Virus record (IMG/VR): IMGVR_UViG_3300031552_000004
Span: 1 to 64,000 of that record
From: a virus
Length of the DNA stretch: 64,000 bases
Reading direction: 5' to 3' (one strand)
Shown here: one piece after another, positions 1 through 64,000 of the stretch
Position numbering within the stretch: the first letter of the stretch is position 1
Layout: every line of letters starts with the position of its first letter
Position numbers and translations under genes: made by a program
The notes under the pieces: model-generated
Seen by the model: the letters and a program-made list of their open reading frames with translations, nothing else
What the model was told of the DNA's origin: nothing
The model's database searches: none

Positions 1-919
1 TAAACTCTGGCTTGCCACCCTGGTCATGCGATCCGCGTTCCATTCGGTGTACAAATATCTCCAACCAATCATCCGGCATCGGTTCTTCCTCCTCCTCGTT
101 TTCTACGACTCGGGCGAACTCGTCCCATACGCCCGGCTTGTTTTCCATCCCATACCCGTCTCCGGTGTCCTGCGCACGGAACAGGCACATGCATCGCACG
201 TCAAACGACGATCGCTGGATCTCTTTGTAGGCCGCCTGTATCCAACCCGTCGCCTTCCAGGGACCGTTCTGGTTCGCTTCCGTCACCAGCACCGGCAGGC
301 CGCGCTTGTTTGGTGGCGTCCATGCCTCGAAATCCTTGTAGCATCGGAAGTTGAAGTAACGGTCCTGGTACGGTGGTCCCATCGGTGCGTCACTCGTCAC
401 CAGCGCCGGATCTGTGCCATGGGTATAAAGGTGCCAGCACAGCGCGTCCGCCTCGACCTGTTCGAGCACGGCGCGATAGTAGAACAGCCAGTCACCTGTC
501 TCTATGTTCCATGGCCCTATCGCTGCCGGGACAACCCAGGCATCGGGATCCACCGCCTTGATCGCATCGTAGCACTTGCGGTAGCACAGCGCGTAATCGT
601 CTGCTGAAATGATGCGCTCAAAGGGACGCTCGATAGACAGATTCGGCTCATTCCCGATGATCCAAATGTTGCATCCCTGACTGCCGCGCACATAGTCGGC
701 ACATCGCCGTGCGAAAGCATCATATAGCGATGGCTGCGGGATCGTCCCATCGGGATGCCACCCGTTGTTGAGCCGACAGATCACGGTGTTCGGCGCCCAA
801 TGCCGATAGTCCGCACCTCCGCCACTTCCATGCCCAATCGCCACAGCATCCACCAGCCAGCCGCCACGCAGCAGGGCCGCACCCTTCTCGCTCAGGTCGT
901 GCAGGCCATAGATGCTCAT
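1..919 (-). CDS. Glycoside hydrolase, clan GH-A-like (3' end outside window)
   Basis: The frame is open from an ATG at 919 to the left edge, so only about 306 residues are visible. The translation reads MSIYGLHDLSEKGAALL and then a TIM-barrel-like sequence. Two signatures stand out: IIGNEPNL, the Asn-Glu-Pro acid/base motif of clan GH-A, and about 125 residues later LVTEANQ, a typical nucleophile strand. This suggests a retaining glycosidase (GH5/GH39-like), but the family is not certain. The start overlaps the stop of the upstream gene (ATGA), so it is co-translated with the tail operon. It is probably a virion-associated enzyme that degrades host surface polysaccharide. Substrate unknown. 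Confidence 0.7.
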   Translation of the reverse strand, partial: MSIYGLHDLSEKGAALLRGGWLVDAVAIGHGSGGGADYRHWAPNTVICRLNNGWHPDGTIPQPSLYDAFARRCADYVRGSQGCNIWIIGNEPNLSIERPFERIISADDYALCYRKCYDAIKAVDPDAWVVPAAIGPWNIETGDWLFYYRAVLEQVEADALCWHLYTHGTDPALVTSDAPMGPPYQDRYFNFRCYKDFEAWTPPNKRGLPVLVTEANQNGPWKATGWIQAAYKEIQRSSFDVRCMCLFRAQDTGDGYGMENKPGVWDEFARVVENEEEEEPMPDDWLEIFVHRMERGSHDQGGKPEF

Positions 920-1110
920 GTCACCACTTCTCCGGCAGACGATGCCGTGGCTTCCATTTTCGCCTTGACACGTTCCTCCGCCAGTCTGTCGCGTAGCACG
1001 TCCTCCACGGCACGCAGGGCCAAGATTGCATCCCTAGCCGTCAGCCCGTTCGACGTGGCGAACTGAGCCTGTCCATCGTTCTCGATCTGGATAGTCAGGA
1101 TGTGCGTCAT
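916..1110 (-). CDS. Small hypothetical protein, tail operon
   Basis: A 64-residue protein with a beta-like N-terminus (MTHILTIQIENDGQ) and a charged amphipathic helix (ALRAVEDVLRDRLAEE). It overlaps both neighbours by about four bases, the tight packing expected of a phage late operon. I do not recognise a family. Its position beside the tail hub suggests a small accessory or regulatory protein of the tail module. Confidence 0.6.
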   Translation of the reverse strand: MTHILTIQIENDGQAQFATSNGLTARDAILALRAVEDVLRDRLAEERVKAKMEATASSAGEVVT

Positions 1111-1367
1111 AGGATCTGCGCCTCCGCTTGCGTCCGCAAGTCTTGGACGAATCCAATCAACGCAGTCCGTTGCGCCGGGGTCAGGTGTGGTACGAGATTG
1201 CCCCGCCGCGTACGTCGCGTCCCATCGTCCATCACGACCTGGGCCTCATAGTACGCAGCATACCCGCCCGTCGTGCCATCTTCGTCTGCCAGTTCGATCT
1301 TGATCCTGCCGATGGATGTAGGCATGCGCGAAGGTTCGGCGTCAAACGGTATTGTGTCTTCGCTCAT
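1107..1367 (-). CDS. Hypothetical protein, tail operon
   Basis: An 86-residue protein starting MSEDTIPFDAEPSRM. I chose this start rather than the longer upstream extension because a clear GGAGGG ribosome site lies a few bases upstream and the ATG overlaps the stop of the upstream gene. The C-terminal part (HLTPAQRTALIGFVQDLRTQ) looks helical. No family recognised. Confidence 0.6.
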   Translation of the reverse strand: MSEDTIPFDAEPSRMPTSIGRIKIELADEDGTTGGYAAYYEAQVVMDDGTRRTRRGNLVPHLTPAQRTALIGFVQDLRTQAEAQIL

Positions 1368-1720
1368 CGTCCCTCCACGCAGAAACTCGTTCCGTCTGTC
1401 CACAGTGGGTAAACGCCCATCCATGGTGCCATCTGCCACCAGCCGGGACGCTCGCACACGGTCGGTTCGGGAGTCGGTTCGGGCTGGCCCAACTTGGCGA
1501 CGCATCGCTCAATAGCAAGCTGTGTCCATTCGTCGCTTTCGTCTGGATCGAAGTAGTAGCCTTGATAGTAGGCGTGGCAGTCCGCCTCATCACGGAACTC
1601 CGGTTCGCTGTTTACATGCACCGGGCTCCGATTCGGCAATGGGCTTTGCGCCGTTGCCAAACTCCCGCCTCCCAGCGCGGCCAATGCTGCGAGCAATGCA
1701 AGGATCATCAGTTTCCTCAT
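1364..1720 (-). CDS. Secreted small protein with signal peptide
   Basis: 118 residues. The first 25 form a classical signal peptide (positively charged n-region, Leu/Ala-rich core, ATA-Q cleavage region). The mature part has four Cys residues (C48, C73, C88, C114 by count) and a short proline-rich stretch (PEPTPEPT). It overlaps the start of the next gene and the end of the tail hub gene. Export suggests a role at the host envelope, for example superinfection exclusion or a lysis accessory. No family recognised. Confidence 0.6.
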   Translation of the reverse strand: MRKLMILALLAALAALGGGSLATAQSPLPNRSPVHVNSEPEFRDEADCHAYYQGYYFDPDESDEWTQLAIERCVAKLGQPEPTPEPTVCERPGWWQMAPWMGVYPLWTDGTSFCVEGR

Positions 1721-4700
1721 CGTCCATCCTCCCGCGCCGTTTGTATACGGCGCAACTCATCCTCCAAGCGCGCTATTCGCGCCTGGTCATCCCGTCTTTG
1801 TTGCCAAAGCTGCCCCAGCGCTCCAAGCGTCAGGGCAGTTACTCCCTTCTGGCTGATCATGAACCGTCCATGCTCGTCCTGCGGGCAAATGACGCCAGCA
1901 ACCTCGAACGCCTCGCGATTGTGTTCGATCAGTTTGTCGTACTGGCCAGCCATCAAGTGGGCCAGGTCGCCGGCCATGAGTGCATCATCATATTCATCAT
2001 AGGTGCCACTGGTGCCATCAAAGTAGAAATCGCCATCTTCATCGAGTACCCATAGCGTCACGTCACTGCTCGCCCGCCGGGTGCGAATGGCAAAGATATT
2101 GCCGTTTGCTACCTGATCCGTAGCGATACCTGTTCCGGTCGTTTCCCGACCCCATATCTCTACTATGGCACGTCCCGCCCCGCTGTGCGTCGTGTCAGCA
2201 TTTTCGTCCAGGTAACCATGCAGTTGCAGCGCCCCGGCATTGGCGCCATCAGGATCTTTCATCCCGGCAATCATCAAGCCGCCTGACGTGGCTTCCGTTT
2301 TCTGTATGAAGCCGTAGACATTCGTCGGTGCGATAGTAGTCACACCATGTCCTACGTCATCCGACAGGTACTCCATAATGTGCCCGTCTTCGGTCCCCTG
2401 ATCAACGCTGGCATTTCCTTCAACGCCAAAGTCACCGACGATCTCAATATAGGCACCAGCACCGCTTGTCCCGCTGACTATTACCACTGATGCGCTTTCA
2501 TAGGCACCGTTCGGAGAAGCGCTGAGATCGATTTCGTTCGCTGCGCTTGCTGATGCACCGCTGACGCCAGAGGCGTTGATCTCCATCACCGTTGAGCCGA
2601 GATTGGACTGCGATGAGATATAACTAATAACCGTGCCGCCTAGCGTGGATTCGCGCCACTTGACATGGTTCGGGTCAAAGTCAGCAGCGACGAGATTTAA
2701 CCCGTCCTCGTCCAGTCCTACGGCACCCGCACCGGCGATGATTGCTCCCGCATTGCTCCCGCTGGCATACCATCCCACCTGGAGATTGCCACTGCCGTCT
2801 TCGCCAAACGCTCCGAGCGCCGCACCCCGCTTGCCGATCCACACCTTCGCATCTGAGTCCTGCACTTGCACCCGGTTGGCGTCGATCGTCACGTTACCGA
2901 TCATGCCGGTGGTCCAAGCGGTCGCCACGTCGCCCCGCTCCAGCTTGATGGCGTCGAACCATACTTCTCCTGTGCCATCGTCTGCGGTGAGCTCCACGAT
3001 GCACCGCACCCGACCCGTGACCGTGCTTGCCGGGACGGTGTTGGTCACCGTTCCTCGCGTCCATCCCTGATCGGTTGTCACCGTCGCCGCATAGTTCGTC
3101 TGCAGCACGCTCGATCCGCTGTCCAACCAGTCCACATACACGCGCACCCGCAGGTCGCTGAGTGCATTCGTCTTGACATAGCCGCTCAGTGCAAAATCAT
3201 CACCCACACGAAGTGGCACGTTAGCCAACGTAACCGACTGGCTGATATAGAGATAGTCGCCGCTGGTGTCTCCGGCGGAGACGACAACCGCGAATGACGA
3301 CGCACCGGCGATCTTGCTGCCAGTGACGAGGCCATTGGTGTGATTCGTGATATTGGTGCCTTTTGTCCATTCGTCCGGCACACCGTCTGCATCGTCGTCA
3401 TCACCGAAGTGAGAATCCGCCAGCAAGTTGTATCCGCCGACTGTTACGTCCAGCTTAGTCGCCGTGATCGCGTTGGTGGCGATATTGTCTCCGATGACCG
3501 TTCCGGCGACGATGGCGGATCCGGCATTGATCGTGTGGGTATAGATGTTCCCACCGTCAATGTACGTCATGTCCGCCGGCCACGCCCAACCTTGCACCGC
3601 CAGAGCCGTCGCAGCAGACGTGAACATGCGATTGGTCGCCGTTGCCCCCAAGGCTGAAATGCCAATGGTCGTGGTGAAGATGTCTCCACCGTCTATCTTG
3701 GTCGTGTCGCTCGGATGGACCCAGCCCTGTACCGCGCTCGCCGTGCCTGCCGTGTTGAACATGCGCCCCGTAGCATCTGCGGCGAACTTGGCGACGGTGA
3801 TGGTATTGGTGTAGATGTCACCGCCATCGATCTTTGTCGCATCTCCAGCATACATCCAGCCTGCGACCTTCGACGCCGTACCCGATGCCCCGAACATGAG
3901 ATCCGTTGCAGACGTGCCCAAGTCGCCTACCAGGATGGAGCCGGTTTGAATTTCCGTTGAGGTGATTGTATTCGCCGCAATTTCGTTCGCCGTGATCGTG
4001 TTCGCTGCGATGTTGTTTCCGCTGATGAAGACGCCCGTCTCCTGATGCCCACCGAACACGGTATAGGTCGCGTCTTTGCTCGCACTACCATTATCCTCCG
4101 CTACGGCGACGAGGATACGATTGGCCCCCACCGCCGATGCGGGAGAAGTCACATGCTGCAAGGCGGCGGTGCTCACGTCCGTGTCAAGAAAGACGTACGT
4201 CACCGCGCTCATGTTGCCGGTGTTGCCCGCGCCTATGTTGTACGTTGTCCCGTCCGATAGGGCCATCGTCCCGGCAGTCCACGCCACGGTATCATTGTCG
4301 GATGCGGAGAATACAAGCGAGTGGGACCATCCCAGGAGTGCAGGCGTGTACACAGCCGATGGGAACGCGAGCGGCGTGATGGCAGTCCCGATCTCGGTCC
4401 AGGCCGAATAGTTCTGCGACCGGTCCTTGGAACGGACCTTGTACCAATATGCCGTCCCGGTGTCTACCTTTTGGTCGATGTAGTAGATCGCCTGCAGGTT
4501 ATCGAACAGCGTCACGGCATAAGTACCCGGCGATCCACCCGAATCCGCTGCCCGCTTGCCGTGATAGCCAAGCAGGTCCGCATCCGTTCCGATGTCCCAA
4601 TACAGGTGAATGCTGCCCTCGTGCGCTTCCGCCGTCACGCCCGTCGGGACAGCAGGCGGGATGGTGTCGGTGCCGGAGGTGATGCTTTGCGTATCCGACC

Positions 4701-6057
4701 AGGCCGATGCATTGCCCGCCCAGTCCAACGCTCGCACCCTGGCGTAATAGGTCGTGTCGGCGAGCAACCCTTCCCATATTTCCTTGCGATCACCGTCGCC
4801 AGCAGAAAGCCGCGTCATCACGTCGGAGGAAAAGTCGCTGACGAGGCTGAGCTGCGCCTCGTAGTGGTCTAGATCCGTGTCGGATACCAACCCCCAGGTC
4901 ATTGCGATCCATACGAGCTGTGTGCCATCGCCCTGCGTGCGGACACCTGTCGAGAGATTACCCGCCTCGAAGGTCGGCGTGGCCGGCGCGTCCAGGTCAA
5001 ATACCTTTGTCGTCACGTCGCGCTGGCTGCGTTCCACACGGTTCACACCCGCCTGCCAGCTTCGGGACGCACTGACGTTCTGCGCTACTCCATCGCCAAG
5101 TTCGAGGTTGTAGGATCGAACCTGGCTCTGTCCGCTCCAGTTGATAGTCAGACGCTCGACAGTCAACGTCTCGTCTACGCCCCAGTCCTGCACCCGGAGT
5201 CGCACGTCCATTCCGGCCCGTAGGCCCGTCTTTCGCGTGGTGACATCGTAACTCACTTGAGGATAGGCGTACTTGGCGAGCACTGCGGATCCGCGTGCAT
5301 CCGCAGATCCTACCGTGTCGATCTGGCTGTCCGTCACCACCGCCATGCGCGCACCGTACAGGGCAACGCTCGTCGCGTTCTCCACGAACGAGGTCACGTC
5401 TCCGCCGACGATGAGCACCTGGTTCACGATGTCCTTGGCATTCTCCTTGCGGCGAACGGACTGATAGGCGAACGCACTCCCACCGCCAGGATAGTCGGAC
5501 AGGAACCACGCCGCCGTGCTGCTCTCAGCGGAGAAATAGTGCAATCGCTTGGCGTAGTCCACATACCAGTGCCCGCCTGTCTGCTCAGCTACTTGCTGCA
5601 CCGCATCCAGCAAGCTCTGGTTGCCGAACGAGACGGACATGGCCGGAGTCAGTTCTGCGACGTAGGTCGTGGCCTCAATGTCGGGTCGGTAGGCAGTAAA
5701 TAGACGGTCCAGGATCTCTGCGTCCGAATAGGCGATGTATTCCGTCCCGCCAACGATGTCTGTTTCCTCGACGAGCCGATTATAGTCGGAGCAGCGGACG
5801 GTCATCGTACGCCCGGTGTGGCGCGTGGCGATCAGATCCCAGTCTGAATCCATCACCTCGCCCTGGAATAGTGTACCCGCCGCATCCTTGATCTTCACTT
5901 CGGCGCGCGCGGAGATGGAGATGTTGGCCGCGCCGACTTCCTTGAGCCGGAACGACGCCACCGCCGCAAAGTCGCCCGCGCTCTGCTCGATGGTGAGACT
6001 GTCTGCTTCCAGGTAGGAGATGTAGTCTGTCCCGCCGACGCCCAGGTAGTTCGCCAT
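1717..6057 (-). CDS. Tail hub / central fibre protein with FN3 domains
   Basis: 1446 residues. Residues 1-330 look like a siphovirus tail-hub domain. Two fibronectin type III-like domains follow at about 350-560 (motifs WAGNASAWS and RSQNYSAW). About 690-870 holds three repeats around TKIDGGDIYT. A jelly-roll-like module lies at about 880-1040 (starting GGYNLLADSHFGDD), then a receptor-binding-like region. The C-terminus is a coiled coil (RIARLEDELRRIQ). The gene follows the tape measure with an ATGA overlap, the usual place for the tail tip. It probably forms the tail tip and contacts the host surface; FN3 and lectin-like modules commonly bind surface glycans. Confidence 0.85.
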   Translation of the reverse strand: MANYLGVGGTDYISYLEADSLTIEQSAGDFAAVASFRLKEVGAANISISARAEVKIKDAAGTLFQGEVMDSDWDLIATRHTGRTMTVRCSDYNRLVEETDIVGGTEYIAYSDAEILDRLFTAYRPDIEATTYVAELTPAMSVSFGNQSLLDAVQQVAEQTGGHWYVDYAKRLHYFSAESSTAAWFLSDYPGGGSAFAYQSVRRKENAKDIVNQVLIVGGDVTSFVENATSVALYGARMAVVTDSQIDTVGSADARGSAVLAKYAYPQVSYDVTTRKTGLRAGMDVRLRVQDWGVDETLTVERLTINWSGQSQVRSYNLELGDGVAQNVSASRSWQAGVNRVERSQRDVTTKVFDLDAPATPTFEAGNLSTGVRTQGDGTQLVWIAMTWGLVSDTDLDHYEAQLSLVSDFSSDVMTRLSAGDGDRKEIWEGLLADTTYYARVRALDWAGNASAWSDTQSITSGTDTIPPAVPTGVTAEAHEGSIHLYWDIGTDADLLGYHGKRAADSGGSPGTYAVTLFDNLQAIYYIDQKVDTGTAYWYKVRSKDRSQNYSAWTEIGTAITPLAFPSAVYTPALLGWSHSLVFSASDNDTVAWTAGTMALSDGTTYNIGAGNTGNMSAVTYVFLDTDVSTAALQHVTSPASAVGANRILVAVAEDNGSASKDATYTVFGGHQETGVFISGNNIAANTITANEIAANTITSTEIQTGSILVGDLGTSATDLMFGASGTASKVAGWMYAGDATKIDGGDIYTNTITVAKFAADATGRMFNTAGTASAVQGWVHPSDTTKIDGGDIFTTTIGISALGATATNRMFTSAATALAVQGWAWPADMTYIDGGNIYTHTINAGSAIVAGTVIGDNIATNAITATKLDVTVGGYNLLADSHFGDDDDADGVPDEWTKGTNITNHTNGLVTGSKIAGASSFAVVVSAGDTSGDYLYISQSVTLANVPLRVGDDFALSGYVKTNALSDLRVRVYVDWLDSGSSVLQTNYAATVTTDQGWTRGTVTNTVPASTVTGRVRCIVELTADDGTGEVWFDAIKLERGDVATAWTTGMIGNVTIDANRVQVQDSDAKVWIGKRGAALGAFGEDGSGNLQVGWYASGSNAGAIIAGAGAVGLDEDGLNLVAADFDPNHVKWRESTLGGTVISYISSQSNLGSTVMEINASGVSGASASAANEIDLSASPNGAYESASVVIVSGTSGAGAYIEIVGDFGVEGNASVDQGTEDGHIMEYLSDDVGHGVTTIAPTNVYGFIQKTEATSGGLMIAGMKDPDGANAGALQLHGYLDENADTTHSGAGRAIVEIWGRETTGTGIATDQVANGNIFAIRTRRASSDVTLWVLDEDGDFYFDGTSGTYDEYDDALMAGDLAHLMAGQYDKLIEHNREAFEVAGVICPQDEHGRFMISQKGVTALTLGALGQLWQQRRDDQARIARLEDELRRIQTAREDGR

Positions 6058-9000
6058 CAGCGTATGTTCCTGCGAAGGCTGCGCCGATCAATTGCCTTCT
6101 GCACCAGTTCGGCCAGCAAGTAGATGTCGTGGTCAGAGCGTACGCTATCGCGCCCAAAGTTGAGATTGTACGTATCACCGCCGCGCTCAGAAAAGGCCGC
6201 GGCTGCGACAGGTGCTGGTGCAGCTTGCGGGAAGTTCACCGCTGCATCTAGCTTGGTGGTGATGCCGCCCTTCATATCTTCCGCAAAATCCTTCCACGCC
6301 GTGTGGATGGGTAGGGGGCTGCCGGGAATGGCCCAGGCTGGCAGGCTTGGGAGATGGATCTTGAAGCTGAACACGTGGTCCTGTATCCACTGCCAGAAAC
6401 TTTTCGCCGCAGTTTCCAGCGCACCCATCGTGTTGTCCCATGCCGTCTGGACCGCACCGAGAGCCGTTTCAACGTTCGTTTGTACGGTGTTTACTGCCGT
6501 GGTGATGGTGCTCTGGATGCCTGTCCAGATTGTTTCTACCGTCGTTTTGAGCGTGTCCCACATAGTCGGGATCGTGCCGCCATCGCCAAAGGTCGCTGTC
6601 CAACTATCAGTGACGGACGTGACGATGGCTTCCACGGTTTCGACAATGCTCGTTTTGATCGTCTCCCATACTGTCACGGCTGAGGTCTTGAAGTTTTCCC
6701 ACATGGTAGGAATCGTGCCACCTTCACCGAACGTCTCCGTCCATTTGTCAATAACCCATGTCTTTACGATAGTCCAGATTGCTTGCCACATCGTGTCCCA
6801 CTGTTCTTGTAGGCCCTGGAACACAGGACGGGCACGCACGGCGAAAGCGACCAAGACACCGAGTGCCAAGGCCAACCATCCAATGGGTCCGAGGGAAAGA
6901 CCAGCAGCCTTCGCCAATCCGCCGAATATGCCAATGAGAGGCGAAAGCAGGAACTTGGCGATCTTGGCGGTTACGGCGACGACGGCCAGCGCACCGGCAA
7001 TTTTGCCCAAGTTCTGTACGAACGAGTCACCATTGCCTTCCGCATCCTTTGGGAATAAGTTGTTCAAGAACTCGACAACCGCTTGCACGTCTGGATCCTC
7101 AATGAAATCCCCAAACGCCTTGGTCAACTTGTACCACGCCAGCCGTATGCGCCAGATGGCAGGGCGGATCTCCTCGTCTACCCACTGGTTGAACTTGTAA
7201 CGCAGCTTGATCAGCATGACGGTGAACTTTTGCTGCGCATCTTTGAACGCTTTACTTACGCCTTTCGTGTCGGGCGTCGGGAGCACCATGCGCGGTAACT
7301 CGATCTCCGGCAAAGTGACCTTCTCTGCCTTGGGCAGTTTGATCTTCGCGACCTTCTGTTCCTTCTGGATGTCCGCCTGTATCTGAGCGAGCCGGACCAA
7401 TTGGTCGATCAGCTTTTCCTGCAGGGACAATCGCTCACGCACCGGGTCTACGGCATCCTCAGCCTGCTTCTTCTGCTCCTCCGCCGCCTTTACTTCATCG
7501 TGCGCCGCACGAACGCCCTTCTTTGCTGCTTCGATCTCCGCCCGTTTTGCCGCCAGTGCCTTCGGGTCCGCACCTGCACGCTGCATCTTGGTATAGTCGG
7601 CGATCAGCTTGGTCAGCGCACCTTGTGCCGTCTTTTGCTTGCTTTGCGCCTTGGTCAGTCGTTCCCCAGCGGCACGTACCGCTTCCTCCGCCCGCAGTAG
7701 GTCGAAGTTCTTGCGTGCCAAGTCCGCCAGTTGGTCGCCCAGCGCCCCGCCCGCCTTGCGTATGTTGTCGAACATCTCCGCCGGGATTGCACCCGTCTTG
7801 CGGAACTGGTCAAGCGCCTTGATCATGTCCGTGGACAAGGACTTGAGGATCGTCGCCGCTTCCGGTGCCTTGAGCTGGCCCAGGCCGACCATCGCTTGCA
7901 GGGCATTGCCCAGCCGGGTCTGGAAGCTGTCAAGCGCGGAGAAATCCACGTTGGTGAAGCCCTTGAGCCATTCCGCCGCCGTTGCCATGCCCCACTTGTC
8001 GATGTCAGATGCGATGCGCGGTGGCGATCCGGGTGCCATCCAGAACGTGAGCAGGCCCGTTAGGAAATTCATCGCGGTCGAGATGGCGTAGGATGCACCC
8101 TGGATCAGTCCAGCGGCGAACTGGGTGGAGAAGTTGTAACCCCACACCAGGGCGTTATAGATGAACGTCTCGAACTTGTTTTCGTAGGAGAAGATCAGGT
8201 TATCCAAAGCCAGTAGGCCACGCTCCGCAAGCTGGTTGAATTGTTCAGCAGCAGCCGCCAGCGCGGGCCCCAGTCGCGTCTCGAAGAATGTTGTCAGGTG
8301 AGGACCGACGTTGTTGATGATAGTGTCGAATGTGTCCAACACCGCGTCCGCCGCGGGGAGCAGTGACATGCCGAGCCGGTGCGAAAGGTTCTGGACGCTG
8401 ACACCCAACCGCTGGAACCGCTCGGCGGTGGTAAGCTGCATATCGCCCATGTCCTCAAGCATCCGCGTCACGGATTCAGCGGTCGCGTCAAGGATGGCGA
8501 GGGACTTTTGTTGCGCCGTGAGCTGGTCCACGGTGACGCCAACCTTGTCCGCCATCTTCTGGTTGGCGTCGCCCAGCTTGAGCACGATGCCGGTGTTGTC
8601 GATCAGCAGCGGGGAGGCGCGCTTTACGCCGGTGACGAGGCTGCTGAACAGGTAGTCCACGTCCTGCCCGGTCGCCCTGGCCGCGGCGCGTGCGCCCTTG
8701 AGCAACAGGGGCAACTTCTCGCCGAACTCTTGACCCAGTTCCTGACCCGCACCGACTAGAGCCAAGTTAGCCTTGCGCATCAACTCCATGTCAGTGACGG
8801 TGCCCTGTGCCGCCTGCTGCATGGCTTCCAGAGACACACCGAACCGCATCGCGTTGCGATCGAATGCCTGCATGATGCCGGGCAACGGTGCCGCATTCTT
8901 CGCCAGCTTGGTCAACCCGACGGCAGCCGCACCCGCCGCAGCCGTGACTGCCCCGAGCCCGACAGTAGCGATCTTCGCCGCCCCGGTGACGGCAGCCCGA

Positions 9001-9104
9001 AACTTGCCGACCGCGCCTTCGGCTTTGTTCAGGTTGGACGTGAACTTGTCCGTCTCTGCGATGACGGGAACGACGAGGCGAGCGACAGTGATGGTTCTAG
9101 GCAC
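6057..9104 (-). CDS. Tape measure protein
   Basis: 1015 residues. The N-terminus is Ala/Gly-rich (KFRAAVTGAAKIATVGLGAV), followed by helical regions, a charged coiled coil around 470-600 (AKRAEIEAAKKGVRAAHDEV) and a hydrophobic stretch near 730-790 that could enter the host membrane. Two similar segments around GGTIPTMW recur at about 830-900. Length, composition and position between the tail chaperones and the hub are diagnostic. At about 1.5 angstrom per residue the tail would be near 150 nm. The gene overlaps the chaperone frame upstream and the hub gene downstream. Confidence 0.93.
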   Translation of the reverse strand: MPRTITVARLVVPVIAETDKFTSNLNKAEGAVGKFRAAVTGAAKIATVGLGAVTAAAGAAAVGLTKLAKNAAPLPGIMQAFDRNAMRFGVSLEAMQQAAQGTVTDMELMRKANLALVGAGQELGQEFGEKLPLLLKGARAAARATGQDVDYLFSSLVTGVKRASPLLIDNTGIVLKLGDANQKMADKVGVTVDQLTAQQKSLAILDATAESVTRMLEDMGDMQLTTAERFQRLGVSVQNLSHRLGMSLLPAADAVLDTFDTIINNVGPHLTTFFETRLGPALAAAAEQFNQLAERGLLALDNLIFSYENKFETFIYNALVWGYNFSTQFAAGLIQGASYAISTAMNFLTGLLTFWMAPGSPPRIASDIDKWGMATAAEWLKGFTNVDFSALDSFQTRLGNALQAMVGLGQLKAPEAATILKSLSTDMIKALDQFRKTGAIPAEMFDNIRKAGGALGDQLADLARKNFDLLRAEEAVRAAGERLTKAQSKQKTAQGALTKLIADYTKMQRAGADPKALAAKRAEIEAAKKGVRAAHDEVKAAEEQKKQAEDAVDPVRERLSLQEKLIDQLVRLAQIQADIQKEQKVAKIKLPKAEKVTLPEIELPRMVLPTPDTKGVSKAFKDAQQKFTVMLIKLRYKFNQWVDEEIRPAIWRIRLAWYKLTKAFGDFIEDPDVQAVVEFLNNLFPKDAEGNGDSFVQNLGKIAGALAVVAVTAKIAKFLLSPLIGIFGGLAKAAGLSLGPIGWLALALGVLVAFAVRARPVFQGLQEQWDTMWQAIWTIVKTWVIDKWTETFGEGGTIPTMWENFKTSAVTVWETIKTSIVETVEAIVTSVTDSWTATFGDGGTIPTMWDTLKTTVETIWTGIQSTITTAVNTVQTNVETALGAVQTAWDNTMGALETAAKSFWQWIQDHVFSFKIHLPSLPAWAIPGSPLPIHTAWKDFAEDMKGGITTKLDAAVNFPQAAPAPVAAAAFSERGGDTYNLNFGRDSVRSDHDIYLLAELVQKAIDRRSLRRNIR

Positions 9105-9471
9105 CGAGCATCCTCTCCAACTTGCCCTCCTTGTCGATCACTTCAGCCCCCATCATCGACGCGACGAACAGCATTTGATTCAGGTTGCGGTCAGCGTTCG
9201 GTATCGGTTCTTCCGGCGACGGGTCGGGCATAAAGTCCGCTGGTTCCCAGGCGCTCTTGCCCTTGGGCTTCGACAGGAGCGTGCCGAGCAGGGCGCCCGC
9301 ATATGCCATCCTGAACGGCATCTGTCCGAAAGGCTCCTCCCGGTGGAACTCGACCCATTCCTCGAAGATCCGGTAGGGCATTCGCGCCAGCATCGCGTCC
9401 GGGTTGTAGACCCAGTATCCAGATGCCAGCGCCAGGCGGAACGCGAACCGGCGAAGCGGGGTCAGTTTTTT
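9097..9471 (-). CDS. Tail assembly chaperone, frameshift extension (gpT-like)
   Basis: This frame continues the upstream chaperone after a -1 slip at 9465-9471. It reads LTPLRRFAFRLALASGYWVY, then MLARMPYRIFEEWVEF, a pattern typical of the T part of gpG-gpT fusions (EW followed by Pro-Phe-Gly). An internal ATG at 9393 could also start it, but no good ribosome site precedes that ATG. The gene ends inside the start of the tape measure gene, the standard order. The fused product is thought to hold the tape measure during tail tube assembly. Confidence 0.8.
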   Translation of the reverse strand, partial: KKLTPLRRFAFRLALASGYWVYNPDAMLARMPYRIFEEWVEFHREEPFGQMPFRMAYAGALLGTLLSKPKGKSAWEPADFMPDPSPEEPIPNADRNLNQMLFVASMMGAEVIDKEGKLERMLGA

Positions 9472-9851
9472 GCCGGCTGTTCCTTGTCCACATCTTCGCT
9501 CGATTCAACCAGCTCGAAGCCCGCTGCGGACATGGATTCAGACACGACGTTTATCACGTCCATGGCACTCTTGCGGACGAGCACCTTGCCATCTTCCTTG
9601 GTCAGCATGGGTTCCTTCGTTGTCGGATCCACGATGCAACGTATTGCCAGATCGCCCAAGTTGATCTTGCCGTAATCGAGTTCGCTTTTCCCGTCGGCAC
9701 GCTCTCTGAACGCACCGCTTGCCATGAGATGCTGCATGGTCAGGGCGTCCATCTCCTTGACCATGACCATGCCTCCGAAAGCCTCGACGTCGCGCGTCTT
9801 GACTTCGGATTCAAGGATCTGCTCGCGGGACAGATAGGTGTTACCCGCCAT
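9462..9851 (-). CDS. Tail assembly chaperone (gpG-like)
   Basis: 129 residues, starting MAGNTYLSREQILESE and ending EQPAKN at the slippery site. The acidic, soluble composition and the position between major tail protein and tape measure fit the first tail chaperone. The ribosome site AACGGAGGTAAACG precedes the start. Most ribosomes should stop here; a minority should make the fusion with the following frame. Confidence 0.82.
   Translation of the reverse strand: MAGNTYLSREQILESEVKTRDVEAFGGMVMVKEMDALTMQHLMASGAFRERADGKSELDYGKINLGDLAIRCIVDPTTKEPMLTKEDGKVLVRKSAMDVINVVSESMSAAGFELVESSEDVDKEQPAKN
9465..9471 (-). other. Programmed -1 frameshift heptamer A AAA AAC
   Basis: On the minus strand the codons GCA AAA AAC TGA end the upstream chaperone. 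The heptamer A AAA AAC is a canonical -1 slippery site in the correct phase. Slipping back one base bypasses the TGA at 9462-9464 and enters the open downstream frame without a break. Synthesis of two tail chaperone products by frameshifting is well established in long-tailed phages. Confidence 0.85.
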
Positions 9852-9869
9852 TTCGTTTACCTCCGTCTG

Positions 9870-10334
9870 TTATGTAACGGTGAGTGTGGGCTTGCCGCTG
9901 ACTTCCACGGTCACGTCAGCACTGAACGCGCCCTGCACGTCCCCCATGTTGGGGGTGAATTCCTGAACGAAGCCACGGAACACGAACGTCGCCGTTCCGC
10001 CAGTGAGCTTGATGTTGCGCCACCGCCAGCGGGGAAGCGATGTACCGTTGTAGGCCGCGTTGAAGCTACCCCACAGGCCCGTTGCGGTACTACCTGCGTG
10101 CATGGCCTGGTTGGGGTCCCAGTTGAGCGAAAACGTGAGCTGCCCCGGCGTCGGGACGCCAGCGAACTTCTGCTGCCACGTGCCGCCCGTCATGTCATGG
10201 TCCACCGGGATCTCGATGGATTCACGGCTGACGCCCGGCCCGCTGACATCACGAATCTGCGCGATGTCCCCATACGATGTACCGCCAGCGAAATCGACAC
10301 CGAGGTCGGCGCCCAAAGTCGGACTTCTAACCAT
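9870..10334 (-). CDS. Major tail tube protein
   Basis: 154 residues rich in beta strands, with PGVSRESIEIPVDHDMT near the N-terminus and GDVQGAFSADVTVEVSG at the C-terminus, a layout common in siphovirus tail tube subunits. It has a strong ribosome site (AAAAGGAG) and sits just before the tail chaperones. The gene is preceded by an inserted glycosyltransferase block, so it is separated from the tail terminator by about 2.7 kb. Confidence 0.82.
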   Translation of the reverse strand: MVRSPTLGADLGVDFAGGTSYGDIAQIRDVSGPGVSRESIEIPVDHDMTGGTWQQKFAGVPTPGQLTFSLNWDPNQAMHAGSTATGLWGSFNAAYNGTSLPRWRWRNIKLTGGTATFVFRGFVQEFTPNMGDVQGAFSADVTVEVSGKPTLTVT

Positions 10335-10393
10335 GTCTTAACTCCTTTTCCAAGTACCTAAGGCTTGACATTGACATAGGAGCATGGGCGAGA

Positions 10394-11023
10394 CTACCCT
10401 GCCGCCGTGTCCATTCCTGGCGTCGAGTGCCAGCGTTCCTGCAAAAGCGCCTGGTCGTGTCGCCACCAGTCCGCGTGTGGCTCGTGCAACTCGTGAGCCA
10501 CGTAGACCGATGGCACCCACAATGATCGGGCGCGGTGTTCCTTTTCCATCCTGCGCTGCCAGTCCACGTCACTTGCATAGTGGACGTAGCTTTCATCCAT
10601 CAGCCCATACGCCAATGCTTCCTGTGTCACGTACAGGCAGAACCCGGCGAGATGGCCCACGATCTGCGGCTTGCGAATGTTGCCCCGCGTCCCGCTGTTC
10701 TGCGGCCAAGTCCGGCAGGGACCGGAAGGACCGACGAACCATGCGCGCATGTACTTCCATTCCTCCGCCGCATCTCGCAACGCTTTGAGCCATCCCGCAT
10801 CCGGTTCGCAGTCATCTACCAGGATTACAGCATCGCCACCAGCCACCAGTCGCAATCCCTCGTTGACCGTCTTGGTGAACCCTTGCCGCTTGTCGTCCTC
10901 CACCACGCAGATACCACAGTCGCAGCCCGCCACGTTCATTGCGTGGATGGCCGTAGCGTGGCCCTTGGCAAAGTCGAGCGTCGGGACGATGATGCTAGGT
11001 TTTGTATGGCATACAACATTCAC
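10394..11023 (-). CDS. Glycosyltransferase, GT-A fold (GT2-like)
   Basis: 209 residues. The N-terminus (PSIIVPTLD) and the acidic motif VEDDKRQGF followed by ILVDDCEPD fit a GT-A nucleotide-sugar-binding domain with a DxD-like metal site. Its start overlaps the end of the next glycosyltransferase gene. The palindrome TTGTATG-G-CATACAA (11002-11016) forms codons 3-7 of this gene, so a DNA-binding site and the reading frame coexist. It belongs to a three-gene sugar cassette inserted between tail terminator and tail tube. Acceptor unknown: virion protein or host glycan. Confidence 0.75.
   Translation of the reverse strand: MNVVCHTKPSIIVPTLDFAKGHATAIHAMNVAGCDCGICVVEDDKRQGFTKTVNEGLRLVAGGDAVILVDDCEPDAGWLKALRDAAEEWKYMRAWFVGPSGPCRTWPQNSGTRGNIRKPQIVGHLAGFCLYVTQEALAYGLMDESYVHYASDVDWQRRMEKEHRARSLWVPSVYVAHELHEPHADWWRHDQALLQERWHSTPGMDTAAG
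11002..11016. repeat. Palindrome TTGTATGGCATACAA (site 1 of 8)
   Basis: Lies in codons 3-7 of the GT2-like gene (start at 11023). Identical to sites 2, 5, 6 and 8. Confidence 0.75.
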
Positions 11024-11826
11024 AGCACGCTCTCCACCGCCGCCCAGAATTCATCGATCGGACCCTGGAAGCCCAGCCGTTCGGGTTCGTTCTCGATGTA
11101 CTCCATCGCACCGATTCGCCCGTCCACGATCAGTTCGCACCCCGCAGCCCACGCCTCCGCCACCGTCCTACCGAATGCTTCGGGCCATTGCGGAAAGAAC
11201 ACGAACGACTTGGCGTTTCCCATGATGGACGGCATGCGCTGGTAAGGCACTTCGCCCACCACACGGATGTATGGCGGCAGCTTCCCGAAATCCATCATCG
11301 GCGTGCCTATCAAGGCCAGCGTTTCACCCGTCCTGTATGCCCAGTCCACTGCCATCGGCGCGCCCTTGTAGACGTCTACCCGACCGACGAAGATCGCGCC
11401 CTCGCGTTCATCCTTCGGCTTAGCAGCTTGTCTGAAAGACTCCAGATTCACCGGCGGCGGAAGGATCACGTGCGGGGCGTCGAACGGGTAGCCGAAGGCA
11501 TCTACTTGCGCCTGACTCGAAAAGATCAACAACGTCGCTTGCTCCAACAGGCACCGTCTGAATAGGCCATCGCCCGCATACCACGGATCCCGTACGTGCT
11601 TTACCGTTGGCTTTTGCAGCAGGATCTCCAGCCATCGCTGATCGTACGTCGTGCTGTTCTGGACCACGTAGCACTCGATGTCATCTGGCGGGCGCTTGTT
11701 CGGTGGGCAATAGACGATCTTCGCCCAGTCCGGGGCGTGATCTACCAACGCTCCGCAGCTCATTTCACTTCCGCCGTGAATGCCTACGTCTGATTGGAGC
11801 CACCCTATACGCACCTTGTCTACCAT
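11020..11826 (-). CDS. Glycosyltransferase, GT-B fold (GT4-like)
   Basis: 268 residues from an ATG placed after a strong AAGGAGGAACG ribosome site; a longer start at 11853 is less likely. GT-B features: a short N-terminal half with GIHGGSEM, and the C-terminal UDP-sugar region GRVDVYKGAPMAVDW and WPEAFGRTVAEAWAAGCE, the E-x7-E-like pattern of GT4 enzymes. Shorter than the usual 350-400 residues, mainly in the acceptor domain. Overlaps both neighbours, so it is co-translated with them. Confidence 0.78.
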   Translation of the reverse strand: MVDKVRIGWLQSDVGIHGGSEMSCGALVDHAPDWAKIVYCPPNKRPPDDIECYVVQNSTTYDQRWLEILLQKPTVKHVRDPWYAGDGLFRRCLLEQATLLIFSSQAQVDAFGYPFDAPHVILPPPVNLESFRQAAKPKDEREGAIFVGRVDVYKGAPMAVDWAYRTGETLALIGTPMMDFGKLPPYIRVVGEVPYQRMPSIMGNAKSFVFFPQWPEAFGRTVAEAWAAGCELIVDGRIGAMEYIENEPERLGFQGPIDEFWAAVESVL

Positions 11827-11849
11827 CGTTCCTCCTTGATGTTGAGGAT

Positions 11850-13007
11850 TCACCAGAGCGTGGCCTCAATGTGAGCCACTATGGGTTTCCAGTACCGATT
11901 CCATACCACGTCATAATCGTAGTTCGCGGCGACGAACCCAAGGCCAGCTTCGCGCATCGACGCCTTTTTCTCGTCGTCCCAGGTGTACAGTTCTTCTAGC
12001 CCCTCTATGATGCGCCCGATGCTCGGAAGCTGCCACCAATACTCCAGGCCCGCAACCCAGAACGGTTGTAGCGGCTCGATCGCAATGCCGTTGACGCACA
12101 ATTCCGTGGTGGACGAGCACCGCTGCGTGAGCACCGGTATCCCGCACGCCTGCGCTTCCAACAACGGAAGGCAAAAGCCCTCGCCCATACTCGGCAAAGC
12201 CATCACGTCCGATGCCTGGTAAATCTTGGCAATCTGCTCGTCGCCCAATCCTATCGCCAAGTTGCCAGGAAGTGGGAATGCCATCGCATCTCCCGGCAGT
12301 TGCAGGGCGTTCATCAGCACGTCAAAGTAGATCCCTTGATCGCCGCTGCCATACGGTTGCTTGGTGGTGTGGCAGTAGAGCAGTGCCTCCGGGTGGATGT
12401 CATGAAACATCTTGAATGCCGCCAGCAGCTCAGGCCAGCCTTTCCTCGCCGGATAGCCCTTATTCGCAGCGACAATGGAGATGATGAAGCGATCCTGCGG
12501 CAACCCCACCTCCTGCTGTGCCTTCGCCTTGTCGCCGGGCTTGAACACGTTCAGATCCACGCCGTGCGGTGCGTACAGCGGATCGAAACCCGCATCCTTG
12601 AGCTGCGCTCGCCCGAACTGGCTATAGGCGATGATATAGTCCGCACCCCGCAGCCGGTCGCGTGCATACTTGTTGATCGGCGCCCCATCCACTGGGACCA
12701 TCGCCGCCCACGGCACTCCCACAAGCTGGCGCGTGTTCGGCGGTAGAGCCCACACGTCGTAGAGCGAGATGCACAAGTCCGCCTGAAAATGCTGATTGTA
12801 GGCGTTGATGCAGTCCGCATTCTGTCGTGCCTCGCGCAACCCGTAGTGCGGTATGCCATCCCATACTAGCGTTGCACCGGAAAGGCCAAAGTTGGCAATG
12901 ATCGCCACCTCGTGACCGTCACCACGCAAGCGTCGGGCAATCTGTCTCGCCTGTCCCGCGTATCCCGTCATGGTCCAGGCCGCATTCGTCCATAGAGTTA
13001 TTCGCAA
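11850..13007 (-). CDS. Glycosyltransferase family 4 (GT-B)
   Basis: 385 residues, full length for GT4. The N-terminal half has WTMTGYAGQARQIARRL, the glycine-containing acceptor loop. The C-terminal half has IVAANKGYPARKGWPELLAAF and GEGFCLPLLEAQACGIPV, the canonical E-x7-E donor motif. First gene of the 10.4-13.0 kb sugar cassette. It likely transfers a hexose to a polysaccharide or glycoprotein acceptor. Confidence 0.85.
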   Translation of the reverse strand: MRITLWTNAAWTMTGYAGQARQIARRLRGDGHEVAIIANFGLSGATLVWDGIPHYGLREARQNADCINAYNQHFQADLCISLYDVWALPPNTRQLVGVPWAAMVPVDGAPINKYARDRLRGADYIIAYSQFGRAQLKDAGFDPLYAPHGVDLNVFKPGDKAKAQQEVGLPQDRFIISIVAANKGYPARKGWPELLAAFKMFHDIHPEALLYCHTTKQPYGSGDQGIYFDVLMNALQLPGDAMAFPLPGNLAIGLGDEQIAKIYQASDVMALPSMGEGFCLPLLEAQACGIPVLTQRCSSTTELCVNGIAIEPLQPFWVAGLEYWWQLPSIGRIIEGLEELYTWDDEKKASMREAGLGFVAANYDYDVVWNRYWKPIVAHIEATLW

Positions 13008-13049
13008 CGTTTCCTCCCGCGGCGTTAGTTCCGCTTTGTGATTGGTAAA

Positions 13050-13433
13050 CTACACTTTATGGTCTATCACCACTTCGACCGTCTCCCGTTCCTTTTCGTA
13101 GCCCGGTTCCCACGAGTTGAAACGGTTGTCCACGAAACTGTATCCTACCGCCGTCCCGCTTTCCCACCCGGCAAAGGCTGCGAAAAGCTGGTCGCCGATC
13201 GTCCTCGCCGCGCTGACTGTCTCAGCATAGGCATCGAACTGGACGCGGTAGGTCCATCTGTCCGGCGTCCCGTCGTGGTCCTGGTAGTCGTTGGCCGGCG
13301 TGCTCACGAACGTGTATGTCACCAGTGGAAAGGTCGGGTTGGCTGGGATGCGGGGGTAAACCCTCGTCCCGACCAGGGCCGACAACCCACTGTACGCCGT
13401 GCAGCGCGCCTTGATCGACTCCGCGACTCCCAC
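13050..13433 (-). CDS. Tail terminator / tail completion protein (DUF3168-like)
   Basis: 127 residues, starting MGVAESIKARCTAYSGLSAL with PRIPANPTFPLVTYTFVST, the pattern of tail completion proteins of the DUF3168 type, in which a protomer domain opens with a helix and a P-x-x-P-V-Y-like strand. It lies just downstream of the connector genes, where this protein normally sits. It caps the tail tube and joins it to the connector. Confidence 0.72.
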   Translation of the reverse strand: MGVAESIKARCTAYSGLSALVGTRVYPRIPANPTFPLVTYTFVSTPANDYQDHDGTPDRWTYRVQFDAYAETVSAARTIGDQLFAAFAGWESGTAVGYSFVDNRFNSWEPGYEKERETVEVVIDHKV

Positions 13434-13434
13434 G

Positions 13435-14280
13435 CTAGGACCCTACGATGTTCTCGGTGTGGTGCCCAGCTAGGTCCGACGTATCTGCCAGGGCCAGCGT
13501 CTTGGCCGTCCGGCTCCAGCAGAAAAGGCTGTTGATCCTCTGGTTGGCCGATCCGCCGCTAACGCCCGCATGCTTGATCTCGGTATAGGCCAGCGTGATC
13601 TCCGCCGTCCCACCCAGCGATACGCTGCCACTCGTCACCAACCCGCCAGTCAGTTTGCCGCCGTAGCTGTAGAAGGCGTCATTCTGGTCCCTGACCTGCA
13701 GGTACACCGGCCCGCCAAAGTCCACGTTGCGCGTATGGATCACGATCGGGTTGTTCGTGCCGTGATTGGTGAACAGGCTCGTTCCTGCGGTGTGCGTGAA
13801 CTTGACATCTCGCAGGTGCAGCGCGAACGTGCCCGCACACGAGCTGTTGTCCAGGTACAGGCCCGTCCCGGTCGTGTTGGTGAAGTTCACGTTGTCGATG
13901 TAGCCCGCGAACGACGCCAGCGAAGTTGCCGGGTACACCGTCAGGCCAGCAGTCCCACTGGAGATCGTCACCGCGCCCTGCTTGCCGAGCCCGATCAGCC
14001 GCACGCCGCTGATGGAGGGCCAGGTCACGTCTTCCGTGTACGTGCCCGGCATCGCGATCACAGTTGGCTGCGCAGCCGTCACAGCGGCGAAAGCCGTGGT
14101 GATAGTCGCGTAGGGGTTGGCGTAGGACCCGATCCCGATCGTGTCGCTGCCCTCCGGGTTGACCCAGAGATGATCGCCCGTACCGTGATCGACCAGCGTG
14201 TCGAGCGCATCGCCATACCGTACATCTGGCTCCGTCTCGATCCAGTTTGCTTTGAGTGTTGCTAACGTCCGAACTGTCAT
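13435..14280 (-). CDS. Pectate-lyase-like beta-helix protein
   Basis: 281 residues. ATITTAFAAVTAAQPTVIAM then GTYTEDVTW is the start of a right-handed beta helix of the pectin-lyase type, as found in phage spikes and neck appendages. Repeated short Asn/Gly/Thr-rich turns follow (NVNFTNTTGTGLYLDN). No obvious catalytic triad can be read. It is placed between the gp10-like connector gene and the tail terminator, unusual for a receptor protein, so it may be a neck or capsid-surface decoration. Confidence 0.68.
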   Translation of the reverse strand: MTVRTLATLKANWIETEPDVRYGDALDTLVDHGTGDHLWVNPEGSDTIGIGSYANPYATITTAFAAVTAAQPTVIAMPGTYTEDVTWPSISGVRLIGLGKQGAVTISSGTAGLTVYPATSLASFAGYIDNVNFTNTTGTGLYLDNSSCAGTFALHLRDVKFTHTAGTSLFTNHGTNNPIVIHTRNVDFGGPVYLQVRDQNDAFYSYGGKLTGGLVTSGSVSLGGTAEITLAYTEIKHAGVSGGSANQRINSLFCWSRTAKTLALADTSDLAGHHTENIVGS

Positions 14281-14289
14281 GATTGTCTC

Positions 14290-14766
14290 CTATGTGAACG
14301 CTTTGCGCATCCGGTTTCCCATTTCCGTTGCCGCTTCCGCAGCAATCCCCGCCTTTGTCGCATCTATCGCCGGGCGGAGATAGGGTCGCGCCGGGATGGT
14401 ATAGGTCTGCGAAAGCGCAAGCGCCCGCCACATCTCGTCGCCCGTCTGCCTCCACTTGGCCCAAAAGAACCGACGCTGCCGCGGCGTGATGGCGAACGTG
14501 CCACCGTATTCGTGGACTGCACCATGCGGGGCATCCACTACGATGTCCACGCGGTACTGATTGACCTTGACGGCCTTGATGTGGTTCGCTAGGTTGCCCG
14601 TCGTCTTGAACTGCCGATATGTGTTCTGCCGCGCCAGCAGGACGACGGTTCGATCGACGGCATGCCACATGATATCAGCCATCTCAGCACCGCCGACTAT
14701 ATCCCGCGCCTTTTGCAAGTTCAGGCGCAACTCCTTCACGCCGACAACTTCCATGCGCAGTTTCAC
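14290..14766 (-). CDS. HK97 gp10-like head-tail connector
   Basis: 158 residues from a GTG start that overlaps the upstream stop (GTGA) and follows a GGAGGCGTC ribosome site; the alternative ATG is four codons inside. The motif APHGAVHEYGGT and, near the end, IPARPYLRPAI are hallmarks of HK97 gp10-family proteins. It acts in joining head and tail during maturation. Confidence 0.82.
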   Translation of the reverse strand: MKLRMEVVGVKELRLNLQKARDIVGGAEMADIMWHAVDRTVVLLARQNTYRQFKTTGNLANHIKAVKVNQYRVDIVVDAPHGAVHEYGGTFAITPRQRRFFWAKWRQTGDEMWRALALSQTYTIPARPYLRPAIDATKAGIAAEAATEMGNRMRKAFT

Positions 14767-15140
14767 GACGCCTCCACCCGTTCCAGGTCCACCCGCGTGT
14801 GCGACAGATTGCCGCCCACACCTCGCCGGATCAGGACCCGCGTCACTTCGTAGGTGCCCGCCGCAACACTGTTGCCGTCCGCGTCCTCGATGGTGCTCAA
14901 GCGATCCTCGGTGGTGACGTTGGCCGTCCCGTTCATCAGGGCAAAGTCTCGTTCCAAGACGACGAACCCGCTCGCCTCGTTGGCGAAGCCTTCCGTTGAC
15001 TGGGTGAAACGGCACGGCTGCGCCGTCGTCAGCGCCGACCACGACCGCGCAACTTCGCCCGTCGTATCTTGCGCCGTGCCCGAATCGCGCCATACGGTGC
15101 ATGTGTGGACGAGCCGCCGCGTCAGCCAGTGCCTAGTCAT
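14763..15140 (-). CDS. Putative head closure / head-tail joining protein
   Basis: 125 residues, beginning MTRHWLTRRLVHTCTVWRDS. The sequence is beta-rich, with FVVLERDFALMNGTANV and a C-terminal RVLIRRG strand, and its position between the connector adaptor and the gp10-like protein fits a head closure protein. The family is inferred mainly from gene order. Confidence 0.6.
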   Translation of the reverse strand: MTRHWLTRRLVHTCTVWRDSGTAQDTTGEVARSWSALTTAQPCRFTQSTEGFANEASGFVVLERDFALMNGTANVTTEDRLSTIEDADGNSVAAGTYEVTRVLIRRGVGGNLSHTRVDLERVEAS

Positions 15141-15555
15141 CTGGATCCACGTCGTAGTCGATGTCCTCGTGCGCCCAGACCTTGATCGATGCGGCTTTGA
15201 GCCCAGCTTTCGCCAGCAGGCCGGAACAGTCCAGTGCAAGCGCCTGCTGCCCGTAGGTCGTGGCGTTGAGGCCCATGTCCGTCTTGCCCCGGTAACGCAC
15301 AGATGCCTCACCCGCGATGCTCTCACTTTCAAGCTGTGGCTCGCGAGTCGTGGCGATAAAGTGCGCCGCCAGAAGCGCCTGGATGGATGCCAAAGCAGCA
15401 GAACCACCGCAGTTGCCCAGATTGGTCGCAAGCGGGATGGTGCGGTAGTACGCCATGTTGATGTAGGCGTTGATCTGCTCGTCCGTCAGGCCCGTATCGA
15501 GCACATCCTTCACGTCCTCGACGTCCACCAACGCGTTCTTGTTACGGACTGCCAT
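15133..15555 (-). CDS. Head-tail connector (adaptor) protein
   Basis: 140 residues, helical, with VEDVKDVLDTGLTDEQINAY followed by an Ala-rich helix (ALASIQALLAAHFIATT). This is the common form of gp6-like adaptor proteins, which have a ring of helices under the portal. It lies right after the capsid and PSBD-protein genes and overlaps the next gene. Confidence 0.7.
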   Translation of the reverse strand: MAVRNKNALVDVEDVKDVLDTGLTDEQINAYINMAYYRTIPLATNLGNCGGSAALASIQALLAAHFIATTREPQLESESIAGEASVRYRGKTDMGLNATTYGQQALALDCSGLLAKAGLKAASIKVWAHEDIDYDVDPDD

Positions 15556-15835
15556 CCACCGCCTCCACCACGTCCACCTTCAGGATGCGCCCGTCCTTGC
15601 CGGAACCTTGTATGGCATACAAATCTATGCCATGCTCCTTGGCAAGTTCGATCGCGCTAGCCGTGGCGTCCACGTCCTCCTCGATCTCCGGCTCTGGTTC
15701 CGGTTCTGGTCGTTCTTCGATGACGACGAACTTGTCACCGAATGCGGCCAGCTCGTCGGCAGTCACGTCGATCACATCGCCACCGACCAGGGACTCACGG
15801 TGGTGCATGCCGGGCCGAATTCGCACCCGAACCAT
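15542..15835 (-). CDS. Head-region protein with E2-type peripheral subunit-binding domain
   Basis: 97 residues. N-terminal 45 residues: MVRVRIRPGMHHRESLVGGD with a GDVIDVTADELAAFGDKF region seen in small phage head proteins. Then an acidic Pro-Glu linker (RPEPEPEPEIEED), then AIELAKEHGIDLYAIQGSG and KDGRILKVDVVEAV. The latter matches the 35-residue E3/E1-binding domain of 2-oxoacid dehydrogenase E2 chains (ALAKE-GIDL--I-GTG--GRI---DV). The palindrome at 15608-15622 encodes its DLYAI segment. Role in the virion unknown; perhaps a protein-docking module. Confidence 0.75.
   Translation of the reverse strand: MVRVRIRPGMHHRESLVGGDVIDVTADELAAFGDKFVVIEERPEPEPEPEIEEDVDATASAIELAKEHGIDLYAIQGSGKDGRILKVDVVEAVDGSP
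15608..15622. repeat. Palindrome TTGTATGGCATACAA (site 2 of 8)
   Basis: Inside the PSBD-domain gene, far from any start. Encodes part of the domain's core, so codon choice appears to be tuned to keep the site. Confidence 0.75.
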
Positions 15836-15852
15836 AAGGCACCTCCGTTATG

Positions 15853-16851
15853 TCAGCAAGACGTTATGTGGACCACTCCGCTATACCCCGCATAGTTCGT
15901 TCTGAGCCGGGGCACCGCAGCCATCATGACCACGAAGTTGATCCGCCCACCGCCGGGGCTTTCCCAGCGTCGCGTCTCGATGTCGAGCGCGATGCGGATG
16001 TCCACCACGTCGCGGGTGAGCTGCACCGCACAGAACTGCCCATCAGTCATCATGTCGTTGTAGTTGACGGACTGGATCTCCGGCAGCGCCTGGACGCGAT
16101 CAAGACCGCGCTGGCCCGTCCCGTCGGTGTAGTATTGCAGCAGCTCCGAATACTGGTTCGGGGCCAGCCATACCGCCCAAGGACCGTGGAACGTGCGACC
16201 GTGCATCGTGCTGATCCACTTGCGGAACGTCTCGTACTGGTAGCTCAACGTCCCGAAGTCGCCGTCTGCCGTGGTCGTGTACCGTCCCGACAGTGTGCGC
16301 AGCCCGTAGACCGCAGCGCTGTCCACGACGATGCTTGTATCCCCGTCGATCAGGATCTTCTCCGCCATCTCCACGACGGCCTTGGTCGCTTCCTCGGCGT
16401 TCGTGGTTTCCAGGTCTGCACCCAGCGCCCGCGATGTCAAGAGCTCGCGACGTCCGATGCTGAATGACTTAGAAATGAGCGGCAAGGGCGCAGTGAAGTG
16501 CTTCAGGTCTACCCGGTCGCCCTCCACCTGCGTCTCGAAGTCCATCGTGAGGTCAGCAGCGGTCATCTCGGACGCGACGCGCCACTTGCTGCTTTCCTCG
16601 GCCAGCGTGGTACGGCTGGTCAATCCGGCGCCGGTGATGGTGCTCCAGGCGTTGAACTTCCGTGCAGCGGTCATCTGGATTGCCGCATCGAGCTTCTGCC
16701 ATTCCTCTTGCGAAAGGAATGCGTTGGTGATCAGCTCGTTGTCGCGGTTGACTGCGAAGCCCTTCTTGTTGAACCCATACGGTCGCCAGGTGTTCGTGGT
16801 GAACGCTGCGACCGCACTTGGATCTTTCAGGATCTGCAAATCGAGTGGCAT
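15853..16851 (-). CDS. Major capsid protein (HK97 fold, encapsulin-like)
   Basis: 332 residues. RRELLTSRALGADLETTNAE and AVVEMAEKILIDGD resemble the P-domain helix of encapsulin/linocin-type HK97 shells, and YYTDGTGQRGLDRV fits the A-domain. It follows the protease-scaffold and decoration genes in the standard order and has a GGAGGATGAG ribosome site. No separate delta domain is evident at the N-terminus. Confidence 0.85.
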   Translation of the reverse strand: MPLDLQILKDPSAVAAFTTNTWRPYGFNKKGFAVNRDNELITNAFLSQEEWQKLDAAIQMTAARKFNAWSTITGAGLTSRTTLAEESSKWRVASEMTAADLTMDFETQVEGDRVDLKHFTAPLPLISKSFSIGRRELLTSRALGADLETTNAEEATKAVVEMAEKILIDGDTSIVVDSAAVYGLRTLSGRYTTTADGDFGTLSYQYETFRKWISTMHGRTFHGPWAVWLAPNQYSELLQYYTDGTGQRGLDRVQALPEIQSVNYNDMMTDGQFCAVQLTRDVVDIRIALDIETRRWESPGGGRINFVVMMAAVPRLRTNYAGYSGVVHITSC

Positions 16852-16861
16852 CTCATCCTCC

Positions 16862-17344
16862 CTATACGATGCGCACGAGGCAGCGGGCGGCGGTTCCGCC
16901 GTTTGCGTTGACCGTCTGCCACGCGATGCCGATGGGGCAGGACGTGCCGACGCTCAGACCGGTCCCGCAGCTTTTCAGGTTCCCGTTTCCATCGGAAATC
17001 AGCCAGTGCTTGCCCTTCGTGACGCTCTGCCCGCTGGCGATCTTCATGTTCACGACGTCGCCCGGCAACCCCTGCATAAACTGCACGGTATCCCCGTCTG
17101 CGTAGGGGATGTCGATCGCCGCCGTGGTCGGGTACGTGTACGTGTCCGGTGCGGGGTTCACCAGCGAGATGAACTTGGCGGAAGCGCCGCTCGCCGTGGC
17201 GTGCTGATCCACCTGCGTCGCGGTCACCATGTAGAGCAACTGGCCGGGGTAGATGACTCCCGACCCTACCGCTTCCAGTCGTTGCGGGCTGATCCTCAAC
17301 GCGCTTTCGACGAGGATCGCATGCCGTGTCGTGGTACGTGCCAT
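16862..17344 (-). CDS. Putative capsid decoration / stabilising protein
   Basis: 160 residues, mostly beta, Gly/Thr-rich, with GSGVIYPGQLLYMVTATQV and a conserved-looking C-terminus (PIGIAWQTVNANGGTAARCL). The strand pattern resembles DUF2190/decoration-type proteins, which bind at capsid symmetry axes. The position between scaffold-protease and capsid protein supports this. Family assignment is tentative. Confidence 0.6.
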   Translation of the reverse strand: MARTTTRHAILVESALRISPQRLEAVGSGVIYPGQLLYMVTATQVDQHATASGASAKFISLVNPAPDTYTYPTTAAIDIPYADGDTVQFMQGLPGDVVNMKIASGQSVTKGKHWLISDGNGNLKSCGTGLSVGTSCPIGIAWQTVNANGGTAARCLVRIV

Positions 17345-17345
17345 T

Positions 17346-18638
17346 CTAGGCCTCCTTCTGCTTCAGCAGCACAGGCGCGGCTTTCAGGACCACGATCTCG
17401 TCCCCTTCGGTTTCTCGCCCACCGCCGCCGCCCCGATAGTCTGGGTCCACGAGCGACTGCTCGATCCCGCGTAGGGTGTCCATATCCAGCTTGCCCAACT
17501 GCTCCTCGGAGAGCGCGCACTTGGCGTTGGATGCCAAAGTCGCCGCAAGGGCAACGCGCTCCTTGTCCGTGTTCGCCGCCAGCGTTTCCTTGAGGGAAGT
17601 CACCTCACCGCGCAGCGCCTCGATCTCCGCTGCGAAGTCGGGGGTTTCCTCGTCGTTGGTTGCGGGCGGTTCCTGCGGGGGCGCAGCCTGTTGCGACAAG
17701 AACGCGATCTGCTCGTCACTCATCGCTTCGAGCGATTCCTGGTCGAACGGCACGCCTGCCTCTACCAACTCCGCTACATTCACTCTTGCCTCCTTGTGCT
17801 GGGAAAACACCCGCACGATAGCGTTGACTACCCGCTGCACGGCGTTCTCCGACAAATCCGCTACTTCCATGCTGTCCTCCGCATTCGTCCGTGGTGCGCC
17901 GCAGCCGTCTTGCCACGAACATGCGCCCTTTTCATCCAGCAGGATCGCCAAATGGTCAGGCACCAGGTCCACCGCCTTGCCGACATAGGCATTCCCGTTG
18001 AACACGCCCGGTTCGTCCTCCAGCTTGCGAAAGTACGCCGTGCTGACTTCCGTTGGCTCATTCTGTTCGAAGCGCCGCAATGCCTCAATGCCGCCTTGCG
18101 TTCCCTTGGCGAGCGCCATGTCGATCCACGCCTCACCCTTTAGCTTGTCATCGTCAAAGCGGACATTGAACAGTTGCCCGACCTGGGACTGGGACAACAC
18201 ACACGGTGCGTTGGCGCTGATGTCGTTTCCCTCGCCGTCTTGAGGATGATTGATGACGACGGGTCTGCCATTCCACCCGTCAGCCACGCGGGCCAGTTCT
18301 TCATCAGACACATACTCACCGTTCACGACGCCGTGGCACTGAGCAATGACGGGAACGACCATGTACTCGTGGCCCTGCATCTTCTCGCGGCGAAAGTCGG
18401 CGGTTGCGGCCTTGTTGTGGAGGATGTTGGACGCTTGCTTTTTCACCCAGTGATCGCCTTCCACGCGATAGAGCTTCTTGAACTGGCCCACGGCAGCGCC
18501 CCAGGGACTTTCTGGCGGGTTGTCGCTCTTTTCCATCGCATCGGCCCATTCGCTGATCTTGTTCGCTTGGGCCAGCGTGATTGCCGGCTTAATGCCCTTG
18601 AGACTCGCCGGTATATCGGTTAGACTAGAATACGGCAT
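17346..18638 (-). CDS. Capsid maturation protease fused to scaffold
   Basis: 430 residues from an ATG after GGGAGGTGGAC; a nine-codon-longer start is weaker. Residues 1-75 resemble a ChaB-like fold (ISEWADAMEKSDNPPESPWG). About 85-265 looks like a DUF2213-type prohead protease: HGVVNGEYVSDEEL, GRPVVINHPQDGEG and DLVPDHLAIL. From about 330 a coiled coil (AAEIEALRGEVTSLKETLAA) serves as internal scaffold. First gene of the capsid block, with its own promoter and leader hairpin upstream. Confidence 0.8.
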   Translation of the reverse strand: MPYSSLTDIPASLKGIKPAITLAQANKISEWADAMEKSDNPPESPWGAAVGQFKKLYRVEGDHWVKKQASNILHNKAATADFRREKMQGHEYMVVPVIAQCHGVVNGEYVSDEELARVADGWNGRPVVINHPQDGEGNDISANAPCVLSQSQVGQLFNVRFDDDKLKGEAWIDMALAKGTQGGIEALRRFEQNEPTEVSTAYFRKLEDEPGVFNGNAYVGKAVDLVPDHLAILLDEKGACSWQDGCGAPRTNAEDSMEVADLSENAVQRVVNAIVRVFSQHKEARVNVAELVEAGVPFDQESLEAMSDEQIAFLSQQAAPPQEPPATNDEETPDFAAEIEALRGEVTSLKETLAANTDKERVALAATLASNAKCALSEEQLGKLDMDTLRGIEQSLVDPDYRGGGGGRETEGDEIVVLKAAPVLLKQKEA

Positions 18639-18650
18639 GTCCACCTCCCA

Positions 18651-18695
18651 ACAAAAACGCGCCATGTCGCGACCCGCAGGTCGTCACATGGCGCG
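18651..18695 (-). terminator. Leader hairpin with U tract before protease gene
   Basis: On the minus strand, CGCGCCATGT pairs perfectly with ACATGGCGCG (10 bp), extended by an inner 6-bp stem around a four-base loop, followed by GTTTTTGTT. This is a good intrinsic terminator. It lies downstream of a sigma70-like promoter and upstream of the protease ribosome site, so transcripts from that promoter must read through it. It may also end the upstream sugar-cassette transcript. Confidence 0.7.
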
Positions 18696-19466
18696 TAGGT
18701 CCGCCTCGTCCTTAACATCTAGTATACACCGGTTTTGTTGTATCGTCAAGTATTCTTTGACCCATGAGCGACTGCGGACGCCACTCCACAGATCGAACAG
18801 CGAGCCGACGTCCAACGCGACGCCGCCCATCTCCGCACACATCGTTGCGTACCACTTGCCAAGGAAGCCCGCACCCACCAGCGCCAACGTGCCGGGTCCA
18901 CAGTTGCCCGCAGCCTCCGCCGCGATCTGTTCGTGCATGGCCCAGTGTTCTGTCGGTCGCTCGCCGGTGTGTCCTTCCTCCGGCACGCGGACCCAATACG
19001 TTTTCTTGCCGTAGCGTGCCTCAAAGTCGTCTACTACGTTCCTGCACGTCACCAGCACAACGCGCTTCGCTTCCTGCACGATCTCGTCCAGCAATCCGTC
19101 TTGCCACAGGTAGATGTGCAGGTCGTTGTCGTTCGTCCACACGTCGTGCTCGCAGTGTTGCCCCATCCACGTTTCGGGATAGCGCCAGTAGCGATCCGTC
19201 TGCCCCTTCTTGTAGCACACCCCGTCTGCCTTGCCGATGGCATCCACAAGCAGGCGCCGCATCTTTGCGATGTCCCGCTCTGCAAAGTTGCCTCGTCCGA
19301 ACCAGTAGATCAGCCGCCTGATCATCTCCCCGCGCGTGATGTATTGGGGCCACATCAGCAACCGGCCCTCACCGTCGCCCAGGCGGATCAGCGACCCACG
19401 AATGCCGATGTCTAGACAGTCGATGGCCCATTCCGCGATTTCTACAGGTGAACGGGTGGTAATCAT
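18684..19466 (-). CDS. Glycosyltransferase-like, GT-D fold
   Basis: 260 residues from the ATG after AGGAGAGGTC. Near the N-terminus GSLIRLGDGEGRLL carries the D-x-E motif of GT-D enzymes (DUF1792 family). In the C-terminal half GNCGPGTLALVGAGFLGKWY resembles the family's second Rossmann segment. It is the last gene of the large sugar cassette, and its 3' end contains the promoter for the capsid block. Confidence 0.72.
   Translation of the reverse strand: MITTRSPVEIAEWAIDCLDIGIRGSLIRLGDGEGRLLMWPQYITRGEMIRRLIYWFGRGNFAERDIAKMRRLLVDAIGKADGVCYKKGQTDRYWRYPETWMGQHCEHDVWTNDNDLHIYLWQDGLLDEIVQEAKRVVLVTCRNVVDDFEARYGKKTYWVRVPEEGHTGERPTEHWAMHEQIAAEAAGNCGPGTLALVGAGFLGKWYATMCAEMGGVALDVGSLFDLWSGVRSRSWVKEYLTIQQNRCILDVKDEADLRAM
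18721..18749 (-). promoter_or_regulatory. Sigma70-like promoter for the capsid block
   Basis: On the minus strand TTGACG, a 17-base spacer and TATACT. Predicted start near 18714, about 20 bases before the terminator-like hairpin. It lies inside the 3' end of the GT-D gene, so it would give separate control of the capsid and tail genes. Confidence 0.7.
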
Positions 19467-19474
19467 GACCTCTC

Positions 19475-19741
19475 CTATGATGCTATTGTCACCGGTCCCC
19501 CATCTGCCCAAAGTCCACTATCGTTTCCCCATGTGATAGTCGTGTACGGTTGCGGTATTGGATCGCCAATATAGGGCTCGGGCCAATGCGGACATGGCGG
19601 ACGCCAGAAGTGCGGATCTGGATCTGTGGGTACTGTCACCGGCACAATCGGCCTTGCCTCAAGCCACGCGATCCGCGCCTCGGCGTCCGCCAGCTTGCGC
19701 TCCAGTTCCTCGATTCGTGCAAGTAGCTTCTTTTTCTTCAT
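19475..19741 (-). CDS. Small coiled-coil protein with Pro-rich tail
   Basis: 88 residues. Residues 2-30 form a strongly charged coiled coil (KKKKLLARIEELERKLADAE), followed by a Pro/Asp/His-rich tail (TDPDPHFWRPPCPHWPEP). GAGAGGAG ribosome site. No family recognised; perhaps an oligomerising structural or chaperone protein. Confidence 0.55.
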   Translation of the reverse strand: MKKKKLLARIEELERKLADAEARIAWLEARPIVPVTVPTDPDPHFWRPPCPHWPEPYIGDPIPQPYTTITWGNDSGLWADGGPVTIAS

Positions 19742-19786
19742 GGATTTCTCCTCTCAAACCAGCGGATCGAGCCCGCGCCTTCCAGT

Positions 19787-19882
19787 TCAGCCCAGCCCGT
19801 CATCGTTTACAGTAGGTAGTTTTCTGGCAATGATACTGGCCGCAGTTATACCCAGTCCCTTGAGAAATTTGCGCCTGTCCAT
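19787..19882 (-). CDS. 31-residue Tat-signal-like peptide
   Basis: Minus-strand ORF with an excellent ribosome site (AAAAGGAGTAGCGTAATG). The sequence begins MDRRKFLKGLGITAASIIA, which matches the twin-arginine signal pattern (RR-x-F-L-K plus a hydrophobic segment). It ends after only 31 codons. It could be a membrane-inserted micropeptide or the remnant of a longer Tat substrate. It sits between two sugar-cassette genes. Confidence 0.5.
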   Translation of the reverse strand: MDRRKFLKGLGITAASIIARKLPTVNDDGLG

Positions 19883-19886
19883 TACG

Positions 19887-20612
19887 CTACTCCTTTTCTA
19901 GTCTCAAACTCTCTGGTCCGATGGCCGGCTCGAAATCGTCGGGGAAACCAAATTGTGCCCGCCGCCGCAGCTCGCGCAGGGACTTTTGCCCGTTCTCCCA
20001 TAGCAGATCGGTAGCGTCCTTCGGGCGAAGGTTGTACTCGTGGTGAAGGTGCTCTACTATGGCATCGTAGCACGGCACGTACCGCCCCACGTTTGCCGCT
20101 CGCATGCACGCCTCACTGTCATTGCAGGCGCCGCTGTAGTGCGGGAAGCCGATGCAGCCGTTCATGTGCTCCACGATGAATCGCCGTGTCGCCAGGTAGT
20201 GCGTGCTTTCCCGCTTCATGGCAAAGGTCCGGTGCAAGTCGTTGAACCCGACGAGGCCGCCGCCTTCCGGCATGCAGCGCATCGCCGCGTCCAACCAACC
20301 GTCCGTCCAGCGCAAGTCATCCGCCGCAAACACGATGTACTCGCCCTTGCTTTCCTTCAGCCCTGCATTCCACGCCGTGGGCTTGCCCTGGTAGTGGTCG
20401 CAGAACGGCATGCGCCAGCGTTTCAGGTTGCTACCTTTGTAGCCGTTCAGGAAGTCGCCGACAATCTGCATCGTATTGGTGTCCACGTCCACCGGGATGT
20501 CGATTTCGATGGCCCACTTTGCCGTAGTATCCAGCAGTAGCTTGACGCAGGCGATTGCTGCGTCCTGTCGCCCGGTCGTGGGCATGATGACGGAGATCAG
20601 GTCTTTGATCAT
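19887..20612 (-). CDS. Glycosyltransferase family 2
   Basis: 241 residues; the ATG at 20612 overlaps the upstream stop (ATGA). SVIMPTTGR is the N-terminal nucleotide-binding strand, GKPTAWNAGLKESKGEYIVF and AADDLRWTDGW carry the metal-binding DD motif. GT-A fold. CGDSEA-like Cys-rich segments in the C-terminal half may shape the acceptor site. Part of the 18.7-26.3 kb cassette. Confidence 0.78.
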   Translation of the reverse strand: MIKDLISVIMPTTGRQDAAIACVKLLLDTTAKWAIEIDIPVDVDTNTMQIVGDFLNGYKGSNLKRWRMPFCDHYQGKPTAWNAGLKESKGEYIVFAADDLRWTDGWLDAAMRCMPEGGGLVGFNDLHRTFAMKRESTHYLATRRFIVEHMNGCIGFPHYSGACNDSEACMRAANVGRYVPCYDAIVEHLHHEYNLRPKDATDLLWENGQKSLRELRRRAQFGFPDDFEPAIGPESLRLEKE

Positions 20613-21568
20613 CGGAACAACCCCGCCCATATCTCCATCGCGGAGCGGAGTTTATGGAGATAGGTTGGCGCATTCTCATCCGGCGCAAAGTGATGGGCAA
20701 TCTCCAAGTAGCATTCGATGGCCGTGGTTCCGGTTAGTTTTGCTATGTCCACAAACTCCCAGAACGTCTCATTGAACTCCAGGCCCACCGCCTCCTTGCG
20801 GAGATTGCCCCATACGTCGGATGCTCGCTCGTGTTTGACGTGCGGCTCACCGCTCCATACTGCCAACTGCAGCCGGTCCAGCACCTTTTTGGCGATCACA
20901 CCACACCAGATGTCATCGAAGCGGTCGTAGGGCCATGCCGGACCCTGCAGGCCGAAGTACATCAACGGCGCGATCGCCGGATTGAACGCCAGGTTCATGC
21001 CACACATCGGGAAATAGCGCCCGGCAGGGATGGGATCATCATAGTATTCGATCAAGTCGTACTTGGTATGCATTGCAAGTTGCCACAATGCGTCAAGATC
21101 CGGTATGCCTTCCCACAAGCCATGACTCAACACGACGGGCCACTTGCGCGTGAGATTGCGGTATGGATAGCCACGCGGCTTGAGTCCGCCGATCGTCAAC
21201 CGCCACGCTGCTATTTCCGCCGTCTTTTGCAAGTTCTCCCAGTGGCGCAGGAAAAACCCGTTTACGTCCATGACGGGATAGCAGTCATCATCCAGCGTCA
21301 CGATCATGTCGGGCTGCTTCTGCCATGCTTTCCAGAAGCCGTAGCTTCGAATGCCGGAGTTGCCCCGAGAGATGATCCACGCGTCGTCGCCCAGGTCGCG
21401 GTCGATGTCCGCATGGCAGTAGTGCATCACGGTCGAGCTCGACAGGTCGAACTGCTTTTCGGCGTGGTCCTCTATCACGATGAACTCGCGCTTCCCGTCG
21501 TTCCACCGTTTCAAGAACTGCTTGATGTGCTGTTCCCTGATGGTCGGTACAACCACTATGGCGTACAT
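20609..21568 (-). CDS. Reversibly glycosylated polypeptide / UDP-arabinopyranose mutase-like
   Basis: 319 residues. VVVPTIRE, then ISRGNSGIRSYGFWKAW, MIVTLDDDCYPV and CGMNLAFNP followed by RFDDIWCGVIAKKV are the ordered signatures of the RGP family (PF03214-like), which interconverts UDP-arabinopyranose and UDP-arabinofuranose or acts as a GT-A glycosyltransferase. The DDD motif and the RFDDIW motif are intact. Found next to an adhesin gene with an arabinofuranosidase-like domain, hinting at furanose sugars in this system. Confidence 0.8.
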   Translation of the reverse strand: MYAIVVVPTIREQHIKQFLKRWNDGKREFIVIEDHAEKQFDLSSSTVMHYCHADIDRDLGDDAWIISRGNSGIRSYGFWKAWQKQPDMIVTLDDDCYPVMDVNGFFLRHWENLQKTAEIAAWRLTIGGLKPRGYPYRNLTRKWPVVLSHGLWEGIPDLDALWQLAMHTKYDLIEYYDDPIPAGRYFPMCGMNLAFNPAIAPLMYFGLQGPAWPYDRFDDIWCGVIAKKVLDRLQLAVWSGEPHVKHERASDVWGNLRKEAVGLEFNETFWEFVDIAKLTGTTAIECYLEIAHHFAPDENAPTYLHKLRSAMEIWAGLFR

Positions 21569-22863
21569 TTCGCCACTCCTTCATACGTGTTGCGGCCTTT
21601 AGCTACCGCAGTTAGATGGTTCAGCCATTCCTTTGCGACGACCAGCGTTTCGTCCCACTCACCAGGACGCCCGATCGTCGTGAAGCCGTGCTCAAAGTCT
21701 ACCGCCTCCTTGTCTAGTTCCAACCCGTATGCTTCCGGGTCGTGCCACGCCGGGGAACCGGGTAATGGCGCGAAGATGTGAAAGCCCCACTTGTCTACCG
21801 GAGCACGTCGGACGAATGCCGCTGTTTCCTCCACCGTTTCGTCCGTCTCGCCAGGAAAGCCGACGATCATTTGTGCTCGCACTGCCAGGCCCGCAGCTTT
21901 TGCGTCTACTGCTGCTTCCAGCGATCGCCGCGCTGTGAGGTGCTTGTTCATCGCCGCAAGGATCCGGTCGCTGCCCGATTCGAAGCCGAATGTCACGCTC
22001 CGGCACCCGCCCTCGTACAATCGCTGAGCCGTGTCGAGCGTGAACCGGTCCGCCCGCGCCAGGCAGTGCCACACAACATCCATCCCCTTCAGCCGCTCGC
22101 ACAAGTCCGCGACGCGAAACATGTCGAGGTTGAACGTGTCATCTACGAAGTTCACCTGATCCACGCCATAGCGGTACTTGAGTAGGCGCACTTCGTCCAC
22201 GACCTGCTGCACCGTCCTATAGCGCACCCGCCCGCCGGTGATGCACCGCTGTCCGCAGAACGCGCAATCATACGGGCATCCGCGCGCCGTGATGACTGAC
22301 GCTTCCCGCATGCAGCCGAAGGAGGTGAACGTCTTGATCTTGGCGTAATCGTCAAAGTACACGAGGTCGCGCGCGGGCATCGGGAGCATGTCGAACGGGA
22401 CGACGGGCAATGGGTTGACGTTCCATCCGTCCCGCTCCAAATCCCAGTACACCGCACCGGGAATCGCCGCCTTGTCGCGGCCCTGCACGAAGTCCACCAG
22501 CGACCAGTCCGCCTCGCCGGCCAGCAGCAGGTCGGGTTCCAGTTCCTTCTGCGTGCGGACGGGAAGCGCCGAGCAATGTGGTCCGCCCAGGACGATGTAG
22601 GCGTTCTGCCGGCACGCCAGCATGTCCACCAACCGCTTGACGACGCCGTACTGCGGCGTGGTGAAGCCGATGCCATACAGGTCGCCGGTCGGGATGACGG
22701 ATCGTTCCACGTCCTCCCCCGCCAGGTCGCACACCTCCACCGAGACGCCGTGTTCGCGCAGGCTCGCCGCCAGATACAGCAGGCCCAAGGGCGGGAGGTC
22801 GCGATCGGAGATCAGCCAGGGCGACGGCGGATTGATCAGGACGACGTGCTCAGCACGGCGCAT
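21556..22863 (-). CDS. B12-binding radical SAM protein
   Basis: 435 residues. The N-terminal Rossmann-like cobalamin domain shows LINPPSPW, PPLGLLYLAASLREHG and YIVLGGPHCSALP. The radical-SAM core has RGCPYDCAFCG (C-x3-C-x2-C, near residue 200) and GFESGSDRILAAMNK, with MIVGFPGETDETVE later. This is the class-B (BchE/methyltransferase-type) arrangement. Likely product: a modified (methylated or rearranged) sugar or small molecule. It overlaps both neighbours, so it belongs to the cassette. Confidence 0.85.
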   Translation of the reverse strand: MRRAEHVVLINPPSPWLISDRDLPPLGLLYLAASLREHGVSVEVCDLAGEDVERSVIPTGDLYGIGFTTPQYGVVKRLVDMLACRQNAYIVLGGPHCSALPVRTQKELEPDLLLAGEADWSLVDFVQGRDKAAIPGAVYWDLERDGWNVNPLPVVPFDMLPMPARDLVYFDDYAKIKTFTSFGCMREASVITARGCPYDCAFCGQRCITGGRVRYRTVQQVVDEVRLLKYRYGVDQVNFVDDTFNLDMFRVADLCERLKGMDVVWHCLARADRFTLDTAQRLYEGGCRSVTFGFESGSDRILAAMNKHLTARRSLEAAVDAKAAGLAVRAQMIVGFPGETDETVEETAAFVRRAPVDKWGFHIFAPLPGSPAWHDPEAYGLELDKEAVDFEHGFTTIGRPGEWDETLVVAKEWLNHLTAVAKGRNTYEGVAKCTP

Positions 22864-23054
22864 TATGATGCATCCTCTTTTGAAGCGTGTTCATTTTGCC
22901 CGGGAAAGCCCATCGTCCGAGATGTTTCCTTTTCACCGATATAAACATCGCGCCCATCAATAGTCACAGTTGCGCTCTTGACTTGGTTGGCCGAAAACGT
23001 AACTCCAGACACAGTAATAGTCGCTTGATTCCCCTTTTTCGTTTTGTCCATCAT
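22863..23054 (-). CDS. Small beta-rich hypothetical protein
   Basis: 63 residues from the ATG after GAGGAGGCATC, overlapping the upstream stop. Two beta hairpins can be read (QATITVSGVTFSANQV and ATVTIDGRDVYIGE). Lower GC than its neighbours. No family recognised. Sits between radical SAM and FkbM methyltransferase genes. Confidence 0.5.
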   Translation of the reverse strand: MMDKTKKGNQATITVSGVTFSANQVKSATVTIDGRDVYIGEKETSRTMGFPGQNEHASKEDAS

Positions 23055-23746
23055 GATGCCTCCTCGGTTTGCCCCGGGCCCTTCTTGGCAACGATGATCT
23101 TCCACAGCTTGTGCTCGTTGGCCTCGTCCATCTCTACCGAATCGAATCGCTCGCGTAGGAACGCCATCATCTCCGCCAGACCCGACAAGTCATGGTCCTT
23201 CAGCACGTAGTTGTGGTATTCCACATACAACTGGCGAATCGGTTCCCAGTTCCATATCGCATGAATCAGCTCAACCTCCGCGCCTTCCACGTCCATCTCG
23301 ATGCAGTCGATCCGGTTCGCTTCCAGCAGTGCATTGATGTCGGCACATTGCACGGTGGTTTTCTGAAAGTGGGACGCCCGCTTGAACAGCGAGTGCGTTC
23401 CCTTGTTTTTGTGCGTCTCCAAGTAAAAGTCGCGGTCCCGATCGCCATTCCCGACCACGGCGAAGGGTAGCGGGTTCACGTTCCGCGCATCATTCAGCGT
23501 CAGGTTGGCAAGTAGCATGCGGTAGTTGTCCTTCTCCGGCTCGCACGCCACGACATACTCGCACTGCTTGGCTGCATAGACGCTGAACGTTCCGATGTTG
23601 GCGCCCGCATCGAGCCAACGATCCGCCGGGCGGAAGTCACACAGTCGCCAGTGCCCAGTCTTGTACTCCTCCACGTTCTCCCAATCCAGCGTCCCATCGC
23701 GTATGCGGAACTGAGCATCGCCGGCATCGAGAATCTTCTCAGGCAT
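23051..23746 (-). CDS. FkbM-family methyltransferase
   Basis: 231 residues. WLDAGANIGTFSVYAAKQ is the SAM-binding glycine-rich loop (motif I), VACEPEKDNYRMLLANL motif II, and CIEMDVEGAEVELIHA the conserved D-V-E-G-A-E of the FkbM family. These enzymes O-methylate sugars or polyketides. In this cassette sugar O-methylation is the likely role. Confidence 0.85.
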   Translation of the reverse strand: MPEKILDAGDAQFRIRDGTLDWENVEEYKTGHWRLCDFRPADRWLDAGANIGTFSVYAAKQCEYVVACEPEKDNYRMLLANLTLNDARNVNPLPFAVVGNGDRDRDFYLETHKNKGTHSLFKRASHFQKTTVQCADINALLEANRIDCIEMDVEGAEVELIHAIWNWEPIRQLYVEYHNYVLKDHDLSGLAEMMAFLRERFDSVEMDEANEHKLWKIIVAKKGPGQTEEAS

Positions 23747-24416
23747 CGTGCCTCATTTGCCGCAGGCACATCTGCATGCCCCGCGTCTCGTGGTAGTGGA
23801 TGATGTAGGCATCCGAACGCGGTACGCCAAGATTGTCGTATTGAACTGGCGTACACCAGCAATAGCGCGGGTCACAATAGCTCGCCGCATCCTCGAACCG
23901 CTTGCCATCCTGCATCCAGTACATGCGGTTCCAGACGTATTGGTCGTAGGCCCAGCATCCATAGTCCCACGTCTCGACAAGCTGCGCACCGACGGCCCAC
24001 GTCTCCAGAGAAAGCGATGCCGGTAACAGCCGTATCCCGCTGTGCATGTAGGCTGCCTTGGGGAACGCGGCATAGGGCACTCGCGCATTCGCTAGGTTGA
24101 ACATGCGGAACTCGTAGGCTTCCGGCCAGGGCGTGGGCTTGACGCACAGAATATCACCGTCCGCCACCATTACGTCGTTACCCCGCCGGACGAGGCGATA
24201 CACGCGGTGCCACACGTCCGCCAGCATCATGCCATAGCGGTAGTTTCGGATCTCCTTCGCCGTTCCCGCTCCGCCGCGGATCTGCCCGGTCAGGACCACG
24301 TGCTTGTCCATCCCCTGCAGGTTGCGCTCGAACGATGCGCTGCACAGATCGTGGATCTCGCCTATCGTCTCGAAGTCGCCTCCCAGGTCGAATAGGACCG
24401 TGACGAGGATGTTCAT
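23739..24416 (-). CDS. Glycosyltransferase-like protein, GT-A (GT8-like)
   Basis: 225 residues. NILVTVLFDLGGDF starts a Rossmann-like strand, then RNYRYGMMLADVWHRVYRL and VMVADGDILC, a D-x-D metal motif. HSGIRLLPAS and AYDQYVWN resemble the acceptor side of GT8-like folds. Overlaps the dehydrogenase and FkbM genes by a few bases. Family uncertain. Confidence 0.65.
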   Translation of the reverse strand: MNILVTVLFDLGGDFETIGEIHDLCSASFERNLQGMDKHVVLTGQIRGGAGTAKEIRNYRYGMMLADVWHRVYRLVRRGNDVMVADGDILCVKPTPWPEAYEFRMFNLANARVPYAAFPKAAYMHSGIRLLPASLSLETWAVGAQLVETWDYGCWAYDQYVWNRMYWMQDGKRFEDAASYCDPRYCWCTPVQYDNLGVPRSDAYIIHYHETRGMQMCLRQMRHDA

Positions 24417-25660
24417 CCGCCCACCCGCAATACCGTCACGCCTGCCTGGTCGGGAATCATGCGCCAGGGGTCCACCACGACGCTACCGGGTGGATAGGGA
24501 TATACGATCAAGCTCGGATGGTTGCAGCCGATCAGGTAGACATGCGGCGAATCTTCAAGGCTAGCCCTTGAGGATTCGATGACTGGATCCCACGTCCCGA
24601 TCTTACCCCACGTCTCTTCGAGAATGGCCTTGCACAATAGCGCAGACGATCCGATCTCCAAGTTCGTGCCAGCCTTGAATGCCGTCCCCAGGATGAATGG
24701 ATGTAGGCCGCGTTCTTTTGCCAACTTGGTGACGAGGTTGCACAACCATTCGGCTTGTTTCTCGCGCGCCATCGCCAAGGTGCCAAAGATGTCATAGGAC
24801 AAATCTAGCTCACGCGATAGCCAGGACAAGGCAATCAGATCACGGGGGTGGCATGCGCCCCCGTCTCCCATTCCACCGCGCATGTACATCGAAGACGTGA
24901 TCCGTCGCGTTGCCAGCGCCATCGCATCCGTCACCCGATCCGCATGGGCCCCCATCTTGTGACAGACTTCCATCACGGCATTGGCGTAGCAGATTTTGCT
25001 CGTCACGTAGGTATTGTACAGCACCTTGATCGCTTCTGCCGTCTCGTAGGTTTCCATTAAGACAGGCGCGTCTGTCATCGTCTGCCACAGTGCCGCCATC
25101 GTCTCATCTTCCAACCCGTCCCGCGTCCCGACGACGACGAATTCGGGATTCAGGTAGTCGCGCATCGCGTAGCCCATCGCCGCAAAGGCCGGGTTGTAGA
25201 CCAGCATCACCCATTCTCCGCACAACGGTTCGATCTCGCGCCGGATGGTGCCGGGCAGGACCGTGCTCACCACGGCGACAGTGCGGTGACATCGCTGGAT
25301 CACGCATTGTACTGCGACATCCGCCACCGCATCCATGAGGAAGGAATAGTCAAAGTCCACGCGCTCATCCGGCAGCCGGGTGATGCCTTCGTATCGCTCC
25401 TCGTGCGGTGTCTGTACGACCACGAATATGACTTCGCATTCATGGACCATCACTTCCACCGATGCCCATTCGATGTTGGCCCGGTGGCGCAGTTCGTCAA
25501 ACGTCCGCCCATCGTAGCCTTGTTCCTGCCAGGGCCACGTCTTGCAGATCACATTCTCCACTATCACGTCGTACGCCAGCACCCGGTGTCCCTTGTAGGC
25601 GAAGGATACGCCGATAGGACAACCTAGTTTACCGAACCCAACGATGCCGATGTTAGCCAT
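24413..25660 (-). CDS. UDP-glucose / GDP-mannose dehydrogenase family protein
   Basis: 415 residues, full length. NIGIVGFGKLGCPIG is the NAD-binding G-x-G-x-x-G. Central helix TAEAIKVLYNTYVTSKICYAN matches the family. MGDGGACHPRDLIAL holds the catalytic Cys (usual form GGSCFPKD). C-terminal domain: PFILGTAFKAGTN, where the family usually has G-x-A-F-K. It oxidises a UDP- or GDP-sugar to the uronic acid with 2 NAD+. It would supply donor for the neighbouring transferases. Confidence 0.85.
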   Translation of the reverse strand: MANIGIVGFGKLGCPIGVSFAYKGHRVLAYDVIVENVICKTWPWQEQGYDGRTFDELRHRANIEWASVEVMVHECEVIFVVVQTPHEERYEGITRLPDERVDFDYSFLMDAVADVAVQCVIQRCHRTVAVVSTVLPGTIRREIEPLCGEWVMLVYNPAFAAMGYAMRDYLNPEFVVVGTRDGLEDETMAALWQTMTDAPVLMETYETAEAIKVLYNTYVTSKICYANAVMEVCHKMGAHADRVTDAMALATRRITSSMYMRGGMGDGGACHPRDLIALSWLSRELDLSYDIFGTLAMAREKQAEWLCNLVTKLAKERGLHPFILGTAFKAGTNLEIGSSALLCKAILEETWGKIGTWDPVIESSRASLEDSPHVYLIGCNHPSLIVYPYPPGSVVVDPWRMIPDQAGVTVLRVGG

Positions 25661-25678
25661 GTCTCTCCTTTGGCGGCT

Positions 25679-26263
25679 TTAGTTCCGCCTCACGTGCGCG
25701 ATCGCCTCGTCCGTCACATCCACCCCCGCAAACGCCGCCAGCCTGCCCACTTCCCCGGCGGGATCTTCCAGCAGCGTTTCATAACTGACGTGCAGGACCG
25801 GATCTTGTATGCCATACAAACTTGAGAGCAGTCCCAGGTACGCCTCCACAGCCCAGGCCGTTGCTTCATCGCGATCATAGAACCGCCCCGGCGGGCACCG
25901 GCCCTCCATCCTGCCTCGCACGCTGCGCTCGAAGGTGCGATGAGAGACGACAACACGCGGTTCGTGGCCCATATCGCGCAGCATGTTCAGGGACCAGGGG
26001 AACGACTTCCACAATAACGTGTTTTTTGCGCCGAATGGCCCGTCACTTCGGAAGTGCGTCAAGGCATAACGCCTGAGCGCCATCCGCTGCTTCGGTTCCG
26101 GCAAACCGAAGATGCCGTGTAGGCAAGTGTCCTCGTACAGATCGAAACCCGCCGGGTGCGTGCTCAGGTGCAAGCCCATCGAAACGCCCATCTTGTGCAG
26201 GCATCCTGCCACGCACGAAGTCCCGCTTGCACCGATTCCAGTTACCAACATCACATTAGCCAT
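25679..26263 (-). CDS. Sulfotransferase-like P-loop protein
   Basis: 194 residues from the ATG at 26263. MLVTGIGASGTSCVAGCLHK is a 5'-PSB-like P-loop as in sulfotransferases. RVVVSHRTFERSV resembles the 3'-phosphate-binding strand and VSYETLLEDPAGEVGRLAAF is a typical family ending. It could transfer sulfate from PAPS to a glycan; kinase-like alternatives cannot be excluded. The palindrome at 25805-25819 is inside its coding sequence. Weak ribosome site. Confidence 0.65.
   Translation of the reverse strand: MANVMLVTGIGASGTSCVAGCLHKMGVSMGLHLSTHPAGFDLYEDTCLHGIFGLPEPKQRMALRRYALTHFRSDGPFGAKNTLLWKSFPWSLNMLRDMGHEPRVVVSHRTFERSVRGRMEGRCPPGRFYDRDEATAWAVEAYLGLLSSLYGIQDPVLHVSYETLLEDPAGEVGRLAAFAGVDVTDEAIAHVRRN
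25805..25819. repeat. Palindrome TTGTATGCCATACAA (site 3 of 8)
   Basis: Inside the sulfotransferase-like gene, about 130 bp before its end. The central base is C, i.e. opposite orientation to sites 1 and 2. Confidence 0.75.
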
Positions 26264-26271
26264 TATGTTGC

Positions 26272-26820
26272 CTACACAGGCCCTAGATTGGTCCATAGCC
26301 CCGTAGTTCCAGGTGCTCCAGGTTCCCACACATTGGCAGCTATCGTGCTTTCCCAGATGTATCCGTTGTGCGTCACCTGTGCGCCCAGCGCATAGGCGTC
26401 ATGAGCACCTTGTGGCTGCACCCACTCGGGAATCACGCCTTCGGGCACCGTCGATGCCCACAGTGCCGGGACCACCGGCGGCGTCCAATCTGCCTGCGAC
26501 CTGTGCGCCTGCACGCAGCGATAGAGCGTGCCGTCATAGCTCGCCAGATCGCCGATGACGTAGGCCGTCCCGGTTGCCCACACCGGGTAGACGGACACGA
26601 GCGCCGCCAGTTCGTCGGCAGTCAATTCCTCTTGGAGAATGAGCGTATCCAGCATGGCGTCGCGTTTCTGTATCATAATGTACGGCTTCGCGGCGTCCAC
26701 AGCGCGATACGCAAATTCCGTGACATCTTCCGGGCGCTTCTCTCGCCCCAGGATCGCTACCCATAGTTCTCGGCTGCGCTGCTGAGCCTCTTCCAATGAG
26801 TCGAACGTGATTTCTGCCAT
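26272..26820 (-). CDS. Fibre protein with two CBM5/12-like modules
   Basis: 182 residues starting MAEITFDSLEEAQQRS; the ATG overlaps the upstream TAA (TAATG). Residues about 85-135 (AYVIGDLASYDGTLYRCVQA then W) and 140-180 (AYALGAQVTHNGYIWES then W) are two tandem chitin-binding type-3 (CBM5/12) repeats. Such modules bind chitin-like or other glycans. Likely a tail-fibre or assembly-associated protein. Confidence 0.7.
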   Translation of the reverse strand: MAEITFDSLEEAQQRSRELWVAILGREKRPEDVTEFAYRAVDAAKPYIMIQKRDAMLDTLILQEELTADELAALVSVYPVWATGTAYVIGDLASYDGTLYRCVQAHRSQADWTPPVVPALWASTVPEGVIPEWVQPQGAHDAYALGAQVTHNGYIWESTIAANVWEPGAPGTTGLWTNLGPV

Positions 26821-27665
26821 TAGTAGATGCTCCAGTAGCGATTGATTGCCGTCTGCATCGCCAGGCGATCTGTATCCGAGAGCGCGGGATCGAAAATGAT
26901 ATGTGAGACAATCGGTCCCTTCCAATGCGCGTTGATCCCAGTCGGGAAACTGCCGATTACACAGCCGTTTGGGTTCTGCGCGCCAGCATTGCCGCTCGCC
27001 TTGCTAGCACCATTGATCCAAAGCTGCGAGCTGGCACCACTGAACAGCCCGGCCCAGATATTCCAGTTCGCGTCTGCATCGCCCGCGTCAATCGCCGCAC
27101 CCGCGTAAAAGCTCCAATTGTCCGGAGAGGCCGCTGCTGCCTTGTATAGTTGCAATCTATTTACCACATCGTCCGCCGTGCTCAGCACGATGGCAATATC
27201 ATTGTTGACGACGCTGGCATCCAATTGTGCTGCCGTGAAAATGCTGCACGGCTGCGACAGCGCCCCGCCGATCGTGAACGCGCCACCAAGAGAGTCATCG
27301 GTGCCATCGAATTGTGGCCCGGCGTGTCCGTTTTTGATACTCGCCACGTAGAGCGGCTGGCTGCCCGCCACAGCCATCGTCACGTCGTCGCCTGCCGGTG
27401 CCTGGTCGTAGACTGTGACAACATAGCTGGCCCCGCCTGCCCACGCTGCGATAGCTGCCACGTCCAGGTTGCCATCGCCATCGTAACCAAAGTCGGCCTC
27501 GGCGTTGTCGCTGGCACGGCGCAGCCGCACGAGCGCCCCGGTATAGCTACTCAGCACCCGCCTCGCCGGCTCGTAGGCGTGGACGATGGAAGCAGCGAAG
27601 GCGTCGTAGGCGGGTTGTTTTCCTTTGCCATCCATCAATCGCAGTCGCATTTGCAGTTTATCCAT
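26820..27665 (-). CDS. Adhesin with arabinofuranosidase-like and LamG-like parts
   Basis: 281 residues, starting MDKLQMRLRLMDG after a GAGGCGGCGGG ribosome site. Residues about 40-110 (TGALVRLRRASDNAEADFG and WAGGASYVVTVYDQ) match the start of alpha-L-arabinofuranosidase B-type catalytic folds, which are concanavalin-like. The rest is lectin-like (NWSFYAGAAIDAGDADANW, IVSHIIFDPALSD). No catalytic residues can be assigned. It likely binds, and may cut, host surface glycans. Confidence 0.65.
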   Translation of the reverse strand: MDKLQMRLRLMDGKGKQPAYDAFAASIVHAYEPARRVLSSYTGALVRLRRASDNAEADFGYDGDGNLDVAAIAAWAGGASYVVTVYDQAPAGDDVTMAVAGSQPLYVASIKNGHAGPQFDGTDDSLGGAFTIGGALSQPCSIFTAAQLDASVVNNDIAIVLSTADDVVNRLQLYKAAAASPDNWSFYAGAAIDAGDADANWNIWAGLFSGASSQLWINGASKASGNAGAQNPNGCVIGSFPTGINAHWKGPIVSHIIFDPALSDTDRLAMQTAINRYWSIY

Positions 27666-27703
27666 CCCGCCGCCTCTCAGATAACACAATCATCCTTCGC
27701 ACC

Positions 27704-28111
27704 TCAGAACGATGTCACGAACTGCGCATCAGACACGTAGGTTGCGCTACCGGCACCGATCTGACCCTGTAACTTTACGAACGGCGTCGTTCCCCACAGC
27801 GGCCAGTTGAGTGCGATATTCTGGTCTGCGTCCGTGCCAAGCTGGTAGATCAGATCATTCACGGCGATCGTGCCCGTCCCCGCCTCGTAGGATCCTATGC
27901 CGAACGCGGATCCAGCCGAATCGTACAATCCCAGCAACCGGAAACGGCAGGCCGTACCCGCATGGATCTGCACGCGCAGGAACGAGGTGATCATCGTCGC
28001 ACCGCCGACCTTGACCGCCGTCCCGATGTCGCGCCATGCCGTGCCCAGCGTCCGCGTCCCGATGTCTCGCGGCCCTTGCCAACGCCCGTTGAAGTCTAAC
28101 CGTCTCGTCAT
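27704..28111 (-). CDS. Structural protein of the adhesin block
   Basis: 135 residues, beta-rich (SFLRVQIHAGTACRFRLLGL and GAGSATYVSDAQFVTS). GGAGGATACC ribosome site. The pattern of a small jelly-roll-like virion protein; no specific family. It lies between two fibre genes. Confidence 0.55.
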   Translation of the reverse strand: MTRRLDFNGRWQGPRDIGTRTLGTAWRDIGTAVKVGGATMITSFLRVQIHAGTACRFRLLGLYDSAGSAFGIGSYEAGTGTIAVNDLIYQLGTDADQNIALNWPLWGTTPFVKLQGQIGAGSATYVSDAQFVTSF

Positions 28112-28120
28112 GGTATCCTC

Positions 28121-28432
28121 CTATTCTTCCCTGCCGGCCCAGGTCAGCGTCTTGCTGCACTTCCGACCCGCCGCCGTCGTGATCTGGCACGTGATGTTGT
28201 AGTTGACTCCGGCTTGTGCGACAGACACCCATGCTGTGACAACGGTGTTCGCCGGGTGTGACACGCCATCAATGGTCTTCGCCGCCGCGTTGACGGACGA
28301 TGAATCCACCGTGATCCCATCGTCCGCCGTGAGCGTGAACGAGCTGATCGTGTCGCCCGAAGGCAGCCAGTCCTTGAAGGCCCAGTTGTAATCCTTCAAG
28401 TCGTCTGGATCGATGTCAAATGAACGCGGCAT
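28121..28432 (-). CDS. Ig-like tail-fibre adaptor protein
   Basis: 103 residues. DPDDLKDYNWAFKDWLPSGD followed by a beta sandwich and YNITCQITTAAGRKCSKTLT is the familiar form of small phage proteins coding an Ig-like fibre adaptor domain (D-Y-x-x-D-W-x-x-W-L, GDTI, T-x-x-GR). GGAGGCGGCT ribosome site. Probably links fibre to virion. Confidence 0.6.
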   Translation of the reverse strand: MPRSFDIDPDDLKDYNWAFKDWLPSGDTISSFTLTADDGITVDSSSVNAAAKTIDGVSHPANTVVTAWVSVAQAGVNYNITCQITTAAGRKCSKTLTWAGREE

Positions 28433-28442
28433 AGCCGCCTCC

Positions 28443-29198
28443 TTACGCGGTCCCAGCCGAGAGCGTGAGCGTTACCGTGAGCGAGTCACCATCAGCCAGC
28501 GAGCGATCTCCGCCGGTGAACGCAGCCACACCGTACATCGTCCCGTTCGTGCTGCCGCCCTTGGCCGTCCCGCCGTCGCCGCTGATCAGGAACGCTCCGC
28601 CGACGGTGACAGCAGTAGAAATGCTGAACGTCCCCTTACTGGCAGTGTTGCTCACGCTCTGGCTCGACACAGCCCCGAGCGTCAACGTCTGCCGGTACGT
28701 TTCGCTGTACCCGGTGACTTCCGTCCAGCCACCGTGCGATGCAATGGTGTCCGCAGCCGCACCCGTTGGCGTTCCATCCGTCAGGCCGATGTACCACGCA
28801 GCGGTGTAGGACGAACCGAGAAAGTGGACGTTGAGCGAATGATCCAGCCCCTCGTTCACGACGATGTTGTGGCACACATCCATCCACATCGGCTGCGGGC
28901 GAAGTCGCTCCACCATCTCGCGACCCAGCGTCTTGCCGATTTCATGCAATGGCACGCACGCTACGCCGTCACGCTGCACGGTACGCAGTCTCAGCGCCTT
29001 GTCCCCCGCCGCTTCCACGACCTGGGCCAGTGGGACGGGACTATACGCCCATATTGCGTATTCCGTTGCACGCCGTTCCCGCATGCTTGCGCGTGGCCTA
29101 CTCACCACGCCGGCCTGGGTGCCCATTCCTTCCGTCCGATGCTCGGTAATGGGCTTCGCCATCCTTCTCAATGCTGCCAGAAATTCGCTTGCCTTCAC
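28443..29198 (-). CDS. Virion protein with C-terminal beta domain
   Basis: 251 residues from a GTG start with a perfect AGGAGGATCACC site; longer ATG starts lack one. N-terminal part basic and helical (KASEFLAALRRMAKP). From about 105 onward a domain common in phage fibre genes appears: NIVVNEGLDHSLNVHFLG, AAWYIGLTDGTPTGAAAD, SETYRQTLTL. The C-terminus (SLADGDSLTVTLTLSAGT) is typical. Likely tail-fibre-associated. Confidence 0.62.
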   Translation of the reverse strand: MKASEFLAALRRMAKPITEHRTEGMGTQAGVVSRPRASMRERRATEYAIWAYSPVPLAQVVEAAGDKALRLRTVQRDGVACVPLHEIGKTLGREMVERLRPQPMWMDVCHNIVVNEGLDHSLNVHFLGSSYTAAWYIGLTDGTPTGAAADTIASHGGWTEVTGYSETYRQTLTLGAVSSQSVSNTASKGTFSISTAVTVGGAFLISGDGGTAKGGSTNGTMYGVAAFTGGDRSLADGDSLTVTLTLSAGTA

Positions 29199-29208
29199 GG
29201 TGATCCTC

Positions 29209-30996
29209 CTATGATTCATGTGTCCGAATCTCCGCCGGGACAACATACGTTCTGCTTTCCGACGGCGCCTCGTACGTTCGATCTTCCGCCGGCACGAGAT
29301 AGGTTCGCGCCGCCGTCGTGACAATGACGCCCAAAGTGGATGAAAGCGTTATCGCTTCCACTACATCCAGTGACAGCCCCGCTTCCGCAATGGCCGCCGC
29401 TACGAGCGCGATCGCACGTTCTTCCGTGAGGGCAAGCGTTCCCTCTGCTGTTGCTATTCCACCTGCCGCGACGTCGCGGCTTTCCTCCAATGCGAAAATG
29501 ACGTTGATCGCTCGCTGCGAACTTGACGCCAGCGATTGCGCGATGCCCAGGGCCAGCGATACGTCGAACTCCTGCCCCGTCGAAGCGTCGATCGCGCGTA
29601 CCAGATCCAACACAATCGCCGCATCCGACACGGCGACGGCAGACGCTTCGATGCCTTCCGCTCGTAACAGCGACACAGCCGCTGATACGTCCGCTTGGCC
29701 CGCCACGGCGAACCCCAGCGACCGTGCCAATGTCAGCGATACTTCGATCAGCCCCGTCAGCGAGCTTGCCGTGAATGAATGCGTTCGCGCCAGGGACAGA
29801 ATGGCCTGCCCTGCTGCCGTAGCTAACGCAGATAGCCCTTCCGTTTCCAGCATCGATAGCAGGGCCACGGCTTGTGCTTGCACCGTCGCGTCCACAGACT
29901 CCGAGCGTGCCAACGACAGAGCCACGTCGATGACTGCCAGTAACGAGCTGATCGTGATGCCGTGCGTCTGTTGCAATGCGATCTGTGCGTCCGCTACCGC
30001 CAAGGCTACAAATGCGGCTTCCTCCACCCTCGATAGATCGATGGTGGCCGCCGACAGCGCCTGCATCACAGCTTGCAAAGCAGCGGTCCTACCCAGCGAC
30101 AGGCCAAGTGCAATCTCCAGCGCAGCAGTAGCAGACAATCCGCCAATTCGTAACAACGTTTCCTGTGCGTCCGCTAGGGCTTGTATCACCGGCGTGAGCA
30201 TCTCATTTTGCTCTAAGGATGCCGCCGTCACAGCCGATGCTGTCCCAACGGACTGCAAATTCCTGCCTTCTGCGAGCGTCAACGCCTCGTCATAGGTCGC
30301 CCCGCCCGCCGCCGTGCCCAGTCCCACATGCACCGGCGCAACCCCAAACACCTTGCCCGGTTGGTCCGTCCAGGTTGGGGCGTTCACCGGCGTCATGTCG
30401 TAGCCGCCCACGATGTCCTGGTCGGTGCGAACTAGCGTCCAGTAGTCGACGAGCGATTGCGGGCGAATCATTCGCGGATCCGCACCGGCGGCCAGGGCGG
30501 CTATTTCTACGGCATTAAGCTCGACGTTCCACAAGCCAAAGTGAGAAACTGCACCATCTAGCGTATCTCGCGGCGCACCATTTCGCACACGGCCTGAAAT
30601 GGAAACTGTATCAATGCCGCTTGGTTGAACGTTGGTTGTTTCTTCGATGCTTGGACTGCCCTGATAGTAGCAGTAGCGAGATGAACTGGACGCCTCTACA
30701 TACGCGACATGGAACGGCTGTCCAGTGGGCCATTCCACGGCAACCTGTGCATACGCCTGCGCTGCGGGGTCAAACGCCAATGCGCGAACAGCCGACGCAA
30801 CGCCCCCACCAGCATATAATCCCAGAATGTAGAAGTTGTTCGTCGTGCTGGCGTCGCTGAGTGCCAGCACGTTCATCGTGTTGGCAGCAATGGACGTTGG
30901 ATTCACCCAGCACGCCATCGTGAACGGCGGCCCAGTTACTACCGTACTCGTAACGTATATTTGCTGGGTTGATGCCTGAACGAACAGTCGCGCCAC
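29209..30996 (-). CDS. LamG-like fibre protein with about 16 copies of a 20-residue repeat
   Basis: 595 residues. Residues 1-170 are concanavalin/LamG-like (MACWVNPTSIAANTM, RVRNGAPRDTLDGAVSHFGL). From about 240 to 570 an Ala/Leu-rich repeat of 20-21 residues recurs (VSLTLARSLGF, AILSLARTHSF, VALSLARSESV). The C-terminus has three short copies around RTYLVPAED, RTYEAPSES, RTYVVPAE, a motif frequent at the end of phage fibre-region proteins. A long fibre shaft with lectin head is the simplest reading. Confidence 0.65.
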   Translation of the reverse strand: MARLFVQASTQQIYVTSTVVTGPPFTMACWVNPTSIAANTMNVLALSDASTTNNFYILGLYAGGGVASAVRALAFDPAAQAYAQVAVEWPTGQPFHVAYVEASSSSRYCYYQGSPSIEETTNVQPSGIDTVSISGRVRNGAPRDTLDGAVSHFGLWNVELNAVEIAALAAGADPRMIRPQSLVDYWTLVRTDQDIVGGYDMTPVNAPTWTDQPGKVFGVAPVHVGLGTAAGGATYDEALTLAEGRNLQSVGTASAVTAASLEQNEMLTPVIQALADAQETLLRIGGLSATAALEIALGLSLGRTAALQAVMQALSAATIDLSRVEEAAFVALAVADAQIALQQTHGITISSLLAVIDVALSLARSESVDATVQAQAVALLSMLETEGLSALATAAGQAILSLARTHSFTASSLTGLIEVSLTLARSLGFAVAGQADVSAAVSLLRAEGIEASAVAVSDAAIVLDLVRAIDASTGQEFDVSLALGIAQSLASSSQRAINVIFALEESRDVAAGGIATAEGTLALTEERAIALVAAAIAEAGLSLDVVEAITLSSTLGVIVTTAARTYLVPAEDRTYEAPSESRTYVVPAEIRTHES

Positions 30997-31006
30997 GCGC
31001 TATCTC

Positions 31007-31501
31007 CTACGACTCGCGTATCTCGATAGGCCCAAACTCGGCATCACCTGTTGCGTCATCGTCGCCGTGGCTGACATTGCGTTCGATGTATAGCCGGAAG
31101 CGGTCGCCTGCGCCGACGTTATCCATCTGTGCACCATCAGTAAACGACACGGTGACGACCGTCTCCACGCCGAGCGTGGTACTAGGATTGCCGGTGGCCT
31201 CCTGTGCAGATGCAAAACTGTCGCTATCGAGATCCTGTGCGCTGTCATCCTCAAGCGCCACTGCAACACGCACACCATGCGCATCATTGTTGTCGGCGCT
31301 CATGCTGAAATGCACCAGCACATCTATGCCGCCGCCGTCGTAGTGCTGTGGCATAATCCCTGACACCACACGCCGTTCTGCTGTCGCCGCATCTGCGTCG
31401 TACACCGGATGCTGATTGCGCGTGTCATACGTCATTGGGTTGGAGGCTGGCGGTTCATTCGCTTGACCAGCCCATTCGAGCAGCGTATTTCCGCTTGCCA
31501 T
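31007..31501 (-). CDS. Virion protein, head-fibre region
   Basis: 164 residues, beta-rich. GIDVLVHFSMSADNNDAHGV then VTVSFTDGAQMDNVGAGDRF and FRLYIERNV form the jelly-roll pattern of a family common in phage structural regions. Starts with an ATG overlapping the upstream stop. Likely a capsid or fibre-base surface protein. Confidence 0.6.
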   Translation of the reverse strand: MASGNTLLEWAGQANEPPASNPMTYDTRNQHPVYDADAATAERRVVSGIMPQHYDGGGIDVLVHFSMSADNNDAHGVRVAVALEDDSAQDLDSDSFASAQEATGNPSTTLGVETVVTVSFTDGAQMDNVGAGDRFRLYIERNVSHGDDDATGDAEFGPIEIRES

Positions 31502-31812
31502 CAGTCCACCTCCTGGCCCAAGACTCTGACCAGCAGCGACTTCAGCCCCGGCGTATACCGCATTATCAGCACGCAGATCAGGAGCAGCGCCTTGATATTT
31601 GCAGGAGCCTGCGTTCTAACTGGCTCAGGCAATGCGCTCACATAACTGGGTGCAGCGGCCTCTGCCCAGTTGTCTGCCGCGACTATAGCCTGATACCACT
31701 CTGTCTTGCTTGGTTGAAGGTAGCTCGGCTTTTCGTCACGATATTGCTTGCTCAACCAGCGCATCAATCCGCGCCAGATGCGCTGCCTATCCGTTGCGTC
31801 CAATACTGCCAT
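31501..31812 (-). CDS. Small structural-region protein
   Basis: 103 residues starting MAVLDATDRQRIWRGLMRWL after AGGAGGACAACA; the longer start is rejected. The first half (RIWRGLMRWLSKQ and NWAEAAAPSYVSALP) is helical and resembles small phage proteins before fibre genes. C-terminal hydrophobic helix. Function unknown. Confidence 0.58.
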   Translation of the reverse strand: MAVLDATDRQRIWRGLMRWLSKQYRDEKPSYLQPSKTEWYQAIVAADNWAEAAAPSYVSALPEPVRTQAPANIKALLLICVLIMRYTPGLKSLLVRVLGQEVD

Positions 31813-31862
31813 TGTTGTCCTCCTATTGTCTCCTTCTGCCCCCTCACCGTGGGGGCGGTTCA

Positions 31863-32279
31863 TCAATCCGCCGGTTGTGGCGGATACGACGTGCTCGTCG
31901 GGTATGGTGTTGGCGACGGGATTAATGTATTGGTCGGTACTGCCGTGAGTGTTGGTAACGCCGTCGGTGGGATGTCCGGCTCACACGTCTCTGTCGGTCT
32001 GCACGTTGGGACTGGCATCGGTGTGTAGGTCGGCTGTATCGCGTATGGTTCCTCCGGCACGTACTGCGTCGCCGTGGGATATGGCTCTTGCGGTGGATAC
32101 TGAATGGGCGAGCAGTCGGGACTATGTGGGCACACGTCGTACCAATGCGCCGGCGTGTTCACCGGGCTCTGCGCGAACGTGACGAAATCGGGACGCAGCA
32201 GCAATCCACCCGACAGGCCCAGCATCGCCAGGCCGGTCAACACCAGCAGCCACAGCAGTTGCACATATTCTCGTTTCAC
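31863..32279 (-). CDS. Membrane-anchored Pro/Thr-rich protein
   Basis: 138 residues: an N-terminal membrane helix (LLWLLVLTGLAMLGLSG), then an extended Pro/Thr/Tyr-rich tail (PPQEPYPTATQ, PTALPTLTAVPTNTL). Such TPT/PTP tails are common in secreted Chloroflexota proteins. No catalytic domain. Possible roles: host-envelope protein or lysis accessory. Ends close to the next gene. Confidence 0.55.
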   Translation of the reverse strand: MKREYVQLLWLLVLTGLAMLGLSGGLLLRPDFVTFAQSPVNTPAHWYDVCPHSPDCSPIQYPPQEPYPTATQYVPEEPYAIQPTYTPMPVPTCRPTETCEPDIPPTALPTLTAVPTNTLIPSPTPYPTSTSYPPQPAD

Positions 32280-32280
32280 G

Positions 32281-32526
32281 TCATCCTCCCGTCAGTTCAG
32301 GCTCGCCCATCTCCCGCCACCACCGCCGGATCTGTGCCGTGCGCGGTGGTCGCCCAAGATCGCCATAGCCGTCCTCCCGTTCCAGATCGTCCACCAGCGA
32401 CAGGAGCATCGCCCTGCGGCGCTCGTTGCTCGCCTCCTGGCACGTTCGGAGCTCCACCAGCAGCCCATAGATGCTGGCCGTGCCCGGCGCACCTCCATTG
32501 TTTTGCAGCGTTAGTTCCGCAACCAT
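32281..32526 (-). CDS. Small hypothetical protein
   Basis: 81 residues starting MVAELTLQNNGG; this ATG, not the one two codons upstream, has the correct spacing to AGGAGG. Helical middle (RRRAMLLSLVDDLERED). Function unknown; directly follows the head morphogenesis gene. Confidence 0.5.
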   Translation of the reverse strand: MVAELTLQNNGGAPGTASIYGLLVELRTCQEASNERRRAMLLSLVDDLEREDGYGDLGRPPRTAQIRRWWREMGEPELTGG

Positions 32527-32528
32527 CG

Positions 32529-33116
32529 TCATCCTCCTACCAAATGGGGCAAAGGTCCCTTGCTCATAGGTTCATTTGTAGGCACAAAAGTACAGAGACA
32601 GTTAAACCCCTTGCATTCCAAATCCAGGCTCTGTGGGCGAATCCCGGCGGCTTCCCACTGCGAAGCTCTTTTGACTTTTCCGTCCATATGAATGCAATCT
32701 TGGCAAGAATCCGATGTTGGCCCTCGCACCCATTTCAGCTTCTTGTCCTCGCCAACTATCGTCTTTGCCCGGTTCGCCACGTCCCGGTAGCGATTGGCCC
32801 ACAACTCCGCCCGGTTCATCAGAGTACCTAACTTGCCGCCGTTCTCCTTGCTGCCCGCCTCGACCGCCGTGAGTAGTCCGTCAATATAGCCCATTTCGGA
32901 CATGATCGCACGCTCGATCTCCATGCGCTCCGTCGGCGATAGTTCAGATGGTTGGATGCCCATCTCAGCCGCACCCTCATAGAACGCCTTCGGAATGCCC
33001 ATGCGAATCGTCGACTCCAGAGCATCCCAGCTTTGATAGTAGTCCAAAACTCCCGACCACAGCCCACGTACCACAGCATTGATCCCGCGGCGATAGGCAT
33101 CGAAATCATCAGCCAT
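32529..33116 (-). CDS. Head morphogenesis protein (SPP1 gp7 / Mu F-like)
   Basis: 195 residues. Long helical N-terminus, then SDSCQDCIHMDGKVKRASQW and ECKGFNCLCTFV, the Cys-rich C-terminal motif of SPP1 gp7/Mu gpF-type minor head proteins (C-x2-C...C-x-C). Starts within the portal gene end, as usual. It is a minor capsid protein acting with the portal. Confidence 0.75.
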   Translation of the reverse strand: MADDFDAYRRGINAVVRGLWSGVLDYYQSWDALESTIRMGIPKAFYEGAAEMGIQPSELSPTERMEIERAIMSEMGYIDGLLTAVEAGSKENGGKLGTLMNRAELWANRYRDVANRAKTIVGEDKKLKWVRGPTSDSCQDCIHMDGKVKRASQWEAAGIRPQSLDLECKGFNCLCTFVPTNEPMSKGPLPHLVGG

Positions 33117-34572
33117 GCCCGTTCCCTCGCAAGTCTTCGAACGTCATCATCGCGAAGGCGAATGCCTTGTCAGGATCCACCGAGCCGGAGCGAACGTTGT
33201 TCATCACCACGTCCACCGCATCTAGCGCGGGTTCCTGGCCCGGCGGGAGCAGCTTGGGCGGTTCTGGCGCCGGCTCATCTTCCGGGCGCTCCTTCGGCTG
33301 GCCCAGCATCTGCCGCGTCTCGCCGTCTGTCAGCGGGTATGCACTCACCGCAGCGACGCGCGCGACGGCGTTGGCCCTGGTTTCCTGGATCGTGGCTTCC
33401 TCCTCCGCCGTCTGCTGCGCGAGCGGCGGCCATTCCCATTCGCCATCATCGTTCTGCGTCCCGATGTCGTAGCTTTCCACTTCCGGCAGGATACCCAGGC
33501 CGATCAGCATGTCCACGAACGGACGGAAGATTTCGGGTTCGGCATACGTCTTTTGCCGCGTGGCGATCTCGCCGGCCCACTGCCTCATGTCCTCTTTCGC
33601 CGCGGCAAGCTCCCCCTGTGCCGAACCAATCAGCACCCGCTGCGGGATGCCCGATGCTGCGGCGATCAGCGAAAGCGTGATGTCAAACATCGGCGATACG
33701 TCCACTACTTCGGAATCTGCCACCGTGTCCACGTCTACGCCTTCCATCTGGAACACGCGCATGATGTCGTGCATGTAGTGCTCGATCTCCGCCTCCAGAT
33801 CCGTCGCGGAGATGTTGTCCATCGTATACCCTTCCGCCGGGTGGATGTGCAGGCCGTGCCGCATGTTGAGCCAAGCCGCCTCCGAGCCGCCGCCGACCTG
33901 CTTGATCAGATCGTCCAGGCGGTTGAATACGCGCTTCAGCCGCGGCGTGCCATATACTTCACTCGATAGCTTGCCTTCCGCCAGGTGCAGGATGCGGGTG
34001 AAATGGACTAGCGTCTTGTCCGTCCCTTCACCCAGCTCGACCTCGTACAACAATGGTAGACCGTAACGCGGGGACTTGGCATCTTCCTCGAACGTCTTGA
34101 TCGCGACGCGCTTCTCTGAGAATGGGCGAAGGTATAGCAGCCCATCGGCATTGGCAAGCTTCCTGGCCGGCTTTTCCAGGTCGCCGCCATCGCGCAGTCC
34201 AAGCAAAAGGATGCCGAACCGCCCCACACCAGACAGCCGATCCGCCCGCGTCAGGTAGCCCCACAGCCTCTTGGCCCGCACGAGTTCTTGCCACGCCTGT
34301 GCAAAGGGCGTTTCATCGTTGCCATCCTCGCTCACCATCGGCGGGTTGCGCCACGTGTCGATCGCAGGAAGATCCACCACGCGGCTTGCGATGTCCTGCC
34401 GGTCGTACCGCTGCCAATAATCCTCTATGGTGATTTCTTGCGGGTACCCGAGGATAGAATAGTATTTTCTGCTGCCCGCATAGGCCGTCTGCTGCCCCAT
34501 CATCATTGCCAGCGCGTAGCGCGACGCGAATGCCGCCACCTGTCGCGCGGTGAAAATCCGTTGCTCGCTCAT
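33109..34572 (-). CDS. Portal protein (DUF1073-like)
   Basis: 487 residues. IEDYWQRYDRQDIASRVVDL, WGYLTRADRLSGVGRFGILL and GSEAAWLNMRHGLHIHPAEG, then RVLIGSAQGELAAAKEDMRQ, are the markers of the DUF1073-type portal family. C-terminal Pro-rich tail. Located between terminase and minor head protein. Forms the dodecameric ring through which DNA is packaged. Confidence 0.88.
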   Translation of the reverse strand: MSEQRIFTARQVAAFASRYALAMMMGQQTAYAGSRKYYSILGYPQEITIEDYWQRYDRQDIASRVVDLPAIDTWRNPPMVSEDGNDETPFAQAWQELVRAKRLWGYLTRADRLSGVGRFGILLLGLRDGGDLEKPARKLANADGLLYLRPFSEKRVAIKTFEEDAKSPRYGLPLLYEVELGEGTDKTLVHFTRILHLAEGKLSSEVYGTPRLKRVFNRLDDLIKQVGGGSEAAWLNMRHGLHIHPAEGYTMDNISATDLEAEIEHYMHDIMRVFQMEGVDVDTVADSEVVDVSPMFDITLSLIAAASGIPQRVLIGSAQGELAAAKEDMRQWAGEIATRQKTYAEPEIFRPFVDMLIGLGILPEVESYDIGTQNDDGEWEWPPLAQQTAEEEATIQETRANAVARVAAVSAYPLTDGETRQMLGQPKERPEDEPAPEPPKLLPPGQEPALDAVDVVMNNVRSGSVDPDKAFAFAMMTFEDLRGNGHG

Positions 34573-35861
34573 CGCCTCATGCTCCTGATCGGACGCTTTG
34601 GTTGCTCACCCAGCCCATCCACGTATGCCACCGCATAGCGCATCATGTCACAGCCGTGGTCGTCTTCCTTGACGGGTTCCTCTTTCGTCTTGTCTGCCCA
34701 GACGTAGGACGGGATCTCATCTTCGACACACGTCGGTTTCTTTTCCAGCGCAAGTTCCTCGTCCCGTTCGCGTAGGCTATCACGCACGAAAAACAGCCCT
34801 CGCTCCGCCAGTCGTTTCTTGACGGCATTGATGCCCGGTACGACACTGTTGAATCCACCGATCGCGTTCAGCCCCGCCGCCTTGAACTTGTCAATGTAGG
34901 CCGGCTCGGATGGATCGCACACAACGGCTTCGATGCCATGTCCGTATTTCTCTTGCACTTCGTGCTGCAGGCCCAGCGCCTTCTCCAGCCACCAGTCGTC
35001 GCGCTTCTCCGTCCGGTAATACTGCGCCACGAGGTACATGTCATCGTCGCCCGTCAGGCCCCACAGGCCCAGCGCACCGGGGTTGCGATAGCCCCAGTCC
35101 TGCCCGGCCACGAATCGCCGGAAGTGTGGCAGTTTGTCGTCGTAGATGCGATGGATGCCCTCGCTGTATTCGTCGTAAATGGCACCCTCTGGCTGCGCGG
35201 GTTGGCCCTTGAACAACCGCTTGTGCCGCACGCCGGTGAGCCGGCTCAGTACACCCAACGTCCGCTCGCCCTGCGGCAAAAGCTCGCCCGTTGCCGGATC
35301 GTACAGCGTTGGGTTGTCCTTGTGCCACGAATAGAAGCGGCGGATCGATTCGCGCGTGTACATCCAGTGCGATGGATAGGATGGGTTCGGATCCCCAATG
35401 GTCTGCGGATGTGGGACGTGGCCGGCCCTGCCCGTCGTGCGCGTGGTGAGCGTTTCCCATTCGTCCAGTGTCAGTTCTTCCGGCTGGTTGACATAGATGA
35501 TGTCGTGTCCTGCCGACAGGATGCGTGTGGACTTGTCCATCCCCGCCACCCAAATGCGGCTGCCATTGGGGTAGTCGAACCATTGCGGCTTCTCTCCGCC
35601 ATAGGCTGACACCAGCGGATTGTCGCCCAGGATCTTCTCGCGAAATGTGACGAGCACAGTAGAGTAAGCCGAAGTCAACGTCTTGCGTAGAATGATGAGC
35701 GATGCATGTGCATGCTTGAACGCCACGCGATGCAACTTCCACAGCAGCGCGATCGTCTTGCCGGTTTCTGCCGGTCCAATCAGCAAAACCTCGGGCTCGG
35801 GACATTCTATCGCTTCCCTGTTGGCGCCGTAGAAACTGTACGCGATGTCATAGGTTGTCAT
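34569..35861 (-). CDS. terL: Terminase large subunit
   Basis: 430 residues. ATPase: Walker A LLIGPAETGKT (residues 27-37) and Walker B DIIYVNQPEEL with the catalytic Glu. Nuclease: AGQDWGYRNPGALGL, VVCDPSEPAYIDKF and the final DDHGCDMMRYA, which supply the metal-binding acids. It cuts and pumps DNA into the prohead. Overlaps the small subunit and the portal genes, so is translated with them. Confidence 0.93.
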   Translation of the reverse strand: MTTYDIAYSFYGANREAIECPEPEVLLIGPAETGKTIALLWKLHRVAFKHAHASLIILRKTLTSAYSTVLVTFREKILGDNPLVSAYGGEKPQWFDYPNGSRIWVAGMDKSTRILSAGHDIIYVNQPEELTLDEWETLTTRTTGRAGHVPHPQTIGDPNPSYPSHWMYTRESIRRFYSWHKDNPTLYDPATGELLPQGERTLGVLSRLTGVRHKRLFKGQPAQPEGAIYDEYSEGIHRIYDDKLPHFRRFVAGQDWGYRNPGALGLWGLTGDDDMYLVAQYYRTEKRDDWWLEKALGLQHEVQEKYGHGIEAVVCDPSEPAYIDKFKAAGLNAIGGFNSVVPGINAVKKRLAERGLFFVRDSLRERDEELALEKKPTCVEDEIPSYVWADKTKEEPVKEDDHGCDMMRYAVAYVDGLGEQPKRPIRSMRR

Positions 35862-36225
35862 CGTCTACATTGGAAACGAAACGCACAGTCACCTCACCAC
35901 TCTGCTCTTGCTGAATCACATCACCATATACTGCACGCCGATGGGCCTTGAGCAGAAACATCAGCAGCCGATCACTCTGCCCATCAACAGCACGCTTCCA
36001 CGCCTCGGCCTCCAGAATGTCGCACGCGTCGTCCAGCGCATCATCCCACTCATCGGCAAACGTCACCCACTTGCTGCGCCAGTTGTAGATGGTGCGACGT
36101 GGTACGCCCGCCGCCTTGCACGAGGCTCGCACGTTGCCGCTGTTGCGGAGGCGGTCGAGAAAGCGGTCCATCGCCTCTCGGTTGCTGGCGAGTGTGCCAT
36201 TTGTGCCGTTGCTGTGCTCAGCCAC
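35848..36225 (-). CDS. terS: Terminase small subunit
   Basis: 125 residues from a GTG that follows the upstream stop (TAGC-GTG) with an AAGGGG site; a longer ATG start reaching into the methyltransferase gene is less likely. The HTH is clear: GNVRASCKAAGVPRRTIYNW. Then a helical oligomerisation region (DACDILEAEAWKRAVDG) and an acidic C-terminus. Recognises the packaging site. Confidence 0.82.
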   Translation of the reverse strand: MAEHSNGTNGTLASNREAMDRFLDRLRNSGNVRASCKAAGVPRRTIYNWRSKWVTFADEWDDALDDACDILEAEAWKRAVDGQSDRLLMFLLKAHRRAVYGDVIQQEQSGEVTVRFVSNVDDDNL

Positions 36226-36226
36226 G

Positions 36227-37255
36227 CTACCCCTTCGCCAAGATTGCACCTCGGATGTGTCGAGCAATAGCCCGCATCATCAGAGGAGGAACGCTGTTTC
36301 CCATTCTATTGACAGCATTCTTGTACTGACCGACAAACTCGAATTCATCAGGATAGGATGCAATGCGCTTCAGTTCACCAATGCTGCAGTTTCGTTCTTC
36401 AGTTGGATGCCAGATGGTAATTCCTCCGAAAGAAATCGACTTCTGTAGAGTCATACATGGTCGACCTATCGGACACCGAACGTAGGAAAAATGAGCATTT
36501 GTATGTTCTGTTTTTCCTAGATTGCTTCCAGGTCGAACTCTTGCCATGCGGGCAACCAAAGGGAGCTTTGGTTGCCCGCATGAATCTGTTGTAGCTCCTG
36601 CAATAGCTCTGTCTGCAGCAATGATTCTATTCATCGCCTTTGGATAGCTCGACCTCTTATCCAGGTCTTCCCTTACACCGATGAAGATGAGTCGCTGCCT
36701 GCTCTGCGGCACCTGAAAATACATCGCATTCAGCAACTTGCAACGCACCTTATAGCCGCTTGCTTTCAGTTCTCGCATAATCTCGGCAAAGACAAGCTTC
36801 ATCTTGCCCTTGACCATACCGCTGACATTCTCCATCACAAATACTTGCGGCTTGAGCCCTCGAAGCAGGCGCACGAATTCACGGAAGAGTTGATTGCGGT
36901 CATCATCCAGAATGCGCTTGCCTGCTGTACTGAATCCCTGACATGGTGGCGAACCGTCCAATACGTCAAGCTCTCCAGTTTCGATGCTTGCCATTTCCAG
37001 GCATTGCTCTACAGATAGCTTGGCAATATCACCATGATAGACAGGCGCATCAGAGAAATTGAGCTTGAATGTCGCCACGGCATTGTCGTCCCATTCAACA
37101 GCCAGAAGCTCGCGATAGCCTGCCATCGAATAACCCAACGATGAACCACCACAGCCGGCAAAGGTGCTGATGACAGTCGGTGCATTCAATTGTTTAGGTG
37201 CAAGGTGCTGCTGCCAGGCCTCGTCCAGAATGGCCTTGTAGTCTACTTGGGCCAT
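36227..37255 (-). CDS. DNA (cytosine-5) methyltransferase
   Basis: 342 residues. Motif I TFAGCGGSSLGY, motif IV DGSPPCQGFS with the catalytic Cys, motif VI VFVMENVSG, motif VIII QSRQRLIFIG, and MGNSVPPLM near the end (motif X) are all intact. Lower GC than neighbours by eye, a hint of recent transfer. Adjacent to a ParB/Srx-like gene, a common pair. Probably protects phage DNA from host restriction. Confidence 0.93.
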   Translation of the reverse strand: MAQVDYKAILDEAWQQHLAPKQLNAPTVISTFAGCGGSSLGYSMAGYRELLAVEWDDNAVATFKLNFSDAPVYHGDIAKLSVEQCLEMASIETGELDVLDGSPPCQGFSTAGKRILDDDRNQLFREFVRLLRGLKPQVFVMENVSGMVKGKMKLVFAEIMRELKASGYKVRCKLLNAMYFQVPQSRQRLIFIGVREDLDKRSSYPKAMNRIIAADRAIAGATTDSCGQPKLPLVARMARVRPGSNLGKTEHTNAHFSYVRCPIGRPCMTLQKSISFGGITIWHPTEERNCSIGELKRIASYPDEFEFVGQYKNAVNRMGNSVPPLMMRAIARHIRGAILAKG

Positions 37256-37734
37256 CTATGACCACACTCCGGGCATTCAATCCACTCGACCTCATCTTCT
37301 ACCGATTCGTCATATTCAGGAAACTCGACATCCTTGCCCCAATCGAGCTGCAGATCAGTCTCCTCAAACCCCCATTCCAGCAGCTCATCCACCTCGAACG
37401 TGTTCGCCAGCTCGTCCCAATCCCACTGGCCCATCGTGCCCCGGTGCAGGTATACGACCAGTTTCTGGCGCTCCTTGTCCGTCAGCGGGCGACTCGACAC
37501 GCGCACGTCCACCTCGTAGTCAGGCCCGAACTGCGGGAGCAGCGACCATACCGCCTTGCGCTGGTGGCCGTCGTACACTTCATCGTTCGGCCCAATGGCG
37601 ATGGTCTGGATCTGCCCAAACTCTGCCAACGAATCGCCCAGCCGCTCGGCCTCCGCCTTGTTGATCTCGCGTGGGTTGTGTTCCCAGGGAATCAAGTCAC
37701 GTAGCTTGCGCTTTTCGTTGTGCCATTCAATCAT
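37243..37734 (-). CDS. ParB/Srx-like nuclease-domain protein with zinc ribbon
   Basis: 163 residues from ATG (a GTG one codon upstream is possible). LIPWEHNPREINKAEAERLG and EVYDGHQRKAVW are the ParB/sulfiredoxin-domain motifs. The C-terminus ends CPECGHRWPK, half of a zinc ribbon. No helix-turn-helix is visible. Such proteins often precede phage methyltransferases; exact function unknown. First leftward gene after the divergent promoters. Confidence 0.8.
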   Translation of the reverse strand: MIEWHNEKRKLRDLIPWEHNPREINKAEAERLGDSLAEFGQIQTIAIGPNDEVYDGHQRKAVWSLLPQFGPDYEVDVRVSSRPLTDKERQKLVVYLHRGTMGQWDWDELANTFEVDELLEWGFEETDLQLDWGKDVEFPEYDESVEDEVEWIECPECGHRWPK

Positions 37735-37749
37735 CACGTCACCACATCA

Positions 37750-37783
37750 CCGGAAGGAGGGACGCCGCTCGTCCCTCCTCCGG
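37750..37783 (-). promoter_or_regulatory. Hairpin over the ribosome-site region of the ParB-like gene
   Basis: CCGGA-GGAGGGACG pairs with CGTCCCTCC-TCCGG (14 bp with one bulged base) around a 5-base loop. On the minus strand it hides GGAGG sequences just upstream of the ParB-like start, so it may limit translation, or act as an RNA processing site. Confidence 0.5.
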
Positions 37784-37818
37784 CTTGAGAAAGGAGAGAG
37801 AAGTACGAAAACACACAA

Positions 37819-37853
37819 GCGCCCACCGCGATACGCCTGGACACGGTGGGCGC
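37819..37853 (-). terminator. Leader hairpin, possible terminator
   Basis: GCGCCCACCG pairs perfectly with CGGTGGGCGC (10 bp, 15-base loop). On the minus strand it is followed by TTGTGTGTTTT, a weak U tract. It is about 130-170 nt downstream of the leftward promoter, so could be an attenuator. Confidence 0.5.
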
Positions 37854-37890
37854 CTGACTTCGATGCGCGTTGATTGCGCTTCCGAACAAT

Positions 37891-37905
37891 TTGTATGACA
37901 TACAA
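37891..37905. repeat. Palindrome TTGTATGACATACAA (site 4 of 8)
   Basis: Perfect 7-bp arms around a central base. It is in the leader of the leftward operon, about 90 bp downstream of the leftward -10 element. One of eight copies of TTGTATG-N-CATACAA in the window. Confidence 0.75.
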
Positions 37906-37918
37906 CCCCAATGTGGGC

Positions 37919-37952
37919 GTGGGGGACGGGGGACAGGAACCCCGTCCCCCAC
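37919..37952. repeat. Perfect 13-bp inverted repeat in divergent region
   Basis: GTGGGGGACGGGG and its exact complement, with an 8-base loop. In RNA from the leftward promoter it would form a very stable hairpin near the 5' end. No U tract follows on either strand, so RNA stability or a protein site is more likely than termination. Confidence 0.6.
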
Positions 37953-37992
37953 CGAAAGGAGCACGGATGGGGGCACAATCCCATCGCATTTC

Positions 37993-38021
37993 ATTGTACC
38001 ACGGAAAGACGGTCCCGTCAA
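37993..38021 (-). promoter_or_regulatory. Leftward promoter (PL-like)
   Basis: On the minus strand TTGACG, a 17-base spacer, TACAAT. It is back-to-back with the rightward promoter (11 bases between the -35 boxes) and would start the leftward operon at the ParB-like gene, with a leader of about 250 nt holding three hairpins and a palindromic site. Confidence 0.72.
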
Positions 38022-38032
38022 GAAAGTGGCTA

Positions 38033-38061
38033 TTGACAAACCTTGGATTGTATGATACAAT
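38033..38061 (+). promoter_or_regulatory. Rightward promoter P1 (PR-like)
   Basis: TTGACA, 17 bases, TACAAT. The -10 region overlaps TTGTATGATACAA (38048-38060), a shorter relative of the palindrome found at eight other sites, so a repressor could cover it. Drives the gene at 38102. Confidence 0.8.
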
Positions 38062-38101
38062 GTAGTCGTAGCGAACAAACATTCAGACAGGAGATGATGA
38101 G

Positions 38102-38446
38102 ATGGACAAGCAAGAGATGGCAGCGAAAATCAGCAATGACCCGAGATTCAGCAAGCTCAATATCAGACTCAGCCCTCGTTACAACACCCTCTATGTCGAT
38201 ACGGCGGATGCCGAGCAGAGAGCAGCACTGACAGAGATGGGGCTGGAAGATGCTGGCAGGGACACGATGATCTGGAAGGCACCGCGCAATCAGCAGCCAG
38301 AATATCGCCCACTTCCTACCGAGCCAAAGACTGAGGAAGAGGCGCTCGACAGACTCTATCAGGCTTATCTGCAGCACGCTCCCCTGAGCCGGGAAGCACT
38401 GGAACGGCTGGAGCGCGCAGGCCGCATCGGCCACAACTGGAGATAG
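38102..38446 (+). CDS. First rightward gene, hypothetical
   Basis: 114 residues, MDKQEMAAKISNDPRFSKLN then LYVDTADAEQRAALTEMGLE. Charged, no membrane segment, likely alpha/beta. GACAGGAGATGATGAG ribosome region. First gene from the PR-like promoter, so an early regulator or host-takeover protein is possible. No family recognised. Confidence 0.65.
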   Translation: MDKQEMAAKISNDPRFSKLNIRLSPRYNTLYVDTADAEQRAALTEMGLEDAGRDTMIWKAPRNQQPEYRPLPTEPKTEEEALDRLYQAYLQHAPLSREALERLERAGRIGHNWR

Positions 38447-38449
38447 TCG

Positions 38450-38629
38450 ATGCTTCTCACGGTAAAGACACCCGATCTACTCTGGCGCGAGCTGGAGGCC
38501 GAGGCCCGAGAGATGGCAAAGGCAGTACACGGGGAAGATATCGAACTATCCCGTACCAAGTGGGGAGTATGGGTGACGGTGTATGGTCAGCATGGTGCAA
38601 TCGTTGACGAGTTCGAGATAGAAGCATAG
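38450..38629 (+). CDS. Small hypothetical protein
   Basis: 59 residues, MLLTVKTPDLLWRELEAEAR and TKWGVWVTVYGQHGAIVDEF. Start lies four bases after the upstream stop with a GGAGATAG site, and the stop is followed directly by the ribosome site of the next gene. Beta-alpha character; unknown function. Confidence 0.58.
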   Translation: MLLTVKTPDLLWRELEAEAREMAKAVHGEDIELSRTKWGVWVTVYGQHGAIVDEFEIEA

Positions 38630-38638
38630 GAGGCTAGA

Positions 38639-38953
38639 ATGCCGGTCTACTGGGTCGAACAGGAACAGGGAGCCGTGGCGGACCAGATTCACCACGCGCT
38701 CGACGGGTACAGGGAAGGTGCGTGGTCGGCAGCAACGACCTGGGGCATGCTGGCAGATGCGTACCAGAAGGTCACGCACCGGCGGGCGCCGCAGTGGATG
38801 GAGCATCAGCACCACGTCGAGTACATGCTCACCACGTGGTTTCCGCGATACGCCAATTACTGGCACAGCGGGTCGCTTGTGGACTGCCAGGCAGAAGCAT
38901 TGCGGCTGCAGGGCATCCACAGCGGACGGTTCCGCGTCTGTTACGAATACTAG
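38639..38953 (+). CDS. Hypothetical early protein
   Basis: 104 residues, MPVYWVEQEQGAVADQIHHA, rich in Trp and His (HEQHHVEY-like stretch). AGGAGGCTAGA ribosome site. Soluble, no known motif. Co-transcribed with its neighbours. Confidence 0.6.
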   Translation: MPVYWVEQEQGAVADQIHHALDGYREGAWSAATTWGMLADAYQKVTHRRAPQWMEHQHHVEYMLTTWFPRYANYWHSGSLVDCQAEALRLQGIHSGRFRVCYEY

Positions 38954-38963
38954 GAGGGACAAC

Positions 38964-39842
38964 ATGACGACTTACCCGCTTGAGTATGGCAGGATCGCGC
39001 CGGGACCGGGCTTTCATTGGATGGGAACGAGCATCCGGCCCGACGGATTACCGGACGGCGTACACACCGGCGGCTGCTGGCTCACGCCCGACGAGCAATA
39101 CGTCTGGAAGCCGCTAGATGCCAAGCCGTTCCCCAACGCCGAGGAACGGGTCAGCACGGACGAGGACAAGGTGCTGCGGGAAATGACCGGCACGCCGGGA
39201 TTCCTGCGGGACTGGTGCGTCATCGAACGCGACAGGCGCTGGCTGGTCATGCCACGCCTCTACTTCTGGCCTCAGCGAAAGGACGTGATCAGCACGCCGC
39301 CACTCGACGCCTTCCTGCTGGTAGAGCGTGCGGTTCGGGCGCTGAACGCGGCAGGTTGGGAATATAACGACCTCCCGCAGATGGCGTACAGTCAGGACGA
39401 AGGCTGGTTGCTCGCAGACTTTTCCGCCGCGTACAAGCCGGGGCGATGGCGCGAAGGCTGGCACGGCGACGAGCACAGAATGGCGCGTTGGTGGGAACTG
39501 ATGGAGCACCCCGACATCGCCGCGTTACGCATCAGAGGCAGGAGCATCGCGCACCTCGTTCAGCACCCCGATTTCTTTGGGAATAACGACACCGAGCCAA
39601 CGGGGATGGATGGCGCATTCTACAAGATAAGCGAGGAAGCGCGGCGCAAGTACGTCCACGTCTATGCCAGCACCAATCGCCCGATGTCCTCCATCTGGGC
39701 CAAGATCGACGGGGCCGTGTTCTTGGGGGCAGACGTAGCGCGCGAATCGCGGGTCCACACCTGGGTCGTGGCGTGGCGGGAACTGTCGGCAGACGAGCAA
39801 GCGCGGTACGAATTGACGTGGGCGTGGAGCCCGTGGCCGTAA
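38964..39842 (+). CDS. Kinase-like fold candidate, hypothetical
   Basis: 292 residues from the ATG after TAGGAGGGACAAC; the longer frame overlapping the previous gene is rejected. The stretch LLVERAVRALNAAGWEYNDL followed by GWLLADFSAAYKPGRW is reminiscent of a protein-kinase catalytic loop and D-F motif, but the HRD and lysine motifs are not convincing. Could be an inactive or divergent kinase. Unknown function. Confidence 0.55.
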   Translation: MTTYPLEYGRIAPGPGFHWMGTSIRPDGLPDGVHTGGCWLTPDEQYVWKPLDAKPFPNAEERVSTDEDKVLREMTGTPGFLRDWCVIERDRRWLVMPRLYFWPQRKDVISTPPLDAFLLVERAVRALNAAGWEYNDLPQMAYSQDEGWLLADFSAAYKPGRWREGWHGDEHRMARWWELMEHPDIAALRIRGRSIAHLVQHPDFFGNNDTEPTGMDGAFYKISEEARRKYVHVYASTNRPMSSIWAKIDGAVFLGADVARESRVHTWVVAWRELSADEQARYELTWAWSPWP

Positions 39843-39844
39843 AG

Positions 39845-39859
39845 TTGTATGGCATACAA
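39845..39859. repeat. Palindrome TTGTATGGCATACAA (site 5 of 8)
   Basis: Sits between the stop at 39842 and the ribosome site of the gene at 39874. Its position would let a bound protein block elongation or translation start. Confidence 0.75.
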
Positions 39860-39873
39860 AAAGGAGCAGACAC

Positions 39874-40077
39874 ATGAACCTTTCAGACCGTCTCCCCTGC
39901 GGCTGCGTGCCGGGATACTTCGATTGCCCCACCGCCCTGGCACTTCGCAAGGCTGCTGATCGCCAGTGGAACGCATACGCGAAAACGGGCAGCCTCGCAG
40001 CACTGAAAGCGTGTCGCGCCAAGTTGTCGGCGTACAGGAGGCATCATGAGGCACATCGCATACCCAACGCTGGCTGA
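39874..40077 (+). CDS. Small Cys-containing protein
   Basis: 67 residues, MNLSDRLPCGCVPGYFDCPT then a helix (ALALRKAADRQWNAYAK). Three Cys near the N-terminus may bind metal. AAAAAGGAG ribosome site just after a palindromic site. Overlaps the next gene by 32 bases. Confidence 0.58.
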   Translation: MNLSDRLPCGCVPGYFDCPTALALRKAADRQWNAYAKTGSLAALKACRAKLSAYRRHHEAHRIPNAG

Positions 40078-40255
40078 GGCCGTAGAGGCGGCATGTTCCG
40101 TCCCCCGGTGGTTCGCCTATCGTGATCCCGAATTGGCTGCGTGGGGTTGGTATCCCGCCGACGAGCGGTTGGGTGCTGGCCGATGGGTCAAGCAACAGTG
40201 GATCGCCGAGACAGATGCCGGTCCGGTCGAAGAATTCGATGAAACTGCCTATTGA
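40046..40255 (+). CDS. Small hypothetical protein
   Basis: 69 residues, MRHIAYPTLAEAVEAACSVP with several Trp. Starts inside the preceding gene after an AGGAGGCATC site. The next promoter (P2) overlaps its stop region. Function unknown. Confidence 0.55.
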   Translation: MRHIAYPTLAEAVEAACSVPRWFAYRDPELAAWGWYPADERLGAGRWVKQQWIAETDAGPVEEFDETAY

Positions 40256-40280
40256 CAAGATCCTGTTTTCGTGATACAAT
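40252..40280 (+). promoter_or_regulatory. Rightward promoter P2
   Basis: TTGACA, 17 bases, TACAAT, within TATTGACAA...GTGATACAATGTA, the conserved form in this window. Drives the gene at 40323; leader about 35 nt, no strong hairpin. Confidence 0.8.
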
Positions 40281-40322
40281 GTAACTGTACCGAATGAAGG
40301 TTCACTAGACAGGAGACAGGAA

Positions 40323-40751
40323 ATGCACAGCACACCATCGACCGTAAGACTGGCAAATCTTGAGCTTGAACTGGCGAAGCGACTCCCCGCCAACCTTTCC
40401 CGAGACGAGTTCCGGCACGCATTCTACGCCGCCGCGCTCGATCTGGGATGGGGAACGAAGCGCATCATCGTCCACTACCGGCGCACGAATGGGCATTCCC
40501 ACATCACCGGGGTGGAGTTCATTCATCCAGACTCGATGCCCTATATGGCCCGCCGCATAGACCTAGGCACGTTCGATCTCCAGGCCGACGGCGAACCAGT
40601 TTTCAACGAGCCAGATTTTGTCAGCAAGTTGCGGGCGCAGGTAGATCGCGCCAAGGCCAGCGAGCGTGAAGTCCGGCGGCTGAACGGGATGACCATCGCG
40701 CAATATGATGCCGATGGGATGCGCTCGGATCCACGAGAAGGAGACAAGTGA
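40323..40751 (+). CDS. Hypothetical early protein
   Basis: 142 residues, LANLELELAKRLPANLSRDE then LDLGWGTKRIIVHYRRTNGH. Charged, coiled-coil-like C-terminus (VSKLRAQVDRAKASEREV). GACAGGAGACAGGAA ribosome region. First gene of the P2 transcript. No family recognised. Confidence 0.6.
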   Translation: MHSTPSTVRLANLELELAKRLPANLSRDEFRHAFYAAALDLGWGTKRIIVHYRRTNGHSHITGVEFIHPDSMPYMARRIDLGTFDLQADGEPVFNEPDFVSKLRAQVDRAKASEREVRRLNGMTIAQYDADGMRSDPREGDK

Positions 40752-41053
40752 TGGCAAAGAACAGCAAGGTTCAAGGCATTGCACTGAAAATGGAAATTGG
40801 GCACCATGATGATAGGGTGTGCGTCACATTCAATCGGCGCTATCACAACCGCCCCCGTTTTCACCAAATGGAGACCCATTCCTACCGCCTACGAAGCTCC
40901 CAAAGTGGCCTACGCCTGTGGGAACTCGCCAATAATCCCGAAGCATCCCGAGCGGATATTGACGTTGGCGCATCCGGCTTCCTTTCTGTCACATTCGAGG
41001 TTGATCAGCTTCAGGGCCTTGTAGAGAAAGACCCTGCCGGAGAGGCGACATGA
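40751..41053 (+). CDS. Hypothetical protein
   Basis: 100 residues, starting at the ATG overlapping the upstream TGA (TGATG). GIALKMEIGHHDDRVCVTFN and LRLWELANNPEASRADIDVG. Beta-rich; no known family. Lower-GC codons than neighbours. Confidence 0.55.
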   Translation: MAKNSKVQGIALKMEIGHHDDRVCVTFNRRYHNRPRFHQMETHSYRLRSSQSGLRLWELANNPEASRADIDVGASGFLSVTFEVDQLQGLVEKDPAGEAT

Positions 41054-41271
41054 CCCTACACTGCAAGCATTGTGATGAAACATTCCATGACGGCCAAGTG
41101 CTGGCGTTCTGCCGCCACCTGGAGAACGACCATCACATCAAGGCGCCGTATTGCGTCGGCGACCACGGGCACTGCGATACGCCGCCGCGCAAGGTGATGG
41201 ACCCGCTGCCTGGATTTGAGGATGGTTCAGCACTGCAACCCTGGAGGCAACATGAGACTTCTCACGCTTGA
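41050..41271 (+). CDS. C2H2-like zinc-finger protein
   Basis: 73 residues. CKHCDETFHDGQVLAFCRHL followed by ENDHH is a C-x2-C...H-x4-H finger. A second Cys/His cluster follows (CVGDHGHCD). ATGA overlap with its upstream gene. Probably nucleic-acid or protein binding. Confidence 0.6.
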   Translation: MTLHCKHCDETFHDGQVLAFCRHLENDHHIKAPYCVGDHGHCDTPPRKVMDPLPGFEDGSALQPWRQHETSHA

Positions 41272-41737
41272 TCCGTCCACGGTCGCACTTGGCTGGGCCG
41301 TGGCTGACTTGGAAGGAATGAAATTCGATCACATCGCCGGGGGCACGGACGAATTCTCTGGCGATGAATGGTGGCACCGGGTAGAACGACTGGGCCAGCG
41401 TGTTGAGGAGCTTTGCAGCACATGGCTGCCGGACGCGGTGGCATACGAGATCCCGACGGGCGACCATCGCAACAAGACGACGGATCGCCGGATGGGCGCG
41501 GTGGAGTACGCCGTACTCCTGGCAGCCAGCTATTACACGGATCAGGTGTGGGGCTTCACCGCCGGGGCCGTTTCAAAGGAGAATGTGAGCAAGCACGGCC
41601 TATACCACGAGGCGCTGTTTGGTGCACTGGTCGGTAGGCCATCCACATCCGATGACGAATGCGACGCGATGGCACTCGCATTCGTTGCACAGCGAAAGTA
41701 TCTGGACGAACTGTATGGACAGGAGGAAGGGACATGA
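41252..41737 (+). CDS. RuvC-like Holliday junction resolvase
   Basis: 161 residues from the ATG after GGAGGCAAC. RLLTLDPSTVALGWAVADLE gives the first Asp of the RuvC fold, AVAYEIPTGDHRN the second acid and STSDDECDAMALA the C-terminal acids. It likely resolves branched DNA before packaging or in recombination with the Rad52-like annealing protein at 60.7 kb. Confidence 0.8.
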   Translation: MRLLTLDPSTVALGWAVADLEGMKFDHIAGGTDEFSGDEWWHRVERLGQRVEELCSTWLPDAVAYEIPTGDHRNKTTDRRMGAVEYAVLLAASYYTDQVWGFTAGAVSKENVSKHGLYHEALFGALVGRPSTSDDECDAMALAFVAQRKYLDELYGQEEGT

Positions 41738-42192
41738 CGAAGTTCACAATGGCGAAAGTGATGGACAAGGTAGCACATGCTTGGCTGCGCCACAGGGCAA
41801 AGGCGCGCGTCGAGGCCATTCGTCGGCATCCCCTTTTTGCCGACGAGCCAGTCTGGACGGACAAAGAGGGCTATCGCACGCCCATCTCCCTGCTGACGGA
41901 CACCCATCTCGTCAACATCCTGCGCATGTATTTGCGCCGCGCACACAAAGAACATGAAATGTTCCTCAAGGCCGAATCCGCGATATGGAGCGGCTATTAT
42001 CCACAGGGTGAAATGGCCCAGGATGCCTATTGGTCTGCGGTTCAAGAAGCAGAGGAGCTAGCAGAATTGACTATTTACGATGTCGTCAGCCGCTATCCGC
42101 TGTTCTACGAGCTAGCGGAACTGGCAGATCAACGCGGGTTGCTGGACGACATCATGCTGACAAAGGAGCGCACAAGTGAAGACGAGAGCTAA
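41734..42192 (+). CDS. Hypothetical helical protein
   Basis: 152 residues starting MTKFTMAKVMDKVAHAWLRH, ATGA overlap, AGGAGGAAGGGAC site. Contains ISLLTDTHLVNILRMYLRRA, a phage-typical leucine-rich helix, and EEAEELAELTIYDVV-like segments. Function unknown. Confidence 0.6.
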   Translation: MTKFTMAKVMDKVAHAWLRHRAKARVEAIRRHPLFADEPVWTDKEGYRTPISLLTDTHLVNILRMYLRRAHKEHEMFLKAESAIWSGYYPQGEMAQDAYWSAVQEAEELAELTIYDVVSRYPLFYELAELADQRGLLDDIMLTKERTSEDES

Positions 42193-42265
42193 CTGGGGTG
42201 CGGTCGTAGTCGGGCTGGTTCTGCTCGCCACGGTACTATTGATGGCAAGGATGGGGCTGCTGTGA
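42176..42265 (+). CDS. 29-residue membrane peptide
   Basis: GTG start after AAAGGAGCGCACAA. The sequence has a basic N-terminus (KTRANW) and a single hydrophobic helix (GAVVVGLVLLATVLLMA). The stop overlaps the GTG of the next gene. Could be a small holin-like or membrane regulator; too short for homology arguments. Confidence 0.42.
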   Translation: MKTRANWGAVVVGLVLLATVLLMARMGLL

Positions 42266-43083
42266 GCGAGCTTCGTGAATTGGAGCTGGGGGTAGAGCAA
42301 GTCATTGGTCACGCACTGGACTGGAAGCGCTCGAAGGACTTCGGCGGCGCGTCGTGGGCCGACACGGAACGAGGCTTTGTTTCCGTGATGGTGAACCCGC
42401 CGGACGGGCAGCCGCAGGTCGGCGGGGACTTTGAGAACGGCTTGGTGCCGGTGTTGCAGGAACCCGCAGCAGTCGCCCGCCAGTACGTCGAACGGACGCG
42501 GACGGGACTGCGCGTGCTGGCAGACGCACCGATGCCCCTGGAGCTCTACGGCATGGTCTGTGAGGCGCTGGGCCGCCAGGAGGAAAGCCGCCAGTTGTTC
42601 ATCGGTGACCTGATCCTGTATGGCGAGCAACACTATGGCGAAACGTACGCGCAGTATGTCGATCTGCTGGGGAACAGTTACAACACGCTTGCGCAGTGGA
42701 AGCACGTTGCATCGAGGTTCCCGTATGAATCGCGGATCGAAGGCGTGCCGTTCACCGTCTACCAGATCACCGCGTCCATCGAACCACTAGAAGCACGCCT
42801 GGAGCTCGTCCGCCGCTACATGGCGGGAGAGTTGGAAGACACGACGGAAGTCAGCGACGAGGTGAAACGGGAACGATCGGAGGAGCCGGATGCGGAGCTG
42901 CTGCCGGCCTGCCCGGCATGTGGCGGCAAGTTGACGTCGCGAAAGTGCAAAGAATGCGGCCTGGACTTCGCATCGGTGATATGGTTGTTGCATGACGTGA
43001 TCGCCGAATTGTCCGCGATCCAGGTGCCGGATACGGAGATGCCGACGGTGTGGCGTCTCACACATAGCCAGGAGGAGCCATGA
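42262..43083 (+). CDS. DNA-binding-like protein with zinc ribbon
   Basis: 273 residues (GTG start). LGNSYNTLAQWKHVASRFPY is a phage-typical HTH-like region similar to KorB/ParB-type helices. C-terminal CPACGGKLTSRKCKECG is a zinc ribbon. A regulator or partition-like protein is possible; candidate binder of the palindromic sites, by guess only. Overlaps both neighbours. Confidence 0.6.
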   Translation: MSELRELELGVEQVIGHALDWKRSKDFGGASWADTERGFVSVMVNPPDGQPQVGGDFENGLVPVLQEPAAVARQYVERTRTGLRVLADAPMPLELYGMVCEALGRQEESRQLFIGDLILYGEQHYGETYAQYVDLLGNSYNTLAQWKHVASRFPYESRIEGVPFTVYQITASIEPLEARLELVRRYMAGELEDTTEVSDEVKRERSEEPDAELLPACPACGGKLTSRKCKECGLDFASVIWLLHDVIAELSAIQVPDTEMPTVWRLTHSQEEP

Positions 43084-43316
43084 GCGTAGAGGAACGGGTG
43101 TTCAAGTTCATCGTGAATTACAAGCGGGATCACGACGGGTGCGCACCATCATTCGAGGAGATCATGGATGGTGTCGAAGGTCTGTCTAGCACCAGCGTCG
43201 TGAGCTACTGGCTGGACAAGTTGGAAGCTGACAAGCGGATCGAAATGACCGCCGGGCAGAACCGCAGCATCCGTGTATCCGGCGGACGGTGGGAATACGA
43301 AGGGAGAGAACAATGA
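43080..43316 (+). CDS. LexA-type winged-helix protein without protease
   Basis: 78 residues. VFKFIVNYKRDHDGCAPSFE then EIMDGVEGLSSTSVVSYWLD and LEADKRIEMTAGQNRSIRVS align with the LexA N-terminal DNA-binding domain (F-I-x-x-Y, PS-x-x-E-I, S-x-x-x-V...L-x-x-L). The C-terminal peptidase is absent. May act as phage regulator or interfere with host SOS control. Confidence 0.75.
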   Translation: MSVEERVFKFIVNYKRDHDGCAPSFEEIMDGVEGLSSTSVVSYWLDKLEADKRIEMTAGQNRSIRVSGGRWEYEGREQ

Positions 43317-43567
43317 GCGAGTATGGGATGGAGGACTTGATTCCAGCAGGGATGGCAATCGAGACGTACAATGCAGGCCCCGCATTCTTTCGCGTGGGCG
43401 ACATCATGATCAACCCCGACCATATCGTAATGGTTACGTTCCTGCCTGACCAGGTAGGCATCCAATTGATGGTGGGACCGAAGTTCTGGCTCTCGGCCCC
43501 GGTGATGGACGAGTTCTTGGAATGGTGCGATAACGAGGCCGACGTGTGGCAGGCGAAGTCGCGATGA
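43313..43567 (+). CDS. Hypothetical protein
   Basis: 84 residues starting MSEYGMEDLIPAGMAIETYN, ATGA overlap. Beta-rich (AFFRVGDIMINPDHIVMVTF). Overlaps next gene. Family unknown. Confidence 0.58.
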   Translation: MSEYGMEDLIPAGMAIETYNAGPAFFRVGDIMINPDHIVMVTFLPDQVGIQLMVGPKFWLSAPVMDEFLEWCDNEADVWQAKSR

Positions 43568-43815
43568 TTCGCAAACCGACGGACTACTCCACGGCAAAAA
43601 GCGAAGCCGCCGAATATGCACATTGGCGGGGTGCCATCACGGTCGTGGTCGCACTGGCAGATGGACGATTCGAATGGATGACGTATGCACAATATCTCCA
43701 AGACGACACGATCCATCCATTCCAAGAGGCGTGGTACTCAGAAGCGAATGACGGGGACAACAATGCGCTTTATGAGACGGCGATCATGTGGAGGGAGGAA
43801 CAGAATGATACGTGA
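43564..43815 (+). CDS. Hypothetical protein
   Basis: 83 residues starting MIRKPTDYSTAKSEAAEYAH. ITVVVALADGRFEWMTYAQY resembles short beta-sheet proteins. Overlaps both neighbours. Family unknown. Confidence 0.55.
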   Translation: MIRKPTDYSTAKSEAAEYAHWRGAITVVVALADGRFEWMTYAQYLQDDTIHPFQEAWYSEANDGDNNALYETAIMWREEQNDT

Positions 43816-43978
43816 TAGGCTACAGATGTGGATCTGGCATGCATTTGCGGCGCATTGCAAACAGCGCCACAATGCCGAGTTCGAGGTATGCCGCAACCCA
43901 CGCTGTCGTCGGGCGGCGTTCGTAGAGCGAGTATTGTACCGGTGGCTCTATGAGTGGCTGGATGTGGAGGGACGATGA
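43805..43978 (+). CDS. Small Trp/Cys-rich protein
   Basis: 57 residues, MIRDRLQMWIWHAFAAHCKQ, with CRNPRCRRAAF (C-x4-C) and an amphipathic C-terminal helix. GAGGGAGGAACAG ribosome site. Function unknown. Confidence 0.5.
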   Translation: MIRDRLQMWIWHAFAAHCKQRHNAEFEVCRNPRCRRAAFVERVLYRWLYEWLDVEGR

Positions 43979-44262
43979 TCCGCCACCTGATGAGCACATT
44001 TGAAGCACGGCGTTACCTGGCCCAACAGCACGGCATCACGCGATCATGCAGGCAGATACAGAAATGGCTGAGAACAGGCCGCGTTCTTCCCGTGACGACG
44101 ATACAGGACGGGCGTGGGTTCGTCCGGCTCACCACGGCAGGGCAGATCGACGCCGCAGTCGATGCGGGACTTGTGCCACCCAGGGGCGGAAAGGAACTTC
44201 CCGACCGGCAGGTCATGGTGCATCTCATGGACGAGTTCGGCGGGACGCTCGCGGAAGACTGA
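43975..44262 (+). CDS. MerR/excisionase-like DNA-binding protein
   Basis: 95 residues starting MIRHLMSTFEARRYLAQQHG. ITRSCRQIQKWLRTGRVLPV is a winged HTH with recognition helix as in excisionases, and GRGFVRLTTAGQIDAAV the wing. ATGA overlap. May regulate early genes. Confidence 0.65.
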   Translation: MIRHLMSTFEARRYLAQQHGITRSCRQIQKWLRTGRVLPVTTIQDGRGFVRLTTAGQIDAAVDAGLVPPRGGKELPDRQVMVHLMDEFGGTLAED

Positions 44263-44271
44263 GAGGAGATT

Positions 44272-44286
44272 TTGTATGGCATACAA
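44272..44286. repeat. Palindrome TTGTATGGCATACAA (site 6 of 8)
   Basis: The start codon of the downstream gene (ATG at 44276) lies within the palindrome, and its ribosome site abuts it. A bound protein would directly hide translation-initiation DNA/RNA. Confidence 0.78.
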
Positions 44287-45049
44287 AGAGCATCCACTGA
44301 TTTGTAATCAACAGACCGTACAGGCCATCCTGGCAGGCAGACAGACGCAGGACCGGCGACCTATCAAGCCGCAGCCTGCAGAGTGCCATTGGATCGATGG
44401 CGTGCCAACGCTCAAGTGGAAAAGTGCGATCTATAACCCGCATAAGGGTGACCCCAGAGCGCAGATTCTCGAGTGCTGTCCCTACGCGATCGGCGATCAC
44501 TTGTGGGTCAAAGAGGGCTGGCGCATCGGTGCCTGGGATGACGATTGCCGTATTGCTGTAGATTATCGAGCCGATAACTATGCACGTCAGGAATGGCTCG
44601 ATGTGCCGGACGAGAAAATGTTTGAGCGACTGTGGATCCAATCCTCCGACGACGCAATGGAGGCCGGCCTAATGGAGGGACCAGATGAGCTCTATCACTG
44701 GGAACCAGGCCAAGCTCCGACACGTTGGCGCTCTCCGCTTTTCATGCCTCGCTGGGCATCGCGCATCACGCTAGAAGTGACGGGCATGCGGGTGCAGCAG
44801 GTGCAGGAGATCAGCAATGAAGATGCCCAGGCAGAAGGCATCGACGTACTGGAGCATTGGCATGATGTACGAGAACCAGTATTCGCGGACCCTGAAAGAA
44901 CCATGCTCATCCACCAAGGTCGAATTGGACTGACAGCATACTTCGCCGATCTATGGGATGCCATCTACGCCAAGCGCGGCCTGGGCTGGAACGCAAATCC
45001 ATGGGTCTGGGCAATCACATTCAGGAGACTGGAGGAAAACAATGGCTGA
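44276..45049 (+). CDS. ASCH/PUA-like phage protein
   Basis: 257 residues. HPLICNQQTVQAILAGRQTQ then DRRPIKPQP, AIGDHLWVKEGWRI, RWASRITLEVTGMRVQQVQE and ISNEDAQAEGI are the ordered markers of a common phage/prophage protein family with an ASCH-like fold (often called morphogenetic protein). Probably RNA or modified-base binding; true role unknown. Its first codons overlap a palindromic site. Confidence 0.72.
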   Translation: MAYKEHPLICNQQTVQAILAGRQTQDRRPIKPQPAECHWIDGVPTLKWKSAIYNPHKGDPRAQILECCPYAIGDHLWVKEGWRIGAWDDDCRIAVDYRADNYARQEWLDVPDEKMFERLWIQSSDDAMEAGLMEGPDELYHWEPGQAPTRWRSPLFMPRWASRITLEVTGMRVQQVQEISNEDAQAEGIDVLEHWHDVREPVFADPERTMLIHQGRIGLTAYFADLWDAIYAKRGLGWNANPWVWAITFRRLEENNG

Positions 45050-45590
45050 GGATCCTATCGAGAGCTTGACGCTGGTCAAAGAGGTGCGGAAGTTGCTCGC
45101 CGGACACGGAAGCGGCGGCGTCCCGTTCCGCTACCCGATGGAGTACAAGGAGACGCCCTACCTCAAGTTCGGGCAGCTATATGCCAGCGGTGCATACAAG
45201 GGCGTCCCCCACCCCGGCGTTGACTTCACCGGGCCAGAAGGCTCGATGGTGATGGCTGCGGGCGACGGCGTGGTGACATGGATCCACTATGACGAGACGG
45301 GCTACGGGAACTACGTGGTCGTAGAGCATCAGCTTGTCAGCGGCGGGAAGGCGTGGACGCTGTACGCGCACCTGTATCGCTTCATCGTAATAGTGGGGAA
45401 TGCGGTAAAGGCCGGGACCGTGATCGGCACCCAGGGCCACACCGGGAATGCTGGTGGCGTGGATCACCTTCACTTCGAAGTGAAGCGGACGCCCGAGCTC
45501 AACCAGTACGCCGGGCTGAACTATACCACGCTGTTCGAGCGATTCTACGAGCCATACACGTTCATCGACACGGCGAGATTCATAAGATGA
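45042..45590 (+). CDS. M23-family peptidase (endolysin candidate)
   Basis: 182 residues from ATG at 45042. VPHPGVDFTGPEGSMVMAAG carries the first zinc ligand region (H-x3-D), TLYAHLYRF and DHLHFEVKR the H-x-H motif of LytM/M23 metallopeptidases. No signal peptide. It would cut peptidoglycan cross-bridges. It lies in the early region rather than beside tail genes, so could be the lysin or a DNA-entry helper. Confidence 0.85.
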   Translation: MAEDPIESLTLVKEVRKLLAGHGSGGVPFRYPMEYKETPYLKFGQLYASGAYKGVPHPGVDFTGPEGSMVMAAGDGVVTWIHYDETGYGNYVVVEHQLVSGGKAWTLYAHLYRFIVIVGNAVKAGTVIGTQGHTGNAGGVDHLHFEVKRTPELNQYAGLNYTTLFERFYEPYTFIDTARFIR

Positions 45591-45778
45591 AACCTCAACC
45601 CGTCGCCTATCTACACGTCCGTCGTCTCGACACACGAGAAATCGTGCATAGCGTACCGCTTCAACGATCCGACTTGCGCCACGTAGAGCGCGTGATGATG
45701 GGTATGCTGATCAACATGAACACGGACGAGTATTTCATAGACGACAGTGAAGTTGACGCTGTTCGAAAGGAAGGGTGA
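45587..45778 (+). CDS. Hypothetical protein
   Basis: 63 residues, MKPQPVAYLHVRRLDTREIV, ATGA overlap. VERVMMGMLINMNTDEYFID suggests a small alpha/beta fold. Unknown. Confidence 0.52.
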   Translation: MKPQPVAYLHVRRLDTREIVHSVPLQRSDLRHVERVMMGMLINMNTDEYFIDDSEVDAVRKEG

Positions 45779-45779
45779 A

Positions 45780-45932
45780 ATGAAAACACCACTAGAAGCA
45801 GCCGCGTATCTCCGCTTGCGCCTGATAGCGAAACGGTTCAACGCTGCGGCGCTCTCGTTCGCTGCGGCGTGCGGCAAGGCAGCAAAACAGTTTGAGCGGT
45901 TCGCCAAAGTCACTGATCGGGAGGATGAATGA
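45780..45932 (+). CDS. Small Ala-rich helical protein
   Basis: 50 residues, MKTPLEAAAYLRLRLIAKRF, AAGGAAGGGTGAA site directly upstream. One long amphipathic helix. Overlaps the next start. Unknown. Confidence 0.5.
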   Translation: MKTPLEAAAYLRLRLIAKRFNAAALSFAAACGKAAKQFERFAKVTDREDE

Positions 45933-46159
45933 TGGCAAACAAGCACCGTTTTGGGGAGCGGACATGTGCGTTCTGTAACCGCGTGATTGCGCTGGGCAGC
46001 CGTGGGCGCTTCCATAGCCACGTGATGGAGCTGGGCGGCAATGGCAAGCGCTGTCCCGGTGGCGGGTTGCGCCCCAGTGAGGCCACGATGAGGGCGCGGC
46101 GTGCAAGGGGTCGACCATATGGCAGGCCAATGCCAGAGGCCGCCCGAGAGGAGGAGTGA
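45929..46159 (+). CDS. Small zinc-binding protein
   Basis: 76 residues. TCAFCNRVIALGSRGRFHSH then GKRCPGG give a C-x2-C...H...C zinc site. Basic C-terminus (RRARGRPYGRP). ATGA overlap. Nucleic-acid binding is plausible. Confidence 0.55.
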   Translation: MMANKHRFGERTCAFCNRVIALGSRGRFHSHVMELGGNGKRCPGGGLRPSEATMRARRARGRPYGRPMPEAAREEE

Positions 46160-46401
46160 TGTTCTGGCTCAACTTCGAGCGATGGACCAGTATGGCTGGC
46201 AAGTTGTTTGTCAGGACCCGTTGTTATTGGCGGGGATATAGGTGGACACCACTGATCTGGGTCCGTCCGCGTTGGACGGAAGCGATCCGCGAGGGTCGTG
46301 CCCAGATGTTCGATGCCGGAACGGGACTGTGGCATAGATCCCAGGATCTACAGCCGCCCGAGAGGAGGGGTGATGAAGCCAGGGGAGCGCATATCCTATG
46401 A
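46159..46401 (+). CDS. Trp/Arg-rich hypothetical protein
   Basis: 80 residues, MFWLNFERWTSMAGKLFVRT; ATG follows GAGGAGTG and overlaps upstream stop. Highly basic and aromatic. Function unknown; overlaps the next gene. Confidence 0.48.
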   Translation: MFWLNFERWTSMAGKLFVRTRCYWRGYRWTPLIWVRPRWTEAIREGRAQMFDAGTGLWHRSQDLQPPERRGDEARGAHIL

Positions 46402-46567
46402 GCAGCTAGAGGGCTGTTTGGGCGAGCTCATCCATACCGCCTTTCGCAAGGGCACTGATGCCCCACAGTCAGACGAAATCTGGCATCTGATTCGGGAGAT
46501 GCGTGGTGTGAGTTGGAACCAGATCATCAGGTGGATCGTGTGGGCGCTGCCCGGCGAGGAGGAATGA
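46373..46567 (+). CDS. Hypothetical protein
   Basis: 64 residues, MKPGERISYEQLEGCLGELI then WNQIIRWIVWALPGEEE. GAGAGGAGGGGTG ribosome site. Helical. Unknown. Confidence 0.5.
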   Translation: MKPGERISYEQLEGCLGELIHTAFRKGTDAPQSDEIWHLIREMRGVSWNQIIRWIVWALPGEEE

Positions 46568-46746
46568 TGGACAAAATCTATCTACAGGGCATGCTTCTCA
46601 TCATGAGGATCCTGCTGCACATCGTTGAACTGATGGCACAGGGACCACAAGACTATGCGGTATCTGTTGCACCAATGAAGAAGGCTGTGGACGCTTGGGC
46701 TTCGAATTCAGCAGCAGCATTGTCCGCTCTCTCTGAGGAAGATTAA
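46567..46746 (+). CDS. Small helical protein
   Basis: 59 residues, MDKIYLQGMLLIMRILLHIV. The second of two adjacent ATGs has better spacing to GAGGAGG. N-terminal hydrophobic helix may be membrane-associated. Unknown. Confidence 0.48.
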   Translation: MDKIYLQGMLLIMRILLHIVELMAQGPQDYAVSVAPMKKAVDAWASNSAAALSALSEED

Positions 46747-46982
46747 TGCCCCGCCATCCAGTCACCGAGCGTCAGTTTCACCAGGGCGAGCGTCACAGCT
46801 ACGTCCTGGCGGACGAGGACTTGGAATGCTTCTGGTGCTATCTACCCGATTGCACCGATTCCGAGGACACACCGGGTTGCCCGATTGCCATTCGCAAGCT
46901 GGCAGAGGCGATCGCTGAACGTGCTGTGGCGAGAGCAGTAGCAGCGGTAAGAAAGGAGATGAGACATGGATGGGGTGATTGA
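46746..46982 (+). CDS. Small Cys-rich protein
   Basis: 78 residues. LECFWCYLPDCTDSEDTPGC gives four closely spaced Cys (C-x2-C, C-x8-C), a likely metal site, followed by an Ala/Arg helix (AIAERAVARAVAAVRKEM). TAATG overlap with upstream gene. Confidence 0.52.
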   Translation: MPRHPVTERQFHQGERHSYVLADEDLECFWCYLPDCTDSEDTPGCPIAIRKLAEAIAERAVARAVAAVRKEMRHGWGD

Positions 46983-47298
46983 ACAGCGCATTGAGGATCT
47001 CATTCAAGTAGCGACTTCGTGCGGCTATTGGGAGGGCCAGCGCAAGGATGGTAGCACACAGCATCTAGAAGCGCTTGAGCGCAGAGGTTGGCTAACAAAA
47101 CTTGTATGGCAGGCCATTGATCATCGCATCGCCGAAGCCGTCGCCGCCGAGCGGAAGGCATGCGCGACTCTTGAACCAGAACCGTTGCGCATTGGCGGCA
47201 CTGATGCGGAACCCGAATATGGTACATACGATGAGGTGTTTCTCTTGGGCTGGGAGGCTTATCGCTCCGCCATCCGCGCCAGAGGAGACAGGGAATGA
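46966..47298 (+). CDS. Hypothetical protein
   Basis: 110 residues, MDGVIEQRIEDLIQVATSCG, helical with an acidic middle. Overlaps both neighbours. Unknown. Confidence 0.52.
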   Translation: MDGVIEQRIEDLIQVATSCGYWEGQRKDGSTQHLEALERRGWLTKLVWQAIDHRIAEAVAAERKACATLEPEPLRIGGTDAEPEYGTYDEVFLLGWEAYRSAIRARGDRE

Positions 47299-48494
47299 GC
47301 AATCACAGGGGACTTGACGACTACTACATTCAATTCGAGCGCACCAGGGACAGGGCGGGCAGGAAGGCGGTGGCGATCCTGCTGACAGGGGGCGCATTGC
47401 TGACCGCGATCATCGCTACCGTGCTGCTGTGCGCGCGCGCCTTGGCGCAGGACGGGTACGAGCCCGGCGTCATCGCCGTGCGCAGCGACGCCGGACGCTG
47501 GGAGTTACTGCGCGTCGCACCGGGAACGGAGGAGGCGCACCTCGTCGCGTTGGCATCGGCTGGGCGCGAGACGACCAGGCTGGCTATCGCTTACCCGTTT
47601 GATTCTCCGATCTTCCTTCCGGCGATAGTCAGAGATTGGGATGGTCAGCCACCGCCGCGTTTGTTGCCGAGCGATCCTGAGTACAGTAGGCAATGGGCGA
47701 TACACACGGAATACGTCAATGTTCCGTTACAGCCAGCCGAGCCGCCGGGAGCGATCATTGCCGACCTGGACACCGGGCTGCAATCGATGATCGATCCTCC
47801 CGCACATATCGTAGGAACCTATAACGCCATGACCGGCGGGGATAACGTTTCCACGTCGTTGCCCCACGGGACGCACGTTGTTTCCATCCTCGCGGCCCCG
47901 CACAATGACATTGCCACCGCAGGCGTCTGTCCGCAATGCGGCATTCTGGCGGTCAAGGTTTGTCGTGACGAGGAAGCAGGAGCCTGTTACGAAACGGACA
48001 TCGTGGCAGGCTTGGAATGGTCCGTCCAGAACGGTGCTCAGATAGCCCTATTGGAGATGGGCACACAGTCGCCCATGCCCTATCTGGCGCAGGCCATTGG
48101 GGATGCGCTGGATGCAGGCGTCGTGGTCGTTGTACCTCGCGGTAATGCAGGCAATACCTTACCACAGTATCCGGCGTGCGTCGAGAACGTGCTGGCGATA
48201 AGTGCGCTACATCCCAACTACGAGCTTGTGAGTGGCGGGTCGTGGTCGAGCAGTTGGGGCGGGGACACGATGGCCTTCGCCGCACCGGGGGTGAATGTCC
48301 TGACGGAGAAGGGCTACTTCAACGGGACATCTGCTGCGGCCCCACACGTTGCCGGCGCGTTCGGGGTGGTGCTGAGCGAGCACCCCGGATGGACGGGCCA
48401 GGATGCCTACGACTGGCTCGTGGTGCACGCGCTCGACCTGGGCGAATCGGGATGGGATGATCGCTACGGCTGGGGAATGGTTCTACTTCCATGA
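47295..48494 (+). CDS. Secreted subtilase (S8 family peptidase)
   Basis: 399 residues. Membrane/signal helix at 25-50 (VAILLTGGALLTAIIATVLL). Catalytic triad: Asp159 (IIADLDTGL), His191 (LPHGTHVVSI), Ser346 (FNGTSAAAPHVAG), with oxyanion Asn284 (PRGNAG). All positions intact. CPQC and two more Cys may form disulfides. ATGA overlap. Exported serine proteases are unusual in phage early regions; it could act on host surface proteins. Confidence 0.85.
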   Translation: MSNHRGLDDYYIQFERTRDRAGRKAVAILLTGGALLTAIIATVLLCARALAQDGYEPGVIAVRSDAGRWELLRVAPGTEEAHLVALASAGRETTRLAIAYPFDSPIFLPAIVRDWDGQPPPRLLPSDPEYSRQWAIHTEYVNVPLQPAEPPGAIIADLDTGLQSMIDPPAHIVGTYNAMTGGDNVSTSLPHGTHVVSILAAPHNDIATAGVCPQCGILAVKVCRDEEAGACYETDIVAGLEWSVQNGAQIALLEMGTQSPMPYLAQAIGDALDAGVVVVVPRGNAGNTLPQYPACVENVLAISALHPNYELVSGGSWSSSWGGDTMAFAAPGVNVLTEKGYFNGTSAAAPHVAGAFGVVLSEHPGWTGQDAYDWLVVHALDLGESGWDDRYGWGMVLLP

Positions 48495-48506
48495 AAGGGG
48501 AGAAAG

Positions 48507-48608
48507 ATGGATAGGGAAACCGAGTCTACGATGGCGCTGGTGGTGTTCCTGATTTTCGTCTTGCTGATCATACTGATCACCGGCTTCATTCTGGTGGCAG
48601 TGCGATAA
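48507..48608 (+). CDS. 33-residue membrane peptide
   Basis: MDRETESTMALVVFLIFVLL continues as one hydrophobic helix. AAAGGGGAGAAAG ribosome site 12 bases after the subtilase stop. Possible holin-like or subtilase partner; no family. Confidence 0.45.
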   Translation: MDRETESTMALVVFLIFVLLIILITGFILVAVR

Positions 48609-48646
48609 CATGAAAGGCAATGGAGCAGGCAGACGTGGACGGGGGA

Positions 48647-48675
48647 TTGACAACCGATGCCATCCATGATACAAT
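48647..48675 (+). promoter_or_regulatory. Rightward promoter P3 (TIGR-Tas cassette)
   Basis: TTGACA, 17 bases, TACAAT in the conserved context GATACAATGTA. Predicted start near 48682, at the first base of a structured leader. It would transcribe leader, 184-residue gene, array 1, Tas-like gene and array 2. Confidence 0.8.
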
Positions 48676-48682
48676 GTAAGTG

Positions 48683-48815
48683 CTAGTCCGCCGAGCTAGA
48701 GTCAGAGTTTTTTGTCACAAGATCGCACTTGTGGGCGAAGGCCCGCATTCGGATGACGCTCTGACTCTCCTGGCGGACTAGTCTAGAGATACCGAATGCG
48801 GGCCTTTGTTTTTCC
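48683..48815 (+). ncRNA. Structured leader RNA 1 with terminator
   Basis: Stem 1: CTAGTCCGCC (48683-48692) with GGCGGACTAG (48772-48781). Stem 2: AGAGTCAGAG (48698-48707) with CTCTGACTCT (48759-48768). Inner hairpin CACAAG/CTTGTG (48716-48733). In competition, AAGGCCCGCATTCGG (48738-48752) is exactly complementary to 48792-48806, which is followed by TTGTTTTTC, forming a long-range terminator. So the RNA can hold stems 1-2 or the terminator, or both as a pseudoknot. A ribosome site and ATG follow. Confidence 0.8.
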
Positions 48816-48833
48816 TATCGAAAGGAGAATTAC

Positions 48834-49388
48834 ATGGATCCAGTAAAGATCGTGATCGACGTGACGGATTGGGCCGAGGAAGCACTACACGCCGAGGCCG
48901 TACCAGAAACGAGGGACGACGTAGGTAGCATGGCTTTACGGAAAGGCATAGGCGCCAGGAAAGCCGCACAGCGTGCGCTTGCATTGCGAGCGGCGAATCA
49001 CTCGCCACAGGACGTGATGCCATCCGACAAGGATGTGTTGTCAGATGGAGGGCTACTCGTCGTCACATCCATAATCCGCAACAGAAAGGAGCAGATCGAG
49101 CGCAACGGGCGTATCATGGAAATGAGGGCCTACACTGCTGTCGTCCAAGACGAGGATGAACAGCCGATGTTGCCAGGAGACGATGACGTGCTCCTACCCG
49201 AACACGAGTATGTCGCGGCAGGGACGCCCGAGTCGGTAGAGAACGCCAAGCGGCTGCTGATGCAGTATGTGCCCGGCCACATCCGCAACAGGTGCGCCGA
49301 AATATGGGCCGGCGGTGGTGACGCGCGTGCTGCATGGGAGGAAGTGCGTGCGGTGTGTGATGCAATCGTAGACGAGATCGCCGGATAG
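48834..49388 (+). CDS. Hypothetical protein upstream of TIGR-like array
   Basis: 184 residues, MDPVKIVIDVTDWAEEALHA. The middle is basic (RKGIGARKAAQRALALRAAN), followed by LLVVTSIIRNRKEQIERN and a helical end (HIRNRCAEIWAGGGDARAAW). AAAGGAGAATTAC ribosome site just after the leader terminator. Its TAG stop lies in the first partial repeat of array 1. I recognise no family. Being between promoter P3 and array 1, it may be an accessory of the system. Confidence 0.62.
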   Translation: MDPVKIVIDVTDWAEEALHAEAVPETRDDVGSMALRKGIGARKAAQRALALRAANHSPQDVMPSDKDVLSDGGLLVVTSIIRNRKEQIERNGRIMEMRAYTAVVQDEDEQPMLPGDDDVLLPEHEYVAAGTPESVENAKRLLMQYVPGHIRNRCAEIWAGGGDARAAWEEVRAVCDAIVDEIAG

Positions 49389-49679
49389 CCACCAAGGCGG
49401 TGAAACCCAGCGGCGAAGTGCGAGCCAGGTATGCGGTGAAACCCAAGCGCCGCGTGCGAGCCATGGCCGGTGTTCAACCCAACGGAAAAGTGCGAGCCAT
49501 GTATGTTGTGAAACCCATGCTCCAAGTGCGAGCCAGCGTCGTCATGAAACCCATCTTCCAGGTGCGAGCCAGAGGCGCGGTGAAACCCAATAAGATCGTG
49601 CGAGCCAGAGGCGCGGTGAAACCCAATGAGATCATGCGAGCCACACGGCATGTGAAACCCAAGGAATGGATGCAAAAGG
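49382..49679 (+). repeat. TIGR-like array 1 (36-nt period, dual repeats)
   Basis: Alternating 10-nt repeats: A, RTGAAACCCA, begins at 49400, 49436, 49472, 49508, 49544, 49580, 49616, 49652; B, RTGCGAGCCA, at 49418, 49454, 49490, 49526, 49562, 49598, 49634, plus a degenerate last copy at 49670 and a partial first copy (ATAGCCA) at 49385. Spacing is exactly 18 nt throughout. Spacers (8 nt) after A: gcggcgaa, agcgccgc, acggaaaa, tgctccaa, tcttccag, ataagatc, atgagatc, aggaatgg; after B: ccaaggcg (partial B), ggtatgcg, tggccggt, tgtatgtt, gcgtcgtc, gaggcgcg, gaggcgcg, cacggcat. Reading frames through it are by-products of the 36-nt period. Confidence 0.9.
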
Positions 49680-49688
49680 AGCAATGAA

Positions 49689-50489
49689 ATGACAGACCAA
49701 CGACCGGATCCCAAGCCACGGAAACTGGCACGACTGTGGCAGTCCTACCTATGGTGGGACGAACTGAATCAACTCTGGCAGAAACACGACAAGCGCCGCC
49801 AGTCTGCCGAGGCCGGCAAGTCGAACTATGACGCCCAGTTCGAGCAGGACATGATCGAGCTCACCCACCTGGAAGAGTTCATGGAAATCGCTCGCAAGGA
49901 CATGGTGAAATACGGCACGACCGCCGGCCCGATCTGGGACTGGGTGACATCCGTCAAGGGCTGCGGTGCGGGCGGAGACGCTGCCAAGCTGCTGGCGCAG
50001 ATCGACGACATCACCAAGTTCGACACCATCTCCAAGTTGTGGCGGTTCGCAGGCTGGGCGGTGATAGACGGTGAGATCGACAAGCCGCGACGGGGCGAGA
50101 AACTGTCCTACAATCGCACGCTCAAGTCGATCTGCTGGCGCATCGCAGACCAGTTCGTGAGACAACGCACGCCCGTCTATCGCGACGAGTACGATCGCTA
50201 TCGGGAAGAGGACCGCCGCAACCATCCAAACGTCATCTGCCAGAAGTGCGGCACCCTGTTCGATCCAGAGATCAAGCGTTGCCCAGGCTGCAAGGCCAAG
50301 AACACGAGCTACAATCTGCTGTACTGCAATGCACACATGGACGCCAGGGCCAGGCGCAAGATCGCCAAGCTGTTTCTGGCACATCTGTGGCTGAAATGGA
50401 GGGAACTGGAAGGCTTGCCGACGAGCGATCCCTATGTGGAGGCGATACTGGGCCACACGCACATTGTCCCGGTGCCAGAGTTTTCATAG
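49689..50489 (+). CDS. Tas-like protein: IS110 C-terminal/Nop-like domain, zinc ribbon
   Basis: 266 residues. Residues 10-85 are helical/coiled-coil (LTHLEEFMEIARKDMVKYG). Residues 86-165 match the C-terminal domain of IS110-type transposases (Transposase_20), which is related to Nop domains: VKGCGAGGDAAKLLAQIDD, then TKFDTISKLWRFAGW, then LSYNRTLKSICWRIADQFVR. A zinc ribbon (C184, C187, C198, C201) is inserted, then the family's last helices return (IAKLFLAHLWLKWRELEG). No DEDD/RuvC or HNH nuclease is present. Flanked by the two arrays; its stop TAG begins array 2. Known Tas proteins are Nop-domain RNA-binding proteins that use TIGR guide RNAs; a nuclease-less form would bind rather than cut DNA. 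Confidence 0.85.
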   Translation: MTDQRPDPKPRKLARLWQSYLWWDELNQLWQKHDKRRQSAEAGKSNYDAQFEQDMIELTHLEEFMEIARKDMVKYGTTAGPIWDWVTSVKGCGAGGDAAKLLAQIDDITKFDTISKLWRFAGWAVIDGEIDKPRRGEKLSYNRTLKSICWRIADQFVRQRTPVYRDEYDRYREEDRRNHPNVICQKCGTLFDPEIKRCPGCKAKNTSYNLLYCNAHMDARARRKIAKLFLAHLWLKWRELEGLPTSDPYVEAILGHTHIVPVPEFS

Positions 50490-50636
50490 CCAGTGACGTT
50501 GTGAAACCCAGCGTCCAGATGCGAGCCAGCACGTTCGTGAAACCCATGTCCTACGTGCGAGCCAAGGCCCAAGTGAAACCCAGCTGCGAGGTGCGAGCCA
50601 AGGCGGATGTGAAACCCATTCATCGCGTGCGCATCC
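50483..50636 (+). repeat. TIGR-like array 2
   Basis: Same repeats and period as array 1. A repeats at 50501, 50537, 50573, 50609; B repeats at 50519, 50555, 50591, degenerate last copy at 50627, partial first copy (CATAGCCA) at 50485 containing the tas stop. Spacers after A: gcgtccag, tgtcctac, gctgcgag, ttcatcgc; after B: gtgacgtt (partial B), gcacgttc, aggcccaa, aggcggat. No spacer is shared with array 1. Confidence 0.88.
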
Positions 50637-50653
50637 CAAGGCAAGACTCGTTA

Positions 50654-50682
50654 TTGACAACCATCACGATTCGTGATACAAT
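50654..50682 (+). promoter_or_regulatory. Rightward promoter P4
   Basis: TTGACA, 17 bases, TACAAT, in GTGATACAATGTA context, immediately after array 2. Predicted start near 50689, opening leader RNA 2. Confidence 0.8.
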
Positions 50683-50685
50683 GTA

Positions 50686-50840
50686 GTTGACGTGGGAAAG
50701 TACACGTTAGGGCTGTGGCAGGCCCTCCAGTCAACAATAGCGGATGTGAAGGCGCTCTTGAGCAGCGCCGGTAGCCGTTTTCTGAGACTGGAAGATTGCC
50801 ACCGGCCACCGACGTTGCTCAGGAGCGCTTTTGTTTTTCA
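50686..50840 (+). ncRNA. Structured leader RNA 2 with terminator
   Basis: 5' domain: GTTGA/TCAAC (50686-50690/50731-50735) closing two small hairpins (ACGTG/CACGT; AGGGC/GCCCT). Middle: GGCGCT/AGCGCC hairpin (50751-50769). Long-range: 50749-50766 pairs with 50814-50831 over 18 positions with three G-U pairs, directly before TTTGTTTTTC. The middle hairpin and the long-range terminator are mutually exclusive. Same plan as leader RNA 1, though with different sequence. Ribosome site AAGGAGG and gene follow. Confidence 0.75.
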
Positions 50841-50851
50841 AGGAGGCAGTC

Positions 50852-51163
50852 ATGGCACACACACCAGGACCATGGGAACGTTGGGGTTGGTTGATCGTAG
50901 ACAGTCAACACCGACTCATCGCCGACCTTCGCCCAAAGCACCCGACAAGCGCCTTTGAAGGGTGGCTCTCAAATTATTCTGTGACCGTTGCCGAGATTGA
51001 GGCCAATGCCACACTGCTTTATGCGGCGAATGATCTACTGGCAGCGTGCGAGGCCATCTACGCCGAAGTCGGCACTGGCGGCGATCTCGACTATCACTTG
51101 CGGCAAAAGGGATATGCCGAGATGTTGTGCGCCGCCATCACCAAGGCCAAAGGAGAAGGATGA
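50852..51163 (+). CDS. Hypothetical protein downstream of leader RNA 2
   Basis: 103 residues starting MAHTPGPWERWGWLIVDSQH. The first line resembles a phage family with the N-terminal pattern H-T-P-G-P-W, and EANATLLYAANDLLAACEAI continues it. These are frequent in phage early regions, function unknown. AAGGAGGCAGTC site. Confidence 0.65.
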   Translation: MAHTPGPWERWGWLIVDSQHRLIADLRPKHPTSAFEGWLSNYSVTVAEIEANATLLYAANDLLAACEAIYAEVGTGGDLDYHLRQKGYAEMLCAAITKAKGEG

Positions 51164-51414
51164 TGGCACACACACTGGACGAACACCAACCCACGGACGC
51201 CGAGATCGCGCACATCCAAAGCAAGGCGTTAGACGAGCAGGCACAGACCATCCACATGCTGCGAGAACAGAACAAGCACCTTGTGGAGAAAGTCAAAGCA
51301 TTTCTTCAGCGTTATGAAGATGTGTCATCGGAACTATATTTTGGGCGGGCTCTTGATGATGCATTCTGCGATGAGATAGAGCCACTATACGACATTGTTC
51401 GCAAGGGCCAGTGA
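51160..51414 (+). CDS. Hypothetical helical protein
   Basis: 84 residues, MMAHTLDEHQPTDAEIAHIQ followed by a coiled coil (QTIHMLREQNKHLVEKVKAF). ATGA overlap; the second ATG is equally possible. Unknown function. Confidence 0.55.
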   Translation: MMAHTLDEHQPTDAEIAHIQSKALDEQAQTIHMLREQNKHLVEKVKAFLQRYEDVSSELYFGRALDDAFCDEIEPLYDIVRKGQ

Positions 51415-51421
51415 CCTACTT

Positions 51422-51436
51422 TTGTATGCCATACAA
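51422..51436. repeat. Palindrome TTGTATGCCATACAA (site 7 of 8)
   Basis: Eight bases after the stop at 51414 and 28 bases before the next start. Perfect 7-bp arms. Confidence 0.75.
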
Positions 51437-51463
51437 CTTTCCCATGAAGCGAAGGAGCAGGAG

Positions 51464-51670
51464 ATGATCACGAAATGGGAACTGCGTGCGGTTGACGATG
51501 ATAGCGCCGAGCTGATTCTGTGGGATAGCTTTCGCGGATGCGATACCTTCATTCGCCTGGATGGGCGTTCCGCAAAGGCGACGGTGCGCGATTGTAAGGG
51601 TGAACGCGAGATACAGGATCTCGTCATGTTCCTGAACGACTTTGCCCAAGTATGCGAGATGGAGGAGTGA
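51464..51670 (+). CDS. Hypothetical protein
   Basis: 68 residues, MITKWELRAVDDDSAELILW, AGGAGCAGGAG site. Beta-hairpin character (GCDTFIRLDGRSAKATVRDC). Unknown. Confidence 0.52.
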   Translation: MITKWELRAVDDDSAELILWDSFRGCDTFIRLDGRSAKATVRDCKGEREIQDLVMFLNDFAQVCEMEE

Positions 51671-51999
51671 TGGCCGAGCATCCGTGGGATAAGCCGCCTA
51701 ATCAGATTGCCAGCGAGATTGCCGATCAGTTCTTCCCGGTCACGTCGCTGTCCAATGCCGAGTTGCGGCGGCTGATCATGCGCCAGATAGAGGCCGAACG
51801 CGAGATTGCAACGCACTATATGCACCAGATGGGTCGATGGGTCGCCAGGGCCAAACTGCCAAGGGCTATCCCAAGAGTGGGCCAATCCCATACCGAGGTC
51901 CGCCGTGCATCGACATCAAGGACTAGCCAGCCACGGGCCACAACCGCCAGGGGCATAACAGCAGGAGGAAATGATGGATCCCCACACGGAAGCTGTTGA
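51670..51999 (+). CDS. Hypothetical protein
   Basis: 109 residues, MAEHPWDKPPNQIASEIADQ then LSNAELRRLIMRQIEAEREI. TGATG overlap. C-terminal basic and disordered. Overlaps the GIY-YIG gene by 26-29 bases. Unknown. Confidence 0.52.
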   Translation: MAEHPWDKPPNQIASEIADQFFPVTSLSNAELRRLIMRQIEAEREIATHYMHQMGRWVARAKLPRAIPRVGQSHTEVRRASTSRTSQPRATTARGITAGGNDGSPHGSC

Positions 52000-52480
52000 A
52001 TATATGAAACACTGGAAAGATGAAGTGTTTGATGGTTACAGCGAACAGGAATGGCTCACTTGTAATCAATTCAACCCCAATCCAGGATACATATATTTCC
52101 TTCAAGCAGGCAAATTCTACAAAATCGGACGCACAAAAGATGTCTTGCGCCGTTTTCCACAGATCAGCCTTAAAATGCCTTTTGTAACACGTCTGTGGGC
52201 AGTATGGTGGGCACCAGACATATCTTGGCTGGAAGGAACACTTCACTCTTTTTATCATCGGTTTCGAGTCAATGGTGAATGGTTCGCATTGCCCGAGCAC
52301 GAAGCCATGGAAATTAGAAAGGCAGATCCAATTTATGCTTACTGGATGTACTATGAAATCATTGCCGTAAAAACACCCGAAGAATACTATGGCGACAGTC
52401 AACGCGCTTTTGGGTATATGACAGATTTCCTCACGAAACAGTCTCATGCTCGTTCAATGAAAGATACAGCCAATGACTGA
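51974..52480 (+). CDS. GIY-YIG / T5orf172-like protein
   Basis: 168 residues. GYIYFLQAGKFYKIGRTKDV is the GIY-YIG core in the T5orf172 variant (Y-x-Y-F, K-I-G-x-T/S). LEGTLHSFYHRFRVNGEWFA gives the family's conserved H and the W-F. Probably DNA-binding or endonuclease, homing-like. Clearly richer in A+T than surrounding genes, a sign of transfer. The ATG at 51974 has better ribosome spacing than that at 51971. Confidence 0.75.
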   Translation: MDPHTEAVEYMKHWKDEVFDGYSEQEWLTCNQFNPNPGYIYFLQAGKFYKIGRTKDVLRRFPQISLKMPFVTRLWAVWWAPDISWLEGTLHSFYHRFRVNGEWFALPEHEAMEIRKADPIYAYWMYYEIIAVKTPEEYYGDSQRAFGYMTDFLTKQSHARSMKDTAND

Positions 52481-53396
52481 TTCACTGCACGACGAACGCA
52501 TCATCCCTTTCGCCATGATCGAAAAAGAAGTGCTACGCAACCCCGACATTCCACCAAAACTGAAAGCGCTTTATGGCTTGCTGATCAGCTATGGTCCTGA
52601 ACGCATTTTTCCAGGGCAAGAACGGCTAGCCGCTGAAATGGGCGTCAGTCGTATTACCATCAATACTTGGCTCAAAGAATTACGTGATGAGCATAAGCTG
52701 ATTGATTGGCAGCGCCGGGGTAGCACATCAAATCTCTATCGCATTCTTGGACCACGATGTAAAGCCAGTGATACATCTAATGTAAAGCCAGCCTTACAAC
52801 ATAATGTAAAGCCAGCTTTACAAGATCGAGATCCAGTTTATCAAGAATCAGACAGATCGGCGCATCCGCGCAGCTCCGATAATGGAAAAGGGCCAGATCA
52901 ACACGGCGTCTGGACAGCACATTGGGTAGACGAATCATATCCTGAAACAGAATGCCCTGCCTGCGGTGAATCGTTCGTTGTCGCCAAGCAACCCAATACC
53001 AAAGGTACATGTCCACATTGCGGCGTGGGTCTACGCGTGGAGGATCCGCACGAAATCATAATCAAGAAAGGTAAACGAACGCCGCTTACATTGGGACACA
53101 TGTTCGGAGATTGTCCCGAAGCAATGTGTCATATTGAAGTCGATCCCAAACTAGTAGATGATTTGAATCGCGTCCATGAAATAGACGCCAGACAGTTATG
53201 GGATTCCGTACAATGGGCAGCAGGAAAGGTTGCTACAGAGAACATGGCCAGACAATGGATGCTACATAATGCCGTCAAAGGAGCATTGGGTAAGATAGAA
53301 GCCGGTATCCTAGCAGGAACTTTATCAGATCCTACGGCTTCCAAACTGATCGAATGGGGCAATGAGTCCGGCAAAGGGAAGCTGATCGAATGGTAG
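52473..53396 (+). CDS. Replication initiator with internal candidate origin
   Basis: 307 residues. Residues 8-95 are a winged HTH of the DnaD/RepA-like type: DIPPKLKALYGLLISYG, FPGQERLAAEMGVSRITINT, STSNLYRIL. A hinge (90-140) contains NVKPALQHNVKPALQ, encoded by DNA iterons. A zinc ribbon follows (CPACGESFVV...CPHCG). The C-terminus is helical. Gene order initiator-helicase-methylase-primase supports the role. A+T-rich relative to the surroundings. Confidence 0.75.
   Translation: MTDSLHDERIIPFAMIEKEVLRNPDIPPKLKALYGLLISYGPERIFPGQERLAAEMGVSRITINTWLKELRDEHKLIDWQRRGSTSNLYRILGPRCKASDTSNVKPALQHNVKPALQDRDPVYQESDRSAHPRSSDNGKGPDQHGVWTAHWVDESYPETECPACGESFVVAKQPNTKGTCPHCGVGLRVEDPHEIIIKKGKRTPLTLGHMFGDCPEAMCHIEVDPKLVDDLNRVHEIDARQLWDSVQWAAGKVATENMARQWMLHNAVKGALGKIEAGILAGTLSDPTASKLIEWGNESGKGKLIEW
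52757..52822 (+). repeat. Three iterons inside the initiator gene (candidate origin)
   Basis: ATGTAAAGCCAG occurs at 52757-52768, 52780-52791 and 52804-52815, spaced 23-24 bp. The third lies in a perfect palindrome TGTAAAGC-CA-GCTTTACA (52805-52822); the second is nearly so (GCCTTACA). Iterons placed in the middle of the initiator gene recall lambda O and ori-lambda. The surrounding region is A+T-rich. Confidence 0.7.
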
Positions 53397-54373
53397 ACGA
53401 TGGCATCGACCTCATCATCCATTCACCCGCTGATCTAGCACAGATGCACGTCGAGCACGCAGAACGGATCAAGGCCGACCCCGGCATCACTTTCGGCGTG
53501 CCGGAGATAGACCGTCGCGTCATACCGTTGCGACCCGGTGACATGGCTGCCTTATGCGCTCGCCCAGGCCATGGAAAAAGTAGTTTCGCCGCGAGAATGG
53601 CACGGATGGTCGGAAGGGACATCATTCAACGTGGTGCCCAGGACGACGAAGCCGTGTTCTTCGTGACCTGGGAACAGACCGCCGAGGAACTGATGGCCTA
53701 CTTCGCCGCCGGGGATAGATATACCGTCACGGACTATGCCTGGGGGCGCGTGGACATGGAAGACGTGCGGCGCAATGCCGTCGCCAGCGTGCGCATGCCG
53801 ATCTGGGTGATCGGGCACGCACTGCGGAACGCGGGCAAGCAGACGCCACGCATGACTGTGGAATCCGTGTGGCAAGCATTCGAGACGATCCGCAGGAAGT
53901 ACGGACGCAAACCACGCCTCACCGTGTTCGATTATCTACAGTTGATCCCGTTGTCCAGGCATACCACGAACCGGACGGAACAGACGAACGAAACCGTGGT
54001 GCTCAGCAAGGAACTGGCGATCGCTGCAAGCACTCCGCTCATTGTCAACGTGCAGGCCAGCAGGGAAGTAGACACACTCAAACCGCCCATCCCCAAGATG
54101 GCCAACGCACAACATTCCTCTGCCATCGAGCAGCACGTTGACAAGTTCTTCGGGATGTGGCGCCCCTGGAAGACGGAAGATCACGACGCGCAGATCAAAC
54201 CACCGGGGTACAGCAAGGCGTTCGCCAACTGTCCCGAACTGTTCGTCCTGGCGATGGACAAACAGCGGATGGAGGACGGGAGCTATACGTGGGCGCTGCA
54301 TTTCACACCGCAAGAGCTCAAGCTATCCGAGTTCGAGACGGATTCGACGCCGCCGCCCCTTCTCTACGAATAG
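53390..54373 (+). CDS. DnaB-like replicative helicase (RecA-fold)
   Basis: 327 residues. ALCARPGHGKSSFAARMARM is Walker A; AVFFVTWEQTAEELM is the DnaB-type H1a strand with Glu; RLTVFDYLQLIPL is Walker B. IVNVQASREVDTLKPPIPKM resembles motif H3/H4. No N-terminal DnaB domain. Overlaps the initiator gene, so a loader-helicase pair is likely. Unwinds DNA at the fork. Confidence 0.83.
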   Translation: MVDDGIDLIIHSPADLAQMHVEHAERIKADPGITFGVPEIDRRVIPLRPGDMAALCARPGHGKSSFAARMARMVGRDIIQRGAQDDEAVFFVTWEQTAEELMAYFAAGDRYTVTDYAWGRVDMEDVRRNAVASVRMPIWVIGHALRNAGKQTPRMTVESVWQAFETIRRKYGRKPRLTVFDYLQLIPLSRHTTNRTEQTNETVVLSKELAIAASTPLIVNVQASREVDTLKPPIPKMANAQHSSAIEQHVDKFFGMWRPWKTEDHDAQIKPPGYSKAFANCPELFVLAMDKQRMEDGSYTWALHFTPQELKLSEFETDSTPPPLLYE

Positions 54374-54381
54374 GAGAGACA

Positions 54382-55170
54382 ATGAGATTCGGCAGCCTGT
54401 TCGCGGGGATCGGTGGGTTTGATCTCGGATTGGAACGTAGCGGCATGGAGTGCGCGTGGCAGGTGGAGATTGACCCTTGGTGCCGCCAGGTGCTCGCCAA
54501 GCACTGGCCGGACGTGCCTAGATATGAGGATGTGCGAGATGTCGGACGACGAAACCTTGAGCCAGTTGACCTTATTTGCGGTGGCTTCCCCTGCCAAGAC
54601 ATCAGCAACGCGGGCAACCGAGCAGGCATCGAAGGTGATCGGTCGGGACTCTGGACAGAATACGCCCGCATCATTCGCGAGCTACGACCCCAATACATCA
54701 TCGTGGAGAACGTCGCAGCTCTCCTTGTTCGGGGGATGGGAACAGTTCTCGGAGACTTGGCCGCGTGCGGGTATGATGCGGAATGGCAAGTGCTATCAGC
54801 AGCAGCCTTTGGTGCCCCGCATATCAGGGAGAGGATCTTCATATTGGCCTACGCCGAGGGCGGTGCAACCGCCAAGAGGAAAGAATGCACAGGGCGGGCC
54901 ATCGTTGACGGATGTAGTGAGAATGTATCCTACGCCGAGGGCCAACAGTGGCGTCAGTCGAAAGCCGGGAACAGGCGGAAAGTGCTTACAGGAAGAATTG
55001 CGGAGAGTGGACTGCACCAATACTGGGCATCCCAACCCGGAGTTTGTCGAGTGGTTGATGGGCTTCCCGGTAGGCTGGACAGAAACACAGGACTAGGCAA
55101 CGCTGTGTTGCCCCAGGTCGCTGAGTGGCTTGGCCGGAGGATTGTGGAGGTAGAAGGAGCACAGAGATGA
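54382..55170 (+). CDS. DNA (cytosine-5) methyltransferase, second copy
   Basis: 262 residues from the ATG after GGAGAGACA. Motif I SLFAGIGGFDLGLERSG, motif IV CGGFPCQDIS, motif VI YIIVENVAALL, motif VIII APHIRERIFILAYA and motif X LGNAVLPQVAEWLGRRI are intact. The target recognition region is short. A second frame (54539-55096) is also open and coherent over most of this gene. Overlaps the primase gene by ATGA. Confidence 0.9.
   Translation: MRFGSLFAGIGGFDLGLERSGMECAWQVEIDPWCRQVLAKHWPDVPRYEDVRDVGRRNLEPVDLICGGFPCQDISNAGNRAGIEGDRSGLWTEYARIIRELRPQYIIVENVAALLVRGMGTVLGDLAACGYDAEWQVLSAAAFGAPHIRERIFILAYAEGGATAKRKECTGRAIVDGCSENVSYAEGQQWRQSKAGNRRKVLTGRIAESGLHQYWASQPGVCRVVDGLPGRLDRNTGLGNAVLPQVAEWLGRRIVEVEGAQR
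54539..55096 (+). CDS. Overlapping +1-frame ORF within methyltransferase gene
   Basis: An open frame of 185 codons, starting MSDDETLSQLTLF, shifted relative to the methyltransferase. It reads ASPAKTSATRATEQAS, SSWRTSQLSLFGGWEQFSET, WPRAGMMRNGKCY and ends NPEFVEWLMGFPVGWTE. I remember very similar sequences from separate phage proteins annotated near cytosine methyltransferases. It may be a real overprinted gene or just the second frame of conserved methyltransferase DNA. A weak GAGG sits upstream. Translation is unproven. Confidence 0.35.
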   Translation: MSDDETLSQLTLFAVASPAKTSATRATEQASKVIGRDSGQNTPASFASYDPNTSSWRTSQLSLFGGWEQFSETWPRAGMMRNGKCYQQQPLVPRISGRGSSYWPTPRAVQPPRGKNAQGGPSLTDVVRMYPTPRANSGVSRKPGTGGKCLQEELRRVDCTNTGHPNPEFVEWLMGFPVGWTETQD

Positions 55171-56099
55171 AACTGACAGGGATAGAGGAAGCCGTGGCGA
55201 TCGCCGAGCGGCGTTGGCCGGGGTTCCGATTCGACATCGTTGGCGACGAGGCGCACGGGCCATGCCCGGTATGTGGCAAGGCGACGGAAGACGGGTTCGT
55301 GATTTTCAGCGATGGAGGATTTTTCTGTCGACCTGGTGCTCACACCGGATGGCTAGACGATGACACCGTGCAGCTCACCAAGGAGGAGATCCGGCTCCGC
55401 AAGATCGAGGCTGAGCAGCGACGTCAGGCACGCAAGCAGCGGGAACTTGAAGAACGCCTGACTGCGCTCGAATGGATGGCCCAGTGCCAGGACCACCTGG
55501 CCTACAACAAGACGATGGACGATGCCGACCGCGCATACTGGCACGGCGAGGGCATCCTGCCGGAGAACGTAGACAAGTTCATGCTGGGCGTGTGCTATGC
55601 TTGCCCGACGGACAAGGACCACCGCCCGTCCTACACTATCCCCGTCTGGCGGCGCGATGGCAAGACGCTTTGGAACATCGTCCACCGCCTCGTCGGAGAG
55701 ACATCGAATAAGTACCGCCCACACCGCGCCGGCCTGGGCAAGCAGCTCGTCCGAGCCCACGCTATCGGCCCGGAAGTCGTGCTCGTCGAGGGTGCAAAGA
55801 AGGCGCTGATCTGCTCACAATACGGATTCAACGCCGTGGGCCTGCAGGGCTGCCGGGGGACATTCCCCGGTGAGTGGGTGAAGTGGATGGCAGACACGCG
55901 GCGGCTGTGGGTAGCATTCGATCCCGACGCCAACGGGCACGCATTGCGACTTGGGCACGGACTGGCGAAGGCGCTGCCGAGATGCGAGGTGCGGGTATGC
56001 GCATTCCCCGTCAAGCCCGACGATCTGTTCGCCAAGCACGGCGGAGGCACAGAGGACTTTGGGACGTTGCTCGCGCTGGGGCAACTTGTGAAGGGATGA
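55167..56099 (+). CDS. DnaG-like primase (zinc finger plus TOPRIM)
   Basis: 310 residues. N-terminal zinc domain: GPCPVCGKATEDGFVIFSDG then FFC. A basic coiled coil follows (EIRLRKIEAEQRRQARKQRE). TOPRIM: EVVLVEGAKKALICSQYGFN with the catalytic Glu, then WVAFDPDANGH with the D-x-D. Synthesises RNA primers with the adjacent helicase. ATGA overlap with the methyltransferase gene. Confidence 0.85.
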   Translation: MKLTGIEEAVAIAERRWPGFRFDIVGDEAHGPCPVCGKATEDGFVIFSDGGFFCRPGAHTGWLDDDTVQLTKEEIRLRKIEAEQRRQARKQRELEERLTALEWMAQCQDHLAYNKTMDDADRAYWHGEGILPENVDKFMLGVCYACPTDKDHRPSYTIPVWRRDGKTLWNIVHRLVGETSNKYRPHRAGLGKQLVRAHAIGPEVVLVEGAKKALICSQYGFNAVGLQGCRGTFPGEWVKWMADTRRLWVAFDPDANGHALRLGHGLAKALPRCEVRVCAFPVKPDDLFAKHGGGTEDFGTLLALGQLVKG

Positions 56100-56101
56100 T
56101 T

Positions 56102-56116
56102 TTGTATGGCATACAA
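56102..56116. repeat. Palindrome TTGTATGGCATACAA (site 8 of 8)
   Basis: Begins three bases after the primase stop; contains the ATG of the next gene (56106). Same geometry as site 6. Confidence 0.78.
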
Positions 56117-56381
56117 GATTGAGGGAATGCCATGCTTCTGTCCAGCCTGCGACCACGAGGCCGAGGGACGTGCACGCCGGTGGGGGATCCTTGTCCCGCT
56201 CTGCCGCGCCTGCCAGCATGCGACGTACCGAGATGGCGTGTGGCGCTGTCCCGAACACGGCGACGTGATGCCGATAGACGCGAAGTTCACTCAGGCGGAC
56301 CTGTGGCCCAGGCGGACGCGGGCGGGCAAGACGTTCTGGTTTGCGAGGTGGGAGACTATTGACAATCCCCTTATTTCGTGA
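56106..56381 (+). CDS. Zinc-ribbon protein
   Basis: 91 residues. CFCPACDHEAEG, LCRACQHATY and WRCPEHGDVMP give three Cys pairs. The start codon is embedded in a palindromic site and no clear ribosome site precedes it (gaagggatgatttt), so expression may depend on coupling with primase. The next promoter overlaps its end. Confidence 0.58.
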   Translation: MAYKIEGMPCFCPACDHEAEGRARRWGILVPLCRACQHATYRDGVWRCPEHGDVMPIDAKFTQADLWPRRTRAGKTFWFARWETIDNPLIS

Positions 56382-56387
56382 TACAAT
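56359..56387 (+). promoter_or_regulatory. Rightward promoter P5
   Basis: TTGACA, 17 bases, TACAAT, GTGATACAATGTA context. A second GATACAAT lies 14 bases downstream (56396-56403). Leader about 35 nt, no hairpin. Confidence 0.8.
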
Positions 56388-56427
56388 GTATGTGTGATAC
56401 AATCCACCAAGACAGGAGGCAAGTGAA

Positions 56428-56676
56428 ATGTTCAAGAAACTCGCAGAAGTGGCACAAATCGATCTAGACGTGGCCAATGCCGAGTGGGATGCCGACCACA
56501 AGGACCGCGCCCTGGAATGGTACATGCAGGCCCGCACTGAGGCACTGGTCAGCATCGCGCTATCGCTGGCCGAGATAGCGGAGAACACCCGCAACCTGCC
56601 AGAGATTGCCGAGGAGCTGGGCGCTATGCGCATGAACCGCAGCGAGCATGTGCATTGGGTGAACCCAGAACCGTAG
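56428..56676 (+). CDS. Small helical protein
   Basis: 82 residues, MFKKLAEVAQIDLDVANAEW then IALSLAEIAENTRNLPEIAE. Amphipathic helices. GACAGGAGGCAAGTGAA site. First gene from P5. Unknown. Confidence 0.55.
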   Translation: MFKKLAEVAQIDLDVANAEWDADHKDRALEWYMQARTEALVSIALSLAEIAENTRNLPEIAEELGAMRMNRSEHVHWVNPEP

Positions 56677-56698
56677 TCAGCACAAATGGAGGCAAGCG

Positions 56699-57172
56699 AT
56701 GACGAGTGACTCGCTCATGAACTGGTACAACGAAGGATATAACGCCTACTTCGCAGGCATCAGCCGGCAGGACAATCCCTACAGTCACGCCTACTGGAAC
56801 ACAGCAGCCGCATGGGACCGTGGCTGGATGGTCGCGATGGCCTACGACGTTGAGAATGCCGCCGACGTTGAGAATGCCGCACCCGATCAGGATAATCTCA
56901 ATAGGGTCCAGCACGCCATCACCAACGGCAGCGCAACCCAGGTATGGTGGTATACCGACCAGGGGCCGCAAATGACCGTGGAACAAAACGAGCATGGACC
57001 CGAATGGAGGCGGTGGGAAGTGCGTGTGTATCCAACCTACCGGGACATGTCGGCGCGACGGAACGATTGGTATCACGATTCATTCCCGAATCGACAACCA
57101 GCCATCAATGCTGGGCGAGAGCATCTGCAACTGTTCGCGTTGTACTACGCAAGGAAGCATCCCAATGCCTAG
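56699..57172 (+). CDS. RMF-like N-terminal domain protein
   Basis: 157 residues. WYNEGYNAYFAGISRQDNPY followed by AWDRGWMVAM resembles ribosome modulation factor (GY-A---G--R--NPY...W--GW). A tandem DVENAADVENAA (18-bp DNA repeat) follows, then a beta-rich part (ATQVWWYTDQGPQM). May bind ribosomes or nucleic acid; uncertain. Confidence 0.55.
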   Translation: MTSDSLMNWYNEGYNAYFAGISRQDNPYSHAYWNTAAAWDRGWMVAMAYDVENAADVENAAPDQDNLNRVQHAITNGSATQVWWYTDQGPQMTVEQNEHGPEWRRWEVRVYPTYRDMSARRNDWYHDSFPNRQPAINAGREHLQLFALYYARKHPNA

Positions 57173-57320
57173 CGTGAGGCCGTACAAGCAGGGCAAAGTC
57201 CCCAAGCAGCAGCACCAGGAGCCGCACCGCTGCAACTTCAGATACGCCTACACGGCGGGCGACTGGGAATACCACCGCTGCACCGTGTGCGGGCGATACC
57301 AACGGTATAGGGTCCGATGA
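57165..57320 (+). CDS. Small basic zinc-binding peptide
   Basis: 51 residues, MPSVRPYKQGKVPKQQHQEP then HRC...HRCTVCGRYQRYRV, a Cys/His cluster. Start overlaps upstream stop region; AAGGAAGC site. Probably nucleic-acid binding. Confidence 0.52.
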   Translation: MPSVRPYKQGKVPKQQHQEPHRCNFRYAYTAGDWEYHRCTVCGRYQRYRVR

Positions 57321-57661
57321 TCGCATGGGGATACATCACGTGGTACACCGCCACTGTGGGGACGCCGCTTTACTGCGGCGGGACGTACGATCCGGGATCT
57401 GCGTGGCTAGCCCTACCGGTCGAGGAGTACTGTCACGCCGAATGCGGCGATTTGTTCGCAGTGTGGACGGATGGACAGTTGATGTATCTTCCGGCGCTGG
57501 ATGCGGGTACGTTCGGCGACAACTGCGTGCGTCGGCGCGACGGGTGCCATCCCATCCCCGCCGACTTGCCGAGGCACCTGTTCCATTGGCGCTGGCGATC
57601 GGTGCGCGGGTACGTGATCAACTCGCAACCTGCTCGGGACAGGTTGGAGTTCGAGCGATGA
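57317..57661 (+). CDS. Hypothetical Cys-rich protein
   Basis: 114 residues, MIAWGYITWYTATVGTPLYC then PVEEYCHAECGDLFAVWTDG and LPALDAGTFGDNC. Conserved-looking Cys and Asp pattern, reminiscent of double-psi barrel (RlpA/3D-like) folds, but uncertain. ATGA overlap. Confidence 0.52.
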   Translation: MIAWGYITWYTATVGTPLYCGGTYDPGSAWLALPVEEYCHAECGDLFAVWTDGQLMYLPALDAGTFGDNCVRRRDGCHPIPADLPRHLFHWRWRSVRGYVINSQPARDRLEFER

Positions 57662-58077
57662 CGCATTGGACCGTCCCCGACGTGTGGGTGCCAGATGACC
57701 TGGCAGAGTGGTTCCCCGCCGTGGGAGCCACCCACCGCGAAGCGCTCAAGATGGGCTATCTCGTCTATCGCGATATGGCGTGCCGTTCGTGTGGGGAATT
57801 GTGGAATGGAGCGACGCCGCACATGCACGAAGCATTGCTCTCTCGCCGCGACGTACAGGGCTGGCCTTTACCGTGGCGAGTGCTGATCATGACGCCGTAC
57901 AACTGCGTGCTGCTTTGCCGGGACTGTAACCTGGGATTGGCGGGTAAACATTCGCCGCCGCGAGAACGGGTCCTGGCCGAGCACATCCATCGCTACGGGA
58001 TGGACGTGGTACGCTGGCTGCGATCGCTGCCGTTCAAGAGCCACCCGCTGCGGGGATTGCTGGAGCAATATCAATGA
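57658..58077 (+). CDS. HNH-like endonuclease
   Basis: 139 residues. CRSCGELW, HMHEALLSRR, MTPYNCVLLCRDCNLGLAGK give C-x2-C, the central HxH-E and a second C-x2-C. This is the zinc-bound HNH arrangement. C-terminal helix. ATGA overlap with both neighbours. Perhaps a DNA-nicking enzyme for replication or packaging. Confidence 0.65.
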   Translation: MTHWTVPDVWVPDDLAEWFPAVGATHREALKMGYLVYRDMACRSCGELWNGATPHMHEALLSRRDVQGWPLPWRVLIMTPYNCVLLCRDCNLGLAGKHSPPRERVLAEHIHRYGMDVVRWLRSLPFKSHPLRGLLEQYQ

Positions 58078-58088
58078 CAGGAGACAGG

Positions 58089-60374
58089 ATGGACGACTAT
58101 CAGGAATTTCTCAAGAGCAAGTTGCCAGAAAGCGTGGCATACGGCATAGAGGTGGATGACGAGGATGTCCACCCGATGCTGTTCCCGTTCCAACGCGACA
58201 TCACCAAGTGGGCCGTTCACAAGGGACGTGCCGCCGTGTTCCTCGATACCGGGCTAGGCAAAACCTTCATCCAGCTCGAGTGGGCACGATTGCTCGGAGC
58301 GAACACGCTGATCATCGCTCCGCTGTCCGTGGCGAGACAGACGGTGAGGGAAGCACAGAAGATCGATCTTGATGTGCGCTATGTTCGCGATCAGTCGGAA
58401 ACGGAATCGGGGCACAAGCTATGGATCACGAACTATGAGATGATCGAGCACTTCGACTTTGCCTCGTTCGGGGCGGTGGTTCTGGACGAAAGCTCGATCC
58501 TGAAAGCCATTTCCGGCAAGACGCGTAGGAGACTCACCAGGCTGTGCAAGGTCATTCCCTATCGCCTGTGCTGCACGGCAACGCCGGCACCGAACGACCA
58601 TACCGAGATCGGCAATCACGCTCAGTTCCTTGGTGTTTGCACGATGGCGGAAATGCTCGCGATGTTTTTCATCAACGCCAACAAGGAGCACACGTTCGTC
58701 TATGGCGACAGGGTGTATCACAAGAAGGGTTCCAACAAGGGCGGGCAGGAATGGCGGCTCAAGCATCACGCTGAAGGCGCGTTCTTTCGCTGGCTATCGT
58801 CCTGGGCCGTGGCGCTGATCAAGCCGTCGGATCTCGGTTATGATGACGACGGATTCGTGCTGCCCAAGCTGCGGCTTCACACCGAGTTCGTCCAGGCAGA
58901 ATACCAGCCGGAGGATCAGCTTTTCTTTACTCACATCAAGGGTATCCGCCACGCCGCCGCTATCCGTCGTCAAACCGCACCGGCCAGACTGGATGTGCTT
59001 AAGGCATTGGTCAACGCGACAGATGAACAGTGGATCGTGTGGGTCGGGCTAAATGAGGAAAGCGAGATGGTTGCCAATGCATTCACTGACGTGGTAGAAG
59101 TGCGCGGCGATCAAGATCCCGAGTATAAAGCAAAGGCGTTTGAGGATTTCCAAGATGGCAAGCATAAGATACTGGTCACAAAGTGTAGCGTTGGCGGATT
59201 CGGGCTCAACCTGCAGAACGCGCACAAGATGGCATTCTTTGGGTTGTCCTACTCCTGGGAACAATTCTACCAGGCGATCCGCCGCGAATGGCGCTACATG
59301 CAGGAGTGCCCGGTGGACGTGCATATCGTCATGTCGGACGTGGAAGCCAGCATCTACCGGGACATCGTGCGCAAGGATGCGATGGCGGCCCGATTGCGCG
59401 AGAGACTGATCGAGCAGATACGAACCTACGAAGAAGGAGAGCTACAGATGATCGAGCCAGAACGGACACCATACGAAACCAAGACGGTCGTCGGCGAGGG
59501 CTGGACGGCAATGCTTGGCGACTCGAACGAACGGCTTGCAGAGATAGAAGATGACAGTGTGGACTTGTCGGTGTACTCTCCACCCTTCGCCGATCTGTAC
59601 ACCTATACCGACAGCGAGCGCGACCTGGGCAACAGCAAGGACTGGGACGAGTTTTTCTCCCATTATGCCTTCATCATCCGCGAGGTGCTGCGCGTCACTA
59701 AGCCAGGGCGCCTGACGTGCGTCCACACATCGGATATCCCGGCAATGGCGCAGAAAGACGGCTACATCGGAGTCAAGGATTTTCCCGGTGAAGTCATCCG
59801 GGCTTACGAGCGCGAGGGCTGGGTGTTTCATGGTCGGGCGTTTATAGACAAAAACCCTCAAGCCCAGGCGATCCGCACGCATTCCCAGGCGCTGCTGTTC
59901 GTGCAGCTTCGCAAGGATTCAAGCGCCAGCCGACCCGCGTTGATCGATCAGATTCTCATCTTCCGCAAGCCGGGCGACAATGCCGTGCCGATCAACCCCG
60001 TCAAGAATGGTGAGCTCGACAATGAGGTATGGATCAACTGGGCACACGGGATCTGGACCGGCATCAACGAGACAGACACCCTCCAGTTCTACGATGCCCG
60101 TGCCTCCGGGGATGAAAAGCACATCTGTCCGCTGCAGCTAGGGACCATTGAACGGTGCATCAAGCTGTACTCCAACCCCGGCGAGACGGTCCTGAGTCCC
60201 TTCGGCGGCATCGGCAGCGAGGCGTACATGGCGCTGAAACTGAAGCGCAAGGCGATCACCATCGAGCTCAAGCCGTCTTACTTTGACGTGTTGGTGAGTA
60301 ACCTGAAAGAGGCCGCGATGAAGGCACACACACCCGACTTGTTCGAGGTGATGGGCGTGGAGATGCCTACATGA
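58089..60374 (+). CDS. SNF2 helicase fused to DNA N4/N6 methyltransferase
   Basis: 761 residues from the ATG after AGGAGACAGG; an earlier ATG at 58074 overlaps the upstream stop. N-terminal SNF2/DEAD-like helicase: VFLDTGLGKTFIQLEW (motif I), VVLDESSILK (II), CTATPAPNDH (III), then KCSVGGFGLNLQNAH and FYQAIRREWRY (V-VI). C-terminal methylase from about 455: DLSVYSPPFADLYTYTDS (motif IV, SPPF form) then LSPFGGIGSEAYMALK (motif I), the beta-class order. Probably a phage-encoded DNA modification enzyme with translocase. Confidence 0.88.
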   Translation: MDDYQEFLKSKLPESVAYGIEVDDEDVHPMLFPFQRDITKWAVHKGRAAVFLDTGLGKTFIQLEWARLLGANTLIIAPLSVARQTVREAQKIDLDVRYVRDQSETESGHKLWITNYEMIEHFDFASFGAVVLDESSILKAISGKTRRRLTRLCKVIPYRLCCTATPAPNDHTEIGNHAQFLGVCTMAEMLAMFFINANKEHTFVYGDRVYHKKGSNKGGQEWRLKHHAEGAFFRWLSSWAVALIKPSDLGYDDDGFVLPKLRLHTEFVQAEYQPEDQLFFTHIKGIRHAAAIRRQTAPARLDVLKALVNATDEQWIVWVGLNEESEMVANAFTDVVEVRGDQDPEYKAKAFEDFQDGKHKILVTKCSVGGFGLNLQNAHKMAFFGLSYSWEQFYQAIRREWRYMQECPVDVHIVMSDVEASIYRDIVRKDAMAARLRERLIEQIRTYEEGELQMIEPERTPYETKTVVGEGWTAMLGDSNERLAEIEDDSVDLSVYSPPFADLYTYTDSERDLGNSKDWDEFFSHYAFIIREVLRVTKPGRLTCVHTSDIPAMAQKDGYIGVKDFPGEVIRAYEREGWVFHGRAFIDKNPQAQAIRTHSQALLFVQLRKDSSASRPALIDQILIFRKPGDNAVPINPVKNGELDNEVWINWAHGIWTGINETDTLQFYDARASGDEKHICPLQLGTIERCIKLYSNPGETVLSPFGGIGSEAYMALKLKRKAITIELKPSYFDVLVSNLKEAAMKAHTPDLFEVMGVEMPT

Positions 60375-60383
60375 TACAGTATA

Positions 60384-60412
60384 TTGACAATCCCCCTGTT
60401 TCGTGATACAAT
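60384..60412 (+). promoter_or_regulatory. Rightward promoter P6
   Basis: TTGACA, 17 bases, TACAAT, within TATTGACAA and TCGTGATACAAT. It starts within 15 bases of the SNF2 gene stop. Drives the gene at 60431. Confidence 0.8.
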
Positions 60413-60430
60413 AGAAACAAGGAGGTGGAC

Positions 60431-60697
60431 ATGATCAACGACATCGACAAGTTTTTGCCATCGTGGCGAAGGGGGTCCTACGATCTCCCCGCGATGGAGC
60501 GCACATCGGTGATCTACCGGGGCGCATGGCGGATCCCCGCCATGGTAAAGCACATCGTTCGCTACGCCGCGCCGAAGCACTCGCAGAGCCGGGTGTGGGT
60601 GTGGGCCATTCGGTTCTTGTATGCGACGCTGCTGGAACAGGGGCGCATCCCGCCGATGGAAGGCGTCACCGAGGAAACGCTCACCGAACCGTTCTAG
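60431..60697 (+). CDS. Hypothetical early protein
   Basis: 88 residues, MINDIDKFLPSWRRGSYDLP with AMVKHIVRYAAPKHSQ. AAGGAGGTGGAC site. Basic, helical; precedes the Rad52-like gene. Unknown. Confidence 0.56.
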   Translation: MINDIDKFLPSWRRGSYDLPAMERTSVIYRGAWRIPAMVKHIVRYAAPKHSQSRVWVWAIRFLYATLLEQGRIPPMEGVTEETLTEPF

Positions 60698-60719
60698 TCT
60701 CAAGACAGGAGGCACAGAC

Positions 60720-61721
60720 ATGGAATGGAACGACGATTTCAGAAAGGCACTCAAGAGGCCGTTTCAAGCAAGAGCGGTCAAGTGGAAGGCACAGGCCACA
60801 TCCAAAGACAAGACGCAGGCTCTGGCCGTGGCATTCATTGACGCCCGCAATGTGATGGAGCGCCTGGACAGGACCGTAGGGCCGGGCGAGTGGAGCGATG
60901 CGTATGAAATCATCGCCGCGTCGCCGGACGAGTTCGTGGTCGAATGCCGGCTGACGGTGCTTGGCGTGACCAAGGCGGACGTAGGCGACAGTTCAGCATC
61001 CGGCGGGGGAAGCAATCTCGCCAAGTCCGCGTACAGCGATGCACTCAAGCGGGCGGCGGTCAAGTTCGGCATCGGGCGATACCTATATGCTCTGCCGCGC
61101 CGGTGGGTGGCATACGACGCACAACGCAAGCGGTTGGTGGAAGATCCCCAACTGCCAACCTGGGCCATCCCCGGCGGTGACGATCTGGGCGAAGATGCGC
61201 CGTTTGAGGAAGGGACGGAAGAAGGCAAGGTGGAGATCCCGCTCAAGCCGCGCGAGGAATCCAAACCGCGCGAGGAACCAAAGCCCGTACCGAACGCCAC
61301 GGCGAACCCCGGCGAGTACGTGTTGGACTTCGGCAAGAAATACCGAGGCAAGACGCTGGCGGCGATCCATGCGAAGGACCCGTCCTATCTGACGTGGATT
61401 GCGGACACGAGCAACGCCAAGGCAGCAGTGAAGATGGCAGTAGGGACGTTCCTGGGCTGGATCGCGGCAAAAGACAAAGCTGAGCCGCCGCCGGGTTTCA
61501 CCGAGGAACCGGACGACGACGGGCAGCACTGGTCGGAGGATGAGGCGGCACGAAAACGGTTCTACGCCAACCTTCGCGGGTTCAAGATGTCGAGCGAGGA
61601 GGCGCACGCGATCCTCGTCGGCAGCGCAGACGGGCACCTGGCCGACTACGCGGGCTCGATCGGCGATGCGCTGATGCTCTGCAGGGGATGGGCTGTAGAG
61701 GAAGGCCGCATTCCGAGATAG
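60720..61721 (+). CDS. Rad52/Rad22-like single-strand annealing protein
   Basis: 333 residues. Residues 1-140: ALAVAFIDARNVMERLDRTV, WSDAYEIIAASPDEFVVECR, SNLAKSAYSDALKRAAVKFG then IGRYLYAL, the Rad52 N-terminal fold. A Pro/Glu linker (KPREESKPREEPKP) follows, then a module with FGKKYRGKTLAAIHAKDPSY and LTWI (DUF3820/exonuclease X C-terminal-like), then a helical end. Anneals ssDNA in phage recombination. ACAGGAGGCACAGAC site. Confidence 0.85.
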   Translation: MEWNDDFRKALKRPFQARAVKWKAQATSKDKTQALAVAFIDARNVMERLDRTVGPGEWSDAYEIIAASPDEFVVECRLTVLGVTKADVGDSSASGGGSNLAKSAYSDALKRAAVKFGIGRYLYALPRRWVAYDAQRKRLVEDPQLPTWAIPGGDDLGEDAPFEEGTEEGKVEIPLKPREESKPREEPKPVPNATANPGEYVLDFGKKYRGKTLAAIHAKDPSYLTWIADTSNAKAAVKMAVGTFLGWIAAKDKAEPPPGFTEEPDDDGQHWSEDEAARKRFYANLRGFKMSSEEAHAILVGSADGHLADYAGSIGDALMLCRGWAVEEGRIPR

Positions 61722-61728
61722 GACACGA

Positions 61729-61828
61729 CGCTGCTGCATCTGTTATCAGCGACGGGTGGAGCTAGAGGGCGGGTGTGCTGGCCCGCTGCTTCGGCGGACG
61801 GTCAGCACTTGGCGGCAGAGCAGCAGCG
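61729..61828 (+). ncRNA. Structured intergenic RNA 3
   Basis: CGCTGCTGC (61729-61737) pairs with GCAGCAGCG (61820-61828). Inside, GTGCTG (61775-61780) pairs with CAGCAC (61803-61808), closing a CCGC/GCGG hairpin. No promoter or U tract is visible, and a ribosome site (AAAAGGAG) and GTG follow. Likely a cis element for the next gene or a processed RNA. Confidence 0.5.
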
Positions 61829-61846
61829 ACCTAAAAGGAGACAACG

Positions 61847-62101
61847 GTGAAGGCAGAGCAATTGGCACTGCTCAAGGAACTTGCAGAGATTGAACATGGT
61901 GAGTTCGTACCCAATGCAGATCTCTCGCTGGTACAGCGCATAGCAGCAGAGTGTACCCCCCTGCTGATCTGGCGCTCGCTTGACATCGCGTACAGCCTGG
62001 GCCACCGGGATGCCAACCACGCCGTATCTGAACGGGCTACGACTATGGCAGATTCGTCATCCCTGCGCGTCAAGTTCATTCTGAAGATGATGGAGGACTG
62101 A
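61847..62101 (+). CDS. Hypothetical protein
   Basis: 84 residues (GTG start), KAEQLALLKELAEIEHGEFV then IWRSLDIAYSLGHRDANHAV. Helical. AAAAGGAGACAAC site next to RNA 3. Unknown. Confidence 0.56.
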   Translation: MKAEQLALLKELAEIEHGEFVPNADLSLVQRIAAECTPLLIWRSLDIAYSLGHRDANHAVSERATTMADSSSLRVKFILKMMED

Positions 62102-62102
62102 G

Positions 62103-62498
62103 ATGACAGGAGAACCATCTTACATCGCGAAACCGATTGTTCAGTACATCACACCACAAGACCTGGATCGTTCCACGGTGGATCGGTATGGTCGGCTACT
62201 GAAAGAGGAAGCGATCCTGAACCGGACAGTTGCGCAGGCCACCGCCAAGGTGGAGCGACTGCGTTACCACATCATTCAGGCAGGATACGACAACAACGCG
62301 ATCGCGGGCAAGAACCAGGCCGAACGCGACAGGCAGGAAGCCTTGTATCTGGAAGGTGATGAGGCGCTGGCACGAGCACTGGATTCGCTCAAGATTATGG
62401 AAGATCACCTGAGCTTCACCGTGGCGGAACGCAAGGCGGAGGAAACGTATCTCAGCCTGCAGCGGGCATACTGGTACGCACAAGGGGGGAGGCTATAA
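62103..62498 (+). CDS. Hypothetical coiled-coil protein
   Basis: 131 residues. LDRSTVDRYGRLLKEEAILN and RTVAQATAKVERLRYHIIQA form long helices; C-terminal SLQRAYWYAQGGRL. TGATGACAGGAG context. Unknown. Confidence 0.56.
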   Translation: MTGEPSYIAKPIVQYITPQDLDRSTVDRYGRLLKEEAILNRTVAQATAKVERLRYHIIQAGYDNNAIAGKNQAERDRQEALYLEGDEALARALDSLKIMEDHLSFTVAERKAEETYLSLQRAYWYAQGGRL

Positions 62499-62764
62499 TG
62501 GGTTCCAGGCCATTGACAGATGACAAGAAGGATGGTGCTGGATGGGGTGCGTTTGTAGTTCTCTTGTTTGTGGTGATCTTCGTGCTGATATTCTGGGCTG
62601 CGAATCAGGGAGAAGCAAACCACTGTCGGCACTACGCCACAGCACATCCAGAATACGAGTTCAAATCTGTGTTCATGGGATGCCAAGTATACGTATACGG
62701 TGAATGGCATAGCGTGGATGCGTTTGACATTGCCTTGCCACAATTGCCGAAGGGAGATGAGTGA
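62498..62764 (+). CDS. Single-pass membrane protein
   Basis: 88 residues. Membrane helix at 15-36 (WGAFVVLLFVVIFVLIFWAA), then a Cys/His-containing periplasmic-like part (NHCRHYATAHPEYE, MGCQVYVYG). TAATG overlap with upstream gene. Could be a lysis or exclusion protein. Confidence 0.56.
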   Translation: MGSRPLTDDKKDGAGWGAFVVLLFVVIFVLIFWAANQGEANHCRHYATAHPEYEFKSVFMGCQVYVYGEWHSVDAFDIALPQLPKGDE

Positions 62765-62991
62765 TGGGCATCTTTGGAAAGATAGGCAAGCTGTTCCAGC
62801 CGAATACGTGCAACGCGGAGTACAATCCCGGGCAGGGCAGCGACCACGAACACTCCTGGGGGAACCGCCGCTACACCGTGGACGCCGCGCGCGGGATGGT
62901 GCGAGGAAGCGACGAATGCGTTTACGGGTGCGGCGCCAAGCGTGAGGCGGACATCGCAGACATCCACCACAAGGGACGGAGGTGTAGCTAA
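62764..62991 (+). CDS. Small Cys/His protein
   Basis: 75 residues, MGIFGKIGKLFQPNTCNAEY, CVYGCGAKREADIADIHHKG. One CxxxC with His-rich end. TGATG overlap. Unknown. Confidence 0.52.
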   Translation: MGIFGKIGKLFQPNTCNAEYNPGQGSDHEHSWGNRRYTVDAARGMVRGSDECVYGCGAKREADIADIHHKGRRCS

Positions 62992-63129
62992 ATGGACAAG
63001 AAAACACTCGCCGACTTGATCCGCTGGCTGCTCGCCATTCAGCGTAGGCGGTATCGCCGCTGTGATGGGTACGTGCCGGTGCGGGTGAAGGATGCACCGC
63101 CGGAACTGAGGAAGCTGGTAGGAGGATAG
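62992..63129 (+). CDS. Small basic protein
   Basis: 45 residues, MDKKTLADLIRWLLAIQRRR then YRRCDGYVPVRV. ACGGAGGTGTAGCTAA site, start one base after upstream stop, stop abuts next ATG. Unknown. Confidence 0.5.
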   Translation: MDKKTLADLIRWLLAIQRRRYRRCDGYVPVRVKDAPPELRKLVGG

Positions 63130-63849
63130 ATGTACGGCAGCAGGGGCGAGATCGAGATCACACGCCACGAGGGCAGCGAACTCGGCAACGCGCTGCGCAC
63201 GGCGCTGACCGTCGGACGTGCGCTGGATCTGCTCGTCCTGATCTCGTTCCTGCTGACGTTTTTCGTGTGGTGGCGAGCCGCCGGGTTGAGGTCGTGGTGG
63301 AACGTCCACGCAGATTGGTTGTTCATCGGCTGGGCATTCCTGCTGGCCGCGCCGTGGTTCCTAGGAATGGTCGGCCTGGTGGTGTGGTATCTGCTACCCC
63401 ATCTCCGCAATGTCAACTGGCCTCCACCCTTCGCGCAGCTCGACGCCGCCAACCCGAACGCACCGCTCACCTGGGCTGACAGCCGCGACATGATGCCGAT
63501 GGACGATGAAGGCCCGGTTGCAGAGCCGCAGGTTATCCGAGAGGTGGTGTGGCGGGTGGAAGGAACGCTTGACGCTGGGGATGGCAAGACGCTGCACGAC
63601 CATCCGGTGCTGGTGGATGCTCCGGCGTGGCACCGGTTCTGCAAGGTTGTTGTAGACGGGCGGAACTTCAGCTACAATGAGGCAGTGCGGCGGAATGGCG
63701 TGGACGAAGACGACTGGAAGGCGATGTGGACCCGGTTCGTCCGCAACGGCTGGGTAAAGCCGGCTGCAGAACGCGGGACGCCGGACCTGTCGCCTACCGG
63801 CGAGGCATGGGTCCGGCATTATGCCAGGACCCCTCCCCCACCCTACTAG
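63130..63849 (+). CDS. Membrane protein with C-terminal winged-helix-like part
   Basis: 239 residues. Two membrane helices at about 30-50 (LDLLVLISFLLTFFVWW) and 63-88 (WLFIGWAFLLAAPWFLGMVG). The cytosolic part ends FSYNEAVRRNGVDEDDWKAM and WTRFVRNGWVKPA, winged-helix-like. Might link membrane to DNA. Family unknown. Confidence 0.56.
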   Translation: MYGSRGEIEITRHEGSELGNALRTALTVGRALDLLVLISFLLTFFVWWRAAGLRSWWNVHADWLFIGWAFLLAAPWFLGMVGLVVWYLLPHLRNVNWPPPFAQLDAANPNAPLTWADSRDMMPMDDEGPVAEPQVIREVVWRVEGTLDAGDGKTLHDHPVLVDAPAWHRFCKVVVDGRNFSYNEAVRRNGVDEDDWKAMWTRFVRNGWVKPAAERGTPDLSPTGEAWVRHYARTPPPPY

Positions 63850-63850
63850 G

Positions 63851-63935
63851 CGGCTGTTCGCGTCTGTCGGGATAGTCCTGGGACAGACAGACAGCCGACA
63901 GATAGATTTCGAGAGAAGGGCGGAGCTAGTCTGCC
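63851..63935 (+). ncRNA. Structured intergenic region 4
   Basis: CGGCTGT/ACAGCCG (63851-63857/63891-63897) encloses GTCTGTC/GACAGAC (63862-63868/63882-63888), then a GGCGGA/TCTGCC hairpin (63919-63935). The loop GCTAG and flank GGAGCTAG recur in leader 1 and RNA 3. Followed by AGAGGAGGAG and an ATG. Likely a 5' regulatory element of the next gene. Confidence 0.45.
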
Positions 63936-63952
63936 GCACGAGAGGAGGAGTG

Positions 63953-64000
63953 ATGGGCAATGTAACGAGTGTCATCGAGGGACTGCAGATTTTTCAGCGT
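63953..64000 (+). CDS. Partial gene at right edge
   Basis: ATG after AGAGGAGGAGTG; 16 codons (MGNVTSVIEGLQIFQR) before the window ends. Strong ribosome site. No function can be given. Confidence 0.5.
   Translation, partial: MGNVTSVIEGLQIFQR

What the first reader, a model, noticed from the sequence alone, without database searches (positions are those of the whole stretch)
11002..56116. Eight copies of the palindrome TTGTATG-N-CATACAA across both halves of the genome
Perfect 7-bp arms at 11002, 15608, 25805, 37891, 39845, 44272, 51422 and 56102. Chance expectation in 64 kb for 14 fixed bases is far below one. Rightward sites lie in gene gaps or over start codons (44276, 56106); leftward sites are mostly inside genes, far from starts. 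This resembles stoperators of some actinophages, or partition (parS-like) sites, rather than simple operators.
Basis: partly seen in the sequence, partly recalled or inferred. Interest (0 to 1): 0.78.

Follow-up and report, generated by a model that had tools for sequence, protein, structure and literature searches.

The report
Scattered palindromic control sites in phage
A bacterial virus carries nine identical 15-letter mirror-image DNA sites spread round its genome, several sitting exactly where genes begin, most likely docking points for one of its own regulator proteins that shuts genes off in many places at once; the idea is known from a few other viruses, but these sites are unusually uniform and were not found described before.

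Summary
In detail: eight perfect TTGTATGNCATACAA sites, none expected by chance. A ninth lies at 64680 in the rest of the 67,339-bp phage record. The sites score 29-33 bits; nothing else in the genome exceeds 3.

A syntenic relative, G028, has five copies of TTTGTATNNNATACAAA. Two are at orthologous places, one over the start codon of the same gene. Sixteen terminase relatives have none; 400 genomes of the presumed host phylum, Chloroflexota, hold five singletons.

Both phages also share a set of strong sigma70-type promoters. The main divergent promoter of each carries the same half-site as a tighter palindrome over its -10 box. All five right-arm sites lie at gene starts downstream of these promoters.

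Best reading: dispersed operators of a phage-encoded dimeric regulator that works like a repressor-stoperator system. Candidate binders are an LmbU-domain protein (42262) and a LexA-like winged-helix protein (43080). The sites are not L5-type stoperators (symmetric, not oriented), and no integrase or ParA was found. Binding and roadblocking are inferred. The partition reading is weakly supported.

The parts
11002..11016 (.). 15-bp palindrome, just inside the called start of a leftward glycosyltransferase-like gene (10394-11023)
15608..15622 (.). 15-bp palindrome, inside 15542-15835(-), centre 60 bp upstream of the start of 15133-15555(-)
25805..25819 (.). 15-bp palindrome, inside 25679-26263(-), centre 152 bp upstream of the next start
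37891..37905 (.). 15-bp palindrome between the divergent promoters and the left arm, about 80-95 bp downstream of the estimated start of leftward transcription
   Evidence: absent at this place in G028
39845..39859 (.). 15-bp palindrome directly before the ribosome-binding site of 39874-40077; orthologous to G028 19490
44272..44286 (.). 15-bp palindrome over the start codon (44276) of 44276-45049; orthologous to G028 29261, also over the start codon
51422..51436 (.). 15-bp palindrome 35 bp (centre) upstream of 51464-51670
56102..56116 (.). 15-bp palindrome over the start codon (56106) of 56106-56381
38047..38061 (.). ATTGTAT-G-ATACAAT: same half-site, centre 2 bp shorter, over the spacer and -10 box of the main rightward promoter; identical in G028 (17176-17190)
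38033..38061 (+). main rightward promoter TTGACA-17-TACAAT with TG extension
   Evidence: conserved in G028 17162
37993..38021 (-). divergent leftward promoter TTGACG-17-TACAAT
   Evidence: conserved in G028 17147
40252..40280 (+). promoter of the block that holds both candidate regulators
   Evidence: counterpart G028 22459
48647..48675 (+). promoter of the same type
50654..50682 (+). promoter of the same type
56359..56387 (+). promoter of the same type
60384..60412 (+). promoter of the same type
38073..38084 (+). leader element GAAYRAANNTTC at a fixed place after the -10 box
40292..40303 (+). leader element GAAYRAANNTTC at a fixed place after the -10 box
42262..43083 (+). candidate binder A: protein with LmbU-family regulator domain and zinc ribbon; 74% identical in G028, 28 of 29 residues identical at the helix-turn-helix
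43080..43316 (+). candidate binder B: 78-aa LexA-type winged helix without peptidase domain; 71% identical over the aligned part in G028
43975..44262 (+). third, weak candidate: excisionase/MerR-like small protein, 46% identical in G028

Best explanation
The nine 15-bp palindromes are binding sites of one phage-encoded, symmetric (dimeric) DNA-binding regulator. The tighter palindrome over the -10 box of the main divergent promoter is probably its promoter operator. When bound, the regulator would block initiation at the main rightward promoter. At the dispersed sites, which lie in leaders, over start codons or inside operons downstream of the phage's promoters, it would block passing RNA polymerase. 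That silences many transcription units at once, as in repressor-stoperator phages. Sites 39845 and 44272 bracket the block (40046-44262) that encodes both candidate regulators under its own promoter at 40252, so this block could stay on while its neighbours are off. Shown here: the sites, their uniformity, their conservation in one relative, their placement, and the promoters (as sequence matches). Inferred: binding, the identity of the binder (LmbU-domain protein 42262 slightly ahead of LexA-like 43080), shared binding of the N1 and N3 spacings, roadblocking, and any role in lysogeny.
For: Nine perfect sites with no degraded copies. The same motif occurs five times in syntenic phage G028, at orthologous places for 39845 and 44272; at 44272 the 15-bp site differs only at its free centre base while the gene product is 33% identical. 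Right-arm sites at gene starts: 5 of 5 against 15% expected (p 8e-5, window chosen after looking); G028 4 of 4 right-arm sites, with its left-arm site outside. A conserved promoter set, 7 rightward plus 1 leftward here and 4 plus 1 in G028, and the half-site palindrome over the -10 box of the main promoter in both phages. The most conserved shared regulators lie between two orthologous sites. Not a host repeat.
Against: No binding data. The promoter palindrome has a 1-bp centre and the dispersed sites a 3-bp centre, which one rigid dimer would not normally tolerate. No integrase (PF00589, PF00239) was found, so lysogeny is not supported. Three left-arm sites lie inside genes; G028's left-arm site is not at a start by the same test. 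37891 has no counterpart in G028. Terminase-level relatives lack any such repeated palindrome. Only two genomes carry the system, so conservation rests on one comparison. The model of the LmbU-type protein was too poor to use (pLDDT 37).
Confidence: 0.52

Rival explanations
1. Ordinary local operators: the regulator binds at leaders and start codons and controls only the adjacent gene (by occluding a nearby promoter, activating it, or hindering translation start), with no roadblock of elongation.
For: All right-arm sites touch or precede a gene start; two sites lie over start codons with the same phase, encoding MAYK, and MSYK in G028.
Against: No promoter of the phage's own type sits next to the dispersed sites; the nearest upstream ones are 0.2 to 6.8 kb away. 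Left-arm sites lie inside genes.
Confidence: 0.22
2. Partition or genome-organising sites (parS-like, or KorB-like sites that combine partition and repression).
For: Odd-centred 15-bp palindromes dispersed over both arms; a ParB-type domain protein is encoded at 37243.
Against: No ParA of family PF13614 (other ParA-type families not tested). The 37243 protein matches a ParB-like N domain also found in methyltransferases. 42262 is LmbU-like rather than ParB. Sites sit at gene starts and are not clustered at one centromere.
Confidence: 0.11
3. Recognition sites for another DNA transaction (replication, packaging, recombination, modification by the two C5 methyltransferases).
For: Sites are dispersed over the entire circle; two C5 methyltransferases are present.
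Against: Placement at starts of transcribed genes and the match with the promoter half-site are unexplained; the palindrome has no fixed CG.
Confidence: 0.07
4. Operators of a host regulator used by the phage.
For: Host regulators are commonly exploited by phages (general knowledge).
Against: The motif occurs only as five singletons in 400 Chloroflexota genomes, so no regulon is visible; two MAGs with related terminases have none.
Confidence: 0.04
5. RNA hairpins acting in the leaders of mRNAs.
For: The 6-bp stem with a 3-nt loop is possible and is part of the lowest-energy fold in about half of the eight sites.
Against: It is absent from the best fold of the others, z-scores are ordinary (+0.9 to -2.0), and some sites sit inside genes.
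Confidence: 0.03

Closest known systems
Repressor-stoperator system of cluster A mycobacteriophages (L5, Bxb1, TipsytheTRex)
   Same: Many copies of one site through the genome, in gene gaps or over gene ends, plus an operator at the main early promoter; related phages keep related sites (passages of PMC6550527; PMC9283540).
   Different: L5 sites are 13-bp, asymmetric, oriented with transcription, 20-30 per genome, and bound by a monomer. Here: 15-bp symmetric, nine per genome, invariant, and the promoter site has different spacing. No integrase or ParA found.
Streptomyces phage R4 repressor-stoperator system and its relatives
   Same: Eight or more dispersed sites in intergenic regions, repressor encoded near the early region (passage of PMC10276819).
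   Different: Repressor family and site sequence were not compared; those phages encode serine integrases, none found here.
phiC31 conserved inverted repeats bound by its repressor
   Same: Recalled from memory only: dispersed symmetric sites bound by a phage repressor.
   Different: Not checked; two paper searches gave no paper on it.
Stoperator-like repeats of lytic phages T1 and Stevie
   Same: Dispersed, mainly intergenic repeats in phages without evident lysogeny; role unknown (passage of PMC4319613).
   Different: 22-bp and asymmetric, 16-20 copies.
LmbU-family regulators
   Same: 42262 shares the helix-turn-helix domain (NF038070, E 4e-8). LmbU binds a palindrome and can dimerise (passages of PMC6510168).
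   Different: Score far below the family cut-off (33 vs 125 bits); LmbU activates antibiotic genes at CGCCGGCG.

Membership tests
Repressor-stoperator system (L5 type) | many copies of one site across the phage genome | tested here: met
   nine perfect copies
Repressor-stoperator system (L5 type) | sites asymmetric and oriented with transcription | tested here: not met
   all sites are perfect palindromes
Repressor-stoperator system (L5 type) | sites in short intergenic gaps or over gene ends | tested here: inconclusive
   6 of 9 are not wholly inside a gene; 3 left-arm sites are
Repressor-stoperator system (L5 type) | same site also at the main early promoter | tested here: inconclusive
   same half-site over the -10 box, but a 1-bp instead of 3-bp centre
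Repressor-stoperator system (L5 type) | repressor binds the sites and stops elongation | not testable with these tools
   needs binding and transcription assays
Repressor-stoperator system (L5 type) | temperate phage with integrase or parABS | tested here: not met
   no PF00589, PF00239 or PF13614 match in G000 or G028; G000 reads as a closed circle
ParABS / KorB-type partition system | ParA-type ATPase | tested here: not met
   no PF13614 match; other ParA families not tested
ParABS / KorB-type partition system | ParB with site-binding helix-turn-helix | tested here: inconclusive
   37243 has only a ParB-like N domain by PHROG; 42262 is LmbU-like
LmbU-family transcriptional regulator (42262) | score above the NCBIfam cut-off | tested here: not met
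   33.3 bits against 125; only residues 91-177 match
LexA (43080) | N-terminal winged-helix DNA-binding domain | tested here: met
   Pfam E 4.7e-5, just under the cut-off (23.5 vs 23.7 bits); best fold match is LexA-DNA 3jso, TM 0.73
LexA (43080) | C-terminal self-cleaving peptidase domain | tested here: not met
   the protein ends after 78 residues

The most novel reading that the evidence does not exclude
A dimeric LmbU-domain phage protein, or a peptidase-less LexA, acts as a genome-wide transcription roadblock at nine invariant symmetric sites in a lytic, integrase-less phage. It would read the same half-site at two spacings to separate promoter shut-off from elongation block, giving a palindromic stoperator system used to time gene expression rather than to keep lysogeny.
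Probability: 0.2. Interest if true: 0.72.

Novelty: new variant of a known kind. Interest (0 to 1): 0.5.

Why it matters
If true, genome-wide silencing by dispersed roadblock sites is not confined to actinobacteriophages and asymmetric sites, and may serve phages that do not integrate. The sharp gap between true sites (29-33 bits) and everything else (below 3 in this genome), with two conserved candidate binders of known DNA-binding type, makes the question directly testable with one gel shift. It would also give a biochemical role to an LmbU-type domain in phages.

Tried and rejected
Terminase relatives (16 contigs) were expected to show the motif. None does, even as TTGTATNNNATACAA, and those read in full show no other repeated palindrome of this kind.

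Apart from G028 none of their records has more than one copy. A complete scan with TTTGTATGNCATACAAA gave 35 stretches. On the looser pattern TTGTATNNNATACAA, G028 has five, three long records (G020, G058, G066; 145-223 kb) have two, and the rest checked have one.

A third LexA-like relative (G056, 41% identity) has no such sites and is not an orthologue in context, so it could not tell the binder. Searches for 42262 relatives found only G028 in viral contigs, none in genome contigs or phage records, and three distant LmbU-type domains in 400 Chloroflexota genomes.

AlphaFold of 42262 was too poor to search with. The RNA hairpin idea was weakened by folding. The helicase query found nothing. 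Paper searches: the motif string 0 papers; phiC31 inverted repeats nothing usable; LexA motif of Chloroflexota nothing direct.
Full report
Observation. The eight sites are exactly where stated, and the shuffled expectation is zero. Allowing three mismatches adds one poor match. The window belongs to a 67,339-bp virus record with a ninth perfect site at 64680. A minus-strand frame of 556 codons runs through the record's ends. Leftward genes continue from position 1 into 65025-67289, so the record reads as a complete circle with divergent promoters at 38.0 kb and convergent ends near 65.0 kb (the last step is inference). A weight matrix from the 14 sites of two phages scores the sites 29-33 bits. 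The next best places score 2.6 (this phage) and 4.8 (relative), while five shuffles reach 2.0-5.5. There are thus no weak copies.

Relatives. Terminase relatives at 31-63% identity (16 contigs) have 0 copies. One other record stands out: G028 (IMGVR_UViG_3300031578_000172, 35,886 bp) with five copies of TTTGTATNNNATACAAA, three of them exact TTGTATGNCATACAA. G028 is a syntenic relative. My caller gives 14 gene pairs by BLASTP, six of them between 40046 and 44262 here; 42262 (74%) and 43080 (71%) are the most similar pairs with long alignments. Site 39845 matches G028 19490, directly behind a conserved gene end. Site 44272 matches 29261, both over the start codon of the same gene, whose product is only 33% identical. 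G028 sites 11208, 21023 and 26099 have no counterpart here, and 37891 has none in G028. So positions turn over while the motif stays.

Host and background. Terminase relatives at 59% and 55% lie in Chloroflexota MAGs, so the host is probably of that phylum (inference; two weaker hits were in Chlorobiota and Acidobacteria MAGs). Of 400 genomes of that phylum, 5 hold one copy each of TTTGTATNNNATACAAA, about what 14 fixed bases would give in roughly 1.4 Gb (my estimate). It is not a host repeat.

Promoters. Both phages carry near-identical strong promoters TTGACA-17-TACAAT with a TG extension: seven rightward and one leftward here, four and one in G028. At the main divergent promoter of both phages, and only there, the spacer and -10 box form ATTGTAT-G-ATACAAT. 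That is the half-site of the dispersed palindromes with a centre two bases shorter. Three promoters in each phage have GAAYRAANNTTC at a fixed place 10-12 bp after the -10 box. These are all the copies of that pattern in each genome. It resembles GAAC-N4-GTTC, the LexA motif of Gram-positives (background passage of PMC3323433). This suggests a second regulator acting at promoters.

Placement. The five right-arm sites all lie between 65 bp upstream and 8 bp downstream of a gene start, where 15% of positions do (p 8e-5; limits chosen after looking). In G028 four of four right-arm sites do, and its left-arm site does not. Of three left-arm sites inside operons here, one does. The sites lie 0.2-6.8 kb downstream of the nearest promoter of the phage type, so they are not promoter operators in the ordinary sense. 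Site 37891 lies some 80-95 bp into the leftward transcript (start estimated).

Who binds. Three small regulators are shared. 42262 has an LmbU-type domain (residues 91-177, E 4e-8, well under the curated cut-off); its helix-turn-helix stretch is 28 of 29 identical between the phages against 207 of 273 overall. LmbU itself binds a palindrome through its HTH and can dimerise (passages of PMC6510168). 43080 is a LexA-type winged helix without peptidase; its model (pLDDT 78) is nearest to LexA bound to DNA (3jso), and residues 38-50, the helix of the model, are 10 of 13 identical. 43975 is weakly excisionase-like. Identical sites with an identical reading helix slightly favour 42262, but this is a lean, not a result.

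Mechanism. The simplest account is a symmetric phage regulator that shuts the main promoter and blocks polymerase at dispersed sites. It works like a repressor-stoperator system. Sites 39845 and 44272 bracket the block with both regulators under promoter 40252, as expected if that block stays on when neighbours are silenced (inference; in G028 one further site, 26099, lies between the two regulator genes, which the simple form of this idea does not predict). It is not a member of the L5 type: those sites are asymmetric, oriented and bound by a monomer. Lysogeny is not supported: no tyrosine or serine recombinase and no ParA of the families tested. Stoperator-like repeats without known role exist in lytic phages T1 and Stevie. 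The difference in spacing between promoter site and dispersed sites is the main weakness; two binders with related half-sites would explain it too.

Partition. Dispersed odd palindromes recall KorB sites (recalled, no call), but ParA is not found, the ParB-like gene at 37243 matches a domain also found in methyltransferases, and placement follows gene starts. I give this 0.11.

Novelty. No paper in the held library contains the motif string. Dispersed phage repressor sites are known, so this is a new variant of a known kind, in a phage group with no near match among the named phage records (terminase at most 38.5%).

Noticed in passing
49401-49661 and 50502-50618, around gene 49689-50489(+): Alternating 9-mers TGAAACCCA / TGCGAGCCA in an exact 18-bp period with unique 9-bp spacers (15 and 7 units) flank a gene matching phrog_4285 'transposase' and weakly Pfam Transposase_20. 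The repeat pattern matches 33 viral stretches exactly; 23 of these 33 also hold a homologue of the gene, against 0 of 117 control loci, and Microcystis phage Mvi-JY20 has gene and array. It fits the published TIGR-Tas systems (36-nt tandem-spacer guide RNAs with a Nop/IS110-like protein; outline and abstract of PMC12045711 seen), apparently a Tas protein without nuclease domain.
   Followed up: partly
38033, 40252, 48647, 50654, 56359, 60384 (+), 38021 (-); 64447 outside the window: A family of near-identical strong promoters TTGACAA-N-TGATACAAT shared with G028; TGATACAAT occurs 8 times on the + strand and never on the other.
   Followed up: yes
38073-38084, 40292-40303; 64487 outside the window: GAAYRAANNTTC at a fixed place 10-12 bp after the -10 box of three promoters in each of two phages, like a Gram-positive SOS box; possibly the operator of the LexA-like protein or of host LexA.
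   Followed up: partly
37919-37952: Strong GC-rich inverted repeat GTGGGGGACGGGG...CCCCGTCCCCCAC between the leftward promoter and the left arm, conserved in G028; role unknown, perhaps an attenuator.
   Followed up: no
37243-37734, 36227-37255, 54382-55170: ParB-like N-domain protein next to a C5 methyltransferase in the late operon, and a second C5 methyltransferase in the early region.
   Followed up: no
18684-26263 (-): Large block of apparent glycosyltransferase, radical-SAM-like, methyltransferase and dehydrogenase-like genes inside the structural operon; judged by eye from the translations.
   Followed up: no
47295-48494; 56699-57172; 41252-41737: Subtilase-type protease, a protein with a ribosome modulation factor-like segment (RMF, E 3e-6), and a RuvC-like resolvase in the early region.
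   Followed up: no

What the first reader, a model, noticed from the sequence alone, without database searches (positions are those of the whole stretch)
49382..50636. TIGR-Tas-type RNA-guided system in a phage: two dual-spacer arrays flanking a nuclease-less Tas-like gene
Seen: two arrays with exact 36-nt period, each unit made of repeat A (RTGAAACCCA), 8-nt spacer, repeat B (RTGCGAGCCA), 8-nt spacer; 8 and 4 units; conserved repeats with spacers varying at every position. Between them is a 266-residue protein with an IS110-C-terminal/Nop-like domain and zinc ribbon. Known (from memory): TIGR-Tas systems use about 36-nt guide RNAs with two spacers and Nop-domain Tas proteins related to IS110 transposases; they occur in phages. 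Inference: this is such a system, of the nuclease-less type, perhaps used to silence rival phages or host genes.
Basis: partly seen in the sequence, partly recalled or inferred. Interest (0 to 1): 0.97.

Follow-up and report, generated by a model that had tools for sequence, protein, structure and literature searches.

The report
RNA-guided TIGR-TasA system in a phage
This phage carries a small RNA-guided DNA-binding system of the recently described TIGR-Tas kind, without a DNA-cutting part; a comparison with relatives shows that otherwise unrelated phages can carry nearly the same guides, which suggests that the still unknown targets are conserved.

Summary
Two arrays with an exact 36-nt period (8 units, 49387-49673; 4 units, 50488-50631) flank a 266-aa gene. 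Repeats are TGCGAGCCA (edge) and TGAAACCCA (loop); spacers have 8 free bases plus a purine. The dual-repeat motif occurs 17 times against 0.01 expected. The protein is a Tas protein: its profile matches TasR (PDB 9mty, E=6e-56) and TasH (6e-37), and its predicted fold (pLDDT 89) matches solved TIGR-Tas complexes first. It lacks RuvC and HNH parts, so it is a TasA. This is a new member of a known kind (Faure 2025).

Beyond that: (1) the 184-aa gene just upstream of array 1 has orthologues at the same place in 5 of 6 clade relatives and matches no known family. (2) In a sister clade, phages with little else in common share near-identical guides (13 pairs against 0.15 expected), although their tas genes are only 63-73% identical in DNA; guides look inherited and constrained. 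(3) Guides do not match their own phage above chance, and no target was found.

Most likely it binds target DNA without cutting and blocks it. Target identity and silencing are inference.

The parts
48647..48675 (+). Promoter-like site TTGACA-17-TACAAT ahead of the operon
   Evidence: Consensus 11 of 12; the record holds seven such sites. Function inferred.
48677..48833 (+). Structured leader with a terminator-like inverted repeat and T run (GGCCCGCATTCGG .. CCGAATGCGGGCC TTTGTTTTT)
   Evidence: RNA fold z-score -5.1, 0 of 200 shuffles as stable. Role unknown.
48834..49388 (+). Partner gene, 184 aa, orphan family conserved directly upstream of array 1 in the clade
   Evidence: Orthologues at the same place in L011, L012, L014, L015, L016; no Pfam, PHROG, PDB or PDB-fold match
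49387..49673 (+). TIGR array 1, 8 units; starts with truncated edge repeat AGCCA overlapping the TAG stop of the partner gene, ends with truncated edge TGC
49689..50489 (+). tasA, 266 aa, solo Nop/IS110-C-terminal-type protein without nuclease domain
   Evidence: phmmer TasR 4e-25; profile 6e-56; fold search tops are TIGR-Tas
50241..50303 (+). Zinc-ribbon-like insert (CQKC..CPGC) in a variable loop of TasA
50488..50631 (+). TIGR array 2, 4 units; starts with truncated edge AGCCA overlapping the TAG stop of tasA, ends with truncated edge TGCG
50654..50682 (+). Next promoter-like site, marking the likely end of the TIGR operon

Best explanation
This is a TIGR-TasA operon of a tailed phage. One transcript from the promoter-like site at 48647 would carry the partner gene, array 1, tasA and array 2 (inferred). 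The arrays would be cut inside the edge repeats into twelve 36-nt tigRNAs (shown in the paper for other Tas proteins, inferred here). A TasA dimer would bind one tigRNA through its UG/CCA boxes; spacer A would pair with one strand of a target and spacer B with the other, opening and bending the DNA (shown for TasR, inferred here). With no nuclease domain it should hold the site without cutting and so block transcription or replication, perhaps together with the 184-aa partner (inferred). Relatives indicate that guides are inherited and constrained rather than newly acquired each time. They do not match the phage's own genome, so the targets most likely lie outside it, in conserved host genes or in a rival element (inferred). 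The confidence given is for membership plus guided, non-cutting DNA binding; for a host target in particular it would be about 0.4.
For: Array anatomy: 36-nt units, UG..CCA boxes, truncated edge repeats at all four array ends. TasA matches TasR and TasH by sequence, profile and fold, covering only TasR residues 110-321, without the RuvC part. The closest relatives carry 36-nt arrays as well. In the sister clade 13 guide pairs of 13 or more identical bases in 16 are shared between records, against 0.15 in shuffles (at most 2 in 1000), leaving out the close pair G007/G009; their tas genes are 63-73% identical in DNA and little else in those records is alike. No self-targets above chance.
Against: No RNA, binding or expression data for this locus. 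No target was found in any collection searched, so silencing is unproven. A nuclease acting in trans cannot be excluded. Host unknown. No terminator was detected after array 2. Part of the guide sharing could come from exchange of array segments between phages.
Confidence: 0.85

Rival explanations
1. The guides act on the phage's own genome, to regulate its genes, replication or packaging.
For: The locus lies in the early/replication region next to regulated-looking promoters. One of two geometries gave slightly more perfect wobble self-matches than shuffles, 19 against 7-12.
Against: Strict self-matches are at chance in the window record and in 16 others, 236 units in all; the other geometry is at chance with wobble too. 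In the sister clade, records with little else in common carry the same guides. Many records may be fragments.
Confidence: 0.07
2. The targets are other phages or plasmids competing for the same host, silenced by binding without cutting.
For: The paper proposes inter-element competition. Two window guides (1.6 and 1.7) share spacer A and differ in B by two transitions, as if made for two variants of one target.
Against: Scans of 2.9 million viral contigs with five patterns from shared or paired guides gave only a few hits in scattered, mostly unrelated genes. Cross-matches between TIGR phages are at chance. Rivals may be absent from the collection.
Confidence: 0.35
3. TasA acts as an RNA-guided aid to recombination or integration (DNA bending) rather than as a silencer.
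For: Speculation of the paper based on the near-180-degree bend and kinship with IS110; TasA resembles IS621 and ISCro4 recombinases in fold. L034, which holds a partner-gene homologue, has a tyrosine recombinase gene.
Against: Twelve different guides are more than an integration aid would seem to need. No integrase was recognised in the early-region genes checked in the window, though not every gene was checked.
Confidence: 0.06
4. The arrays are translated repeats of a protein, or the gene is an IS110 transposase remnant with unrelated tandem repeats.
For: 36 is a multiple of three and some frames are open through the arrays.
Against: Relatives keep the repeats across 1- and 2-nt slips that break any frame. 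Repeats are fixed while spacers vary. Arrays begin at stop codons of neighbouring genes. The protein matches TasR far better than IS110.
Confidence: 0.01

Closest known systems
TIGR-TasA dual-repeat systems (Faure et al. 2025, PMC12045711; e.g. Flavonifractor plautii FpTIGR)
   Same: Solo Nop protein next to dual-repeat arrays with 36-nt units, UG/CCA boxes, truncated edge repeats, arrays upstream and/or downstream of tas, phage location
   Different: 8 free spacer bases instead of 9; a conserved orphan gene upstream of array 1; zinc-ribbon insert; no terminator detected after array 2
TIGR-TasR (PDB 9mty)
   Same: Nop core matched over residues 110-321, same box motifs
   Different: No RuvC nuclease domain
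TIGR-TasH (PDB 9w04, 21kl; Salicola phage CGphi29)
   Same: Nop core; 16 free spacer bases in all, as in SpTIGR; phage-borne
   Different: No HNH nuclease domain
TasA-TasParB operons (Faure et al. 2025, fig. S14 as described in the text)
   Same: tasA operonic with one conserved extra gene, arrays around and between them, 10-nt repeats
IS110-family recombinases (IS621, ISCro4)
   Same: Related fold, dual-guide logic
   Different: No DEDD domain, no single bridge RNA, guides in arrays

Membership tests
TIGR-Tas | Array of two alternating short repeats with short paired spacers | tested here: met
   36-nt period, 17 motif matches against 0.01 expected
TIGR-Tas | UG (box D) and CCA (box C) in both repeats | tested here: met
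   TGCGAGCCA and TGAAACCCA; one loop copy reads TTCAACCCA
TIGR-Tas | Array begins and ends with truncated edge repeats | tested here: met
   AGCCA at both 5' ends, TGC/TGCG at both 3' ends
TIGR-Tas | Rho-independent terminator after the array (described as typical) | tested here: not met
   No terminator-like site found after array 2; the feature is typical, not obligatory
TIGR-Tas | Adjacent Nop-domain Tas protein | tested here: met
   Sequence, profile and fold
TIGR-TasA | No N-terminal RuvC or HNH domain | tested here: met
   Match to TasR starts at its residue 110 and uses the whole protein; no nuclease family found
TIGR-Tas | Processing into 36-nt tigRNAs bound by Tas | not testable with these tools
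   Needs small-RNA sequencing
TIGR-Tas | Guided binding to both strands of DNA | not testable with these tools
   Needs a binding assay; no natural target found
TasA-TasParB operon | ParB-like gene operonic with tasA | tested here: inconclusive
   A conserved operonic gene exists, but no ParB match; TasParB sequences not held
IS110 transposase | N-terminal DEDD domain with the C-terminal domain | tested here: not met
   Only a weak C-terminal match; 266 aa starting in the coiled-coil part

The most novel reading that the evidence does not exclude
TIGR-TasA cassettes move between otherwise unrelated phages together with guides that are kept by selection, and use those inherited guides, with a dedicated partner protein in one clade, to bind and silence conserved host genes: an RNA-guided, non-cutting host-takeover device.
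Probability: 0.35. Interest if true: 0.88.

Novelty: new member of a known kind. Interest (0 to 1): 0.6.

Why it matters
What TasA does and what TIGR guides target is left open in the founding paper. Guides shared by phages that otherwise have little in common point to guides that matter and speak for inheritance rather than CRISPR-like acquisition, so target hunting can start from a short list. The conserved orphan gene beside TasA is a candidate effector or regulator.

Tried and rejected
Self-targets, strict and with wobble, two strand geometries, gaps 0-2 (wider offsets in the window alone): at chance, except 19 against 7-12 perfect wobble hits in one geometry, judged noise. Targets in the other TIGR phages: at chance. 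E. coli rRNA as target: none. Viral contigs for guides X (two geometries), Y, V and window 1.6/1.7: few hits in scattered genes. Cloacimonadota genomes (147) for X and U: X gave 8 genomes with hits against 1 control match, mostly in unrelated genes; U touched a porD-like gene in three genomes with one constant mismatch, and a wider search showed Lys codons there in nearly every copy, so it was dropped. A 190-kb sample of the bin holding L010: at chance. Codon-like spacing of differences between orthologous guides was considered as a sign of protein-coding targets; too few differences to conclude. Other Tas-like hits in Cloacimonadota (L116-L118) had no array.

Full report
OBSERVATION. The two arrays are present as described. 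Array 1 has eight units, array 2 four, all with a 36-nt step. The motif TGNNNNCCA-9-TGNNNNCCA-9-TG is found 17 times in the window, only in the arrays; dinucleotide shuffles give 0.01. Reading the ends as in Faure et al. (PMC12045711), TGCGAGCCA is the edge repeat (truncated to AGCCA at both 5' ends and to TGC/TGCG at both 3' ends) and A-rich TGAAACCCA is the loop repeat. Both arrays start inside the TAG stop codon of the gene before them. Spacer pairs (A/B), array 1: CCAAGGCGG/GCGGCGAAG, GGTATGCGG/AGCGCCGCG, TGGCCGGTG/ACGGAAAAG, TGTATGTTG/TGCTCCAAG, GCGTCGTCA/TCTTCCAGG, GAGGCGCGG/ATAAGATCG, GAGGCGCGG/ATGAGATCA, CACGGCATG/AGGAATGGA; array 2: GTGACGTTG/GCGTCCAGA, GCACGTTCG/TGTCCTACG, AGGCCCAAG/GCTGCGAGG, AGGCGGATG/TTCATCGCG. 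The ninth base is a purine in 455 of 472 spacers of 17 records, so 8 bases are free, as in SpTIGR of the paper (16 nt in all).

PROTEIN. The 266-aa product matches PHROG 4285 'transposase' (7e-40) and, in the PDB, TasR 9mty (4e-25) and TasH 21kl (5e-12). A 24-member profile gives 6e-56 and 6e-37 and covers TasR residues 110-321 only. AlphaFold2 on the alignment gives pLDDT 89, pTM 0.85. In Foldseek the top 11 PDB matches are all TIGR-Tas chains, followed by IS621 and ISCro4 recombinases. No nuclease domain is present: TasA. The zinc ribbon sits in a length-variable loop; L013 has another cysteine-rich insert there.

RELATIVES. All seven first-found viral relatives carry 36-nt arrays. Further searches gave 23 viral loci (some the same records) and one contig of a Cloacimonadota bin; most show 36-nt periodic arrays by simple autocorrelation, some weakly, and a few distant ones do not. 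The window's clade uses TG boxes; a sister clade uses AG in both repeats, a joint change that fits a symmetric dimer as argued in the paper. Arrays in L003, G013 and G014 contain 1-2-nt slips that keep the repeats and would break any reading frame, which excludes a coding repeat.

PARTNER GENE. The ORF just upstream of array 1 (48834-49388, 184 aa) has orthologues in the same place in five of the six other members of the clade. The exception, L013, has a calcineurin-like phosphoesterase gene between two arrays instead. The clade has 100/99 support. One more homologue lies in L034, a fragment with an integrase-like gene and no Tas in the record, where the frame runs on into other sequence. There is no Pfam, PHROG, PDB-sequence or PDB-fold match; the model is moderate (pLDDT 79). 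Whether it is the TasParB of the paper cannot be decided here; no ParB signal was seen.

GUIDE CONSERVATION. In the sister clade, guides recur between phages: TGTTCAGGA/ACATGTCTG in G009 and G010 (TGCTCTGGA/ACATGTCTG in G008); CACAAAGAA/CACGTTATG in G009 with near copies in G010 and G008; TGATTAAGA/AGTAGTAGA likewise; GACTATGAG/CGTACAATG in G009 with near copies in G007 and G014. Leaving out G007, a close relative of G009, 13 pairs reach 13 of 16 identical bases; letter-shuffled guides give 0.15 on average and at most 2 in 1000 trials. The tas genes of these phages are 63-73% identical in DNA, and tblastx finds little else in common beyond the cassette (a few kb between G008 and G009, short stretches otherwise). 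Guides thus change more slowly than the tas gene. Exchange of array segments between phages could explain part of this; conserved targets are the simpler reading. The close pair G007/G009 (tas 95% identical) shares only a few of its 12 and 22 units, so turnover occurs as well. The window's own guides have no recognisable orthologues in the other records.

TARGETS. The target form 5'-[A][rc(B)]-3' was derived from the 8-nt 3' overhangs and the C-5 rule of the paper (my derivation); the opposite form was tested too. Neither form gives convincing self-matches over shuffled pairs, nor matches in other TIGR phages, E. coli rRNA or, convincingly, viral contigs and Cloacimonadota genomes. The true hosts are unknown.

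FUNCTION. Shown in the paper for other members: processing to 36 nt, dimer binding, pairing with both strands, a bend of about 180 degrees. Inferred here: co-transcription from the promoter-like site at 48647, processing, binding, and blocking without cutting. Host versus rival target is open.

VERDICT. A well-supported TIGR-TasA system, thus a new member of a known kind. The added value is the conserved partner gene and the conserved guides.

Noticed in passing
window 38033, 40252, 48647, 50654, 56359, 60384; 64447 of the record: Seven near-identical promoter-like sites TTGACA-N17-TACAAT, most with TTCGTGATACAAT, spread over the rightward early region: probably a co-regulated phage promoter set.
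   Followed up: partly
window 48677-48833 and 50684-50850: Two strongly structured leader RNAs (z -5.1 and -3.9), each after one of these promoters and ending in a long inverted repeat and TTTTGTTTTT before a ribosome-binding site; in the first the two stems interleave like a pseudoknot or switch. No Rfam match. They flank the TIGR operon.
   Followed up: partly
window 47295-48494: Subtilase-family protease (Peptidase_S8, 1.7e-31) with an N-terminal membrane-like segment, just ahead of the TIGR operon.
   Followed up: no
window 51971-52480: T5orf172/MUG113 (GIY-YIG-like) protein downstream of the TIGR operon.
   Followed up: no
L013 6549-7445: Calcineurin-like phosphoesterase gene between two TIGR arrays, in the place where relatives have the partner gene.
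   Followed up: no
L034 5001-6161: Partner-gene homologue in a fragment with an integrase-like gene; its frame runs on into sequence that looks like a hydrolase to the eye (no Pfam match): provirus junction or chimeric assembly.
   Followed up: partly
L002 near 620-860, minus strand: Second TIGR array about 4 kb from tas and on the opposite strand (same record as L014/G004).
   Followed up: no
L016 7700-7880: Three consecutive identical tigRNA units (CACATCAGG/AACGGCGGG), a recent array duplication.
   Followed up: no
L115 near 2516 (end of a 94-kb contig, G064:C79): Tas homologue followed by an array with a 35-nt period in a Cloacimonadota genome.
   Followed up: no
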